The position numbers and the translations under genes were made by a program. From Sabellastarte sp. h YS-2021 (Eukaryota > Annelida > Polychaeta > Sabellida > Sabellidae), in contig OZ024928.1 in assembly GCA_964017235.1 (NCBI GenBank), forward strand, positions 152,296,881 to 152,360,880: DNA of 64,000 bases, written 5' to 3'. Each line of letters opens with the position of its first letter. Within the stretch, counting starts at the first letter, position 1. The notes beneath the pieces were generated by a model. The model saw only the letters and a program-made list of their open reading frames with translations. It did not search any database and was not told the DNA's origin. This document shows, in pieces, positions 1-64,000 of this stretch.

Positions 1-332
1 CTCACCTACTATTGCCTTAACAATAGAAACCGATTTAGGTAAAGTTAATATACTCCACCTACACAAACACATCAAACAAATATCAAGATGTTTCTATCCA
101 AACTACATAAAAGTATAAGTTTAATTTGGGAAACTTATTCATGAAAAAAGAAAGTCAATATCTATATGATTTATTACTTTTAATTGCAACAATGTCACTT
201 ATATTGTATGCACATATTATATTGTGTATGTTTTGAATCATTCTTTTCATAGTCAACTCCTGTCAGTTTTCACATTTTGTGTCTTTAAACCAATGATATG
301 TTACTTAATGAATGCACATTCCTTGTTTTCAG
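1..332 (+). other. CAMKMT intron sequence, no feature
   Basis: AT-rich intronic sequence upstream of the first visible exon, ending in a pyrimidine tract and AG. No exon of CAMKMT or repeat was recognised here. Confidence 0.6.
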
Positions 333-387
333 TGGCCAGAAAGTTTGTGAATTGGGTGGTGGAATGACTTGTTTGGCTGGTATTTTT
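333..387 (+). CDS. CAMKMT: CAMKMT exon encoding SAM-binding motif I
   Basis: First exon visible. Acceptor AG at 331-332, donor GTGAGT from 388. The first base completes a codon begun in an upstream exon outside the window. It encodes the glycine-rich loop GQKVCELGGGMTCLAGIF and ends on a codon boundary. Confidence 0.9.
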
Positions 388-3300
388 GTGAGTAAAGCAA
401 CTTAGTTTGTGTACTGGTGGTTTTACTTTATCTTTATAATTTATTATTTAGAATCCTTAAGTTAAAGGTATAGGGCAAATTTTATACTGAAATTTTTCTT
501 TCACGTTATCAACATGAAAAAAAAAAAATTGTGTCTTTATGACTAAGTTTACTGGGGCTCTTTTCTGGTTTCAAGGCCTGAATAATTTTCAGAGATATTT
601 ATGTCAAAGTTCAGTCTAATCATCTGAGAGTTTCATTTTTAAAATTTTAAGTAACAGTGAGAAATACAGCCGTTTGGAGCTTATTCATTGCCCTGCAGAG
701 TACTTGAGAGCTTTGGTACTTGCTGTAAAAAAAATTTGTGTTTTGGGCAGATTTCTTAGTTCTACCCATACAGTCCATGTCAAACTTTTTCCTTGAATTG
801 TCTGCTTCCTTCAGACATTCCTTTCTTGTTTTGTTATTGTAATATTATATTGCCTGTTAGTAACTGTATGAAATACTGATATATCATTCTCAAAGAATAC
901 AAATTTATTTACCTCACACCAACACATTATTATATGCCAATAACACACGATAAGTTACTTGTCATTACATAATTGACTTACCCAGTTAAAGTTGAATTTA
1001 GATCAAAGTGTAAGGCTGAAGATATACATACTGTTAGTAATCATTATAAAGACAGTTACCTTGCACGACACTTATCTAAAATTAAATTAGATCCTCAATG
1101 GCCTAGTTGTAACAAGTTTGGCATCTAATCACAGGTTGTCTATGTGGTTCATGTCACACATGTTTGAAGCCTTTTTGGAAATAATTATGTGTAGTCAACA
1201 GTAATGTTGTAAATATACCGGGTGTATGGAGCATATTACTAGGCCACATGTGTACATTTAAGAAACCAGATGACAGATAATCATTACTTGACAAGTGTTA
1301 CATGTACTATGGTATGTATTCCCTATCATAAAAAGTAAATGCATCATAAGTGTGGTTGAGAATTTTTTCCCACATGTCCTTCTGGTTTACATGAACCATG
1401 TATAAATTACTTGGTTTCAAACTTGTGTTGGGTACCCCTGGATATTTTCATCAGAAAATTTTGCATTTTTTACTTGTGTAAAAAATTTTTTTGTGTAATT
1501 TCATGCTTTAAGTGGTCCTCATTTTTGACTGCATTTTATTGTTTCCAGATGTCCACTCACTGTGATATTTCTGAAATGTTACTTACTGATGGGAATGTCC
1601 AGTCTGCACAAAGTAAGTTTCTTTTGATATTGATCAACTCTTCAGATTCACCCTATCATCAACTATTGTATTCAAATTAAGATCAACACACTGTCCAGTT
1701 ACTTCCAAAATAGCATTAATTCTTTGGATTTATTTAGTTATTTTTTGGTGATCAGAATTCATTTTCTCAACTCATTTGTTTTTAGCAAGTTTTTGAGTTC
1801 AATCAGTTTTCTATATATGATTGTGTAACAACCATATTTTTGCCAAAAAATCTTTATACTGGATTATTTCTTCAACCATCAGTCCCCTCTGGACAGAAAC
1901 CCAAGATGTCATTCTTAGAGGGGATATTGGTTTTAGGGAGTAGATGTGTATTGCCATGGCATAGCCTTGATTTGACCTTGCAGTAGTGACCTTGAGCTTT
2001 AAATGTGTAGGCCAAATCTCAGAAGGCATAGAAATCTATATTTGGTTAGGGGTGTAGCTATTCAACATCCTGGTATGACCTTGATTTGACCTTTGATTTT
2101 GCCATAATGATCTTGACCACTTCTTGTTTCAATATAATCACTCAGACTGTTGGGGGTGGGGGATCACATCAGGTGGTCTTTTAAATATACTTTGTTTCAT
2201 GGAGTCTGTGCTGTAATTATTTCTTGTTGTGTTTTGCAGACATCAAAGCAATTGTTGATTCTACAAAAAATGATTTTGGAAACACTTTTGTGCATTCCAG
2301 GTGAGCTTATGTTGTTTATGTTACAAGTGAACCATTTACAATTTCAAGTCATCATGACATTCAATACTTGTCATTTAAGACACCTTGTCTGATTAAAAAG
2401 CAGTTATGTTATTTCACTGTGATGTTACAAGCATATTGCAAATTATATAGGCTGACATTGTCAGTAAATAAATGTTCCCCTTCTTGCTGTTTATTAGTAT
2501 TATTGTAAGTTTTGTTAATGTTAGGTGCATGCTAATAACATGTTATTTGTGCACATTTTAATAATATATATAGATATACTTCTGTTTTCAGAATTCATGT
2601 TGATATCTGGATCAAAAATATATTGTGGCAATTTTGCTAGAAATTTAAAATCTTACTAAAAATGTTATCAATTTATAATTATTTGACAGGCCATTGCTGT
2701 GGAATGAATACAATCAGCTGGGAGATCTGAAGGGCCATTTTGATACTGTGATATGTGCAGACTGGTAATGGGCTACTTAGTCTTACAATTCCCAAAACAT
2801 TGTCCTGGTTCACACCAAATTATGGTTCATATTTATATCTAGTAGCGGCAGTGTTGCAGCTAAGAGATCAGTCATAATGACATCACAAACACTCCATAGC
2901 ATTGTCTTTAAATCCATTGTCCAACAAGCATTTGTATATTTAGTCTCCACAAGTTGACAGTTTTTAGGTCATTTAAGAACAGAAATGCCCCAGGAGTCTG
3001 TACAATAATCTGCAACTCTTTGACTGGAATAGTAGTTCAGTAGAATTTGTGTTTGAAATTAATGCAAATACCAGCACTTAATCACCACTTTAGTAAGTGG
3101 ATGCTGTGCAATAGCACAAAGACAAATTGACATTTGCCTTGGTGTAAAGGGTGGGTTCTATGCTTCTTTTTGAAGGAGGCCAGAGAGGGGGGGGGGGGGG
3201 GGGGGTAGTCTGTATATTCTATGACATAAAAGTCATTTATTTGTACAATACAGGTAGGAAAGAACATGAATGTTTTCACTGGATAGTAGTTTCTGAGACT

Positions 3301-6300
3301 GAATTTCATTCGCCAGATCTTTGCTCTGGTTGTACCTTAAACATTCAGGAATTTTGTGAAATTACTGGTTGTACAACTTTATTGTTACATATAAGGTCTA
3401 CCAATTGAAAGAAACAAGAAGAGTCATTAATACCACAAAATTAACAATCCAGCTTTGTGTAATATGTAGTACAACACTATCACTTTTGCATTTACAATGA
3501 TTGATTTTCCAGTGAAACTACACATGTAAGACATGCATTGAACTGCAAACTCTGAAGATATTTTCTTCATAAATGTTTACTTAAAATATTTTTTCCTTAA
3601 CTTTATTATGGAAGTAACTGTAGTCATCTATAAGTGACAAAAAACAATACCATTCAAGCCTGATAGCAACTTTGTTACCATTAGTTATATCATTGATTTA
3701 ATGACGTTTTGTTTTGCAGTTTGTTCTTTGATGAATACCGACAGGACTTGGTGTATACCATACATTCTCTACTCTCATCTCAGGTCACTAAATACATTTT
3801 TTTTTTCCAAGGCGGTTATGTAATTGGCAGTGTGTGTTTGTCTGTTTGCTTGCAAAATAACTGAAGTTCCTGACAGATTTAGAAATTATTTCAGGAAATG
3901 TTAACGATGGCACAAGGAACAGTTGGTTAGAATTTGGTTGTGATCCAGATCACAGTAGGGTAGGAAGTATATGAAAAGTGGGGGCCAAAGTTAAACTCAG
4001 CAGTTGTGTTAACTTATGACACTGGTAGAAGTGATACCATTCTCAAGGAGTCAAGGGGATGTTAAGTGAAAATGTAAATATTTTTGTATTTTTTTATGCG
4101 GGGTTAAAATAAGGTAAAGTGGTCATAAACTGCAAAATAATTTGAAGAATTTGTCTCTAATCTTAAATGAATCTTCCATGAATATACAACAAACTTTTAC
4201 ACTAACAGAAGTTAATGTATCATTGAGAAATACAAAAAAAATTCAATTTCTAATTTGCGTGAATACACTAGCATGATTAAACACAAAATGTTCAAATTCC
4301 AACTTGCAAGTTAACATTAGCAAAATTGGGGAAGCAGTTAGAGGGTGGGGGCATTCAGAAACTAGAAAATTGCTCAAAGAAGACCTTCATCACGCCATAA
4401 GGTCCCTAAACTCATACCCCTTCTGGATCCACACTAATCTGCAAATAGACAAACCTAAACTGTATAAAAGTTTGTTATAGTTGTATTCGGCATCTAATCA
4501 TAGGCAGCCAGCTCTGGCATAATGAATTCGAATCCGACATGTGGTGATGCTGAGGGCCTATCCCACTATGATTCTTGCTATTGAATGGGACATAAACCTT
4601 ATACTTTAACCTTTGTTGTATTACAACTCACTATATATTTATGGGAATAAAGTGCTTTACAAATAAGTTGTGAACCTGGTTTTAAGTCGAGCATTAATAG
4701 TGTCCATGGATTATTGGGTTAAAACATATTAGGAGGCTTGGACAAGGAAATGCAATCAATGTGATTGGGCTACAGAATGACTGGATTTGGTATCCCATGA
4801 AAACAACCACTCGGTCCAGGCACAACATACCCAGTCACTGCATCAATGACCATTGCCCCCTTGGAAAAAATTGGATGCTTTATGGATGTAGAACTGAATA
4901 ACAAGCAATACAGTTCTTACCCAAAGCTTTAGAAAGAAATAAGAATAAGTGGTATACAAATACATTTATATTTTGATGACCTATATGATGATCTTTCAGT
5001 GTTACTTATGTCCCCCAGATGCTAAACTTAAAAGTTACAAGTAAAATATTTTCTAATTTATTACATGCCGAAACAAATCTATGTGGCATGGCGGCAGTGG
5101 CAAAGATTATAAGATTATAATTTCCCAGAAATTGACACTACATGTAACCAAGATATGCACACCTAAGTTTGGTTGTAGATAATCCCCTCACCCATCTATA
5201 GCATCCCCTCCAAAAACTCTTTCATGTAATTAAGATACCATTAACAATTTTCATTTAATGTATCCCTCTTTGCAAAAGAAAATGTAGATAGGAAACTGCT
5301 CAGGCCTTTCTGCGATAATTCAAGTTTTTAAAAAACATATATACTATATTTGGGACACTAACACACTCTCAAGACCACATGCTCATGCTCTTGTGGCTCC
5401 GTTACCTACTCACTTTCAAAAGTGGGGGGGGGGGGGGGGCACCCCCTGCTTCCTACGCTACTGGATCACTGTCGGAATCAGGAATTTTTGAAAGAATTGT
5501 TTATTGTTTGCTTGTAAGCAGTATTGGAGGTGCTGGGCCTTGGCAGATTTATGCACTTTCCGAGTGTTCTTGTTAAAAATAAGATCTCTCCAAAGGAGAT
5601 AGGTAAAATAGAACTCATGATGTTTAAAATTTCTGTTGGGATCAGCGAAAATTTGTCAAATGTAAAGTCTCTACATTTCCTTTGGTACAGCTGTGTTGAC
5701 CCCATCCTTGCAGCACATCCGTCCCTGATAAGCAAAGTATGTATTCAATAGGTTGTATCATTCCCCTACTTGTCCTTGGTTGTGTTGGAGTAATTGAGTG
5801 GCAAAACTTAGCTGTAGTTTTCTAACTTTATGGGCACAGGTGACTCATACTTTGAAATGTTAGACATTAAAACCTTAACTTCTTTTGTCTTTGTGCCTTG
5901 AAAATATTCCAACATTATTTAGAATTCCATGATTATGTAAGTAATGTTGAAATGTTGTATGATGCATTAAATGATTATAATACTTTATGATTTCAGGGAG
6001 AAGCCATTATCTTCGCTCCAACAAGAGGCACAACATTTGATTCATTTGTGTCCCTATCAGAAGAACTGTTTACTGTGAAAGTCACTGAATGCTATGATGA
6101 AGACATCTGGTCACTACACACTGAGGTATATTTAAAGAAAAGTATGTTTGCATTGAGAAATTCCAAATATGTAAAAATGGATCACCCGTCTGCAGTTCTT
6201 TTGAGACTGGACTCAGTAGGGTTGAAGTGTATACAAATAGGATATGTACTGCATTTTGTAATACCATGTACTGTATGTTCTGTACTCAATTAATTTCTGT

Positions 6301-6397
6301 TTTTTTTTGTATTCTATTTTAGAACAAGAAGAAGGGCCTTGAGGCTTATGATGAAAATATACATTATCCACTGCTACTTCAACTAAGGAAAAAATAA
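333..6397 (+). CDS. CAMKMT: CAMKMT (calmodulin-lysine N-methyltransferase), 3' seven exons
   Basis: Class I methyltransferase that trimethylates a lysine of calmodulin using S-adenosylmethionine; cytosolic. Seven exons join in frame: 333-387, 1549-1612, 2240-2300, 2690-2764, 3720-3783, 5997-6125 and 6323-6397. All have AG acceptors, GT donors where a donor is needed, and matching phases. The spliced product begins with the SAM-binding loop CELGGGMTCLAG. It then shows the acidic MLLTDGN strand, the GHFDTVICADCLFFDEYR segment typical of this family, a FAPTRG motif and the NIHYPLLLQL C-terminus. Order and sequence match vertebrate CAMKMT as I know the family; the paralogous METTL21-type enzymes lack these exact segments. 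The N-terminal exons are not in the window, so the start is unknown. Introns carry SINE pieces and other repeats but no break in the coding exons. The frame looks functional. Confidence 0.93.
1091..1165 (+). repeat. SINE fragment (tRNA-like head)
   Basis: Matches the 5' tRNA-derived head of the SINE at 37556-37712 (there on the minus strand): box A-like GGCCTAGTTG, then GTTTGGCATCTAATCA. It lacks the rest of the element. Lies in a CAMKMT intron. Confidence 0.65.
1549..1612 (+). CDS. CAMKMT: CAMKMT exon 2 of those visible
   Basis: Acceptor TTTCCAG, donor GTAAGT at 1613. Encodes MSTHCDISEMLLTDGN and a few further residues; the LTDGN turn is the acidic end of the second beta strand that contacts the SAM ribose in this fold. 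One base of a split codon remains at the 3' end. The ATG here is internal, not a start. Confidence 0.88.
1890..2130 (+). repeat. R3-family repeat, two degenerate units
   Basis: Two ~120-base units sharing CCTTGATTTGACCTT and AGTGACCTTGA with repeats at 42545-42925 and 62575-62774. Intronic, without the hairpin head seen at 62497. Confidence 0.5.
2240..2300 (+). CDS. CAMKMT: CAMKMT exon 3 of those visible
   Basis: Acceptor TTTTGCAG, donor GTGAGC at 2301. Completes the split codon and encodes NIKAIVDSTKNDF and onward. The family is least conserved in this helix/linker, so assignment rests on phase and position more than on sequence. Confidence 0.8.
2690..2764 (+). CDS. CAMKMT: CAMKMT exon 4 of those visible
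   Basis: Acceptor TTGACAG, donor GTAATG at 2765. Encodes RPLLWNEYNQLGDLKGHFDT followed by VICAD, the post-I/motif II region that is diagnostic for CAMKMT. Confidence 0.9.
3187..3205 (+). repeat. Poly(G) tract, 19 bases
   Basis: Uninterrupted G run in a CAMKMT intron. A second run of 16 G is at 5424-5439. Confidence 0.9.
3720..3783 (+). CDS. CAMKMT: CAMKMT exon 5 of those visible
   Basis: Acceptor TTTTGCAG, donor GTCACT at 3784. Encodes CLFFDEYRQDLVYTIHSLLS, the helix after the ADC motif. It ends on a codon boundary. Confidence 0.9.
3784..5996 (+). other. Large CAMKMT intron with old repeats
   Basis: Non-coding. The part from about 3810 to 4085 looks like a dispersed repeat: CAGGAAATGTTAACGATGGC, then TGGTTGTGATCCAGATCAC. 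A decayed SINE follows at 4481. Two short overlapping frames at 5478-5751 show no recognisable domain. Confidence 0.5.
4481..4620 (+). repeat. Degenerate tRNA-type SINE
   Basis: Shares CGGCATCTAATCATAGGC, a box B-like GAATTCGAATCC, and the tail TTGAATGGGACATAAACC with the SINE at 37556-37712. The beginning of the tRNA head is missing. Orientation +. Confidence 0.7.
5997..6125 (+). CDS. CAMKMT: CAMKMT exon 6 of those visible
   Basis: Acceptor TTTCAG, donor GTATAT at 6126. Exactly 43 codons: GEAIIFAPTRGTTFDSF and onward, covering the late strand (FAPTRG) and the helix before the C-terminus. Confidence 0.9.
6323..6397 (+). CDS. CAMKMT: CAMKMT terminal exon
   Basis: Acceptor TATTTTAG. 24 codons plus TAA. 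Encodes the C-terminal strand motif ENIHYPLLLQL. The coding part ends 28 bases before an AATAAA. Confidence 0.9.
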   Translation, partial: NKKKGLEAYDENIHYPLLLQLRKK

Positions 6398-6424
6398 GTT
6401 GCTGAATAACAATCAATACATTGT

Positions 6425-6430
6425 AATAAA
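6425..6430 (+). terminator. Poly(A) signal of CAMKMT
   Basis: AATAAA 28 bases after the stop codon, in an AT-rich context. It would give a very short 3' UTR; no stronger signal is seen before the repeats begin at about 6.9 kb. Confidence 0.6.
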
Positions 6431-6879
6431 AGAAAAATAAGACCTAGGGATATTTTTCTCTATTCATTCTCACTAAATCTGATACTGAATTAAAATCTCT
6501 TTGATCCATGTCTCCATTTTCAATGAATATTCCACAACATGTTTAAATTCTGGACTAAAATACTGTGAAAATGAATGCTTTACTTTTGTGTACAAGTGAT
6601 TTAACATGACTTGCTATAGTCATTGTAGTAAAACATATCGGTATTATCATTTTTTTTTTTCCATATTTTATTGTAACAAGAAAATATATACAGTACACAT
6701 CTACAGGTACAATGCACTATGTATATACAAATACAATACAAGACATACACAACACATTAGACATACACAAAGTGAAAAAAAAGAAAATACTATACATATC
6801 AGACAACAATTCAGTAGTTGTGTGCCAGCCCTGAGTAAACCATAAAATATTTTTAAGCAGGATTGTTATTCATAAGCTC

Positions 6880-7204
6880 ATAAAAATTTAATTAAGCGTC
6901 GCCGCATTATGGTCTCCCTTGAATATCTCCCTTATTATTAGAAGGATTCAAACCATATTTGGCACTTGTACCAAAGGCGTGGGAAAATTTTTCTGCATGC
7001 TTAAATTTGACCTTTGACCTTTATGAAGGTCACATGATCAAAAACAATTTTTTTAAGTACACCCCCCCGTCATCACAGTTCAGGAAAAACTACTTGCTAC
7101 ACAGCCTTATGCTTTGACACACCTGTTCATACTATCGAAAACGCGAGCTGATTAGATTTTGGGAGCAATCCCTTGAAAAATGTCTCATTTACGGGTGGTT
7201 TCCT
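6880..7204. other. Intergenic start of repeat-rich region
   Basis: No gene. Contains diverged pieces of the following ~160-bp tandem array (ATCTCCCTTATTATTAG), blending into it. Confidence 0.4.
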
Positions 7205-7828
7205 CACACCTTCCAATCTGAGAGCCTTAAATTTAGGTCAACCCCCCTATTATCTTCTTAAGTATTGCATTTAGAGCCATAAAATGTATTGGGAGGTAAT
7301 AGGAAACCATATGTGGAGAGTCTAAATAGCCGGTCAGTTTTACCCCACGGCCCCCCCTTATGGGTCAAACTGGGGTCATAAAATAGCTGATTTTGAGTTT
7401 TTGCCTTATATCTCCTTTATTATTGCGTTTATAGCTTCAGAATGTATTAAGAGGTATTGGGAAAGCATATGTGGAGAGTCTTAATAGCCGGTCAGTTTTA
7501 CCCCCCGACCCCCCCCCTTATGGGTCAAACTGGGGTCATAAAATAGCTGATTTGGAGTTTTTGCTTTATATCTCCTTTATTGTTGCTTTTATAGCTTCAG
7601 AATGTATTAAGAGGTATTGGGAAAGCATATGTGGAGAGTCTAAATAGCCAGTCAGTTTTACGCCCCAACCCCCCTTATAGGCTAAACTGGGGTCATAAAT
7701 AGCTGTTTTGGAGTTTTTGCCTTATATCTCCTTTATCGTTGCTTTTATAGCTGCAGAATGTATTAAGAGGTATTGGGAAAGCATATGTGGAGAATCTAAA
7801 TAGCTGGTCACTTTTATCCCCTGATCCC

Positions 7829-7859
<31 letters not shown>

Positions 7860-8300
7860 ATGGGTCAAACTGGGGTCATAAAATAGCTGATTTCGAGTTT
7901 TTGTCTTATATCTCCTTTAATGTTGCTTTTATAGATTGAGAATGTATTAAGAAGTTTTGGGAAAGCATATGTGGAGAGTCTAAGTAGCCGGTCAGTTTTA
8001 CCACCCAACCCCCCCCCCCCCCTTATGGGTCAAACTGGGGTAAAAAATAGCTGTTTTGGAGTTTTTAACCTGATATCTCCTTCATTGTTGCTATTATAGC
8101 TTCGGAATGTATTAAGAGGTATTGGGAAACCATATGTGGACAGTCTAAATAGCCGGTTAGTTTTACCTCCTGACCCCCATGTATGAGTCAAACTGGGGTC
8201 ATGAAATAGCTTTTGCCTTTATTGTTGCTTTTATGCTTTCACAATGTATTAAAACCTATTGCAAAACCCTGTGGACAATCTAAATAGCAATACATACTTG
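7205..8300 (+). repeat. Tandem array, ~160-bp unit, about six copies
   Basis: The phrase GTCAAACTGGGGTCAT recurs near 7362, 7522, 7679 (changed), 7862, 8027 and 8185. Each unit also has TTATATCTCCTTTATTGTTG, a GAATGTATTAAGAGG phrase and a C-rich stretch. One C-run (7830-7859) has grown to 30 bases, stretching that unit to ~183 bp. Confidence 0.85.
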
Positions 8301-8472
8301 CACACATGATTATATGATTATATTATATGATTATGTGAAGTTATCAATACTCGTTACTGAAATGCTTTGTAGCATTTACACAAAATTTACTACAGTTACA
8401 TCCAATGTTGTACATCCAATGTACAACACTTTCTCCACCTTGTCTATGTCTACAACGCTTGTTTATGTTAAT

Positions 8473-8501
8473 TATATCCCCAGACGAAAGTCGGGGATAT
8501 A
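8473..8501 (+). repeat. 5' hairpin of R1 copy 1
   Basis: TATATCCCCAGAC / GTCGGGGATATA arms around a GAAA loop, one bulged base. The same hairpin with different loop bases is at 42951-42979, and a degraded one is at 29286-29314. Confidence 0.85.
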
Positions 8502-10605
8502 TTGGATTCAGGTCCGTCGCGCCGCCGCCGCCGCCGCCGCCGCCGCCATAGAAATTTCCTTGTGGACGCGATAACTCAAAAACAAATTAATATTTTTTTT
8601 TCAAACTTGGTACACATGTTAAGGGTGCCCAAAGGAAGATGCCTATTTTAAGGTGACCTTAAACTCCCAGTAAAAAAGAACTTATGGCCACCTTAAGGTC
8701 AGAAATTGCACTTTTGGCCACTTAGAGCCCTGTAGGTCACAAACTATGATGCTCAGCTGGCTGAAATTTTACCTGACAACACATTAATATGTTCTTAGTA
8801 CATGTGCCGAAAATCATGACTTTAAGTTGAGGAGAAAATTGTGTTTGAGGCCCATAAATACCCCCACTTAGGGATTTTTTGCTATACTTTACACATATTT
8901 TGCCCTATAATTTGGAAGTGATAATTCTGATGAGTCTCAAACTGCGCTAGGTATAACTTTGATATGTAATCCTTGTCTGTAGAAAATTTTAGGGCTGTAG
9001 GTTTACCCAAAGGGGTCGTCTTAAGGTCTCAAAAGTGCCCACAGAGACCCAATTTATGCACTTTTTGCCACTTTCAAGCACTGTAGCTTTCAAACTATGT
9101 CTCTCATCTAAGTTAAATATCATCTGGGAATATATCTATGTGTTTTCTTATATGTGCCCCAACATTTAGGCCTTTAATAGACAGTTAACCTGTGTATCAG
9201 GACCATAAACACCCACCCGAGTGACCCTTATAAGACATTTTTCACATCTTTTTCCCTGTAACTTGGAAATGGTAAGTCTGAGAAGTTTCAAACTGTATTA
9301 GATATATATTCTGTGTGTAATCTTAGTATGTAACAGATTTTAAGTCTGAAGCTTTAATTTTGAAGGTCAAATTGAGGTCTCTAAAAGGCTCCCAAAGACC
9401 CAATATTTGGACTTTTTGCTACTTTTAAGCCCTGTGACTGTCAAACTATGTGACTGATAGAGCTCAAATCCTATCTGAGAAGATATTAGTATGTTATTTT
9501 TATATGTGCCAAAAATTAAGGCTTTAAGAAGACATTTAACCTGTGTATGAGGACCATAAATCCCCACCCGAGTGACCATTTTTAGACATTTTTCACATAT
9601 TTTTCCCTGTAACTTGGAAATGGTAAGTCTAAGAAGTTTCAAACTGTATTAGATGCATATTCTATGTGTATTCTTAGTATGTGACAAATTTTAAGTCTGA
9701 AGCTTTAATTTGAAGGCCACATTTAGGTCTCTAGAAGGCCCCATAAAGACCCAGTATTTGGACTTTTTGCCAATTTTAAGGCCTGTGACTGTTAAACTAT
9801 GTGACTGATAGAGCTGAAATCTCATCTGGGAATACATTATTATGTTCTTTTTACATGTGCCAAAAATCAAGGCTTCAAGTGGACATTTAACCTGTGTATG
9901 AGGACCTTTAACACCCACCTGAGTGACCCTTTTAAGACATTTTTCACATATTTTGCTCTGTAACTTGGAAATGGTAAGTCTGAGAAGTTTCAAACTTTAT
10001 TAGATACATATTCTATGTGTAATCTTAGTATGTAACAAATTTTAAGTCTGAAGCTTTAATTTGAAAGCCACATCGAGATCTCTAAAAGGCCCACAATGAC
10101 CCAATATTTGGACTTTTTACCACCTTTAAGCCCTGTAACTGTTAAACTATGTGATTGATGGAGCTGAAATCCCATCTGGGAATGCATTATTATGTCCTTT
10201 TTACATATGCCGAAAATCAAGGTTTTTAGTAGACATTTAACCTGTGTATGAGGGCCATAGACACTCGCCCAAGTGCCTTTTTTGACATTTTTTCCGTATT
10301 TTGCCCTGTTATTTGGAAATGCTTAGTGTGACAAGTCTTAAACTGTATTATATATGATTTTTGTTTGTTATGTATGTCCCCCCAAAAAGTTTCAGATCTG
10401 TAGTTTAATTGCTAAGGTCTCTTTAACAATTGTAAAATGCCCACAGAAACCCAATTTATGGATATTATGCCACTTTAAAGCCCAGTAACTGTCAAACTAT
10501 GTGGGTTATACAGCTGAAATCTTTGAATTTTTAAAAGGAAATGCCTGTCTATTTAAATTTTGAATATTAATAATGTTATGGCTATCTTAGTCTTTTAAGA
10601 ACTTA

Positions 10606-12165
10606 TTATGTCCACCCCCCTGGGGGGTGGATATATTATTTTTGCTTTTTTCGCCGTCCGATGTCCGATGTCCGTTGTCCGATGTCCGGCGTCCGGCGTC
10701 CGATGTCCGGCGTCACGCATGGTTTCCGCTCATTTAAAGGAAAAGTATTAGAGCTATTGTCACCAAATTTGGTATGCAGGCTTATTGGGTCAGTAGCTTG
10801 CTTGGGATTGCTTTTGGCTGTTGTACCTCTTTTGCTTACTGAGTAATACTTAAGTACAGCTATTTTCAGTACCCATTGGTTTCCGTGCATTTAAGCCAAA
10901 ATAATTAAAGATATTTTACTACAATTTTGAATACAAGATTGTTATGTCCATAGCTCGCTTGGTATTGCATTTGGGACTGATAGCTTTGTCAGTACATGAG
11001 TAATAGCCATTTAGGTACTTCATTGTGTATTTTCAGTACTACTTTTGAGTAATTTGCTTCTATCTCCTTAACCGTGCGAGATAGAGCGATTTCGGCAAAA
11101 TTTTCGACCCGCAGGGTATCTGAGGAGTGTACTCTTTGCAATTTTCAAAAAATTTTCCCCTCCCCAAAAATGGCGGCCATTTTGAATTTTCGAATTTTTG
11201 CCAAAAATGGCAAAACACAAATTTGCTTCTATCTCCTTAACCGTGCGAGATAGAGCGATTTCGTCAAAATTTTCGACCCACAGGGTATCTAAGCAATGCA
11301 ATCTTTGCAATTTTCAAAAAAATTTCCCCTCCCCAAAAATGGCGGCCATTTTGAATTTTCGAAGTTTTGCCAAAAATGGCAAAACACAAATTTCCTTCTA
11401 TCTCCTTAACCATGCGAGATAGAGCGATTTCGTCAAAATTTTCAACCCACAGGTATTTGAGCATTGTATTCTTGGCAATTTAAAAAAAAATTTCCCCTCC
11501 CCTAAAATGGCGGCCATTTTGAATTTTCAAATTTTTGCCAAAGATGGCAAAACACAAATTTGCTTCTATCTCCTTAACCATGCGAGATAGAGCGATTTCG
11601 TCGAAATTTTTCAACCCACAGGGTATCTAAGGAATGTAATCTTTGCAATTTTCAAAAAATTTTCCCCTCCCCAAAAATGGCAGCCATTTTGAATTTTCGA
11701 ATTTTTGCCCAAAATGGAAAAACACAAACTGGCCTTAACCGTGCAAAATAGAGTTATTTTGTTGAAATTTTCGACCCATAGGGTATCTAAGAAATGTACT
11801 CTTGGCAATTTTCAAAAAAATTTCCTTTTTCCAAAAATGGCGGCCATTTTGAATTTTCAAATTTTTGCCAAAAATAGAAAAACAGGAATTTGCTTCTATC
11901 TTCTTAACCGTGCAAGATAGAGTGATTTCGTCAAAATTTTCAACCCAACCAATGCAAAAAGGCATGAAGCTGAAATAATTTACATCTACACTAACAAATA
12001 TTTAAGCATCATTGATATATTTTACAAATGAAACAGGGTCTTGTAAGACTACTGTACAATTTGGGCAAAAGGTTCATGGGTGGACATTACACATGATAAT
12101 GTGTGTTCTTCTATGCTATCCTGTTTCTATTCGCATCTACTATCAACAGGGCGGCCTATTTCTAG
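10606..12165 (+). mobile_element. Hairpin-headed element inserted in R1, with ~170-bp tandem core
   Basis: Begins TTATGTCC with a GC-rich hairpin (TCCACCCCCC / GGGGGGTGGA, 10611-10631), then TCCGATG-type repeats. About six ~170-bp tandem units follow at 11048-11950 and the element ends TTTCTAG. R1 copy 2 has the empty site: removing 10606-12165 leaves AACTTA+TTTTTGTG, identical to the sequence near 44340. So it inserted between A and T without target duplication. The layout matches Helitron-type insertion; it encodes no protein. Confidence 0.75.
11048..11950 (+). repeat. ~170-bp tandem array
   Basis: Units start TTTGCTTCTATCTCC at about 11048, 11221, 11391, 11559 and 11888, with a truncated unit near 11735. 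Each contains ATGGCGGCCATTTTGAATTT, itself an inverted repeat around GGCGGCC. Short frames in it on both strands are by-products of the repeat. Confidence 0.9.
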
Positions 12166-12439
12166 TTTTTGTGTGTTACACCTCTGCTTGCTGAGTTTTT
12201 CACTTTTTAAAATGAAACTGGTGAAACATATTGAAGTAGACAAAATGGACACTTTAAGTGAGCTTTAAGTCCCAATATTAATGAAATTATATCCTTATGT
12301 AGTAAAACTAGGGGATTTTTAACCCTCAACTAGCCCAGTTTTATTCAACTTGCCTCAGTTAATTTTGGCACAGCTCCTACAGTTATGAACTCATTTCAGT
12401 TGATAATCACATACCTAAAATTCTCAATTCTTTTTGTAT

Positions 12440-12640
12440 TTGAGTACCCCTTTTATATAGATTGTTTGTTTACCATTTATGCTCAACCCACATCCCCCAC
12501 CCGGATTCCCCCCACCCACCTCTGGGACCTCCAGCTATATTGAGTGACACTAAATAAACAAAGGTATTTAATGATATCAGATGAGAAACAAAGAACTCAA
12601 TGGGGTTGCAGATCTTGTGTAATAGTGAGAGAGGTGTGGA
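12440..12640 (+). repeat. R1 3' region shared with 57030-57250
   Basis: AAATAAACAAAGGTATTT, GATGAGAAACAAAGAAC and GGGGTTGCAGATCT recur in the same order near 57.2 kb, including a C-rich run. This shows that R1 extends this far. Confidence 0.7.
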
Positions 12641-12842
12641 GAAGGGGAGAGGGGTGGGGGTGGGAGGTGGTGGGCTTCATTACATATAACACAAAGGGGA
12701 GTCAGAACTGAGATTGTGTCACATATTTAGGTTGCATATATATGGACCACATATATAGGTATAGAGGAAATGAATAACTGAAAACAATTTGCAAATTCTA
12801 AAAATAATATAATAAAATAATAATATAAATAATTTTTTTTTA

Positions 12843-13080
12843 AATAATATTTTATTTGTGAACAAATATAGAAACAGATATGCGCTTTTGGGATTATGAA
12901 TTTTAGAATGGACATTGAATCATCAATCATTTAAATACTTTGAAGGAAGATTGAAAAATATGATGAGTTGAGTTAAAAATAATATTTTATTTGTCAACAA
13001 ATATAGAAACAGATATGGTCTTTTGGGATTATTATTTTAGAATGGACATTCAATCATCAATCATTTAAATACTTTGAAAA
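12843..13080 (+). repeat. Tandem duplication, 135-bp period
   Basis: AATAATATTTTATTTGT...GAATGGACATT...CAATCATTTAAATACTTTGAA occurs at 12843 and again at 12978 with few changes. Confidence 0.85.
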
Positions 13081-13477
13081 TAGGTTTAGAGTTATCATTG
13101 CAGGAAGATTGAAAATATAATTTGAGTTATGTATTCGGCGTCTGGGGATACACCATCTTCCTTGGGGAGATATAAACAGAGTAGATTGATGTGCTGAAGT
13201 TCATATAATAATGGGTAATTATGTTTTAAAAAATTCCCGATCAAAACCTGTGGCGTGAGTGATGACCTGTCTGGGGATATGTTGGCGCCGAGTTGGCCCA
13301 ATCTAGTTAAAGAAGACCTTTGTAGGATTTTTCCTGTCATGATATCACTAAGGGGGTTGCTTTATGTAACAGTACGGTACAGCTTTGTGCATTCTTAGCT
13401 TTATAGCATGCTTATTAAAACCACAAGGCATTTTAAACTCTCAGGGACGCTTCACTTTTGTTAGCAAAAGCATTCAT

Positions 13478-13870
13478 CTAGTTTTGCATTATTTTTTTCA
13501 ATTCTGTGCAAGATTTAAAATTTTTTTTTAATATATACATAAATTCAATGGATACAAGTTCTTTGTTGTGGTTTCTCTTATTATTTATGAATTTTTTTGC
13601 CAAGATAATGACATAGTTCAAGACTTCTAGCAGAGGGTCCCCAATTAAAGGTAATCCAAATAGGATTTCACAAACAGTAATTTGACCTTTAATTGCTTGT
13701 ATAGCCATTCTTCCAGGTTTTTCCAGAAAAATTTGCAAGCATTACATTCATATAGGTGGTGACCTACTGTATCCACACTTGTGCAATAAATACACTGTGA
13801 TGACTCTTTAATACCCCATTTATGAAGATTATAATTGCAATTTATTATTCTGTTCAAAATTTTATATTGA
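13478..13870 (-). pseudogene. LINE (L1/Tx1-like) ORF2 C-terminal zinc-binding fragment
   Basis: Minus-strand frame 13857-13645 reads LHKWGIKESSQCIYCTSVD and then VGHHLYEC, the CxxC...HxxxxC pattern of the zf-RVT domain at the end of LINE polymerase proteins. The homology continues in another frame down to 13478, so there is a frameshift near 13700. It resembles, but is clearly different from, the same domain at 56255-56689. Only the 3' end is present: a dead 5'-truncated copy. Confidence 0.75.
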
Positions 13871-13899
13871 AAACTTTGCAGATGTGCTTCTCTCAGGAC

Positions 13900-15240
13900 T
13901 TAATAAGGAAGAATAAATATCGGTATTATCATTAATTTATCCAAAGGATTCAAGAGTGGCTCCTGGTAGGGTTATGTGATAACCAAAGTTAAAGGATATA
14001 ACAGTAAACTAATAAAACTTCAAGAAAAAGGTACCCCTTCTTTGTTATCAACCATTTTGCCAATATTCTCCCCAAATGGAACTCATATGAGTAATCTTTT
14101 GTTGTCTTTAAAAGAAAATCATTCAAAGTTTGGATATGTGAATTGATAGAGAATAAGTAATGTCATTGTGCCCCAGTATATATTTCACAACTCATAAATC
14201 GTACAAAATGGTGGATAATAGAAGTAAAACATCCTTCATTTGACATACACAAAAATATATTACTCAATAATATGAAGATCTACAATACTTGTCATTCGGG
14301 AAGTTTTCCTATTCTGTACATCTGAATTGATAGAGAATATGTAATGTTAAATCCACCAGAGTATAAGAAGTTCACCAGAAACAACAAGAAAGATGACATC
14401 AGTAGTCTCATCACAAGAACCATTAATTCAGTAGAATAACTCCTAGTTCATAGGAGAGTAGAGAGGCTTCCCTCACTGGGGAAGTTAACATACTTTGGTA
14501 CATTTCTTACTCTGGGACAGGATATCCTGTTTTGACATAATTTAACTTCACAATTGCTGTCCTCTTATTTCTGTTTGTTTGAATAGTCTGTGTTTATTCT
14601 TAGTAAATTGTCTTAGGTCAATAATGTAGAGTACAGCGGCACTACTTCACTCCACCAAAATTATTCTTTTCATGGTTTAAGCTGTTGAAATAAATGTAGA
14701 ACCAAATGACATTTACATGTGTCATTAAGTGTGGTAATATGTCCAGATATCCATCTGTATTTTAATGGTATAATCTTGAAATCTATACTAAATTGTTTAT
14801 TAAAATCTGTGTAAAATAATTTATATAACACTATTTTTGTGCCTACATTGTGCTTCTGTTGTTAAAATGAGAGACTTTACATTCTCAGCCAAAATTGAAC
14901 AGTATGCAGAGACAAAGCATAGTGATATTGTAAGCCTTACTGTGTCATCTGTACCTGTGTTAACTTATGTGAATGTCAAATATATGTACATGCTTGAAGC
15001 AGAAATCATATATTGTCAGAGATTAGTGATATCAAAATTAGGTAAAACACTGTTAATATGTAAATTAATGTAAATGTAAATGGAATACAAATTAAATTTT
15101 GGAAAGGTATAGTCAGTCTTTCAATTTCTATCAAAAGAGCATTTAAATTTTTGTCAATTGGAGAAAAATGTATAAAGTTAGTAGTATTTAAAATTCTTTC
15201 AGTAGAAATTTAGCACCTATACAAAATTGACTAAAGCTGA
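13900..15240. other. Intergenic, one short repeat
   Basis: AT-rich, no gene recognised. 14190-14263 matches, in inverted orientation, the insertion at 55794-55930 in the downstream LINE (shared CAAAATGGTGGATAATA and GTAAAACATCC). The 78-codon frame at 14837-15073 has no recognisable features. Confidence 0.5.
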
Positions 15241-15241
15241 T

Positions 15242-16373
15242 TTTTAGGCGGGTTGCGTGTAACCAACCCACCTAGTAGATTGATGTGTCCGACGTCGGTC
15301 TGTCTGTCCATCCACATTTTTGTTTCCAGATTTCTAACTCGAAAACACTTTGTCCAATTGAATTCAAACTTGACAGGGAAATAGATCACCATCATAGCTA
15401 GGTTCCTTTCGAAATTGGTGTAATTCCGTCTGTTCATTTGTCCGGTTTTTGTCTGTCTGTCCGTCAACATTTCCATTTCCAGACTGTAACTTGAAGACAC
15501 TTTGTCCAATCAAATTCATACCTGACAGGGAGATAAGATCACCATCAAAGCTAGGTTCCTTTCAAAATTGGTGTAATTCCGTCCGTTAGTTTTTCCGTTT
15601 TTTGTCTGTTTTTCTGGCTGTCAACATTTTTGTTTCCAGACTCTAACTTGAAAAGCTTTGTCCAATCAAATTCAAACTTGACAGGGAGATAAGATCACCA
15701 TCAAAGCTAGGTTTCTATCGAAATTGGTGTAATTCCGTCCGTTTTTGTCTGTTTGTCCGTCAACATTTCCGTTTCCGGACTCTAACTCGAAAACGCTTTG
15801 TCCAATCCAATTCAAACTTGTCAGGGAGATAAATCACCATCATAGCTAGGTGCCTTTCGAAATTGGTGTAATTCTGTGTGTTTGTCTGTTTTTTGTCCAT
15901 TTATCTGTCCGTCAACATTTTCGTTTCTGGACTTTAACTCGAAAACGCTTTGTCCAATCGAATTCAAACTTGACAGGGAGATAGATCACCATCATAGCTA
16001 GGTTCCTTTCAAAATAGGTATAATTCTGTGTTTTCGTTTGTCCGTTTTTTGCTCGACAACATTTCCGTTTCCAGACTCTAACTCAAAAACGCTTTGTCCA
16101 ATCGAATTCAAACTTGACAGGGAGATAGATCACTATCATAGCTAAGTTGCTTTGGAAATTGGTGTAATTCCGTCCGTTCGTTGTCTGTTTATAGCATAGA
16201 TACAGTTATGTAACCTAGATTACAAGTTTTACATTTCTTAGCACGTCTAACATATTTACCTTAACTGAATGACCTAATATTTCTTTCCTTGTTTCTAAAT
16301 TTAATTACAGCAGTCGCTCACCTCATTGCTGCCTGCACAACCTGCCTTTTGGGGTATTTCTGACCCTCTTGTT
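15242..16373 (+). mobile_element. Hairpin-headed element with ~148-bp tandem units
   Basis: Starts TTTTTAGGCGGGTTG; a 10-bp hairpin (15246-15273, one mismatch) is followed by GTCTGTCTGTCC. Six units follow with AACTCGAAAACGCTTTGTCC and CAAACTTGACAGGGAGATAG near 15337, 15487, 15646, 15781, 15937 and 16078. Near the end, CAACCTGCC (16338-16346) is the inverted copy of the hairpin arm, and the element closes with CTCTTGTT (16366-16373), a terminus shared with the element ending at 52182. Non-coding. Confidence 0.7.
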
Positions 16374-16850
16374 AAAGGGATGTCATAATGCTTGTCAATC
16401 TGATTCTAAACTATGTCATAATGGTGGATGGAAGTATTAAAATCCTGAAGTTTTAATGCATATTGTTACATTTTGTAAATTTCTGTCTGTAAAATTAAAA
16501 TTCATATGTTTGTGGAAGATAAATAACTACATTCCGATTTAAAAAATGTTCAATAATATATTGGTTATCAATAAAAACAGAGAATTTTTGGAAGTGCCCC
16601 ATTCTGTGATGTTAGGTACAAAAATGTATCAAAAATGAAAGATACCGTTATTTTACTTGACTGGCTGCATTAGGATTTTGCAAATTTTTTATTATATTTT
16701 AATCATATTATGTATTTGAACTTCTACCAAAGAGACTTTTACAATTATTTTTTAACAGTGTTGCTGATTTATTATGAAAGAAATGTTTAAAGCTATAACA
16801 AAGAAACATTTTTGTCAATAACTGAAAGAAATTTTAAAGTTTGAATTTTA
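16374..16850. other. Intergenic, nothing recognised
   Basis: AT-rich sequence without a convincing gene, repeat or structure. Confidence 0.4.
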
Positions 16851-16855
16851 TTAAT

Positions 16856-16991
16856 TTTTATCCCACAGCCTTTAAGGGCAGTGCAAGTATTGTTTTGACC
16901 CATGGCGTCCGGATGGGTGGGTGGGTGGTTTGGAAAAAGTTTATCTGGGCTGTATCTCAGAAATCATAATGTATAGGTAGTTGAAGCTTAT
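16856..16991 (+). repeat. R3-family element head, truncated
   Basis: TTTTTATCCCACAGCC with a degraded hairpin, then GGCGTCCGGATGGGTGGG and GGGCTGTATCTCAGAAA, collinear with 62491-62620. It stops at GCTTA where the Harbinger element begins. Confidence 0.7.
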
Positions 16992-17007
16992 GGGGGTGTT
17001 CCACTGG

Positions 17008-17552
17008 GGCCGGCCTGTCGGTAACTATGCATTTTTGGAGAGTCCGGACCAATGTTTACAAGGTCAGTCAGGGTCGGTTGTAGTTTCCCGGCCTGTCAGG
17101 GAGAGTCGGTGAAATTTTAAGCATGTTTGAAATTTCTATGACTGTTGCCGACCCTTGTATCCGACCCTAATTTCATCGACCTGGCAACAGGCCTGTCGGT
17201 TACACTTCCCGGCTTGTCGGTTAATCAAACAGGCCTGTCTGTAACAAGTATCCAGCTTCAAATATGGACTTCCCGACTGTACTTGAAGAGAAACAGACTA
17301 TGTGGGAAGTGTTACAATACAGTCAGTAACTTTAGCCGGCCAGTCTGTAACTGTTCTTGACAGGCCTGTAAAGATTCAAGTCCAGTCAGTAACTTTAACC
17401 GACTGGGTCCTAGAGTCGGGAAAATTTGTAACCGACAGGCCTTAAACTAAAACAGACGAGCCATAAACAACAACCGACAGACACTAACAGACTAGCCGGG
17501 AACTGTAACCGACAGGCCGGCAATATTTTTGCCTCTTACGGCCTGTCGGTTT
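17008..17552. repeat. Iterated GGCCTGTCGGTTAC motifs, both orientations
   Basis: Copies or close variants near 17010, 17089, 17191, 17210, 17233 and 17336 and, inverted, near 17381, 17429, 17472 and 17506, then direct again near 17540. The orientation switches about mid-way. Position next to the transposon end fits transposase or partner-protein binding sites; that role is inferred. Confidence 0.7.
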
Positions 17553-17565
17553 CCAAATCTGTGGG

Positions 17566-17574
17566 TATAAAAAG
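17566..17574 (+). promoter_or_regulatory. TATA box of the Harbinger accessory gene
   Basis: TATAAAAAG in a GC-richer context, about 230 bases before the first ATG (17794) of the + strand gene and directly after the motif array. Confidence 0.55.
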
Positions 17575-17793
17575 GTGAGTGGGTAGACAATCTGCATATA
17601 TTTGGGCTTTGATTTGTCGAGAGACAACTGGTGTGCAGCTTTTATTTTAAGTTTTTCATTTTTTTTTTTGCAAATTAGCTTAAGTTTGAGCTAGGCTGGA
17701 CTGGCTGGTAGTGAAATCTGTTTTTTGAGGTTTCACTTTTATTTTTAAGTTTTGTTTTATTAAACAAGCTGTACAATTGATAGATTGATCAGC

Positions 17794-19017
17794 ATGCCAA
17801 TGGGCAGAAGGAGAAAGATTGAAGTACCAACTGACACTCAACCACAGTTTAAGTTAGGAGATACAGCCGAGGATATAGGGAGAAGAAGGAGGGAGAGAGA
17901 GGAGAGGTATGAGAGAGAGAGGTAGAACAGGAGGAGAGGGACAGAGAGAGGATGTCTGTCAAGACTGAAGAAGTGGTTCGAGACTCAACGTACCAGATAT
18001 GGCAAGCTGACTCTGGCGAAGTCACGACAATCAGCTGAGAAGAGCACAGAACGATAGAACTGGCTGAAGGACAGTTTCAGTTTTCTACAAGGTCACATCA
18101 GAAGAAAGGGAGTTTCCAAGTCTTCTGCATTCAAGTCACCCCAGAGACCTTCTGCAGCCGCTGCCTCAGCTTCAGTTCCGGATACATCCAGAGACACAGA
18201 ATCTGAGATTGAAATCAGCATTGCATCATGTGTTACTTATCAGCCTTCGAGAACCAGTCCTAAGCGATGACAGCCTACAGTTGCGACTACCACCACTGAT
18301 CCAGTCTTAGATCAGTTCCAGCAGATGAGGTCAATGATTTCCACATTTCTGGGTGCACGTCAGGACCCCACTCCAAGTCCAAGACAGTCGTTGTGCAACT
18401 ATCTCCACTCTGAGATTGAACACCTGGAGGAGTGAGACTTTTTGACCTTCAGGAATGAGACAGTGAAGCTTCTCAGTGAAATACAGTACAAGGCCGAAGA
18501 ACACAAGAGACAGGTCACCACAAGTCAACAGGTCACCACATTTCAACTTAAAGAAGCAACACAGGCCACAGCAGGACTTGAATACATACTCACCATACCA
18601 GAAACTCAAGCAGTCTCCATTCTAGTTGTGCAGCCTACACAGATAGCCACAACACAGCCTGCTACAGTGATTGCCAAAGTACAGCAACCATCAAGGCCTT
18701 CATCAGCATCAGCACAGCCAACTTTTTATGTAGTTGTGGATGATCAACAGCCTGGGACTTCCAGACAGATGATTTTCAACCCACCTGCAGTTGCAGCTTC
18801 ACAACAGGAGGAAAGTCAACACAACACTTCTGGATTATGCAGTCTCTTTGGAGCTATTCCAAGTGTACTACAGTACCAGCAGATCGACACACCACAGCCA
18901 TTTTCACCCTCTCAACTTCAACCAGTACCGTCACCATTGCCATCTTCCACTCATCAAGAACAGTCAAGACCTCCCAGTCAGTCCAGCCAGCAGAGTCAGC
19001 CCAAATCAGCAGATTAG
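17794..19017 (+). pseudogene. Harbinger MADF/Myb-like DNA-binding protein (ORF1), nonsense-mutated
   Basis: One reading frame runs from the ATG at 17794 to the TAG at 19015 without frameshift but with four internal stops (two TAG, two TGA). The N-terminal part is R/E-rich. It then reads KKWFETQRTRYGKLTLAKS, a signature of the MADF-type proteins encoded beside PIF/Harbinger transposases. A region around 18300-18420 (DQFQQMRSMISTFLG) and a Q/S/P-rich C-terminus follow. Three of the four stops sit where family context expects a codon one transition away (CAG, CGA, TGG), i.e. decay by C-to-T or G-to-A changes. The protein normally helps target the transposase to DNA and the nucleus. The last 191 codons remain open. 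Confidence 0.7.
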
Positions 19018-19039
19018 CCCGCACAAGTCGCACCAAAAC

Positions 19040-19980
19040 TAGCCCTTCTAAGGGCCACCTGAATCTTTCAAAAACAATTATTCAGCTGTTGTTGCTCAAA
19101 AACCAAAAATGCACACCGTCCAACACTTATACTTCCCCACAGTACACAAAAAAATGTGTGAATGAATCAGTGAATGTTGAACAAATATTAATAAAGTTCC
19201 ACCACAAAACAGAGAAAAAAAATAAAGAAGTAAAAAAAAAAAGTAAAAAAAGTAAATAAAAAAATTGGAAAAAAGTAAAAAAAAAAGTTTGAAATAAAGT
19301 AAAAAAAAAAACAAAAACAAACTTAAATAAAATTTGTCCCCTAAGAATTTCAAAACAATCTACCCCCACCCCCAACTCCCCAAAAATATTATAAAAGTCC
19401 ACCCCCAAATAACAAATAACAAAGATCCAGACACCAATCCACATTCCTCCCACCCCAAACCAAAATCGAAATGAAACCCAACATCCATACAAGTCAGTAG
19501 TTTTCAATGTGTGGAGGGACTGATAGACAAACAAACAGCGAGACCTAACAAAACATTAAAACATATTTTGGAAATTTCATTTAAAATTTTTTTTCTAGTT
19601 TATGCACAAAATTTATCATTAAAATCGTTTCTGTTTGTTATATTTGGGGCCAGAATTCATTTTGAAATGGGATCATTTTTGGTTTACTATTTAGCAGGTT
19701 ATTTTTTTTTTCACAATAAACCCAGGTAATTTTGGTGGGGGGATGTGAACTTTATAAATTGAGGACCTGGGTTTAAATCTGTATGAGATGATATTTAATT
19801 TTGTGAACTGAGTTTGGGAGGGATTTGTGTTTGTGATGGGGAGTATTTTTGGTGAAATTGAATTTGCATTAAATTGTTAGAAAATTGGGATTATTTTGGG
19901 GGTAACACTTTGCTAAATAAAAGTTCTTGGATTATTTGGGTAGTCCTGACAAGGACTGATAGATGACAGCATGTTCTCCC
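19040..19980. other. Spacer between the convergent Harbinger genes
   Basis: Contains A-rich simple sequence (19205-19320), an AATAAA near 19190 that could end the + strand transcript, and G/T-rich low-complexity DNA. The long minus-strand frames here (19096-19534) are F/L-rich by-products of the A tracts. Confidence 0.5.
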
Positions 19981-20005
19981 CCTCAGTCTTCTCCCCTCAG
20001 TCTTC

Positions 20006-20939
20006 TTAAACTCTGTCCTCCTGCCCCGTCAGCACCCCCACGTGATAGTCTTTCAGTAGGTCTCGTTGATGTTTGGCCTCCCTCAATGGGTTTCTGAAGT
20101 TACGATTATATCCCTGTTCCCCCTGGTCTGCCTGTGGTGCTCGTATGTCGTTGGCTGGAGTGGGTGGTCTGTCTGCTCCCCCCCCCCGATGGTTTCTAAG
20201 CATGTTATGCAGTACCACACATGTTAACACAATGTCTCTCACTACTTTTGGCCTGTGCTCCATGGTGGTCAGCAGCACCCTGAATCTATTGACAAGTATA
20301 CCAATAAGTTCTCAACCACTCTCCTGCCCCTGGATCTCCTGTAGTTGGCTATTCTCTCCTCCCTGGTCAGTTGTCATCTACTGTAAGACTTGACCAGCCA
20401 AGGCATCAGGGCAAAGGCATCGTCCCCCAACATGAAGTATTGTAGATCTGGCCCCCCCAGGTCCAAGTGGTTCAGGTGGTGGTAGTCCCAAGGTTCTGTT
20501 CTCAATTCTTCTTTTCAGTTTGCTGTGTTTGAATATCTGAGCATCAGATGATGACCCACTGGCCCCCACGTTGACCCACAGGAATTTGTAATCTGCATCG
20601 ACTAAAGCCAAAAGTACCTCGGAGAAGTAGCCCTTGTAGTTGAAATATTCACTGCCTGACTTCTTGGGCTTCTTTACAGCAATGTGTTTTCCATCTAGTG
20701 CACTGACTGCATGGGGGACATTCCATCTGTTTTTAAATCTTTCTTCAATTTTCTTCCAGTTTTCAGGATCAGTGGGACATGTCAAATATTCTTGTTGAAA
20801 TTCTTTCAAAATGGCTTTGCAGACCTGGGGGACAAATTTGCAGATGGTCGTTCTTCCAACCCTCTAGTGGTATTGCAGTGTAGGTTTCCCCTGTGGATAA
20901 GTGTCTCAAAGTAACTGCCAGTTTCAATCCTACTTTCAG
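20006..20939 (-). pseudogene. PIF/Harbinger transposase (HARBI1-like, DDE_Tnp_4), broken
   Basis: The minus-strand protein is split over three frames. The main piece (20809-20378) has NRWNVPHAVSALDGKHIAVK with the first catalytic Asp and GASGSSSDAQIFKHSKL with the second. The Glu lies in RGRRVVENL on the next piece, and the C-terminal piece (20278-20006) holds EHRPKVVRDIVLTCVVLHNM. Breaks seen: a frameshift and a TAG near 20870-20880, a one-base change in a G-run near 20452, a TGA near 20380 and a frameshift near 20307. The N-terminus is cut at about 20939 by the junction with R4. All three catalytic positions are still present, so decay is moderate. Confidence 0.85.
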
Positions 20940-20943
20940 TTGC

Positions 20944-22250
20944 TGATATTTTATAAACTTATGAGTTTAAGGTTGCATTAGTTTGTGTCACTAGCAGCTA
21001 TGATGGAAGACATACATGTCAGTGTTATCTTCACACTTACTTTCCAGACAGTGTCTCAAAAATGGCTTGATTTATTAAATTCCAATTTGGCATGTTGATG
21101 TAACTGTTTGTCAAGGTGTGCCCTATTTAAGGTGACCTTAAGCTCACAGTAGTAAGATACTTATATTGAGTTGAAGGTTTTTCGTTTCCAGACAGTATCT
21201 CAAAAATGGGTTGACAGATTCAATTCAAATTTGACAGTTGTAACTGATTTCAAGGTTTACGCTATTTTAAGGTGACCTTAACCTCTCGTGTATTAAAAAT
21301 ATTGTTGAGTTTACATTATTTTTCCATAGAGTATACTGGAAATAACATGAGAAATTTCATTCAAATTTTGTATGTATATGTAACTGGCCACAGGTAAGTG
21401 CTATACGATAGGGTGATCTTAAACTTCTAGTAGTAACAGAATTATATTCACTTTAAGTTTGGCAATTTTTCAACAGTATTTCAAACACTGTGCAATTCTA
21501 AGCATCTTTCAAGTTGTGGATGTAACAAACCGTTAACAAAACCTACGGGATAGGATTCCCTTAAAACTAACTTTGAGTTTAAGGTTGGGACAATTTTTTG
21601 GTGTTTGAAAGATATTTGATATACTAATAAAGACTTTATTCTTTGATATTCATCATGTACATCTGTCTACACCAAAAATGTCTCTTTCGTAAGGTTATAG
21701 TACATTCCTGATATTTCATAAACTTATGAGTTTAAGGTTGCATTACTTTTGTGTCACTAGCAGCTATGTTGGAGAACAAATATGGCATTAAATTCCAATT
21801 TGACATCTCCATGTAGCTGGTCCTCAAGGTGTGCCCAATTTTAAGGTGACCCTAAACTCCCAGTAGTAACACATTTATATTAAGGTTAAGGTTTTTCATT
21901 TCCAGACAGTATCTCAAAAATGGGTGGATGGATTCAATTCAAATTTGCCATGTGGTTGTAACTGGTCTTGAAGGTGTGCCCTCTTTTAAGGTGGCCTTAA
22001 ACTCCCACGTATTAAAAAGTTATTTGTTGAGTTTACATTTTTTATTTTTCAATGGAGTACACTGAAAAGAATTTGAGAAATTTCATTCAATTTTCGCATG
22101 TATATGTAACTGGCCATAGATAAGTGTCATGCAATAACGTGACCTTAAGTTCCCAGTAATAACAGAATTATATGCACTTGAAGTTTGAAAATTTTTGAAC
22201 AGTATTTCAAATATTGTGCAATTCTATGCATGTTTCAGTTGTGGATGTAA
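20944..22250 (+). repeat. R4 repeat, two tandem copies (~760 bp each)
   Basis: Copies start at 20944 and about 21705 with CTGATATTT(T/C)ATAAACTTATGAG. Each has ~135-150-bp sub-units (ATCTCAAAAATGG...CAATTCAAATTTG...TTTAAGGTGACCTTAAACTC). A further copy is at 32648-33091 plus 38616-39330, interrupted by DIRS-B. No coding capacity. Confidence 0.8.
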
Positions 22251-22257
22251 CAAACCA

Positions 22258-22420
22258 GGCTTCCAAGGGGAAACTTTTAAAAAGGTTTTAGCCTTTTTTT
22301 TTTTGCTAAAAAAAAACTTTTTTTTTCATTTTTTCAAGAAAAAACTTTTTTTAAGTTGAAAAATGGCGTGAAAACCTTTTTTAGCCTTTTTTTCAAGCTA
22401 AAACCTTTTTTTCCCCAGCA
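22258..22420. repeat. A/T-run repeat with AACCTTTTTT/AGCC blocks
   Basis: Alternating long A and T runs with repeated AAACCTTTTTTAGCC-like words. A similar stretch is at 32560-32640 next to the other R4 copy, so it is probably part of R4's environment. Confidence 0.5.
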
Positions 22421-22577
22421 GTCAGATTTGTCGATGAAAATATTATTTTATTGTGCATACTTTTAATGTGTATGTAGCTATAATTGAGTGTTTCAGACTG
22501 TTTGACTTCTGATCAGACCATACAGTCTGAAGTTGATATTGTGATACCAACAAAAATTTTTATTGCGTTAATACATC

Positions 22578-22758
22578 TTACCTAGTGGACAGATGCATTT
22601 GTCCGGCGCCTTGCCGGTCACGCCAAACGTTAGAAAAAAACGTCCTGAGCTGGGCTCTGGCCGGGACCGGTAGTGTCCTGTTCACTCGCCAGGTGGCTGT
22701 ACAGCCTACCTGTCGGTGTAGTGCGCATGCGTGCGCATGCGCTCTTCCTCTTTTTGTT
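22578..22758 (+). repeat. Left inverted terminal repeat of DIRS-A
   Basis: Begins TTACCTAGTGGACAG and ends CCTCTTTTTGTT. Reverse complement of 28979-29159 with no mismatch seen. It carries the presumed promoter. Confidence 0.93.
22721..22742 (+). promoter_or_regulatory. Tandem NRF1-like sites in the DIRS-A ITR
   Basis: Two overlapping copies of TGCGCATGCG, close to the palindromic NRF1 consensus TGCGCATGCGCA. They lie ~130 bases before the gag ATG and are repeated inverted at 28995-29016. No TATA box is seen in this ITR. Use as a promoter is inferred. Confidence 0.45.
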
Positions 22759-22872
22759 TGGCGCCATATTTAAAAAGTTGTTAAAGGATTTATAGAGACG
22801 TTTTTCATTTTTAACGTTGGATATACATTTTAAAGTTACCTCAATTTCATATCAAAGTGTTACTGAATTCTC

Positions 22873-25059
22873 ATGGCATCCCCTGGAGATTTTAAGGGGC
22901 AGCGCAGAGGCGCTTGCGGACATATAATGGCCGCGTTTGATCTTCACGAACGTTGTGCAAGATGCAGAGAGAAGAAGTTGGGGGGGGACCCCTGTGTCAA
23001 GGACAAACCTTGCTCATTATGTGATCAATTTTCGGATTCCCAAAAGGAAACTTTGTCTACTCCATCTTATAGAATACGAAAGGAAAGGAAAGCAGGATTG
23101 CTAGTGTCCCCCAAAGAGGTGACAGTTATTTCTCCGGTGGAGGACTTATCGTCTGCTGACGCACCGACAGAGAACTCTTCTGCGCAGCCTTCTGCGCAGT
23201 CTGCACCGGATCTTCAACCCTCTGCGCAGCTTTCCACGCAGGCACCTGCCGCGTCTTCTGCTTCTACTTCAGAGGAATCTTATGTCACTTCGGGTCAGTT
23301 GGTTGCATTATCTGACAAGATGTCTGAGCAGTTTGCCAGATTTGAGGCTCTTCTCTCAAGAGGTAACATTTTCACTGCTCCCTCTATGCCAGTTAAACCA
23401 GTTTCTGCTCAAAAGGTGCTATCAGATACTCCTTTCATTGACCCTTCTTCTGCCCGACCCACCGGTCCGGTGTGGCCTCCGGCAGAATCTGTAGATGCTA
23501 ACGGGTCTGATATTAAACCGGACAAGAAAAAATCCCACAAACACAAGAAGTCTCACCGACATTCCGGTAAACATTCGGGTAAACCCACCGACAAGCTTTC
23601 AGCTGACTTACATCCGGTCGGTGCAAAACAACTACCTACAAGTTCAGCCCAGGCACCCGCTGAAGATATGACCGACACCGGCTCTCAAGTTCTGCCATCC
23701 AAAGCACCTGTCTCTCATCCGGCTGGCCAGTCAACCGGTCCACCGACAAAGGAACTTTCATTTACCGGTCCGGTTCCCTGTTACTCTCAGGCCAGTGCTA
23801 GTTACAGAACCGGTCCGGAAGATTATTCACAGGCTAGTGTGTTTTCTGATCTGCCATATGACCCGGAAGAAAATGAGCGTTATTCAGCTTCTGAACCTGA
23901 TGAAGGAGAACTGTCGGATACTGGTGAGAAACAAGAAGTTACAGAGGATATGAATTACCGTGAGACAGTCCGGTCTGTCAGATCCTTTATGGGATGGACT
24001 CATATCCCGGTTTTTGAGGCTGATTTCAGTGAGCCCGACAAGAGCAACAACCCTTGGAAGGGGAAGGTTCCCAGGAGACCAGCTCGTGTGTCTGTGGCTA
24101 TGCCACCAGACGACTGGTTATGTCAAAAACTTGAACGCTTAAATACTACAGTTGCTGAGGGTTATCCCTCTAGAAGTCAAGATTCAAGTGGGTTGAAAAA
24201 GGATCAGTTCATTAAAATGCCAAAATCGCAAGCGCGTTGGTATCAGATGCACACCCTCAAACCTGACACTACTCCTCGTCCTGGCAAGTCGGTTTTTAGT
24301 TGGAGGAACACCGAGGCAAAAGTTAATTCACAATTTCCACGTATTACCAAGGCCTCTTCCTACCCGCCTTCTGGTCCTGTCTCACGACCTATTTCCCAAG
24401 AGTATCTACGTCGATGGGAACGGAATGCCAAGGAAGGCAGCTACATTGTCAACCAGGCAGCAGGATTTAACAGATGTGCTAGTGAGCTGCAGGATCGGAT
24501 GAGTCAGAGCTTAGTGTGCCTTCAGTCGAATTTCAATAAAGGGAAGGCCCCCAAAGAAGTTTCAGAGGCTCTTCACGACCTGAAAGACTACCTAGCCTTC
24601 CATCAAAATGTCTCCATTGCCATGGGAACTTCATTGCAGCACCTAGCTGACAGCCTTTTCGTCAACATGGCAAATCTTGTGCTTCTTAGACGTGACTCTT
24701 ATTTAGACCATGTAAAGCCTGGAGTGAAGTCTGACACCTGGAATCGACTTAGGAATGCCCCATTGTTCAACTATGGTCTATTCCCTGATGACCTGATATG
24801 TATTGCAGAACAGGATATTACCAAGTCTGAAACCACCAGTGCTGCTCCAAGACCCGGTCCGGGTGCTATGCAGCGCACTGGTTGGCGAAACCAAAATAGG
24901 TTCCAACCCTATGATCGCCGGGATTCTAGGAATACAGCTTCAGCTGAACCGAATCAGCCATGGCGACAGTTTGCTCGGGGCAGGGGCAGATCAAGAGGAA
25001 GGGGTCGTAGTAGTAACCCCCGTTTCTCTCGCTCCCGTGGTTTTAAACAACAAAAATGA
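22873..25059 (+). CDS. DIRS-A gag-like protein (ORF1)
   Basis: 728 residues. Probably forms the RNA-binding particle of the retrotransposon. The N-terminus has a Cys/His cluster (C15, H17, H25, C28, C31, C41, C47, C50), as in other DIRS gag proteins. A S/A/P/T-rich stretch follows. Then comes a basic KKKSHKHKKSHRHSGKHSGK block near residue 218, a conserved-looking helical region from about 480 to 640, and an Arg-Gly/Arg-Ser tail (GRGRSRGRGRSSNP) suited to RNA binding. This is the first good ATG after the ITR (CTCATGG). It shares its frame with the recombinase ORF and overlaps the RT frame by 257 bases. No stop or frameshift inside. Confidence 0.85.
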   Translation: MASPGDFKGQRRGACGHIMAAFDLHERCARCREKKLGGDPCVKDKPCSLCDQFSDSQKETLSTPSYRIRKERKAGLLVSPKEVTVISPVEDLSSADAPTENSSAQPSAQSAPDLQPSAQLSTQAPAASSASTSEESYVTSGQLVALSDKMSEQFARFEALLSRGNIFTAPSMPVKPVSAQKVLSDTPFIDPSSARPTGPVWPPAESVDANGSDIKPDKKKSHKHKKSHRHSGKHSGKPTDKLSADLHPVGAKQLPTSSAQAPAEDMTDTGSQVLPSKAPVSHPAGQSTGPPTKELSFTGPVPCYSQASASYRTGPEDYSQASVFSDLPYDPEENERYSASEPDEGELSDTGEKQEVTEDMNYRETVRSVRSFMGWTHIPVFEADFSEPDKSNNPWKGKVPRRPARVSVAMPPDDWLCQKLERLNTTVAEGYPSRSQDSSGLKKDQFIKMPKSQARWYQMHTLKPDTTPRPGKSVFSWRNTEAKVNSQFPRITKASSYPPSGPVSRPISQEYLRRWERNAKEGSYIVNQAAGFNRCASELQDRMSQSLVCLQSNFNKGKAPKEVSEALHDLKDYLAFHQNVSIAMGTSLQHLADSLFVNMANLVLLRRDSYLDHVKPGVKSDTWNRLRNAPLFNYGLFPDDLICIAEQDITKSETTSAAPRPGPGAMQRTGWRNQNRFQPYDRRDSRNTASAEPNQPWRQFARGRGRSRGRGRSSNPRFSRSRGFKQQK

Positions 25060-27556
25060 CAGTTACCATTACAACCCAACCTCTGTAGTCAAGACATTAA
25101 ATCGGTTGGGCAGAAAACAGACTCTAAACTTAGTCAAGGTAGTTTGTCACAAACCAGTTCTTCTTTCAAAGTTAAGTCAAGTTCCACCGGAAATGGCCGG
25201 TTCCAGTTTTCAAGAGACAGTGAAAGACATGTTAACAAAAAGTTCGGGTCAATTACTGGCCTCAGTTCAGACAGGTTCAAGACCCCACACATCTCAGAAT
25301 CCAGACTTTCCCATGAGGCAAGTAGATCATGTAAATCAGGATGTGTTCTTTCATGTTGCAACTCATGCTCCTTCTGTACCTACCACCGGGCTTCCGCAAA
25401 AGAAAGGTCTAAGTCCCGTACCAGTGTTGAGAAAAATAAAGCATGTGAACAGTGTTTCTTGTGTCGATCCATGTCTTTTTGTCCAAAATGTTCAAGGTGT
25501 CCCCACTGTTGTGCACGATGGTCCTGTAGGAGGCCGTCTTCAAAAGTTTTGGCAAGTTTGGCAAAGGTTAGGCGCAAACCCTCGAGCAGTTTCCATTCTA
25601 AAGGAGGGTTACAGCCTGCCATTCAGATTAAGGCCTCCTCTCACCAGGGTTCCAATCATTCAGAGCAGTTATGCCAATCCGGTAAAAAGCCGTTTCCTCA
25701 AAGAGGCACTGATCTCTCTCCAAGGAAAGTTGGTAGTGGAGCCAGTCCTGGTCCGGTCTTCTCTCGCCTTCTACAACCGGCTGTTTTTAGTACCCAAACC
25801 GGAAAACAAGTGGAGGCCTATTTTAGATCTGAGTCGGTTGAACAAGTTCCTCAAAACCGGCACATTCAAGATGGAGACTCCGGAAACCATCCGGACCTCG
25901 CTACAGAAAGGGGAGTGGGTGACCTCGCTAGATTTCAGCGATGCATACTTTCACATCCCTATTCACCCCCGGTCGAGGAAGTACATGAGATTCTTTCTCA
26001 ACAAAAGAGCGTACCAGTTCACTGCCCTTCCCTTCGGGTTGGCCACAGCTCCTCTAGAGTTCACCAAGATAGTCAAGGAGGTGAAACTTATGGCTCAGAA
26101 CAGGGGTATAAGAATCCACCAGTACCTAGACGACTGGTTACTGAGAGCCCCTTCGAAGGAAATTGGTCTCCATCACACCCAGGTTCTGTTGTCTCTTTGC
26201 CACGAACTGGGCTGGCTGGTCAACATCAAAAAGTCGGAGTTGGATCCTCAACAGGTCTTTACCTTCGTCGGTTACCGGTTCGACCTGTTGACGGGTCGGG
26301 TTTTGCCAACTCAAGAAAGATGGGCAAGCTTGCGTCGGAAACTATTGTTTTTAAGGGCTCAGGACAGTTGCACGGTCAGGCAGTTCATGTCCTTGATAGG
26401 ACTCCTGACTGCCACCGAGAAGCAGGTTTGGTCAGGTCGTCTCCACATGCGTCCCATTCAGTGGCATCTAAAGAGACACTGGCAGGTACCCGAGGTCTTA
26501 GAGAAAGTCATTCCTCTACCTCCCTCTCTTCAACCTCACCTCGATTGGTGGTTAGACGAGGGAAATGTGTTAAGGGGTCAACCATTACATCCTTTAAGTC
26601 ACGCCCTTCAACTTTTTACCGACGCATCAAACGAAGGTTGGGGCGCTCACTTAGGGGACGCTACGGCAAGAGGAGTTTGGTCGGAAGTAGAAAGTCAACT
26701 TCATATAAACTTCTTGGAACTAAAGGCAGTCTTTCTGGCCCTCAGGAGTTTCGAGCCTCTCTGTCTAAACCAGATTGTATTGATTGCGACAGACAACACA
26801 ACTGTGGTAGCCTATATCAACAAACAGGGAGGTATGAGATCAGGCTCTCTTTGTGCCCTCCTCTGGAGACTCCTATCCTGGTGCCACCCCCGAGGAATAG
26901 TTCTGAGAGCCCGGCACATTCCGGGTCGGTTAAATGTGATAGCAGACAAGCTCTCTCGGCACAATCAGGTAATCCAGACAGAGTGGTCTCTCGATCAGAA
27001 GGTGTTCAATCTCTTGTGCTTGAGATGGGCCCAACCACAAGTGGATCTGTTTGCCACCCGGTACAATTACAAACTCCCCAAGTTTGTCTCACCGGTTCCG
27101 GATTCGACTGCCTGGGGGGTGGACGCTCTGAGTCTATCCTGGCAGGATCTGGATACGTATGCCTTCCCTCCCGTCGCCCTCCTCAGCCAAGTGGTCTCCA
27201 AGATAGTGGAGCAGGGGTGTCGACGGATGATTCTCATTGCCCCAGGGTGGCCCAACATGCCGTGGTTTTGGGACCTGGTCAGTATGTCAGTACAAATTCC
27301 ATTCAGTCTCCCTCGGCAAAGGGATCTGGTGACTCAACCATTCAGCGGGATCCCTCACCGCGATCTGTCAAATCTGAATCTGCATGCATGGCTCCTAGAA
27401 CCTCCCTCATTCAAGGCAAAGGATTCTCTGGCGAGGTGGCAGCTCGAATTGAGGCACCTCAGAGACTTTCAACCAGAGCCGTCTACAAATCAAAGTGGGC
27501 CATTTTTGTCAGATGGTGTCAGGAAAACGAGGTGGACGTCAGGTCGGCCACTCTAA
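24803..27556 (+). CDS. DIRS-A reverse transcriptase / RNase H / methyltransferase-like polyprotein
   Basis: 917-residue frame. RT: NRLFLVPKPENKWRPILDLS, then catalytic Asp377 in SLDFSDAYFHIPIH, QFTALPFGLATAP, and YLDDWLL at 441-447. RNase H: first Asp607 in LFTDASNEGWGAHLGD, then INFLELKAV, IATDNTTVV and VIADKLSR. The C-terminal part (QPQVDLFATRYNYKLPKF, VDALSLSWQDLDTYAFPP, ILIAPGWPNMPWFWDLV) is the segment known in DIRS1-like elements as a putative DNA methyltransferase-like domain. The true start is uncertain: the first ~90 codons overlap gag, so translation may begin later or by frameshift. All catalytic residues are present. Confidence 0.85.
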   Translation: MQNRILPSLKPPVLLQDPVRVLCSALVGETKIGSNPMIAGILGIQLQLNRISHGDSLLGAGADQEEGVVVVTPVSLAPVVLNNKNDSYHYNPTSVVKTLNRLGRKQTLNLVKVVCHKPVLLSKLSQVPPEMAGSSFQETVKDMLTKSSGQLLASVQTGSRPHTSQNPDFPMRQVDHVNQDVFFHVATHAPSVPTTGLPQKKGLSPVPVLRKIKHVNSVSCVDPCLFVQNVQGVPTVVHDGPVGGRLQKFWQVWQRLGANPRAVSILKEGYSLPFRLRPPLTRVPIIQSSYANPVKSRFLKEALISLQGKLVVEPVLVRSSLAFYNRLFLVPKPENKWRPILDLSRLNKFLKTGTFKMETPETIRTSLQKGEWVTSLDFSDAYFHIPIHPRSRKYMRFFLNKRAYQFTALPFGLATAPLEFTKIVKEVKLMAQNRGIRIHQYLDDWLLRAPSKEIGLHHTQVLLSLCHELGWLVNIKKSELDPQQVFTFVGYRFDLLTGRVLPTQERWASLRRKLLFLRAQDSCTVRQFMSLIGLLTATEKQVWSGRLHMRPIQWHLKRHWQVPEVLEKVIPLPPSLQPHLDWWLDEGNVLRGQPLHPLSHALQLFTDASNEGWGAHLGDATARGVWSEVESQLHINFLELKAVFLALRSFEPLCLNQIVLIATDNTTVVAYINKQGGMRSGSLCALLWRLLSWCHPRGIVLRARHIPGRLNVIADKLSRHNQVIQTEWSLDQKVFNLLCLRWAQPQVDLFATRYNYKLPKFVSPVPDSTAWGVDALSLSWQDLDTYAFPPVALLSQVVSKIVEQGCRRMILIAPGWPNMPWFWDLVSMSVQIPFSLPRQRDLVTQPFSGIPHRDLSNLNLHAWLLEPPSFKAKDSLARWQLELRHLRDFQPEPSTNQSGPFLSDGVRKTRWTSGRPL

Positions 27557-28464
27557 GTAACATTGCCGATTTCCTGTTGTATTTGTTTAAGGAAAGAAAT
27601 TTACAACCCAGCACCATTGACGGTTACAGAACTGCTATAGCCGACATGATCGGAAATGAGCAGTTAAATATCAGTAAAGATGAGAACTTGACTCGGTTGT
27701 TAGACAGTTTTCATAGAGATAAACCTAAGGGGAGAAGGGGCATTCCTTCTTGGAATCTTTCTCTGGTTCTCCATCAGTTGACTAAAGCTCCTTTTGAACC
27801 CATGAGACAAGCTTCTCTGAAACACCTCACTTTTAAAACTGTTTTTCTCCTAGCTTTGGGTTCGGGCAAACGACGGAGCGAGATCCATGCATGGCTTTAC
27901 AAGAACATCAGGCATCAGGAAAACTGGAGTCAGGTTTCCCTTTACCCTTCTCCCAGTTTCCTGTCGAAAAACCAGCTGGCTCGGGATGGTCCGTCTGCCA
28001 TAGCTCCAGTGGTTATCCCGGCATTGGCTCCCTCTTTAGACAGGTCCTTGAAGGAGGATAAGTCACTTTGCCCGGTACGCGCTTTGCGTTATTATCTGGA
28101 CAGAACCAAAGATCTTCGTAAGGGTAAAGATCTGGTCTTTGTTTCCTTTAGGAAAAGTTTCCAGAAAGACATAGTTCCAGCAACTATCTCCTCTTGGATT
28201 AAACAGACGGTCATGTTATGTTACCAGCTGTCAGATGAGGAAGCTCACTCCTTGCATCAGGTTAGAGCTCATGATGTCAGGGCCTTTGCAGCATCCAAGG
28301 CTTTTCAAGGCGGAGTCTCCTTGGACCAAATCCTTGCAGCCTGTCATTGGAAAGCCCATAATACTTTTACACAGTTCTACCTGAAGGACCTTGCATGGGC
28401 CGACTCTGAACTATACCACTTAGGACCTGTTGTAGCTGCTCAACAGGTCCACTATGACAAGTAG
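25144..28464 (+). CDS. DIRS-A tyrosine recombinase ORF, with long overlapping N-terminal part
   Basis: 1106-codon frame, the same frame as gag. The C-terminal third (from about residue 745) is a tyrosine recombinase: Arg910/911 in GSGKRRSEIHAW, His1043 and Arg1046 in RAHDVRAFAASKAF, His1068 in ACHWKAHNTFTQFY, and nucleophile Tyr1079. It integrates the circular cDNA. The first ~740 codons lie over the RT frame. They hold a cluster of 15 cysteines between residues 63 and 128 (e.g. FCPKCSRCPHCC), then low-complexity S/R/G-rich sequence. Whether this part is translated is unknown, but it has no stop. In Dictyostelium DIRS-1 the recombinase ORF also overlaps the RT ORF. Confidence 0.85.
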   Translation: MSQTSSSFKVKSSSTGNGRFQFSRDSERHVNKKFGSITGLSSDRFKTPHISESRLSHEASRSCKSGCVLSCCNSCSFCTYHRASAKERSKSRTSVEKNKACEQCFLCRSMSFCPKCSRCPHCCARWSCRRPSSKVLASLAKVRRKPSSSFHSKGGLQPAIQIKASSHQGSNHSEQLCQSGKKPFPQRGTDLSPRKVGSGASPGPVFSRLLQPAVFSTQTGKQVEAYFRSESVEQVPQNRHIQDGDSGNHPDLATERGVGDLARFQRCILSHPYSPPVEEVHEILSQQKSVPVHCPSLRVGHSSSRVHQDSQGGETYGSEQGYKNPPVPRRLVTESPFEGNWSPSHPGSVVSLPRTGLAGQHQKVGVGSSTGLYLRRLPVRPVDGSGFANSRKMGKLASETIVFKGSGQLHGQAVHVLDRTPDCHREAGLVRSSPHASHSVASKETLAGTRGLRESHSSTSLSSTSPRLVVRRGKCVKGSTITSFKSRPSTFYRRIKRRLGRSLRGRYGKRSLVGSRKSTSYKLLGTKGSLSGPQEFRASLSKPDCIDCDRQHNCGSLYQQTGRYEIRLSLCPPLETPILVPPPRNSSESPAHSGSVKCDSRQALSAQSGNPDRVVSRSEGVQSLVLEMGPTTSGSVCHPVQLQTPQVCLTGSGFDCLGGGRSESILAGSGYVCLPSRRPPQPSGLQDSGAGVSTDDSHCPRVAQHAVVLGPGQYVSTNSIQSPSAKGSGDSTIQRDPSPRSVKSESACMAPRTSLIQGKGFSGEVAARIEAPQRLSTRAVYKSKWAIFVRWCQENEVDVRSATLSNIADFLLYLFKERNLQPSTIDGYRTAIADMIGNEQLNISKDENLTRLLDSFHRDKPKGRRGIPSWNLSLVLHQLTKAPFEPMRQASLKHLTFKTVFLLALGSGKRRSEIHAWLYKNIRHQENWSQVSLYPSPSFLSKNQLARDGPSAIAPVVIPALAPSLDRSLKEDKSLCPVRALRYYLDRTKDLRKGKDLVFVSFRKSFQKDIVPATISSWIKQTVMLCYQLSDEEAHSLHQVRAHDVRAFAASKAFQGGVSLDQILAACHWKAHNTFTQFYLKDLAWADSELYHLGPVVAAQQVHYDK

Positions 28465-28505
28465 TAGCATTACTTACTTTGTACATAGTGCACATATTGT
28501 ATATT

Positions 28506-28518
28506 AAAAAAAAAAAAA

Positions 28519-28550
<32 letters not shown>
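28506..28550 (+). repeat. A-rich tract after the DIRS-A recombinase gene
   Basis: A(13)T-type run and a longer A run. DIRS-B has a shorter A run at the matching place (from 37934). Confidence 0.8.
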
Positions 28551-28554
<4 letters not shown>

Positions 28555-28820
28555 CAAATATCCAGGATTGCCCCTCGGATAGGGTTTTTTTATCATTCCT
28601 GTTCCTCTTCTTCCTCACTGGAATTCTTACTCCTCCCGAGGTCTTCCGGGATCCCCTTCGGGCTGTTCTAAGACCTATATGTCGAAGAAGACAAGGGGGG
28701 GGGGGGTTATCGGGTGGTTCACCTAGACTGGTTATTTAGCATACCGGTTCCACCCTTATGATATTATAGAGTTCTTGTCAATCCCCTTTTGGCTACCCTC
28801 CATCCACTGGGTAGTGATTC

Positions 28821-28917
28821 TGCATCTGTCCACTAGGTAAGATGTATTAACGCAATAAAATAGAAAATTTAATAGTAAATTAAATTTTTATAAGTTAATA
28901 CCTTACCTAGTGGACAG
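28821..28917 (+). repeat. Internal complementary region (ICR) of DIRS-A
   Basis: 28821-28860 is the reverse complement of the left outer edge (22558 inward, through TTACCTAGTGGACAG). 28861-28917 is the reverse complement of the right outer edge (29201 inward). Together they template the circle junction, as described for DIRS1. Confidence 0.93.
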
Positions 28918-28978
28918 GGGGATTCCCACCCTACCTTCCCCGCTAGTTTATCCAATAAGGGGATTTATTTAGGTAGGC

Positions 28979-29159
28979 AACAAAAAGAGGAAGAGCGCAT
29001 GCGCACGCATGCGCACTACACCGACAGGTAGGCTGTACAGCCACCTGGCGAGTGAACAGGACACTACCGGTCCCGGCCAGAGCCCAGCTCAGGACGTTTT
29101 TTTCTAACGTTTGGCGTGACCGGCAAGGCGCCGGACAAATGCATCTGTCCACTAGGTAA
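28979..29159 (-). repeat. Right inverted terminal repeat of DIRS-A
   Basis: Inverted copy of 22578-22758. It is followed by a 42-base edge (29160-29201) that is represented in the ICR. Confidence 0.93.
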
Positions 29160-29501
29160 GGTATTAACTTATAAAAATTTAATTTACTATTAAATTTTCT
29201 AGTTTGGTCTGAGAGGAGTTAACAGTGTCAAACAGCAGTAATCAGTGTCCAAGAAATCCTAAAAAGTAGGAAGGTATACATTTGTTATATTACCAGCAGA
29301 AAGTCGGGGATATACCGGTTTCACGTTGGTTAGACTGCCACTGTACGTTTTGTGTGCACGATAACTCAAAACCACTTTCATGGATTATATTTCAACTTGG
29401 CACACACATGTATGTGGAGTTGAACCGTATTTTAAGATGACCTTAAACTCCAAATAATACTGAGATTATGGCCACTTAAATTCAGAAATGGACCAACAGC
29501 C

Positions 29502-31065
29502 CAGTGTAGAAAATTCATTGAAAATTACTGCAGGCCTGCAGGACCTGCTCCACCAAAAAGTTGTAGGCCCGGCTTGAAAGTTGGAGGTCCTGCAGTAAAT
29601 ATCTGGTTATATAGTCATGTTTATGCATTTTTGTATCACCAGAAATTAAAGAACACCCATAATTATTTTTATTATAATTATTACACAATAATTATTGCTA
29701 AAACTGAAACAGAGTGTTTCTCCTATTACCATTTGTTTACTTTATCCAAGATGTTTGCCTTCTCACCTCGGAATACGCAATTCGCACATGCACAAGATTT
29801 ATCCTCTTCGAAATCGACATACCAGGCCAAACTCGCTCTTTGTAACCAGTCTTCCACTTGCAGAGAATCTCTGCTGTGGTGGATGTCGATGAAAATATAA
29901 GGTTTGCTCGTCCAATTTGTCTCCAGTTTTACTCAAATTTACAATAAAAACAGCAAATTAACTAAAATATTTGTGTTTGTCGACTACCAAAAAGATGAAG
30001 GACTTAGTGATCACAACTCGTACAATTTTTTTGCTGGCCAACAGGGCCAGTAACTTGAAAAAGTTAATGGCCTAACTGAAAAGTTGCTGGCCAAATTTTA
30101 AATTCTAAAAATGAAGAAATTTACAAATAAAAATCAATTTTTTTTCAACATACTTTACAGCTTACAATATACCATCATTTGTAGGAAAAAATAGGTGTAA
30201 AATTATTGAAAAATCTTCAATGTATATCTGTGAGTTAGAACAGCCATAATCAGACTCATCATCTGACTCATAATCAGAGTAACAAGGGTCATTGCTTACT
30301 GCCGAATTTTTAACAGCTTCATCAATGGTTAGGTCATTGGTCAATCACATTTTTCCTTTATTTTTATACATTAACCAACCAAATTCCTCTGTTACTTAAT
30401 CCAATAGTTTACCCAAGAACTTTATCAAAACCGTATCAGACAGGGTGTTAAATTGTACTAATGGCATAGAAAATTGAGTCAAAAAGCTGAAAACACACAA
30501 ATTCCTCTGTTATTTAATCCAATAGTTTACCCAAGAACTTTATCAAAACCGTATCAGACAGGGTGTTAAATTGTACTAATGGCATAGAAAATTGAGTCAA
30601 AAAGCTGAAAACACACAAATTCCTCTGTTACTTAATCTAATAGTTTACCCAAGAACTTTATCAAAACCCTATCAGACAGGGTGTTAAATTGTACTAATGG
30701 CATAGAAAATTGAGTCAAAAAGCTGAAAACACACAAATGGGAATGAAAACCTCACACTGAATATTCTTTCGATTTGAATGGCAAAAATATTAACAGTGGA
30801 AACATTTTGAATGGTTGTCACAATGAGCGATAATACAAGCTACCAATGTGAGATGAAATATGGACAGAAATCGCAAGGTTTTGGCTATTTTCTTTAAAAT
30901 TAAAGAATTCTACATGGCCAATATGTCCTCGGAGATGTAGACCCACCGCCACCAGGCCAGTGGCTGTTTCCAATTCCTTGACAGAGTGGAAACAAAATTT
31001 TTTCCTGACCCAACCATATATTTGCTGGAATCTGTCTGCCGGTCCGGCGCGAATTTCCCACACTG
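29502..31065. mobile_element. Non-autonomous hAT-type element, 1.56 kb
   Basis: Ends are CAGTGTAGAAAATTCA and, inverted, CAGTGTGGGAAATTCG: short hAT-style termini. Flanks are CAACAGCC (29494-29501) and CTTCAGCC (31066-31073), a decayed 8-bp target duplication inside R1. The interior is AT-rich, with a 118-bp triplicate at 30381-30734 and no recognisable transposase. A short acidic minus-strand frame (30344-30162) has no known domain. Confidence 0.65.
30381..30734 (+). repeat. 118-bp tandem triplication
   Basis: Starts AAATTCCTCTGTTA at 30381, 30499 and 30617; copies differ at only a few positions, so the expansion is recent. Confidence 0.92.
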
Positions 31066-31960
31066 CTTCAGCCACTTAAAGCCCTCTAGGTCACAAACTA
31101 TGTGGCTCGTATGGCCAAATTTTTTTTCTGAGAGCAAATTAATATATCCTTCTCTCATGGGTAAAAAATCAAGAATTTATGTTAAGGTTAAAATTGTGTT
31201 TGAGGCCCATCAAGACTTAACTCATGGCAAATCAGACTGGACTCAAACTGTAGTAAATATAAGTTCTGTAAATGTGATCTTTGTGGAAAATGTAAGGTCA
31301 GTAGTTTTAATTTTAAGGGCACATAAAGGTTTCTAAAAATGACAGTAGGGACAAATTTTATGAGCTTTTTCCCACTTTAAATCCTACAGCTTTCAAACTA
31401 TGTCCCTCACCCACCTAATATCTTATCTGCTAATATATTAATATGTACTTTTTCCATATGCCAAAAATCAAGGCTTTAAATTGACATTGAACCTGTATAT
31501 GATACTCAAAGACCCTATCCGGGGGACTTTTTTCTGTTTTTTTTTTTCCCACAAATTCTGCTTTCTAATTTTGAAATGCAAAGTCTGACCAGCCTGAAAC
31601 TGTACTATCATAACTTGTATGTGTGACCTTTGTGGAAAATTTTAGCTCTGTAGTTTAAATTTTAAGGTCGCCTTAAGGTCTCTAAAACATACCCACCGGG
31701 AGCCATTTTGTGCACTTTTTGTTTGCCACTTTAATGCAGCTTACTGAGCTAAAATCTCACATGGGGACATTTGTTTCTTTTCATTTATGGCAAATTCAAA
31801 GCTAGTTGACATTTAGACACTTTTTAAAGCCCGCAAAGATCCCACTTGTAACTTATTTTTTCTGCATTTTTCATATATTTTGATTGTTTGGAAGGTGATT
31901 ATCTGTTAAAATAAAATTTTTCCTATTTTTGTGTTGTCTTGCTCATAACTTCTAAACTAA

Positions 31961-32647
31961 CATAAGCTAAGTTTTTTTTCGCAAGTCAAATTTGCCCAGC
32001 CACTTTTTATGTAAAACATGTTAAAATCTAAGCTTTCTAGCTGTATTACTAAGGGGGTATTTAAATTTAAACAAGAACTTGACCTGTGTACCGTGACAAA
32101 TATCGTTTTTCTGGGAGCCTTTTCCTTTCAATATCTCCCTTTTCCCTTTGTATGAAATGTATTTTGGCATGCATATTTCTTGGGGACAAATCCCTCAATG
32201 AGTGGTGCTTCTGATTGCATAAACAGTGGGGATGGGGTTGGGGGAAATGGGTGTTGTGTGGTAGTAGATACTGTGACATTTATGTGTGTGTCTGTGGTGC
32301 ATGTGTGTATGTTTTTTTCTGTATATAAGAAAGAAATCCAAAATTCTTGAGATATAAGTCAAACTCCTGAGAGCTAATGAATTTTGTGTGAGAGATGGCT
32401 TGTCTTGATATTTGTTGGTGTCAAGTTGTTGCAATTTAGTTGTTATTGGTAGAAGTAAGTCCAAACTTTTGTTTCAAAAGCTATACTTACGGCCTTACAA
32501 CTTATAAAGTGAATTTATCTTTTAGAACTGTATTTCAAAACAACGTGAGTGCAATATTAATAGGGGAAAAAAAACTTTTTTTCAGATTTAAAACCTTTTT
32601 TCTTCTAAAATAGCCTTTTAACAAACCTGTTTTTTGCTTAAAATTTA
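31961..32647. other. Repeat-flank, no gene recognised
   Basis: AT-rich. Includes GT-rich sequence around 32280 and the AACCTTTTTT-type block at 32560-32640. The minus-strand H/P-rich frames are by-products. Confidence 0.4.
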
Positions 32648-33091
32648 TTGGGATGTCTGAAACCTTGAACAGAACCCTTCAGGAAAAGATTACCTTAAAC
32701 TCCTTACCTTAAACTAACATTGACTTTAAGGTTGGGACAATTGTCTTGGTGTTTGGAAGATATCTGATGTGCTGAGATTTTTTCATCGATATTCATCATG
32801 TACATATATTTAGACAAAAAGAAAAAGGTCTCTTTTGTATGGTTACAATAAATTGCTGATATTTTACAAACTTATGAGTTTAAGGTTGTAACAGTTTGGT
32901 GTTACTCAGCTGTGATGGATCACCTATAGGACCAGCATCGTCATCACACTTTGTTTCTGGAAAATATGTCAAAAATTGCTTGTAGGATGAAATTCAAATT
33001 TGGCATGTGGGTGGTGCTGGTCATCGATATGTGCCCTATTATAAGATGGCCTTAAACTCACAACACATTTATATTGAATTTTACTTTTGCT
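32648..33091 (+). repeat. R4 repeat, left part of copy split by DIRS-B
   Basis: Matches 21540-21890: CTTTAAGGTTGGGACAATT, then GATATTTTACAAACTTATGAG and CAAATTTGGCATGTGGG. It breaks off at 33091 and resumes at 38616. Confidence 0.75.
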
Positions 33092-33111
33092 TTTTATTGC
33101 GTTAATACATC

Positions 33112-33286
33112 CTATCCAATGGACAATTGCTAATCCGGTCGGTGCAGACCGGCTCGCCAAATGCCAGAAAAAGACGTCCTGTATATAAAATACCAGCAGG
33201 CCGGTCCCAGTAATGTGCACTCCCCAGATGGCGCCTCGTACTTCCTTCCTGTCTAGACAACCTGACATCATAGCATCTTTTTCGTT
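33112..33286 (+). repeat. Left inverted terminal repeat of DIRS-B
   Basis: CTATCCAATGGACAATTGC ... ATCTTTTTCGTT. Contains TATATAAAATA near 33182, a possible TATA box, instead of the NRF1-like sites of DIRS-A. Confidence 0.88.
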
Positions 33287-33747
33287 TGGCGTGTGTACTG
33301 TGCAGATGTGTTTTCAACAATCTCCAGATATTTTAAGGAAAAGTGTGGATTATGATGGATTTTCAACCTTATTTCCAAATATTTTGGTGCAGAAGTGTTA
33401 TCTGCATATTGAGCACGGATATTCTTTATGAAATCTGCTGGAAACGCTCCCTAGCTGACTCAATTTAGTGTTGATGATAGGTCAGTAAGCGAGGAGAAAT
33501 ATGTATGCGGCCATGTTGCTAGTTTCCTCCCATTCAATCTTTGTGTTGATAGGGACAGAACTACAACATAAGGAAGTTTTATTGGATACACAACTTAAAA
33601 TGTAATATCCGTGTTCATTTTTTTTAAAATGTACCTTCTGTAACCTCCAGCTTCAATTCACCAACGAAACTTCAGTCTTCTCAAGTATTTACAGCTATAA
33701 ATAGAAGGAATTCCCAATAGAAGAACATGGAGTGCGTTCTTTTGAAC

Positions 33748-34404
33748 TCACGTCTACTGTGATTCCAGTCCCTCCCGTACAGACCCTTGTCAGTAGTGGG
33801 GGTTGTGGATGGCCAGGTCACTGTACAAGTTTCCTGGTTAAGTATCACAAAAGAAGTTCATCTACAGAGTTTCTTACCTCTTCCGAGCGCACTGGTACTG
33901 ACTTGTCTGCTGCAAAGCATCAGTCCACCAGCCAGCTCACGTCAGACCAGGATATTCACCTTCAGAGCGCACTGGTCCAGACTTCTCTGCTGTAAAGCAT
34001 CAGTCGACCGGCCAGCTCGAAAGAACTCGACCACTGACGTCATCTCAAGATAATGAACTGCGTTCTTTGTGCTCACATCTACTGTGATACCAGTACTAGT
34101 TCCTGATATTCACCTTCAGAGCGCATGGGTACAGACTTCTCTGCTACAAGCATCAGTCGACCAGCCAGCTCTCGTTTACTGTGATAGCAAGGAAAGAACG
34201 CGACCAGTGACGTCATCTCCCCGAAGCTGGTCACGTGATTCACCAACCAGCATTTCTTTCTACGTATTGCTACTGCGTTCTTCACAACTCACGTCTACTG
34301 TGATACCAGCCCCTCTCTCATGGAACCGGCCTTTGTTGTCGGTAGTGGGGTTTGTGGACGAGCAGAATACTGCCCATTTGCCTGTTTAAGTATCACAAAA
34401 GAAT
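33748..34404 (+). repeat. Short repeats in the DIRS-B leader/gag region
   Basis: A ~115-bp unit (ACTCACGTCTACTGTGAT...GTTAAGTATCACAAAAGAA) occurs at about 33748 and 34286. A second unit (TTCACCTTCAGAGCGCA...CAGTCGACCGGCCAGCTC) occurs near 33957 and 34108, with a partial copy near 33890. No coding potential recognised. Confidence 0.7.
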
Positions 34405-34552
34405 GAGACAACTTACTCAAAGCTCACAAGGGCTTTCCCACCAACTGTCAAATCTACACAATTAGATGTGTGCTTACGAGAATTCTTTTCAGGAATACAG
34501 GAAACCTGCTATACGCTGGATTCAACACAAGATAGTTGTAAAATTGTTTCAA

Positions 34553-35220
34553 CAACTGGTTACAGAGTCTACCGACCGGGTTCTGGCAACACAGCCCTTA
34601 CTGTACAGTGCTTCACCCAACTGGTTACAGAGTCTCCCTACCTAGTCCATTCAACTCTGTTGATTTTGGGGCAGGCAGACAGCAAGTATATACAAATATG
34701 GCTTCAACTGACTGGTTACAGAGTCTTCAAATCACCAGACCAGTTTAGCGGCTATACAGCCTTATTTTCACCAAAACCAGTTACAGAGTGATTACTGCAA
34801 CAACTGGTTACAGAGCCTACCGACCAGGTACCGGCTATAGTGCCTTGCTTCACCAAAACCGGTTACAGAGTGTACCCACCTAGTCCATTCAACTAATGTT
34901 GATTCTGGGGCAGGTAGATGTGGAAGCATCTATAAAGAATTGCTTCAACCAACTGGTTATGGAGTGTACCGACCAGGTGTCGAGCTACAAAGCCCTTATT
35001 TTGACTCCAGCCTACCAGTTTTTTACTGGTTACAGAGAAAACTACAAGTTTTACAAACTCAAAAAGCTAGCTAAATATAGACCAGTAGCTGTCTAAATTC
35101 ATTGGTGACTCCAGCCTACCAGTTTTGCCAGTTACAGAGAATTACTGGTTACAGTGAATTACTGGTTACAGAGACCTGGTACCGGACACAGTTGCCTATG
35201 GTAATTTGGTTACAGAGAAT
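34553..35220 (+). repeat. Iterated ACTGGTTACAGAG motif
   Basis: About twelve exact or near copies at irregular 20-110-base spacing, often followed by TCTACCGACC or TGTACCGACC. Lies where DIRS-A has gag. Confidence 0.75.
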
Positions 35221-35679
35221 TCTTAGACCAGTCAGTGGTCTTGATGATATGGCAATGTCCCAAGCTACTACCAGGCAACCTTCCCTTATCACTCCTCACC
35301 AGCCTGTTATCGGTGCTGGACTTGCCTTGAAAGATAATAGATTTCACCCTTGCAATCAATCGGATAGACAAACACAGGAACAGAGACCTGACTAACCAGC
35401 ATGAAAAAAGGTGGTCAACAGTCAAACAAGTTTTCATAATGTCCGGCCAGGGGTCAGCCATCTTACAAATAACAATTACTGTGTAAATGCTGCACATTGC
35501 AGGCGGCTGGCCCTGTGCAAAGAGTATGTAAAATGTGAAAAGTTGTGTCAGCCCCACCCGACTGGACCACAACAAGAACAGAGAGACTGTTAACTCGGAT
35601 CATTGTCACCAGACCGGACCAGTGTCCGGAGGGACAGAAAATGTTTGTCAGACTACCAAATGTGGCACACCCTAGGTAG

Positions 35680-36290
35680 TACAAATGTTGAAGGAGGGCT
35701 ACACTCTCCCTTTCCAGTCAAGACCAAACTTGACAAGGTCACCAAAAATCATCAACTGCTATGTACATCCTCACAGGAACCTATATTGGTTAGAGTCATT
35801 ACATCAGCTTATGGACAAAGGTGCCAGTTCAAAATCTCTGCGCTTCTTCAACCGACTTTTCGGTGGATGCACTCAGTCTGCCATGGGAGAATCTGGACAC
35901 ATACGCCTTCCCACCAGCAGCCATATTGGGGAAATTGGTGGAGAAGTTGCAGGACTCCCCATGCAACAGAATCATTCTGATTGCTCCGGGGTGGCCCAAC
36001 ATGCCTTGGTTTTGGGATCTAGTGGCCATGTCCAGCCAAATCCCACTGAGTCTGTCCAATCTGCTTATCCTGTTGACACAGCCCTTCAGTCAGATCCCTC
36101 ACAGAAATCTGACATATCTAAATCTCCATGCATGGCTCCTAGAGCCTCAGCAATCAAGGAGCAGGGCTTCTCTGAGGCAGTGGCAGCAAGAATTGAGGCT
36201 CCTCAAAGAGGATCAACCAGATCAGTCTATGGACCATTTTTACAAATCAGGTGGACTTCAGGGCACCCCCTGTAAAGTCAGTACCTGACT
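35680..36290 (+). pseudogene. DIRS-B RT remnant fused to the methyltransferase-like region
   Basis: Frame pieces: LKEGYTLPFQSRPNLTRSP to FFNRLF (pre-RT part, 35685-35865), then directly VDALSLPWENLDTYAFPP and ILIAPGWPNMPWFWDLV (35866-36150). In DIRS-A these blocks are about 1.3 kb apart, so motifs A-C of RT and the whole RNase H are deleted. The join falls in another frame. Not functional. Confidence 0.85.
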
Positions 36291-36830
36291 TCCTTATGTA
36301 CCTTTTTCAGGACAGGAAGTTGCAGCCCAGCACCATTGATGGTTACAGGTCAGCCATTGCTGATAAACTGGGAAACTCGCCCTTCAATATCAAAAATGAA
36401 AACGTCACTCGTCTCCTGGATAGTTTCCACAGAGACAGACCCAAAGGCCGGAGGGAAATCCCCTCCTGGAACCTCAGGCAGTATAAGGAGTTGGTCTTTG
36501 TCTCCTTTAAGAAAGGTTTTGACGAACACATATCACTTGCCAACATCTCCTCTTGGATCAAGCAGACTGTGATGCTATGAGCTCTCTGTCCCAGAGGCCC
36601 ACACTTTACATCAGGTTAAAGCCCATGATGTCAGGGCCTTTGCTACTTCTAAGGCTTTCGAGCCGGGAATCTCCTTAGAACAGATCCTATCAACCTGCGA
36701 CTGGAAATCACATAATACCTTCACACAATTTTATCTGAAGGATGTGGCCTGGGCTGATTCAGAGCTTGAGCTTGAGCCCAGTAGTGGCTGCTCAGCAGAT
36801 CCACAAGTTGCCCTTAGATTGAGGAGATTT
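36291..36830 (+). pseudogene. DIRS-B tyrosine recombinase remnant
   Basis: The N-terminal part (QPSTIDGYRSAIADKLGN, LLDSFHRDRPKGRREIPSWN) is joined to YKELVFVSFKKGF, skipping the segment with the first catalytic Arg. A frameshift follows near 36580, after which HDVRAFATSKAFEPG and FTQFYLKDVAWADSE (His/Arg and Tyr) appear in another frame. Dead. Confidence 0.85.
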
Positions 36831-36874
36831 GGTATATATGTACATGGTGTAAATAGCTCTACATGTACATAGTA

Positions 36875-37930
36875 CAGTTAAACCTGTACATGTGACCACT
36901 CTCGAACAGAGACCACTTGCTAGTTGAGACCGTTTTTATTCTCCCAAGGAAATTTAGATATAAAACATACCCCAAATAGAGACCACTCCTTAGTTGTGAC
37001 CAGAGACCACTAAAATCATTCCCAGTGACCCACAAAAACCTCTATACAAGAGACCACACAATGGAGACTGGAGGCTAACATGGGCACTGATAATCAATGG
37101 ATGGGCCATATATGAATTGTTCCCATTGTCCATTTCCACATACATGTTCAATTAAGGCCTCCACCTAACAATAAACACTGATATAAAATACCTGCCTATT
37201 TTCTTTGATCATTAAAACAAGGGATTTCTATAATCCTCTCAAAGGAAGTGTGACATATGAATAGCTCGGAAGGAAAAAGGGGTGTGTGTTGATCAGTACA
37301 TTGTGGATGAATGGAAAACTGAACTGGTTTAACTTTGCATTGACTATTTACCATAAGACATTTACAATGTAGTCTGTGTAAAACAAGATAACGCAAATCA
37401 GCTTTTAATGGGTATTACAAATGAGAGATTTAAGCATAATTAGTAATGGCCTATTTTTCAATCCAAAATGTCTGCTGTTACATGTACTTCTTCACATTTT
37501 ACATTTTGTTAAATATTTATTTCAAATCAATTATCAGGATTCCACAAATACAGTACAAAGGTCAAAGTTGGGGTTTTACGTCCCGTTCAACAGCCAGGGT
37601 CATATTGGGACAGGTCCTCAGAATTGCCACTTGTGGGACTCGAACCCACAGAGGTGACAGCCTATGATTAGATGCCAAACTTGCTAACCACTAGGCCACT
37701 GAGGACCTCTCACACAAATACAGTAAGTTTTACCACTATTCTCTCATTTGCTCCATGGTGACTGATCTCTAACATGTCAAATAGATTGTGGATTACAATG
37801 CTTGATGAATGGAGAGAGAAATTCAGTGAAATTTGAGGAATCTATACAAAGGCTTCACATAAAGACCGACCCCTATGAAAGACCGTTTTTAGTATTCCCC
37901 TTGAGCGGTCTTTATACACAAGTTTGACTG
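36875..37930. mobile_element. pogo/mariner-like MITE with TA target duplication
   Basis: Ends CAGTTAAACCTGTACATGTG and, inverted, CAGTCAAACTTGTGTATAAA, flanked by TA on both sides (36873-36874 and 37931-37932). Subterminal GAGACCAC repeats. The interior has no transposase but carries an inserted SINE. It interrupts the DIRS-B 3' untranslated part, whose DIRS-A counterpart reads through the same site. Confidence 0.8.
37556..37712 (-). mobile_element. tRNA-derived SINE, full length, with 13-bp target duplication
   Basis: Reads on the minus strand: box A-like TGGCCTAGTGGTTAG, box B GGGTTCGAGTCCC, then a non-tRNA body with GTTGAACGGGACGTAAAACC. Flanked by CACAAATACAGTA at 37543-37555 and 37713-37725. 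Fragments of the same family are at 1091 and 4481. Confidence 0.88.
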
Positions 37931-38241
37931 TATTAAAAAAAAAAGTGATGTGCATCCTTCGGGAGGTTTATTTGCCTTCTGGGACTGAACTCATCCCTCT
38001 CTTCCCATACCTCAGAGCAGGTCTGCTAAAAAGGGGGGGGCAACATCGGTATAGCCCCAGGTAACCGGCTGCTGGTAACCGACCATGGCCTTACAGGGTT
38101 TCCTGACCTTAAGGTCAACCCAGGTCTGGGCCTATAGGTCTCCTGATGAAGTCAACCTAGACCGTAGGTTAAAATTTGCTATCATTTGTGAGTTCACATA
38201 AGTCCCTAGTAACTTATCCACCGACCAAGCGGTAGTTATTC

Positions 38242-38338
38242 AGCAATTGTCCATTGGATAGGATGTATTAACGCAATAAAATTGCAAATTTAGTAAGTAA
38301 ATTTAATTTTTATAAGTTAATACCCTATTCAGTGGACA
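38242..38338 (+). repeat. Internal complementary region of DIRS-B
   Basis: Left half is the reverse complement of the DIRS-B left edge (through CCATTGGATAGG); right half is the reverse complement of its right edge. The junction is at about 38281-38283. Confidence 0.88.
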
Positions 38339-38397
38339 CACAAGACCCTCCCTCCGACCCCGCCATCAGCTTACTAGGGGGTCTAAGAGCTTTAGAC

Positions 38398-38572
38398 AAC
38401 GAAAAAGATGCTATGACGTCAGGTTGTCTAGACAGGAAGGAAGTACGAGGCACCATCTGTGGAGTGCACAGTACTGGGACCGGCCGGCTGGAATTTTATA
38501 TACAGGACGTCTTTTTCTGGTATTTGGCGGGCCGGTCTGCGCCAACCGGATTAGCAATTGTCCATTGGATAG
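38398..38572 (-). repeat. Right inverted terminal repeat of DIRS-B
   Basis: Inverted, slightly diverged copy of 33112-33286, followed by the right edge to 38615. Confidence 0.88.
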
Positions 38573-38615
38573 GGTATCAACTTATAAAAATTTAATTTAC
38601 TTATTAAATTTGCAA

Positions 38616-39330
38616 ATTTGTGGGCAATAGCTGCAGATGGCTTCACAGATTCAAATCAGATTTGGTATGTGGGTGTAACTGGTCTTCAAGATGTGGCCTA
38701 TCTTAAGGTGACCTTAAACTCCTAGTGATAACATAACTATATTGAATTTAAATTTTTCAATTTCTGGAGAGTATTTCAAATCTGCATGACAGATTTAATT
38801 TAAATTTGGTATGTTGATGTATCTAGTCCTGAAGCTGTGCCCTATTTTAAGGTGACCTTAAACTCCTATGTGTAAAAGAATGTTACTGAGCTCAGCCTTT
38901 TCTATGATTCCACATATTTGATTTATATTTTGCAGGCACATGTAACTGATGTTACAGAAATGCCCTAAGACTACATTGAGGTGACCTTTAACTCTCAATA
39001 ATGGCATAATTATAATTTCTTTTAAAATTTGGATATCATAAGTTATGTGCAATAGATTTTAAGCACACTTAAATTTTGGATGTAAGTAACCTTGAACAGA
39101 GTCTACATGGGTAACATGACCTTAAACTCTTAACATTTGCATTGACTTACAATCAGTTTAAGGTTAGGACAAATTTTTTGTGATATTTTGGCAATATTAA
39201 AGTGATAGTTGAGAGTTTTCATTTAAATTAAACATGTACATGTATCTAGACCAAAACAGGATCTTTATTGTTATGTTACCATAAAAACCTAAAAGTTAAA
39301 GAAGTGAGTTTAAGGTTACAAATGATTTTA
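38616..39330 (+). repeat. R4 repeat, right part of copy split by DIRS-B
   Basis: Continues the R4 sub-units (AAGGTGACCTTAAACTCCTA at 38706 and 38852) and ends where a hairpin-headed repeat begins. Confidence 0.75.
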
Positions 39331-39334
39331 ATTA

Positions 39335-39895
39335 TTATATCCATCCTGCTGGACATGGATATTATTTTGCCTTTCCCTCTGAATCACCCTTCATTGCTGC
39401 TCATTTACAGGTACAGTTTTTTACGTGTCTCAGCTAAATTTGGTGTGGAGGTTGAATGGCATGAGAGTTTGTGTGTAACTGCTTTCTTGGCAATATTTGG
39501 CAACAAGTATTGCCATGGTTTTTTCTTTTTTTTTTTTTTTTTTGCACTTACAAATATTTTTATGGGTTCTTTGTTTTCCATACCCCTGCACTGATTGGGG
39601 CTGATTAGTTTTTCAGCAACACCTGTTGTTTTTATGTTTCTTGGGCTTAAAAATCTTTCTCGGGTATCTTTGCATTCCAAACCCTTGAACAGATTTCAGC
39701 TGATTAGTTTTTCGGCAACACCATGCAACAATGTTTCTGTGGACTTTTTGTATTCCAAACACCTGCGTGAATAGGAGCTGGTTAGCTTTTTAGCAATATC
39801 AGGCAGCTAGTATTCCCATGGCAACACTTTTTCTGTTTCTAGGTTGTGGATATAAAAAGTCCTGAAGAAGACCTGTATGGTAAAGTGACCTAACA
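39335..39895 (+). repeat. Hairpin-headed repeat with three ~110-130-bp units
   Basis: A|TTATATCCATCCTGCTGGACATGGATAT gives a hairpin (39337-39363). Units share GCTGATTAGTTTTTCAGCAA-like words at about 39600, 39695 and 39776. Poly(T) at 39525-39543. Confidence 0.6.
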
Positions 39896-39946
39896 TTCCA
39901 CAAGATTAGACAATGATCTTACTTGTTTGCTCTCCTACAAAATGGC

Positions 39947-40029
39947 GGACAAATATAAGTCCTTCTTTCCTCCATGAAGAGAGGAGGTGGACAAATAGAA
40001 GTCCTTCTTTCCTCCATGAAGAGAGGAGA
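39947..40029 (+). repeat. 42-bp tandem duplication
   Basis: GGACAAATA(T/G)AAGTCCTTC...GAAGAGAGGAG occurs at 39947 and 39989. Confidence 0.9.
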
Positions 40030-40233
40030 CAGACAAGACAGGACATCTTGCACGATGCATTAATATGTATGGTAATATGACTAGCAGTTTAAGTTATATT
40101 TTTCAACAAGGTGGGGCTTCACCATGACTCAGTCCTTCTGAAAGGTGATCTGGATCTGCAAAAATACTGCCAGTCAGCCAAGATAGCTGACAATATGTAA
40201 TAATTTCTGAATGTTCAAACCCATAAATCATGT

Positions 40234-42549
40234 ATCCCTGCGAAATGATGCTGAACAGTTCCTGAAAGTTATGTATCTGGCATGACCTAGTTCCGGAACC
40301 AAGTTCACGAACTGGCAGCAAAAATTCAGGATAAAGTTCAGGATAGTTCTGTAAATGGCGTGAACATGAAATGGCCACTTTATCATGGCATCAAAAGTTC
40401 GGCATTTATCAAGTTCCCGAACAATCCAGAATTGTTCAAGCTTCACAATTTTGTGATAGTTCCAGGAATATCTTTAACTTTTGTGAACTGCTGAATTCAA
40501 TTGAAATTAATTATTGCATTGAAGTTCCCGAACCATCCAGAACTGTTCAAGGTTGGAATCAGTTCTGAGACTATCTTTAACTTTTGGGAACGGCTAAATA
40601 TTATTATTGGAAAACGTATTGTGCCATCAAATCACAGCTTGTGTCAAAGTTCCTGAAAAATCCAGAACTGTTCCCATTTAATATTTTGTGATATTACCTA
40701 GTTTTTAGTAGAGTAATTTACTGTAAATTTTCGGATTAGTCAGTAACATCACCCTCACCTTTCACTCACTGTGATGTTTTAAAAATTGTTTAAGACAAGA
40801 ACAAAAGGAAACCTAAACATGTGCCTGAAATCTGTATTATCCTGGCCTAGATATTTTGACAAAAAGACTAATATCCATTCAACTATCCAGTACATTTTAC
40901 AACAAATCTTATTAATTCAAACCCTTTTTTTTGCTGAAAACCTTCCCTTCAACAAAGATTCAAACCATGTTGTTTTAGTCATGTGACCCATGTGACCAAG
41001 TTCTCTGGATATCCCGAATCCTTGCTGCTACCTTAAGTTTTTAGTATATTATATTTTACACTTTACAAATTCAGAATATTTATAATGTTATGGGCAAAAT
41101 ATGTAACCTTTAACTTAAAAAACATGGAATATTATGAAAAAAACATATTAACAAACAAATGAATTATTAATTTCACCCAAACCAAATCAGAAAAGGTAAA
41201 TAACCTACTTTAAGTTTTCAAGTAAAACATAGAACAGCAGACTAAATCAGGGTCAGTTATTTCAACAGTACACAAAGCATACCATGCTCAGATACCAATG
41301 CAAAAACATATAGCCTGTCACAAGTTCTGGGTTAGTTTTATTGGAATAATTATATGATCCATTTCACTTTTAATACCAAACATTTTAGACAAATATATAA
41401 GTATTTTGTTTACATGTTAAACTTGGTAAATACATTATTTAACAACACCTAAAGTAAATTATTAGTTTATTTTCCAGTGGATTTATACCAATTTCTTGTG
41501 TTATTATAATTTTTTCAATGTAAAAAAAGTGTGTCTGTAAATCAAAGGCTAGTCTCAGTGTATGAAATCTGAATAACTTGTAGTGTTAAAACAACTATAA
41601 GTTATTATATATTCATACTTTCCTCATTTCTCAGATCCAAATATTTCTGTTTTCCAAATTACAAAAAAATCAAAAAGAGTTAATGGTAGGCTAGTATACT
41701 TGCTTATACTACAAGCTTAGTTAATGACCACAGGACCAAGGATAAAACATTTACATACAGAGTCAGGAGTGTGCATATCCCATCAGACGTTCAAATATTA
41801 TATAGTCAGAACATATTTACATGAAGCCTTTTTAATGATACAATATTAAAGGGACAATTAATAAAATAATGTATTTTAATATTGTTCATTGGAAAATGCA
41901 CAAGGTTTTTATTAGTTTCATACAGTGTTAGATTGTGACGTTTTCTGTTTCACGTTGTGCTTGCTAAATATTTATGTAAATGCATGTATGATACTGTGAA
42001 ATTTCACTTCGCTCATTATTTCACCAGGGCAAACAAAGCTATCTTTTCAAAATTTATTATATAATCTCAACTTTTCTATAGAAATGATTATAATATCATT
42101 AAAAGGAAGCTTAAAAGGCTGTATTTTAATTTGTTTTTCGTAATCTCACACAAACACAAACTTTAGAACAAACAGTGTTTACTTATTTGAGTTTTTTTGT
42201 TTTACATTTTCCTTATACTAAAAACTTGAGTTCAGTGTTCCTGTAAGTTCAGTTTAGTTACTGAACTTCAATCATGCTTGTATCTTGTCTTAGTTAATTA
42301 AAGCTCAAGTATAAAAAGTCAAAATTTATGGATTTGTAGTATTAATTGTTACTGTTTGAAAAAAAGGATTCCAAAAGGTGTTTAAAAATATAGCTGTTCC
42401 ATACAGTTCAGTAAATTGCCGAAAACTGCTGAACGACAGTTCATGCACCCTACTACTGAACTAATGCCGAACTTCTGCCACAATGTCCTGAACTTTCATG
42501 ATCAGTTCAGGACAGTTCATAATGTGCCGAACATCATTTCGCCAGGGAT
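40234..42549. mobile_element. Non-coding element with inverted ends, AT-rich interior
   Basis: Left end ATCCCTGCGAAATGATGCTG; right end inverted ATCCCTGGCGAAATGATGTT. Both subterminal zones are full of AGTTC/GAACT words (CCAGAACTGTTC near 40430, 40528 and 40662; CAGTTCAGGACAGTTCAT near 42504). The interior (40.7-42.3 kb) is AT-rich without genes. No clear target duplication, so the class is undecided. Confidence 0.6.
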
Positions 42550-42925
42550 GTGCTGTATCTTGGAAACTGTAAGGTGTAAGAAGTTCATACTTGGTAGGGA
42601 CATTGGTTGGGGGTTGTAGGGGTGCAACATCATGGGGTAACCTTGATTTGACCTTTGACATTGCTGTAGTGACCTTGACCTTTAAAATCTTCTCTGGGCT
42701 CTTGCTCAGAAACAATAAGGTGTAGGAAGTTGATACTTGGTAATGACAGTGGTTGGGGGCTGTAGGTGTGTAATGTCATGGTATGACATTGATTTGACTT
42801 TTGACTTTGCTGTAGTGACCTTGACCTTTAAAATCTTGCCCAGGCTATATCGTGAGAACCATCAGGTATTCAAAGTTGATACTTGGTAAGGATATTAGAT
42901 GCGGGTGTAGGTGTGACCTTAATGT
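42550..42925 (+). repeat. R3-family tandem repeat, ~146-bp unit, three copies
   Basis: GTT(C/G)ATACTTGGTA recurs at about 42584, 42731 and 42874, with CCTTGATTTGACCTTTGAC between. Lacks the R3 hairpin. Confidence 0.75.
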
Positions 42926-42949
42926 GACCTTTGGCAAATTTCTTTTTAA

Positions 42950-44630
42950 TTATATCCCCAGACAAAAGTCAGGGATATATTGGATTCAGGTCTGTCACAC
43001 CGCCGCTGCTGTAGAAATTTCCTTGTGTACGAGATAACTCAAAAACGGATCAGTATTTCTTTTTCAAACTTGGTACACATGTTAAGAGTGCTCAAAGGAA
43101 GATCCCTATTTTAAGGTGACCTTCAACTCCCAATAATAAAGAACTTATGGCCACCTTAAGGTCAGAAATTTGACTTTTGGCCACTTAGAGCCCTCTAGGT
43201 CACAAACTATGAGGCTCATCTGGCTAAAATTTTACCTGAGAACACATTAATACATTCTTAGTACATGTGCCGAAAATCAAGACTTTAAGTTGAGAAAATT
43301 GTGTTTGAGGCCCATAAATACCCCATTTAGGGATTTTTTCCTACATTTTTCACACATTTTGCCCTATAATTTGGAAGTGGTAATTCTGATGAGTCTCAAA
43401 CTGCACTAGGTATAACTTTTATATGTAATGCTGGTCTGTGAAAAATTTAATGGCTGTAGGTTTACCTGTAAGGTCGACTTAAGGTCTCAAAATTGCCCAC
43501 AGAGACCCAATTTATGGACTTTTTGTCACTTTCAAGCACAGCAGTTTTCAAACTATTTTTCTCATCTAAGTGAAATATCATCTGGGAATATATCAATATG
43601 TATTTTTTATATGTGCCGTAAAATTTAGGTCCTAATAGACTTTTAACCTGTGTATGAGGACCATAAACACTCACCCGAGTGACCCTTTTAAGACATTTTT
43701 CACATATTTTGCCCTGTAACTTGGAAATGGTAAGTCTGAGAAGTTTCAAACTGTATTAGTTATAAATTCTATGTTTAATCTTTGTATGTGACAGATTTTT
43801 TAAGTCTGAAGCTTTAATTTGAAGGTCACATTGAGGTCTCTAAAAGGCCCACACAGACCCAATATTTGGTCTTTTGGCCACTTTTAAGCCCTGTGACTGT
43901 TAAACTATGTGACTGATAGAGCTGAAATCCCATCTGGGAATATATTATGTTCTTTTTACATGTGCCGAAAATCAAGGCTTTTAGTAGACATTTAACCTGT
44001 GTATGAGGACCATAGACACTCACCCAAGTGACCTTTTATGACATTTTTTTCTGTATTTTGCCCTGTTATTTGAAAATTCTAAGTGTGACAAGTCTTAAAC
44101 TGTACTATATATAATTTTTGTTTGTTATCTATGTCCCCCAAAAGTTTCAGATCTGTGGTTTAATTGCTAAGGTCACTTTAACAATTGTAAAATGCCCACA
44201 GAGACCCAATTTATGGACATTGTGCCACTTTAAAGCCCTGTAACTGTCGAACTATGTGGCTCATAGAGGAGCTGAAAGGAAGTGCCTGTCTATTTAAATT
44301 TTGAATATTAAAGATGTTATGGCTATCTTAGGCTTTTAAGAACTTATTTTTGTGTTTTTATCCCTCTGCTTGCTGAGTTTTTAAGTTTTTAAAATTAAGC
44401 TGGTTATACATATTAAAATAGGTAAAATGGACACTGTTATTTTCTGGTGAGCTTTAATTCCCAATATTAATGAAATTATAGCCTTATGTAGTAAAATAGG
44501 GGATTTTTAACCCTTTACTAGCCCAGTATTATTCAACTGGCCTCAGTTAATTTTGACACAGCTCCTACAATTATGAACTTATTTCAGTTGATAATCACAC
44601 ATTTAAAATTCTCAGTTCTAATTATTATTA
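42950..44630 (+). mobile_element. R1 element, copy 2 (holds the empty site)
   Basis: A|TTATATCCCCAGAC, hairpin 42951-42979, CACCGCCGCTGCTG, then GAGATAACTCAAAAACGG. About four internal units follow, then AAGAACTTATTTTTGTG near 44338, continuous where copy 1 carries the 10606-12165 insertion. Similarity to copy 1 extends to about 44630 (CAGTTGATAATCACAC). Confidence 0.7.
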
Positions 44631-44639
44631 TAAATCTGT

Positions 44640-45960
44640 TCTTGTGGTTTAATAATTTATATTTAAATCTGGAGGCATATTTTCCTGTTGTATTTTCAAT
44701 ACAGTGAAAGCTCTTCCTTTGAATTCATCAACCAAAGGCTACCATATTTGAATTCAATGGTAATACTTTGTTTCTACTAGTAAAAGCTTTGAGGTGACAT
44801 AATGAGAGTCCTTCTTTTGGATGAATCAACCAGGTTGATTCAAACTTATAAAGCATATACATTTTGAATTGGGAGACCAGTCTAAATTTGTCAATATACT
44901 TTTAAAACTATGTAAATACTTCAACAAAATAAGGCTCTATATTAAGAATACTTCAACAAAATAAAGTTCTTTATTAAGTCGCCCTGTGCAACATTTAATT
45001 AATGAGCAGTTAAAAAAACAATGTGCTCATTCATGACATTTAAAATTTTAATATTTTGTAGACTTCTCTACATTGTCAATATTTTGTTTTTTCATAACTT
45101 CTCACGTCTTTTCTCTATATGTACTACATTGCTAGTGGTAATACCATGCTTCCTCGCATTTATTACATTGATATTGGTAAGGACTTTGTAACACAGTGAA
45201 AATTTTTCCTTTGAATCTATCAACTAAAGGTTATCTGATTTGAACCCATCAGTAATATTTTGTTTCCTAACATCTCTACACATAGGACTTTGATACCGGT
45301 GATAGCTTGGTGTGATACAGTGAAAATTTCCCTTTTAATTTTTTCAGTTAAAGAGTAACAGATTTGCACTCATGGGTAATATTTGGTTTTCTAATATTGA
45401 TACATGTATTATATTGATACTGGAAGCATTGATACTAGTAGAAGCAGTTTCGTTGTAAGAGCTTGAAGGTTGATTTGAACTTATAAAGCATATTGCTACT
45501 GAACGGGTAGCTCAGTATAATTTTTTAAATGTAATAGTGACAACAACATAAATGCGTCCACAAAACAATGCTCTTTCTTGAGTTGTACAACACTTGAGTA
45601 GTCCAAACAAGGGTGCTCCTTCAAGATATTGAATCTTTTATTTTTTTTTAATTTCTCATGCATTATATGATTATTGGTAATACTTTGGTTTTTTTTTCAC
45701 GCTACATTGTTACTGGTAATACTTTTTTATTTATTTATTTTTTTTTTTTTTTCATATATATACACACTTTGATCCATTTACTCTTTGAATGTCTATTCAC
45801 CTCTCTATATGTATTATATTGTTACTGGTAATAATTTTTTTTTTCTCATATCACTTTATGTATTACATTGATACTGGATTGGATTGATTTTGAAGCAATG
45901 CTACTATAATTGGTTATGACCAGCCATTAGCTTTTTCTCACATTCTTGCTTTTTGTGATT
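44640..45960. other. AT-rich degenerate repeat region
   Basis: Words such as TATTACATTGATA(T/C)TGGTAA recur near 45120, 45165, 45410, 45705, 45810 and 45855 at irregular spacing, with several T-runs. No gene. Confidence 0.5.
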
Positions 45961-45975
45961 CACCATGTTTTTGTT

Positions 45976-46005
45976 ATGTCAGCTGACTTGTCAGTCAGCT
46001 GACAT
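45976..46005 (+). repeat. Perfect 5' hairpin of the satellite element
   Basis: ATGTCAGCTGAC / GTCAGCTGACAT arms, loop TTGTCA. Confidence 0.9.
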
Positions 46006-46429
46006 TATGTCGTCACTCTGCGGCGTGGGCGTACGCGTCCGCGTCCGCGTACGCGTCCGCGTGAACAACTTCTCCTCCAAAACTACAAGGCCTAGAGACG
46101 TGCTGTTTTTTTTAAAAGATACCTTATCTATCGAGGATGAAAAATTGTTCAAGGCATGCAAATCTGTCTGTTCGTCTGTTTGCTAGAGACATTACAAGGG
46201 GGGTACCCCCACCAAAAGTGTGAAAATTTCAACACTTAATCACAATTTTCTCAGTGACTATTGCAGGGATTTCTCTCATATCTTGCATATATGTACTAGG
46301 CCACAGGTAGATTCTCTTGTGTGAGTATGAGACCTGGATCTGTCTTACTTTTTTTTTAATAAATTTTTTTAATAATTTTTAATGCATTAAAATTCATGAA
46401 ATCATGCACAAAATCATTTATAACTTGAA

Positions 46430-49400
46430 AAGTGTTGCATTTAGAGCATTTTGTTAAAATATGTTATTCAGCTACTTTTTTCATAGCTACAATATGGTGA
46501 GTAAGTTGGGTGCCTGTCTCAATAGCTAAGTGAGTAATAGCTACTTTTGGGCTTTTCAGCAACTTCCATCATGAGTAAAATCACTTGTAACTTAAAAACT
46601 ATTGCATTTAGAGAATTTCGTATAAATATGTTATTCAGCTACTTTTGGGTCAGCTATAACATAGTAAAATTTTAGACCTGTAGCTCATGGCATAGCTGAG
46701 TAATAGCTACTTTTAGGTTATCACTGTTGAGTAAATCGCTTATAACTTCAAAACTATTGCATTTAGAGAATTTCGTATAAATATGTTATTCAGCTACTTT
46801 TGGGTCAGCTATAACATAGTAAAATTTCAGACCTGTAGCTCATGGCATAGCTGAGTAATAGCTACTTTGAGGTTATCACTGTTGAGTAAATCGCTTATAA
46901 CTTGGAAACTATTGCATTTACAGTATTTTGTTTCAATATGTTATTCACCTATTTTGGGATCAGCTATAACATAGTGAAGTTTCAGATCTGTGGCTCATTG
47001 CATAGCTGAGTAATAGCTACTTTGAAGTTCTCACTATTGAGTAAATCACTTGTAACTTAAAACCTATTGCATTTAGAGAATTTCGTATAAATATGTTATT
47101 CAGCTACTTTTGGGCCAGCTATAACATAGTAAAATTTCAGATCTGTAGGTCATGGCATAGCTGAGTAATAGCTACTTTAAAGTTCTCACTATTGAGTAAA
47201 TCAGTTGTAATTGGAAAACTATTGCATTTAGAGTATTTCGTATAAATATGTTATTCAGCTACTTTTGGGTCAGCTATAACACAGTAAAATTTCAGACATG
47301 TAGCTCATGGCATAGCTGAGTAATAGCTACTTTTAGGTCATCACTATTGAGTAAATCAGTTGTAACTTGAAAACTATTGCATTTACAGTATTTTGCTTAA
47401 ATATGTTGTTCACCTACTTTTGGGTCAGCTATAACATACTAAAATTTCAGACCTGTAGCTCATTGCATAGCTGAGTAATAACTACTTTGAGATTCTCACT
47501 ATTGAGTAAATCAGTTGTAATTGCAAAACTATTGCATTTAGAGAATTTCGTATAAATATGTTATTCAGCTACTTTTGGGGCAGCTATAACATAGTGAAAT
47601 TTCAGATCTGTAGGTCATGGCATAGCTGAGTAATAGCTACTTTGAAGTTCTCACTATTGAGTAAATCAGTTGTAATTGGAAAACTATTGCATTTACAGAA
47701 TTTCGTATAAATATGTTATTCAGCTACTTTTGGGTCAGCTATAACATAGTAAAATTTCAGACCTGTAGCTCATGGCATAGCTGAGTAATAGCTACTTTTA
47801 GGTCATCACTATTGAATAAATCAGTTGTAACTTGAAAACTATTGCATTTACAGTATTTTGCTTAAATATGTTGTTCACCTACTTTTGGGTCAGCTATAAC
47901 ATAGTAAAATTTCAGACCTGTAGCTCATTGCATAGCTGAGTAATAACTACTTTGAGGTTCTCACTATTGAGTAAATCAGTTGTAATTGCAAAACTATTGC
48001 ATTTAGAGAATTTAGTATAAATATGTTATTCAGCTACTTTTGGGTCAGCTATAACATAGTAAAATTTCAGACCTGTAGCTCATGGCATAGCTGAGTAATA
48101 GCTACTTTTAGGTCATCACTATTGCGTAAATCAGTTGTAACTTGAAAACTATTGCATTTACAGTATTTTGCTTAAATATGTTGTTCACCTACTTTTGGGT
48201 CAGCTATAACATAGTAAAATTTCAGACCTGTAGCTCATGGCATAGCTGAGTAATAGCTACTTTGAGGTTATCACTGTTGAGTAAATCGCTTATAACTTGG
48301 AAATTATTGCATTTAGAGTATTTTGTTTCAATATGTTATTCACCTATTTTGGGGTCAGCTATAACATAGTGAAGTTCCAGACCTGTGACTCATTGCATAG
48401 CTGAGTAATAGCTACTTTGAAGTTCTCAATGTTGAGCAAATCACTTATAATTTGAAAACTATTGCATTTAGAGAATTTCGTATAAATATGTTATTCAGCT
48501 ACTTTTGGGTCAGCTATAACATAGTAAAATTTCAGACCTGTAGCTCATGGCATAGCTGAGTAATAGCTACTTTGAGGTTATCACTGTTGAGTAAATCGCT
48601 TATAACTTGGAAACTATTGCATTTACAGTATTTTGTTTCAATATGTTATTCACCTATTTTGGGGTCAGCTATAACATAGTGAAGTTTCAGATCTGTGGCT
48701 CATTGCATAGCTGAGTAATAGCTACTTTGAAGTTCTCACTATTGAGTAAATCACTTGTAACTTAAAACCTATTGCATTTAGAGAATTTCGTATAAATATG
48801 TTATTCAGCTACTTTTGGGCCAGCTATAACATAGTAAAATTTCAGATCTGTAGGTCATGGCATAGCTGAGTAATAGCTACTTTAAAGTTCTCACTATTGA
48901 GTAAATCAGTTGTAATTGGAAAACTATTGCATTTAGAGTATTTCGTATAAATATGTTATTCAGCTACTTTTGGGTCAGCTATAACACAGTAAAATTTCAG
49001 ACATGTAGCTCATGGCATAGCTGAGTAATAGCTACTTTTAGGTCATCACTATTGAGTAAATCAGTTGTAACTTGAAAACTATTGCATTTACAGTATTTTG
49101 CTTAAATATGTTGTTCACCTACTTTTGGGTCAGCTATAACATACTAAAATTTCAGACCTGTAGCTCATTGCATAGCTGAGTAATAACTACTTTGAGATTC
49201 TCACTATTGAGTAAATCAGTTGTAATTGCAAAACTATTGCATTTAGAGAATTTCGTATAAATATGTTATTCAGCTACTTTTGGGGCAGCTATAACATAGT
49301 GAAATTTCAGATCTGTAGGTCATGGCATAGCTGAGTAATAGCTACTTTGAAGTTCTCACTATTGAGTAAATCAGTTGTAATTGGAAAACTATTGCATTTA

Positions 49401-51075
49401 CAGAATTTCGTATAAATATGTTATTCAGCTACTTTTGGGTCAGCTATAACATAGTAAAATTTCAGACCTGTAGCTCATGGCATAGCTGAGTAATAGCTAC
49501 TTTTAGGTCATCACTATTGAGTAAATCAGTTGTAACTTGAAAACTATTGCATTTACAGTATTTTGCTTAAATATGTTGTTCACCTACTTTTGGGTCAGCT
49601 ATAACATAGTAAAATTTCAGACCTGTAGCTCATTGCATAGCTGAGTAATAACTACTTTGAGGTTCTCACTATTGAGTAAATCAGTTGTAATTGCAAAACT
49701 ATTGCATTTAGAGAATTTAGTATAAATATGTTATTCAGCTACTTTTGGGTCAGCTATAACATAGTAAAATTTCAGACCTGTAGCTCATGGCATAGCTGAG
49801 TAATAGCTACTTTTAGGTCATCACTATTGCGTAAATCAGTTGTAACTTGAAAACTATTGCATTTACAGTATTTTGCTTAAATATGTTGTTCACCTACTTT
49901 TGGGTCAGCTATAACATAGTAAAATTTCAGACCTGTAGCTCATGGCATAGCTGAGTAATAGCTACTTTGAGGTTATCACTGTTGAGTAAATCGCTTATAA
50001 CTTGGAAATTATTGCATTTAGAGTATTTTGTTTCAATATGTTATTCACCTATTTTGGGGTCAGCTATAACATAGTGAAGTTCCAGACCTGTGACTCATTG
50101 CATAGCTGAGTAATAGCTACTTTGAAGTTCTCAATGTTGAGCAAATCACTTATAATTTGAAAACTATTGCATTTAGAGAATTTAGTATAAATATGTTATT
50201 CAGCTACTTTTGGGCCAGCTATAACATAGTAAAATTTCAGACTTGTAGCTCATGGCATAGCTGAGTAATAGCTACTTTTAGGTTATCACTGTTGAGTAAA
50301 TCACTTATAACGTGGAAACTATTGCATTTAGAGTATTTTGTTGCAATATGTTATTCACCTATTTTGGGGTCAGCTATAACATAGTGAAGTTCCAGACCTG
50401 TGGCTCATTGCATAGCTGAGTAATAGCTACTTTGAAGTTCTCATTGTTGAGTAAATCAGTTGTAATTGGAAAACTATTGCCTTTACAGAAATTTGTGCAA
50501 ATATGTTATTCAGCTACTTTTGGGTCAGCTATAACATAGTGAAATTACAGACCTGTAGCTCATGGCACAACTGAGCAATAGCTATTCTCAGGCACTGACT
50601 GTTGAGTAAATCGGCTATAACTTGAAAAATATTGCATTTGGAGTATTTTGTTAAAATATATTGTTCACCTACTTTTGGATTAGCTATAACATAGTGAAAT
50701 TACAGACCTATAGCTCATGGCATAGCGGAGCAATAGCTATTTTCAGGTTCTCACTATTGAGTAAATCAGTTGTAACTTGAAAACTATTGCATTTACAGTA
50801 TTTTGCTTAAATATGTTGTTCACCTACTTTTAGGTCAGCTATAACAGAGCAAAAATTCAGACATGTAGCTCATTGCATAGCTGAGTAATAGTTACTTTGA
50901 GGTTCTCACTCTTGAGTAAATCAGTAGTAACTTGAAAACTATTACATTTAGAGTATTTTGTTAAATATGTTATTCACAGACGTTTTGGTCAGCTATAACA
51001 TAGTGAAATTGCAGACCTCTATGTCATGGCATAGCTGAGCAATAGCTTCTTTCAGGTTCTCACTGTTGAGTAAAT
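46430..51075 (+). repeat. 155-bp satellite array, about 30 monomers
   Basis: CAGCTATAAC recurs at 46651, 46806, 46961, 47116, 47271, 47426, 47581 and onward at exactly 155 bases. Each monomer has AACTATTGCATTTAGAGAAT, GCTACTTTTGGGTCAGC, TTCAGACCTGTAGCTCATGG and GCATAGCTGAGTAATAGC. Edge monomers are more diverged than central ones. No coding capacity. Confidence 0.97.
46750..50170 (+). repeat. Higher-order repeat: 11 monomers (1,705 bp), two copies
   Basis: Monomer-specific variants recur 1,705 bases apart: CAGTATTTTGTTTCAATATG at 46921 and 48626; the rare ACAGTAAAATTTCAGACATG at 47281 and 48986; CATACTAAAATTTCAG likewise. Only isolated differences were seen (e.g. ATTGAATAAA at 47812 versus ATTGAGTAAA). 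Similarity drops to monomer level after about 50175. Confidence 0.93.
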
Positions 51076-51079
51076 CATT

Positions 51080-51900
51080 GTATCCAACCTATAGGAAATC
51101 ATGGGCTGGGAATCTGTTAATATGGTCCGATTTGACCTTGGAACCCTCCTTCAAGGTCAAATGAGGATAGCCAAACATAAAAGTGCTTATAACTCGCTTA
51201 TTATTGGTCCTAGAGGTTTGGAATGAAAACCAACCTATAGAAAATCATGAGCTGGGAATTTTTTCGTGTGGTCGGATTTCACCTTGGACCCCTCCTTCAA
51301 GGTCAAATGAGGATAGCCAAACTTAAAAGTGCTTATAACTCGCTTATTATTGGTCCTAGAGGTTTGGAATGGAAAACCAACCTATAGAAAATCATGGGCT
51401 GGGAATCTTTTGGTGTGGTCAGATTTCACCTTAGACCCCTCCTTCCAGGTCAAACGAAGATAGCCAAACTTAGAGTGCTTATAACTCGCGTATTATTGGT
51501 CTTGGAGGTTTGGGATGGTAAACCAACATATAGGAAATCATGGGCTGGGATTCTTTTGGTGTGGTCAGATTTGACCTGGGACCCCTCCTTCAAGGTCAAT
51601 TGAGGATAGCCAAACTTACAATCGCTTAGAACTTGCTTATTATTGGTCCTACAGGTTTGGGATGGTAAACAAGCTACAGGAAATCATGGGCTGGGAATTT
51701 TTTTGTGTGGTCGGATTTAACCTTGGACCCCTCCGTCAAGGTCAAACAAGGATAGCCAAACTTAAAAAGTGCCTATGACTCACTTATTATTGGTCCGAGA
51801 GGTTTGGGATGGTAAACCATCCTAAATTCTTTGGCTGGGAATCTTTTGGTATGGTCAGATTTGACCTTTGGACCCCTTCTTCATGGTCGAACGAGGATAT
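51080..51900 (+). repeat. Second tandem array, ~147-bp unit, about 5.5 copies
   Basis: AAATCATGGGCTGGGAAT, GGATAGCCAAACTTAAAAG and ATAACTCGCTTATTATTGG recur. Directly abuts the 155-bp satellite, whose sequence reappears briefly at 51895-51960. Confidence 0.9.
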
Positions 51901-52139
51901 TGCATTTATAGTATTTCTTTAAATATTTTTAACCTACTTTTTACACTTAAACAATTACCTTGTTACTTTATTTCATAATACCATTTGCAGGGCACAACTT
52001 TTTTGTCCTTTTTTTCTGTCAGCTTCGGAATATCTTTCGAACATGCTGTTCAGTTACCATTTACTGTATTTCTGTACAGCCCTTTCCCTGATAATTATGC
52101 TTTCCTCTCATTATCACCATCACAAATCAAAAACATTCA

Positions 52140-52182
52140 GTCAGCTGACACAGTGCCCGTTCACGGGCACTCTCCTCTTGTT
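52140..52182 (+). repeat. 3' terminus with inverted hairpin-arm copy, hairpin and CTCTTGTT
   Basis: GTCAGCTGAC, then AGTGCCCG/CGGGCACT hairpin with loop TTCA, then CTCTTGTT. Confidence 0.7.
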
Positions 52183-52406
52183 AATACTTCTTTTGTCTTA
52201 TTTAAGTTTTGTTATGTGTTCGTTTTTGACAATTTTTCACATGGGTACTGTAATAGTCAGGAATGAAATGGTAGTGTTTTCTGAGGTAATAACAACAGAA
52301 GCCTCAAATGATTCTGATAATTATGTAAGAATATTTCATTTGCTGTTTATCATAGATAAAAACAATTTTAAAATGTCTTTGCCTGTGGTGACCATTATTT
52401 CTTGCT

Positions 52407-53040
52407 GTGGCTATGCCATTGTTAAATAAGATTGTTGTGTTGTCTGCAAACTGTAGGGGTTTACAAAATATGAAAAAGAGACAAGATGTCTTAACATATT
52501 TCAAAGAAATGACTGCTAATATAATATGTCTTCAAGACACCCACTGGATTGAAAAAGATATACCCAAAATTAAACAGTTATGGGGAAATGATTGTTATAT
52601 CCATGGAACTTGAACGAATGCACGTGGAGTTGCAATTTTGTTCAAAAACAATTTTGAATACGAAATTATATCCCAAACATATGATCGTGAAGGTAACTTT
52701 ATATGTTTAACTGTAAAAATTACATCTGCTATCTTTAATCTTGTAACATTGTACGGACCAAACATAGATAACCCTTCTTTCTACAGAGAAATAAAAAATG
52801 TTTCCCTGAAGAATAACCCAGATTACTATATAATCTGCGGGGACTTTAATATGATCCTCGACCCAAATATCGACAGCTATAATTATAGAAATATCAACAA
52901 TCCAAAAGCAAGAAAAGAGGTTCTACATATGATACAAGAATTGAACTTATGTGATACCTTCTGAAATTTTCATCCCACCACACGCAGATATACATGGAGA
53001 TCTCGTAATCCACTGAAACAAGCACGCTTGGATTTTTTTT
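52407..53040 (+). pseudogene. LINE apurinic/apyrimidinic-type endonuclease domain
   Basis: KIVVLSANCRGLQNMKKRQD, IICLQDTHW, then after a TGA at 52611 RGVAILFKNN, LVTLYGPNID and YIICGDFNMILD: the N-C-E-D motif series of LINE endonucleases, which nick target DNA. The C-terminal part (RRYTWRS) lies after another stop, near 52962. Two stops make it dead. Confidence 0.82.
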
Positions 53041-53319
53041 AACTTCGGATACGATAATAGATTCAATTAATAAATGCGAGATTAAACCTGGTTATAAATC
53101 TGACCATTTATTGCTCTCGAAATTATTCAGAATAAATTTACCATAGGAAAGGGGATTTGGAAATTCAATAACAATTTACTTAGAAATGAAGATTACATTG
53201 AATTAATAAACAAAATTATAGACAGTGAAATTTATACTTACGCCATTCCAATTTACCACCCAATTTATCTCAAAGGGAACTATAAAGATATTCTTTTCAA
53301 AGTTGAGGATGATTTATTT

Positions 53320-53676
53320 TTGGAATTACTTTTCCTTAAAATACATGGCGAAACCATTAAATTTTCATCCATCCAAAAGAAAAGTCAACTAACAGAAGAA
53401 AAGAACCTGATAACAGATATTGAACAGTTAGAGAACACAGGGTCTATAAACTCACAACTACTTCTTGATAAAAAGGCCACATTGGAAACCATTAGAGAAG
53501 AACGAATTCAAGGCCAGATGATCCGATCCAGAATTCAATGGCTACATGAAGGGGAAAAACCCTCAAAATATTTCTTTAACCTTGAAAAAAGAAACTACTT
53601 AGAAAAAACTGTTAAAAGGGTTCAAGACAAGGATGGTCAGTTTATAACTGAACAGAAGAACATTTTAGATATATAA
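53320..53676 (+). pseudogene. LINE linker between endonuclease and RT
   Basis: Helical, charged; includes RSRIQWLHEGEKPSKYFFNL, a phrase typical of the segment before the RT in L1/Tx1-type ORF2. Ends in a stop at 53674; RT sequence resumes in another frame. Confidence 0.78.
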
Positions 53677-53768
53677 AAAATTTCTATGAAAATTTATTTA
53701 GCAATAAGGATGATACACTAGAAAATGTCAGTCTAAAAGAAATATTAAAGAATGCTAATCTCCATAAA

Positions 53769-54749
53769 GTGTCTGATAATAAATTGGGTGATCCAATTTC
53801 TACATTGGAGTTAAGTGAAGTATTAAAAAAAAAAAAACATAACAAGACCCCAGGTATGGATGGCATTACAAGTGAATTTCTAAAAGTTTTTTGGAAAAAA
53901 TTAAAATTCTTTATTACCCGGGCAATTAACGCCTGCTTTAAAAAAGGAAAGCTGTCAACAACTCTTCGGCAAGGAATAATAACTTGTATCCCAAAAGGAA
54001 ATAAAGAGCGGTATCACCTGAAAAATTGGAGGCCTATCTCACTCCTGTGCACTACATACAAGTTAGCATCTGGTGTAATAGCTAGCAGAATGAAAACTGT
54101 TCTTGACAAAATTATTTCTGTTACTCAAAGAGGTTTCATAGCGGGTAGACAAATTAGTGACTGTACAAGACTAGTTTATGATGTTATGCAAGCTGCTGAA
54201 ACAAATAACCTATCAGGACTTCTTCTTTTAATTGACTTTCAAAAGGCTTTTGATTCAATTTCTTGGAATTTCCTCTATAAGACCCTTGATCTATTTGGTT
54301 TCTTCCCAAAGTTCATTGACTGGATTAAGCTATTTAATAATGATATTGAAATGTATGTCTTACAAAGTGGGTATCTTTCTAAAAAAATTAAAGTCGGGAG
54401 AGGCTGCCGGCAAGGTGATCCTATAGCTCCTTATTTATTCCTTACAGGAGCAGAGATTCTGGCACTCCTTATTAAATTGAATCACGATATTGTGGGTCTA
54501 AAACTTTTTTCGCATTGCTGTAAGATAACACAGTTTGCAGACGACACAACATTGATCTTGGATGGCTCACAACAATCACTACAGGCTGCTTTAAACACAC
54601 TTGAAATATTTGGTAATTTTTCAGGACTAAAAATGAATAAAGAAAAAACCAAGGTCATTTGGATAGGCAGGAAAAACACTCCAAAGATAAATTGCAAATT
54701 TCTGAAAAACTTGATTGGGGCAAAACAGATTTTAAATTGCTTGGGGTAA
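53769..54749 (+). pseudogene. LINE reverse transcriptase domain
   Basis: Open for 326 codons with KTPGMDGITSEFLK, NWRPISLLCTTYKL, motif A LLLIDFQKAFDSISW, motif B GCRQGDPIAPYLF and motif C QFADDTTLI. The core RT is intact. The frame is lost around 54660-54750 and continues in the next frame. Confidence 0.88.
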
Positions 54750-55770
54750 ATTTCAACGTTGATTTAAATAAAATGCCGGTAATAAATTTAAATCCCATCT
54801 TGGAAAAAATTCTCAAAGATATATTTAATTGGCAATCAAGACAGCTTACACCAATGGGCAAAATTATTGTTCTGAAGACTATGGTAGTATCAAAATTTAT
54901 CCACATATTCTCAGTACTACCAATATCAGAATCATTTATTCATAAGTTACACACTATATTTTTCAAATTCCTCTGGAATAACAAACCAGATAAAGTTAAA
55001 AGAGAAACTGTTTGTTGTGACTTTTTAATGGGTGGTTTAAAAATGATTAATGCCCATGCATTTATTAAATCTTTAAAGGCCAGTTGGGTGAGAAGAATAT
55101 TCTGTGGCCCAGAATGTCAATGGTTAACTCTGTTCAATGAAATGTACACATATACTGGGAAATTGTATTTCGAGAGCATGTGGGGAAATGTTCTTATCAA
55201 AAAGACGTCTAATGCTTTCTGGGTTGAGGTTATTGAAAACTGGCAGATTTTTTGCAGAAAACAACAACCAAAAAGCAACATGGACATAATGAACACTAGT
55301 ATTTGGTATAATCCAAAAATATCAAGAGAACCTCTATATTTCTCACATTGGTTTAACGCAGGAGTGTTACTATTAGGGGATATTTTAAATGACAAAGGTA
55401 AAATTGAATCATTCGAAACACTTCAGAAAAGATATAGCATCAATTGTAATACACTAGATTATTACAGGATAAAACTCTGTTCAAAACTTTGTTAAAAAGT
55501 TCAGTTTTGAAGAATCCTTTAATTACTCTAGACCATCCTGCCCTTTCCATCTACGGATTCTCTTTAAATCAAGTAAAGGAGTCAAAGATTTTTATGAAAT
55601 CTTCCTCAGTAATCCTGGTAATAGGTCCGTAGCACAAATAAAATGGCAATCACTTGTTGATGCAAACATCTCAAATTTTTGGTCAGTAATTTACAAAATC
55701 TGCTTCAAATCTATATATAACAACAGTTATGTCTGGTTTCAATATAAAACAATAAATAATATTTTAGGTA
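54659..55770 (+). pseudogene. LINE region after the RT
   Basis: Continues the polymerase: LTPMGKIIVLKTMVVSKF, FFKFLWNNKPDKVKRET, FLMGGLKMINAHAFIKSLKA. A stop/frameshift occurs at 55495, with homology running on in another frame (WFQYKTINNIL) until the insertion. Confidence 0.8.
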
Positions 55771-56262
55771 CAATAGGAAAACGTCCCGAATGACATATAC
55801 AGAAAAAATATATCACGAATGAAGATAACAATATTATACGAGTGCGTAGCATGAGTGATATATTTTTTCTGTATATGTCTGATGAGGGATGTTTTACTTT
55901 TATTATCCACCATTTTGTGCGATTTATGGGTCAAATAATATGAATATTTAATGAGAAAACGTGAAACAGACTGTCAAAAAGAATGAGCAACACTGAATAT
56001 AAAACTTCAATCTTTACCTTGCAATATCTCAGTCATTTCTGCATGGATATTTATGCAACATACATGAGCAGAAGCGCTAGAATAACACCTTTCTAATGAT
56101 ATATTATACATATTTTTAAGTTACATACTTTCCGAGATATTGTTGAAAAACCGGAAGTTAATCACACTCAATATCCATAGTACCGGGGCGCCGGTGTATA
56201 CAAAAAAAATACATCCCGGTCTGTATTTCCCCGTATTTAGGGCAAATACGTCGTGTGGTGGA
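55771..56262. mobile_element. Small insertion in the LINE with a 23-bp perfect inverted repeat
   Basis: CATATACAGAAAAAATATAT... at 55794-55816 is perfectly inverted at 55855-55877. Further in, TTTATTATCCACCA (55909) is inverted as TGGTGGATAATAAA at 56257. A fragment of the same family is at 14190-14263. The LINE reading resumes right after it. Confidence 0.65.
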
Positions 56263-56689
56263 TAATAAAAATTATTATCTGCAAAAAGTTAAAATATCGG
56301 AGTCTTCTCAATGCCAGTTATGTAATGCTAACCCAGAAACCGTTGCCCATCTGTTTTCAGAATGTAGAGAAACTCTTGAATTATGGACCAATGTAGAATA
56401 TTGGATATTAACTAGAACTGGCACAAGCATCAAATTTGATACAACAATGAAAATACTTGGCTATCATAAATATGATTCAAACTTTTGGCCTGTCAACTTT
56501 ATACTTATTACAGTCAGATACTATGTTTTTAAGTGCTCAAAACAAAAACAAAATTTGAATATATTTCAAGTGCAAAAATTAATAAAAAAACAATATGATG
56601 AACAGAAACTTCTGAGTGAATTAGATGGTCGCAGTGAGATATTTGAAAAAAGATGGCACAATTGGAAAAATTTGTTTACTAATATTTGA
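56255..56689 (+). pseudogene. LINE C-terminal zinc-binding domain
   Basis: KISESSQCQLCNANPETVAH then LFSEC: CxxC...HxxxxC of zf-RVT, followed by a basic C-terminus ending at TGA 56687. The upstream ATG belongs to the insertion, not the LINE. Confidence 0.85.
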
Positions 56690-56999
56690 TTATGTGTAAT
56701 CCAAAACAATGAAGAATTGTTGGTAACGAATATTGAAAACAATTAGTAAAGAGTGTGTGATATGTGTGATGTTCTGTTTAAAGATCCTAATTATACTTGG
56801 TTTCTATTTATCTGTTACATTTACCATGTTCCTGTAATTAAAAAGTATCTTACAGATATTAATGTACCTATAAAAATAAAAATAAAATAAAAAAAAAAAT
56901 TATTTTCCTGTTGGACATTCCTTATTTATATATTTGATTTTTTATCTGTCATAAGATTAACTAAGCTTTTTGTATTTCAAGTTTATAAAATAGATAGAC

Positions 57000-58497
57000 T
57001 GAACCATTGATGATTTCTGAGTATTTTATTACCCCTTTTATATATATCAGAGTGTTTGTTATCTCTTACCATTTATGCAGTATCACTCCATCCCTTTGTC
57101 ATATTAGGTAATGTAGCCCCACCCCCACACCCCCACCCCCCTCTGAAGACCTCCAGATATTCAGTGACACGAAATAAACAAAGGTATTTTTGAAATGATA
57201 TCAAATGAGAAACAAAGAACCAGGCTGGTCAGTGGGGTTGCAGATCTCCTGTAATAGTGTTAGATCTTCAGTAAAAGTGTTAGATGTTTAATTAGATGAT
57301 CATCATACATCAATCAGATTTATACCATATCTTCTTCTTTTTTTTTGCTCTACATAAATATATGAAAAAGCACTCATCCTCTTTGTTTAAGCAGTATGCT
57401 GGTATAAAACCTGGCGTATGTAGCACTATATAAACTAAAACTTCATTTTGTTTGCAAGGAACTGAGAAGTGATATTGTCAGATTTTACTGTTTCTTATTA
57501 TTATAAATGAAACTGTGAAACCAGCTTTAATTTACTTTGTAACAGGCTTTGAAGGATACATGTCAAATTATGAAGAAAAAAAAATCTAATTGCATATTTG
57601 TTTTATAATGTTTCATCTATCCACTAATATGTTAAAACATAGAAACAGATAAACTTGTTTGTGGACCTTTGCCCACATGGACTCTTGCCCACAGGACCTT
57701 TGCCCACAAAGGACTTTGCCCACCACATTTTTACAGGGGAGGAACTTTCCATAAAATAATGATATGAAATAATATCCAAAAAATTAGCTTTTTAATTTTT
57801 TTATTGAAGTATAATTGTACAATATCAACCATATTAAAGGTCAGATTCTTATTATATTATCGAATTATAAGTATGTAATGTTACAATGTACATGTAATAA
57901 TATTCTCAATGACTGTTGGACTTTCTTGAAACCTTTTTTGTATACATACATTCTTCATTGCAAAGGTTTTGGCCACCTCAGGTATTTTTATTGTTTCCAT
58001 TTTGCAGTACTATGTAAATCTATCAACAGTGAATTAAATGCTAATGAAATCATCTTGCATACTTTATATAGTGCAACTTTAGTTCAGTTAATGTTTATCT
58101 CTTTCAACACTATATATCCTGAGTAGTTATTGATTGATTGGTTGGTTGGTTGATTGATTTATTGATCGATTGATAGATTGTGGGTGAACATCCTACCCTG
58201 TCAGATTGTTGTGGGCAGCAAATTTCCTTGTGGGCAAAGTGCCTGTGGATAGAGTTTGCATTGGACAAAGTTCTTGTGGGCAAAGTTCGTATCAGTCGTC
58301 TGGGGATACCATTTTGATTGCATAATAAAAATTTTGTGGATTGAATTATTCAAGTTCTTATATAAGTGGTTTATCATGTTTTCCCGCAAAATTATATCGC
58401 ACAGGAGGGGTCCCATGACAAAAATACCCTGTGAAAACATATTGTGTGAATGATGACCTGTCTGGGGATATGTTGGCGCCGAGTTAGCCCAATCTAG
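57000..58497 (+). repeat. R1 element, copy 4 (3' part only), with MITE inside
   Basis: 57030-57250 matches 12440-12640 and 58293-58497 matches 13128-13306, in the same order. It ends CCCAATCTAG at 58497, after which the two copies diverge. Interrupted by 57660-58292. Confidence 0.65.
57660..58292. mobile_element. MITE with TTTGCCCACAAGGAC-type inverted ends
   Basis: Left end has four TTGCCCAC words (57666-57725); the right end has GTGGGCAAAG words inverted (58215-58290). The interior is AT-rich; the 103-codon frame at 57815-58126 has no recognisable domain. Confidence 0.65.
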
Positions 58498-58616
58498 ATT
58501 TAATTTCCATTTAAATAGATTATAGCTACAATTTGTCCATCTATGTGTTATATTGTATTGGAATGTTTGTAGGTAAGTATCGGGTATCATATGATGTACA
58601 TTTAAAATATATCCAA

Positions 58617-59293
58617 CCAGGGCCGGTATTCATAAAACTTGCTGAGACCAAATTTTGTCTCAAGTCTTAAGTTTTGGTCTCAAATCTGAGACTGTTTTTG
58701 GTCTCAGACTTGTTAGCTATTCACAAAATATTTGAGACCAAATTTAGTCTCAGATTTGGTCTCAAACTTAAGACTAGTATATAGTTGTCTCAGATATTTT
58801 GGTAAAAGTCTCAAGCATTATTTCACCGTAACTGAGAAATATGTTTTTACTTTTTATGGCTTAATGTAAAGTAGAAATATATATAATACTTGACCTAAAC
58901 TTTTGTCACAACGGATATCTCAAACTTTGGTTTCAAAAGTACCTTACTTTGAGACACTTCAACAGTGTTTTCTGACTGCATCGCAACAAAGAAGCAGATC
59001 TTGTCACATGAAAGGTGAAAAACACTTGACATAATTTTCTATTTATTGTTTATTTTAATAGATAGTATAATTTTTGTTAAGAATTAAAACACAAACACTT
59101 TTCATCTTTAAAAAAATGTTGGTTATATTTGCAAGTATAGGGTTTGTTTACATTGGAAAGACTTGAGACTGGTCTCAGTTTGGTCTCAGCTGAGAAGCTG
59201 TTTGTGAATACAAATTTGAGACTTGGTCTCAGCTGAGACCAAATCTCAAATCTGAGACAATTTTTAAGATCTCTTTGTGAATACGGGCCCTGG
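58617..59293. mobile_element. MITE with CCAGGGCC...GTATTCA ends
   Basis: CCAGGGCCGGTATTCATAAA at the left, inverted CCAGGGCCCGTATTCACAAA at the right. Both sides carry many GGTCTCA(A)/TGAGACC words in both orientations. No coding capacity; no target duplication certain. Confidence 0.75.
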
Positions 59294-59519
59294 TCTAACA
59301 TTCTCAGAGTGAACAGACGCATTTGTAAGCTCTGAAGATCTTTTACAGTAATATCTGATCGAATAAGTTGGAAAGTAGGATCACAGTATAGTACAAATAA
59401 CAAGGATCATAAGGATACAGATTATTATCTGAATTATTGAAAAAAATGGGTATATTTTAAAGGAAAAAAAATACAAAATAAGAAAAAGTATTGAATTTAA
59501 TACGAAAACCACACAGGCA

Positions 59520-60130
59520 TTGACACTAATTATTTTGGTTAATGAAACAATTGCAATGCCATTTATACCTTCAGTATTCTTCAAAGCAAGGGACATTATT
59601 GATTTCAGTACTCTTCATGAATTTGAAGTGTATGAATGTGTTGGAAATGTTCTTGGTCCAGAAAATGTGATTGCATGCCAGAGAATTGGTGGCCTTTGGA
59701 GGGTATATGTGAAAACAACTGAGGATAGGATTAAATTGATTTCAAACAGACTAACCATTAGGGGTCAACTTGTGGCTATTTATAATGACAACCATTTTAG
59801 ATCAGGCCAAGTAACACCAGATAAAAAAACAAACTTACAATCAGGGACATTCCCCTTTCAAAGGACAATGCAAGCATTGAAGGATACCTTCAATGAAAGA
59901 GTGTTACACTAACTAGGCCAATTCAATATGGTAAAATAAGAAATCCAGTCACCAAAGAACTGACTGTTACTCATGTGAGAGGATAGTTTATGTCAAACCT
60001 TTTCATATAGATATTCCTCGTATAATGTACACAGGAAGTACAAGAGCAAGATTATTTTGGTACAAGAGCAAGATGATGGACAACCAATGCCACAGAAAGA
60101 CATCTTATGTACTAACTGATTCTTTACATC
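59520..60130 (+). pseudogene. LINE ORF1-like nucleic-acid-binding protein fragment
   Basis: VIACQRIGGLWRVYVKTTED, LTIRGQLVAIYNDN, then in other frames IRNPVTKELT, IVYVKPFHIDIPRIMYTG and the start of a Cys knuckle near 60100. This order resembles ORF1 proteins of Tx1-like LINEs (RRM-like region followed by a zinc knuckle). At least two frame changes after 59912. It ends close to the gypsy fragment. Confidence 0.6.
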
Positions 60131-60179
60131 ACACTTGTAATCAAGATGCTCAAATCCCGCATGTTGTAGTGTCTGCAGA

Positions 60180-60700
60180 CTCCCAGTACACAAACCAGGA
60201 GACAATGCATTGTCCTACAACATAGTCTTTTAGGTTTACTGGTGGTTTTCTATTTCTCTGGGGATGCTTGTAGAAATCATCCACATGATTATTAGCCTTT
60301 CTTGGGCTTTCAGTCAGTTCTTGGTTAGATTGGTCTACTGGGTTGTGCTGTACTCCTTCACTGATATCCACATGTTCACTTGTGTTCTCGTTCTTATTGA
60401 CCGATTTCTTCAATGAATCTGGGAGTTGCTTAAAATGTGAAGAATTTCGTGTGATTTGCAGATCACTATCCTTTGCAGTTATCATTGAACCCTTTTTGTC
60501 TACCACTTCTAAAGGTCTTGGATTGAATGGGGTTGAAAGTTTGTTCTGCTTTAGTTGCTTAACAAGTACTGTGTCACCAATTATAATGGGTGATTGTTTT
60601 TCATTTTGTCTTTAGCTTCCTTGTCATTTTCTCTTATTTGAGCATCCTTGGTAATTCTTTGTTGTGGTACCTGTGGAAGTTTTGTTCAAAATGGTCTGCT
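60180..60700 (-). pseudogene. Gypsy pol C-terminal region after integrase
   Basis: IIGDTVLVKQLKQNKLSTPF and PRPLEVVDKKGSMITAK form the SH3-like module that follows the integrase core. The acidic/polar tail ends around 60200 (RKPPVNLKDYVV). A stop/frameshift separates it from the core. Confidence 0.75.
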
Positions 60701-60709
60701 GAACAGAAC

Positions 60710-61488
60710 TCAGCTGGAGCTGCTCCGGTGCTGCAATGAACTGCTCCGGTACTGCATATTTTGTCTCCAGTTCACATTATCTGTGACCGCTGCTCTTATA
60801 ATCTTGGACAGTGTTTTTATGAAACGTTCTGCTTCAGCATTGGCTCTGGGCCAATGAGGTGTAATTTTGCGATGATGAAATCCCAAATAGCTGGCAAACT
60901 GCCTGAACTGATCACTTGAAAATGGAGGTCCATTATCAGTTTTTACTACTTCAGGGATTGAAAACATCGAAAAGATTTGATCCAAACGTGGAATAACACA
61001 TCTGTGAGAAACTGACTTTAGAATTTCAAGAATGTGGTAACGTCTATACTCATCCACCACTACCATCAAGTATTCTCCTGTTGGAAAAGGCCCACAAAAG
61101 TCGACACTGACTTCTGTCCACGGTGCTTTTGGCAATTCTGACATTTTGTAAGGCTCAATGTGATTCTTGGGAGTACTGGATTGACATGAAATACATGACT
61201 TAATGGTATTTTCGACCAAAGCATCTATGCCGGAAACCACACCTTTTCTCGAAGAAGCATCTTGGTTTTGACTATGCCTTTGTGTCCTTCATGTGCCAGT
61301 CGTACAACTCTGCTTTGTAGAGCCTGTGGAATAACTATTTTGGAGTTTCTTAAAACTACTCCATGCCCAAATGCCAGTTCTTCTTTTATCCCATAGTAAC
61401 TTGGAAGGACTTTTTGTAGTTGATCAAAATTTCCTGTCTCAATGGCATTAATCACCGCCTGTAGATCCCCATCTTGTTCTGTGTTCAA
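60710..61488 (-). pseudogene. Gypsy integrase
   Basis: H2C2 zinc finger in LAHEGHKGIVKTKMLL and SCISCQ (one frame change near 61230). The catalytic core has all three acidic residues: VSVDFCGPFP, VVKTDNGPPFSS and NAEAERFIKTL. Near 60730 a short duplication around TACCGGAGCAG/CACCGGAGCAG disturbs the following segment. Confidence 0.88.
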
Positions 61489-61554
61489 GTATTTCCTTTA
61501 GGGTAAGTGCCTTTGGAACTGCATTAGAAACAATATAGTTTATGTACTCTTCAG

Positions 61555-62490
61555 CTACCACTGATGAAGTGGTCGAAATTCTGAAAGTGATCTTGAAGCA
61601 TAAGCCACTACTTTGCTTATATCATTTAGTTTGTCCTTCTGCACTAGCATGGTACCAAGGCCAAATGGGCTTCCATCTACTATAACTTCTGTATACTTGT
61701 TGAAATCATAATAGTTCATAACCTTTGCACTGGCTAGACTCTGTTTTAGAGTATGAAATGCTTTTTTGTCCTGATTACCCCACTGCCATTTTATTTCTTT
61801 CTTGGTTAGCCTTCTCAAAGGCTCATTTACTGCAGCATAATTTGGGATAAACCTTGAACAAAACCCAACCATCCCAAGAAAACTTCCTCTACACTTTTTG
61901 GGTGACTGGCTTGTAAAACTGCCTGGGTTTTCTGAGGATCACATTCAATCCCTTTGCTTGACAGTATGTGTCCAAAGAAGTTGATTTTGTCTAAATGAAA
62001 TTGACATTTAGCTTTGTTCAGTGTGAGATTTTTCTCTTGTAGCCTTTGAAAGACTGATTCCAGATTTTTGTCATGTTCTTCTTTATTTTTACCCCAGACC
62101 AAAATGTCATCACTCATGTTTTTGACACCTTGTAATCCAATTAAACTCTGCTCTATCGCATTTTGAAATAATTCAGCTGCTGATGAGATTCCAAAACTCA
62201 ACCACTTGTATCTCCAAATGAGTAGAAAATGTGGTTATATAGCGAGAGGATTCATCCAGTTCACACTGATGATATCCTTTGTTCAAATCCAACTTTGAAA
62301 ACATAGTAGCTCCATTGAGGTCACTCAAGAGTTCCTCCAGAGTTGGGGTGATGTGTCTTGTACTGTTCTCTGGTCCTTTCTGTTGCTGTCTTTTTGATTG
62401 AGAGCCTGTTCTTTGAAACTGATTTCCTGATCTTTGCCAAGGTTTTGATGAAGTTTTGTTCCTTTTCGTCATTGTGTTGATGTTGTCCAC
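61555..62490 (-). pseudogene. Gypsy reverse transcriptase and RNase H
   Basis: FSKLDLNKGYHQCELDE (motif A Asp) near 62270, then, after a frameshift near 62185, the catalytic pair in NMSDDILVWG and FFGHILSSKGI. After a second frame change near 61850 come FCSRFIPNYAAVNEPLRRLT and RNase H-type EVIVDGSPFGLGTMLVQ. Dead by frameshifts. Confidence 0.85.
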
Positions 62491-62774
62491 TTTTTACCCC
62501 ACAGCCCTTAAGGGCTGTCGGGGTATTGTTTTCACCCATGGTGTCCGGATGGGTGGGCGGCGGGAAAAAGTTTGTCTGGGCTGTATCTCAGAAACCGTAA
62601 GGTGTAGGAAGTTGATACTTGGTAGGGACATTGGTTAGGATGTGTAGGTGTGCAACGTCATGGTCTGACCTTGATTTGACCTTTGACCTTGCCATAGTGA
62701 CCTTGAGTTTGAAAATCTTGTCCGGGATATATCTCGGAAACCATAAGGTGTAGGAAGTTGATACTTGGTAGGGC
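62491..62774 (+). mobile_element. R3 element with intact hairpin, truncated by LINE
   Basis: TTTTTACCCCACAGCCC; the ACAGCCCTTAAGGGCTGT palindrome is extended by CCCC/GGGG. Then GTCCGGATGGGTGGGCGG, GGGCTGTATCTCAGAAACCG and GTTGATACTTGGTAGGG. It breaks into the gypsy fragment on the left and into the L2-like LINE at 62774. Confidence 0.75.
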
Positions 62775-63937
62775 GTTGTCTTGTACTTCTTGACTTATCA
62801 CCCGCATTTGACACTATAGACCATAATATTCTCCTTGGTTACCTTAAATCCTGGTTTGGTCTTGGTGCAACAGTTCTAAGGTGGTTTGCTTCCTACTTAA
62901 GAAATCGTTGCCAGGCTATTAAGATAGGCTCCACACTATCTGAATTAAGCAATCTCATCTATGGTGTTCCACAAGGTTCTGTTCTGGGTCCGTTACTGTT
63001 TTCACTCTATACAACACCACTTAGTAAAATGATTCGCCTCCACTCGCATATTAAATTCCATTTTTATGCGGATGATACTCAGTTATACATCCATCTCTCC
63101 CATAAGAATGCTTCTCCGGCTCTCGCCAAGCTAAATGCCTGCCTTCATGATGTCCAAGAGTGGATGTCTCTCAGTAAATTGAAGCTCAACCCTGAAAAAA
63201 CTGAGTTTATTGTCTTTGGTTCCAAGGCTCAACGTCAGAAGATTTCCTCTCACTTTCCTGTTAGCATTCTTGGTAGCCTTCTTCATCCGGTTGATTCTGT
63301 CAGAAATCTAGGTGTGTGGTTTGATGCAGATTTTTCATTCTCTGAGCATATCAAGAGGACTTGCAAAGAGTGCTTCCTTCAGATGCGTGACCTTCGTAGA
63401 ATTAGAAAGCATCTCACTCCTGAAGTGGCAGTCCTTGCTGCAAATGCCTTGGTTAGTAGTCGTCTGGACTATTGTAACTCTCTGTTCAGAGGTTTGTCCG
63501 GTTTCAATCAGCACAAATTGCAAAGTATTCAGAACAACCTTGCTCGTATTGTTACAAATCATAGAAAGTATGCTCATGTTGCACCCATTCTACAGAAACT
63601 CCACTGGTTGCCTGTTAAGTACCGTTGTATTTTCAAAACCAAAACACTTGTGTATAAATTTTTGCATAGTGGTTCTCCTTCTTATTTCGAACCGTTCTTG
63701 TCTTTTAGTAGTTGTCCCTATAGTACTAGGCATAGTCACCCAGATCATCAATACCTTACTGTTCCTCCTTTCCATTCACCAGTCTTTAAGTCAGCCAAAC
63801 ATTTTGGCCATAGTTTTGCCTTTGATGCTCCGAAGATCTGGAATGACCTCCCTCAAGATGTTCACAGTGCAACATCAGATGCCTCCTTCAGAAAGAAGCT
63901 TAAAACATACCTGTTTGCAAAAGCCTACCCACCATAG
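62774..63937 (+). CDS. L2/CR1-like LINE reverse transcriptase, 5'-truncated, frame intact
   Basis: About 388 codons from mid-RT to the stop. Visible: RCLVLLDLSPAFDTIDHNIL (motif A), YGVPQGSVLGPLLFSLYTTP (motif B), HFYADDTQLYIH (motif C), KLKLNPEKTEFIVFG and the C-terminal LDYCNSLFRGLS, LQKLHWLPVKYR and SFAFDAPKIWNDLPQDV, typical of the L2/CR1 group. The ATG at 62765 lies in the flanking R3 repeat, so this is a truncated copy, not a gene with its own start. No stop or frameshift, hence young. The 3' UTR runs to the window end. Confidence 0.87.
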   Translation, partial: RCLVLLDLSPAFDTIDHNILLGYLKSWFGLGATVLRWFASYLRNRCQAIKIGSTLSELSNLIYGVPQGSVLGPLLFSLYTTPLSKMIRLHSHIKFHFYADDTQLYIHLSHKNASPALAKLNACLHDVQEWMSLSKLKLNPEKTEFIVFGSKAQRQKISSHFPVSILGSLLHPVDSVRNLGVWFDADFSFSEHIKRTCKECFLQMRDLRRIRKHLTPEVAVLAANALVSSRLDYCNSLFRGLSGFNQHKLQSIQNNLARIVTNHRKYAHVAPILQKLHWLPVKYRCIFKTKTLVYKFLHSGSPSYFEPFLSFSSCPYSTRHSHPDHQYLTVPPFHSPVFKSAKHFGHSFAFDAPKIWNDLPQDVHSATSDASFRKKLKTYLFAKAYPP

Positions 63938-64000
63938 CCTCCCCCGTCACATCTGTGTCTCCTTGGTACGACCTGGCTATGTCCCTTGATTAACGCTAAC

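Follow-up and report, generated by a model that had tools for sequence, protein, structure and literature searches.

The HINE and DINE-1 elements have a published architecture, consisting of a 5' subTIR, a complementary IR, a GTCY-rich microsatellite, a core, a 3' subTIR and a 3' palindrome, with insertion at a TT target, as described by Yang and Barbash 2008 (PMC2374699), Thomas et al. 2014 (PMC4067079) and Vojvoda Zeljko et al. 2020 (PMC7492417). Compensatory change was already suggested for the 3' stem-loop, and the inverted repeats were argued to be structurally conserved despite altered sequence (PMC2374699), while a family rule requires subTIRs to be identical over at least 11 bp (PMC4067079). 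For the oyster HINEs, the published account considered ten autonomous Helentron-type elements and could relate the HINEs to none of them (PMC7492417). HINEs carry satellite-like arrays through animal genomes, and their helpers are often not known.

The 64,000-nt stretch of DNA analysed here (the window) contains repeats of this known kind (Table 1). With a probability of about 0.93, they are HINEs, rolling-circle transposons that encode no protein and depend for their movement on the Rep/helicase/endonuclease proteins of Helentrons located elsewhere in the genome. At their 5' end, the subTIR and the complementary IR behind it together form the hairpin; the distant inverted copy is the 3' subTIR, after which come a 3' palindrome and then a CTAG, CTTG or T-rich end. 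The hairpin and its far-end copy are thus established end signals, and the definition of a larger group that an earlier note on this DNA had proposed from them was already contained in the 2008, 2014 and 2020 papers. The note's guess that these repeats are HINEs was correct, and for E3 a probable autonomous partner that shares its ends lends further support.

Table 1. Repeat elements of the window, in window coordinates, with the number of dinucleotide shuffles (of 300) as stable as the real 5' head.
Feature	Position	Strand	5' hairpin	Shuffles as stable	Microsatellite and core	3' end
E1, complete HINE, split by E2 (10607-12165)	8472..13306	+	8473-8501 (5' subTIR + IR)	0	~351-bp tandem units, 9021-10521	3' hairpin 13282-13301; CTAG then TT
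E1 3' subTIR GTCTGGGGATAT, inverted copy of the 5' arm without mismatch	13269..13280	+
E2, complete HINE, nested in E1	10607..12165	+	10607-10635	1	GTCCGAT stretch 10655-10714; ~169-bp core 11051-11947	inverted arm copy 12078-12087; CTAG then TTTTT
E3, complete HINE	15241..16371	+	15245-15274	1	~144-bp core	inverted arm copy 16338-16347; CTTG then TT
E4, decayed E8-family head (82% identity to 62491-62615)	16855..16984	+		42
E5, complete HINE	45975..52180	+	45976-46005	0	GCGTCC stretch 46029-46062; two arrays in succession, 155 bp x 29, then 146 bp x 5.6	inverted arm copy 52140-52149; 3' hairpin 52152-52171
E6, possible HINE represented by its 5' hairpin	39337..39362	+	39337-39362	3	weak ~99-bp tandem units, 39527-39722
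E7, E1 paralogue (E1 homology 42946-44348 and 44347-44619, flanking the E2 site)	42950..44619	+		4
E8, 5' head and core units	62490..62775	+	62495-62525	0
E9, degenerate E1-like element (head and core matched to E1 by BLAST; possible tail)	29281..32442	+
E10, 3' end of a further E1-family copy (87% identity to 13229-13306)	58420..58497	+
E8-family core units, headless	42563..42915	+

A common architecture with a 5' hairpin had been claimed for eight heads, and when each was compared with its dinucleotide shuffles the claim stood for seven of them but failed for E4 (16856), an E8 head altered by mutation that has no hairpin beyond chance. Ranked by stability among 12,791 46-mers of the window, the hairpins of E1, E2, E5 and E8 fell in the top 1% and those of E3 and E7 in the top 3%, with E6 at 7% and E4 at 18%. 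A microsatellite followed by a tandem core was found in the window elements, weakly in E6. In the complete elements E1, E2, E3 and E5, T-rich sequence opens the element at the hairpin, and GC-rich sequence lies between the hairpin and the tandem core. The families had been called unrelated-looking, which is accurate for their cores and arms, but comparison within the window placed E1 with E7 and E4 with E8 in one family each. The stable hairpin is gone from E9, whose tail was called by eye only. Copies were also expected to begin at the hairpin, and the E5 family offers a mild exception: of seven heads examined, two begin at the inner loop or the second arm, and in two the hairpin is replaced by one palindromic arm.

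At the 3' end, the recurrence of an inverted arm noted earlier in three cases was confirmed for E1 (at 13269 rather than 13270), E3 and E5, and E2 supplied a fourth; outside the window, the E8 family has a subterminal copy of the same kind. In a 4 x 4 comparison of 5' arms with 3' ends, each arm reached its highest score (12, 10, 7 and 11) with the 3' end of its own element, against 4-5 for other ends, the E3 match being the weakest, with a score that was reached by 14 of 2,689 random segments. The 3' palindrome was matched in stability by 1 of 300 shuffles in E5 and, more modestly, by 12 in E2 and 14 in E1, while that of E3 was no better than its shuffles (51). Within the window, 3' ends were looked for in E4, E7 and E8 and none was found. 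A candidate 3' arm of E6 at 39850 (GTGGATAT) was rejected because homology to another locus continues straight through it. A scan of the window for an arm, an IR, a distant inverted copy and a CTWG|T end gave seven matches on the plus strand, including E1, E2, E3 and E5, and three on the minus strand; no element was recognised in the remaining six. Twenty Markov shuffles of the plus strand gave 0-4 matches each (mean 0.8), a figure that understates chance, since the shuffles are without tandem repeats.

Several copies define the element boundaries. A scan of 264 kb around the window for the trio of arm, IR and distant inverted copy gave 15 matches, of which eight are elements and seven were judged by eye to be internal tandem units, compared with three matches in total over ten shuffles. 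In this larger region, E8-family 3' ends were located, as were two new families, F11 and F12. The trio was a condition of the scan that found the latter, and the predicted arm served as the query for the E8 3' end, so none of these is independent support for the trio; the E8 tail was later confirmed from copies for which its 3' hairpin was the sole anchor. Identity falls to 20-37% outside the heads and tails of the E8 family (eight heads, nine tails), the E1 family (seven heads, four tails) and F11 (four heads, four tails), as well as outside the four tails of the E5 family. All four E1-family tails, E1 itself included, reach CTAG and diverge beyond it, one with a shortened 3' hairpin; in E10, homology likewise stops at CTAG, the next base being A, with no T. 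The E5-family terminus is CTTG then TT in four of four tails (E5 counted), and that of the E8 family is TATTTT, not CTWG. A 38-nt query from the E8 head, allowing at most three mismatches, occurred 14,436 times in the genome, compared with 0 for the reversed control. The insertion of E2 has an aligned empty site in E7, near 44347, where the homologous E1 sequence is continuous; the comparison indicates a TT target without duplication, the number of Ts being uncertain. A second empty site, compared by eye, was found for an F11 insertion in an E5-type array.

Possible autonomous partners were sought through the 24 PF14214 matches in the genome, and two of the loci with long frames (A and B) were examined at 20 kb each. 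Helentron A (L033+L034) contains an intact open frame of 2,245 aa in the order Rep-PIF1-endonuclease. Pfam domains, examined in A and scanned in two pieces of the frame, comprised Helitron_like_N (1.6e-25), PIF1 (2.1e-28) and, at the C-terminus, Exo_endo_phos (positions 6-225 of 225, 3.7e-5), the last being marginal at 24.0 bits against a Pfam cut-off of 24.5. Over A 748-12958, Helentron B matches A at 98.5-99% identity and lies in different flanks, and their homology is limited by a T run and hairpin at the start and CTTG|T at the end. Its frame is broken into overlapping pieces whose protein is 95-99.7% identical to A, and both presumably recent copies bear a pair of 5' heads, separated by 601 and 768 bp. 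Overlapping alignments to A and B span E3 fully: the 5' tandem region takes up residues 4-954 at 73-88% identity, and the last 184 nt take up residues 953-1135 at 84.8% identity. From these alignments, E3 looks like a form of Helentrons A and B that arose by internal deletion, and these two are probably its autonomous partner, sharing its ends in the same genome; this link concerns E3 only. The search for a Rep/helicase relative with the same ends, advised by the earlier note, thus gave a probable partner for E3 but no shared ends in a second lineage, represented by L028 and its 98.9% identical relative L022, where Rep and PIF1 are present: the 17.6 kb of L028 contained no family's end, and its only matches were two of 17 nt at chance level. 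No Rep homology was detected when the A protein was compared by tblastn with the 264 kb around the window. Among the 34 stop-to-stop frames of at least 110 aa in the window, ten were scanned, including most of the longest; six gave matches (three reverse transcriptases, an integrase, zf-RVT and a weak phage-integrase-like domain), four gave none, and neither Rep nor Helitron helicase was found in the ten.

These data bear on several other explanations. The possibility that the repeats are ordinary satellite arrays, with flanking hairpins and matching arms due to chance or replication slippage, draws on the tandem cores (weak in E6) and on local palindromes that also occur within core units (7 of the 15 trio matches); it is refuted by the sharp common ends of dispersed copies, by the nested E2 insertion with its empty site and by the more than 14,000 E8-family heads, and we give it almost no credence. 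Scarcely more probable are MITEs of a cut-and-paste transposase, in which the inverted arms would be transposase-binding terminal repeats. Inverted copies do lie at both ends, and DINE-1 and pearl elements were formerly termed MITEs (PMC7492417, PMC2374699), but the 3' copy stops tens of bases short of the element end, the E2 site has no target duplication, barring the uncertain T number, and an E3 partner encoding Rep/helicase and endonuclease strongly disfavours a transposase. An assignment to Helitron2, with similar ends and a Rep-Hel protein devoid of endonuclease, is unlikely but of more weight, as the termini of Helitron2 and Helentron are reported to be similar (PMC5148889), the endonuclease match in A is marginal and none of E1, E2, E5, E8, F11 and F12 is tied to a partner; against it, the C-terminus of the E3 partner covers nearly the whole Exo_endo_phos domain.

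Under the favoured HINE reading, an HUH nuclease would bind the subTIR at the 5' end and nick at the T run, a helicase would unwind one strand, the 3' subTIR and palindrome would mark termination, and the intermediate would be joined into a TT target without duplication; such proteins would also mobilise the families other than E3. As a new family arises, the 5' arm and its 3' copy would change jointly, because a single Rep must recognise both ends, leaving unlike but matched arms. Arms are indeed unlike between families and matching within each. Over seven families, the summed differences amounted to two edits between the 5' arm and its own 3' copy and three between the arm and its own IR, and no other among the 5,040 pairings was equally good; the arms were hand-picked, the E2 3' arm coming from a copy other than that of the window and the E3 3' arm from A/B, and E6 was left out because it has no 3' end. 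The claim that the arms changed together therefore stands between families but not within them, where stem changes in 30 heads of six families, inspected by eye in the 264 kb and loci A/B (7 E1, 3 E2, 5 E3, 7 E5, 7 E8 and 1 E6), were one-sided and no compensatory change was seen.

A tentative extension, which we consider unlikely, is that the 5' arm has two rival partners, the adjacent IR and the distant 3' subTIR, with the distant pairing constrained, the hairpin serving as a switch and the matched arm pair determining the Rep that mobilises each family; if true, the hairpin would free or mask a recognition site used to join both ends. The E8 hairpin has a near-fixed one-base bulge that is missing from the 3' copies of its family: the extra base of the IR was present in 5,421 exact copies of the head and missing from 18, all 11 tails in the 264 kb were without it, and exact genome-wide matches to tails bearing it numbered 0 (a raw count with no denominator). 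In E1, whose IR is one base short of a perfect partner for its 5' arm, and in E2, the 5' arm fits the distant copy better, whereas in E3 and E5 it fits the IR better. Against this extension, the summed edits over the seven families are nearly equal, and a founder copy accounts for the fixed E8 bulge with no need of selection.

New here are the multi-copy boundaries, the insertion of E2 in E1 with its empty site in E7, the E8 3' ends, families F11 and F12, and Helentrons A and B with E3 ends. E3 joins a tandem-repeat HINE to a probable Helentron partner with common ends in one genome, in two near-identical copies, which makes the question of which Rep moves which end testable, with the matched-arm families as natural variants. 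When compared with known systems, Helitron2 of Fusarium is similar in its asymmetric inverted repeats and terminal hairpins and differs, as reported, in the absence of the endonuclease and in its terminal sequences (PMC5148889). In described Helentrons (Rep-helicase-AP endonuclease; PMC4067079), the domains follow one another as in the 2,245-aa frame, and a non-coding derivative shares the ends; A and B differ from them by two 5' heads each. DINE-1 of Drosophila and HINE-Mo of a mite share subTIRs, central repeats, a 3' stem-loop, a T-rich target and a varying number of terminal Ts, and DINE-1 also the IR and microsatellite (PMC2374699, PMC4067079); their arm sequences differ, the D. melanogaster subTIR being ATACCCGTTACTC (PMC2374699). 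Finally, Cg_HINE of the Pacific oyster resembles our elements in architecture, namely in its 5' subTIR, complementary IR, GTCY/GTCC microsatellite, satellite-like core (sometimes of two arrays), 3' subTIR, 3' palindrome and TT target without duplication, and while it is described without an autonomous relative (PMC7492417), a link to Helentrons A and B exists for E3.

Reading the places listed in an earlier note on this DNA, together with a repeat finder, showed tandem arrays that start with short T-rich sequences able to fold into hairpins. Self-comparison of the window grouped the eight listed elements (E1–E8) into six families, with E1 paired with E7, E4 with E8, and E2, E3, E5 and E6 each in a family of its own; the description of several unrelated-looking families thus holds for these six, not for eight separate ones.

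Coordinates of the repeat elements and of other features (window coordinates unless marked joined, for the window with its flanks, or locus)
Feature	Position	Observation
E1	8472	listed element
E2	10606	listed element
E3	15242	listed element
E4	16856	listed element
E5	45970	listed element
E6	39335	listed element
E7	42950	listed element
E8	62491	listed element
E9	from ~29281	degenerate E1-like element (self-comparison)
E10	58420-58497	solitary E1-type 3' end (self-comparison)
Motif array	17000-17560	GGCCTGTCGGT-type motif, repeated, immediately following the E4 head; holds the most stable 46-mer hairpin in the window (-18.6)
Retroelement	22554-29206	reverse transcriptase; RNase H and phage-integrase-like matches below Pfam cut-offs; flanking inverted repeat 22554-22758 / 28979-29180, 97.6% identical; presumably DIRS-like
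Inverted repeat pair	33091-38590	33091-33286 / 38398-38590 (92%); sequence between 68-73% similar to the 22554-29206 retroelement; perhaps a second, decayed element of that kind
Possible terminal-inverted-repeat transposon	40237-42548	ends CCCTGCGAAATGATG / CATCATTTCGCCAGGG, many internal GTTCAGGA-type repeats (by eye)
Non-LTR-type remnant (by eye)	52400-56690	reverse transcriptase (PF00078) and zf-RVT
Possible MITE	58621-59294	inverted ends GGGCCGGTATTCATAAA / TTTGTGAATACGGGCCC (by eye); internal inverted repeats (self-comparison)
Integrase core	60710-61288 (-)	rve match; adjacent minus-strand sequence pol-like by eye
Non-LTR-type remnant (by eye)	62762-63937	reverse transcriptase (PF00078); adjoins broken end of E8
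Two elements end to end	joined 95673-95720	E1-type 3' end, then immediately an F12-type 5' start
E5-type element	joined 209410-216216	core unit holds the F11 insertion
F11 element	joined 210119-215822	inserted in the E5-type element
Locus A	L033 686 and 1287	two 5' heads, 601 bp apart, homologous tandem units between
Locus B	reverse complement of L035+L036, 858 and 1626	two 5' heads, 768 bp apart, homologous tandem units between

Hairpin stability was compared with 300 dinucleotide shuffles per head. No shuffle equalled the hairpins of E1, E5 and E8 (0/300 each), one did so for E2 and for E3 (1/300 each), and E6 and E7 were equalled by 3/300 and 4/300, so that the claim that all eight heads fold into a hairpin stands for these seven and fails for E4 (42/300). 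The local hairpins are strong, not unique, among the 12,791 46-mers of the window, which holds stronger ones elsewhere, and a hairpin by itself is weak evidence; the argument rests on its position and on the far inverted copy of its arm.

In HINEs, non-coding rolling-circle elements dependent on Helentrons, the 5' arm (5' subTIR) and an adjacent inverted repeat (IR) form the hairpin, and the far inverted copy is the 3' subTIR. Each 5' arm, taken as its reverse complement, was scored against the terminal 110 nt of four 3' ends; own-end scores were 12, 10, 7 and 11 (E1, E2, E3 and E5) and every other pairing gave 4 or 5, confirming the inverted recurrence noted earlier for E1, E3 and E5 and adding E2. 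A same-orientation control gave a high own-end score for E5 only (10), because the E5 arm is itself palindromic. Random segments reached the own-end score in 6/2,688 cases for E1, 1/2,721 for E2 and 0/2,700 for E5; the weakest match, that of E3, was equalled by 14/2,689. Scanning the window for trios of arm, IR and inverted copy with a CTWG end before T recovered all four elements, among 36 plus-strand trios (7 with the end) and 29 minus-strand trios (3 with it), compared with a plus-strand mean of 0.8 trios with the end in 20 Markov shuffles; many surplus matches lie within tandem units or palindromes, features that these shuffles do not model.

With 200 kb of flanking DNA joined to the window (264 kb), a stricter trio scan of both strands returned 15 matches, namely eight in elements (E1 and E2 twice each, E5 once, and the new families F11, twice, and F12, once) and seven, by eye, in tandem arrays; ten shuffles gave three in total, and E3 was missed. 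For E8, the 3' copy was predicted from the 5' arm and then searched for; the tails found share a 3' hairpin, which as sole anchor gave 12 matches (11 tails and one unrelated). Using one representative arm set for each of seven families (E6, without a 3' end, being excluded), the 5' arms differed in sum by 2 edits from their own 3' copies and by 3 from their own IRs, a fit unique to the true family pairing among 5,040. The material is selected, as a search that demanded matched arms is what yielded F11, F12 and the E8 tail. That the arms changed together is borne out between families and not within them, where the stem changes seen by eye in 30 heads were one-sided; covariation would not be expected in dead copies, so these changes neither support nor refute the structure.

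Ungapped alignment of copies on short anchors (8 heads and 9 tails of E8, 7 and 4 of E1, 4 and 4 of F11, and 4 tails of E5) revealed agreement within the element and 20–37% identity past its end and T run across the 264 kb; the F12 anchors were too loose for a boundary to appear. Heads of E8, E1 and F11 align to a sharp start, as proposed for copies beginning at the hairpin; a mild exception is that 4 of 7 E5-type heads depart from it. In two of these the start lies at the inner loop or the second arm, and the other two carry a single palindromic arm instead of the hairpin. Among the four E1 tails, the 3' hairpin is shortened in one (joined coordinate 95673), and in another, E10, the next base after the end is A. 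E2 is nested in E1, and the uninterrupted sequence is kept in the paralogue E7 at ~44347. The E2 flanks (left gaactta-TT, right TTTTTG; E7 empty site gaactta-TTTTT-G) fit a T-run insertion without duplication, the number of Ts being uncertain as usual, which Thomas et al. likewise note (PMC4067079).

Regarding the fit of IR and 3' copy, the E8 IR exceeds a perfect partner of the 5' arm by one base. The 23-nt string with this base has 5,421 exact copies in the genome and the string without it 18; the base is absent from 11/11 E8 tails in the 264 kb, and a genome-wide count of the tail string containing it gave 0 exact matches, a figure with no count of the string without it as denominator. The E1 IR is one base short and the E2 IR contains a G-T pair, both 3' copies being exact matches to the 5' arm; E3 and E5 exhibit the opposite pattern at one outer base, and in F11 and F12 both partners are perfect. 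A founder effect suffices to explain the extra E8 base. The pattern may be a new detail: it was not met in the portions of the HINE and Helentron literature compared, which was not searched for this point, and no priority is claimed.

A probable autonomous Rep/helicase relative with the same ends, sought as suggested earlier, was found for E3. Helitron_like_N (PF14214) had 24 matches in the 1.79 Gb genome and none in 14 control genomes, and two of the loci that carry long open frames were extended into A (L033+L034) and B (L035+L036). E3-family heads and an E3-family tail surround both frames (trio scan and BLAST). The A frame comprises 2,245 aa and was scanned as two pieces separated by a single omitted codon, which gave matches to Helitron_like_N, DUF6570, PIF1 and, just under cut-off, Exo_endo_phos; the B frame is broken into overlapping pieces. 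Both loci are 98.5–99% identical over A 748–12958, with differing flanks, and in the part compared, the Rep region, two further loci (L024, L029) share ~99% identity with them. All of E3 is spanned by overlapping alignments to A and B. A junction at E3 residue ~953 separates the 5' tandem region from the final 184 nt, as would be expected of an internal-deletion derivative. The only other lineage extended, L028, bears Rep and PIF1, with no recognised ends within 17.6 kb.

The architecture is the published HINE/Helentron one (PMC2374699, PMC4067079, PMC7492417), and as a new definition of a larger group it has been anticipated. In Drosophila, Yang and Barbash described subTIRs, the 5' one with a partial IR next to it, a GTCY microsatellite, central repeats, a preference for TT and a 3' stem-loop in which the changes to the stem point to compensation (PMC2374699), and Thomas et al. 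describe Helentron and HINE ends by such structures. Likewise, Vojvoda Zeljko et al. reported 11 tandem-repeat HINEs in oyster, with subTIRs of 11–12 bp, IRs of 7–12 bp and, in several, GTCY/GTCC/GTCK microsatellites, which could not be linked to an autonomous element in that study (PMC7492417). In the canonical Helitron Helraiser, the left end is indispensable and the 3' hairpin acts as a terminator (PMC4778049, PMC5876387); by analogy, these roles may carry over to Helentrons. The pattern noted earlier is real for most of the listed elements, and its architecture is known; what is added here is a probable partner for E3, further families and matched arms that form a clean set.
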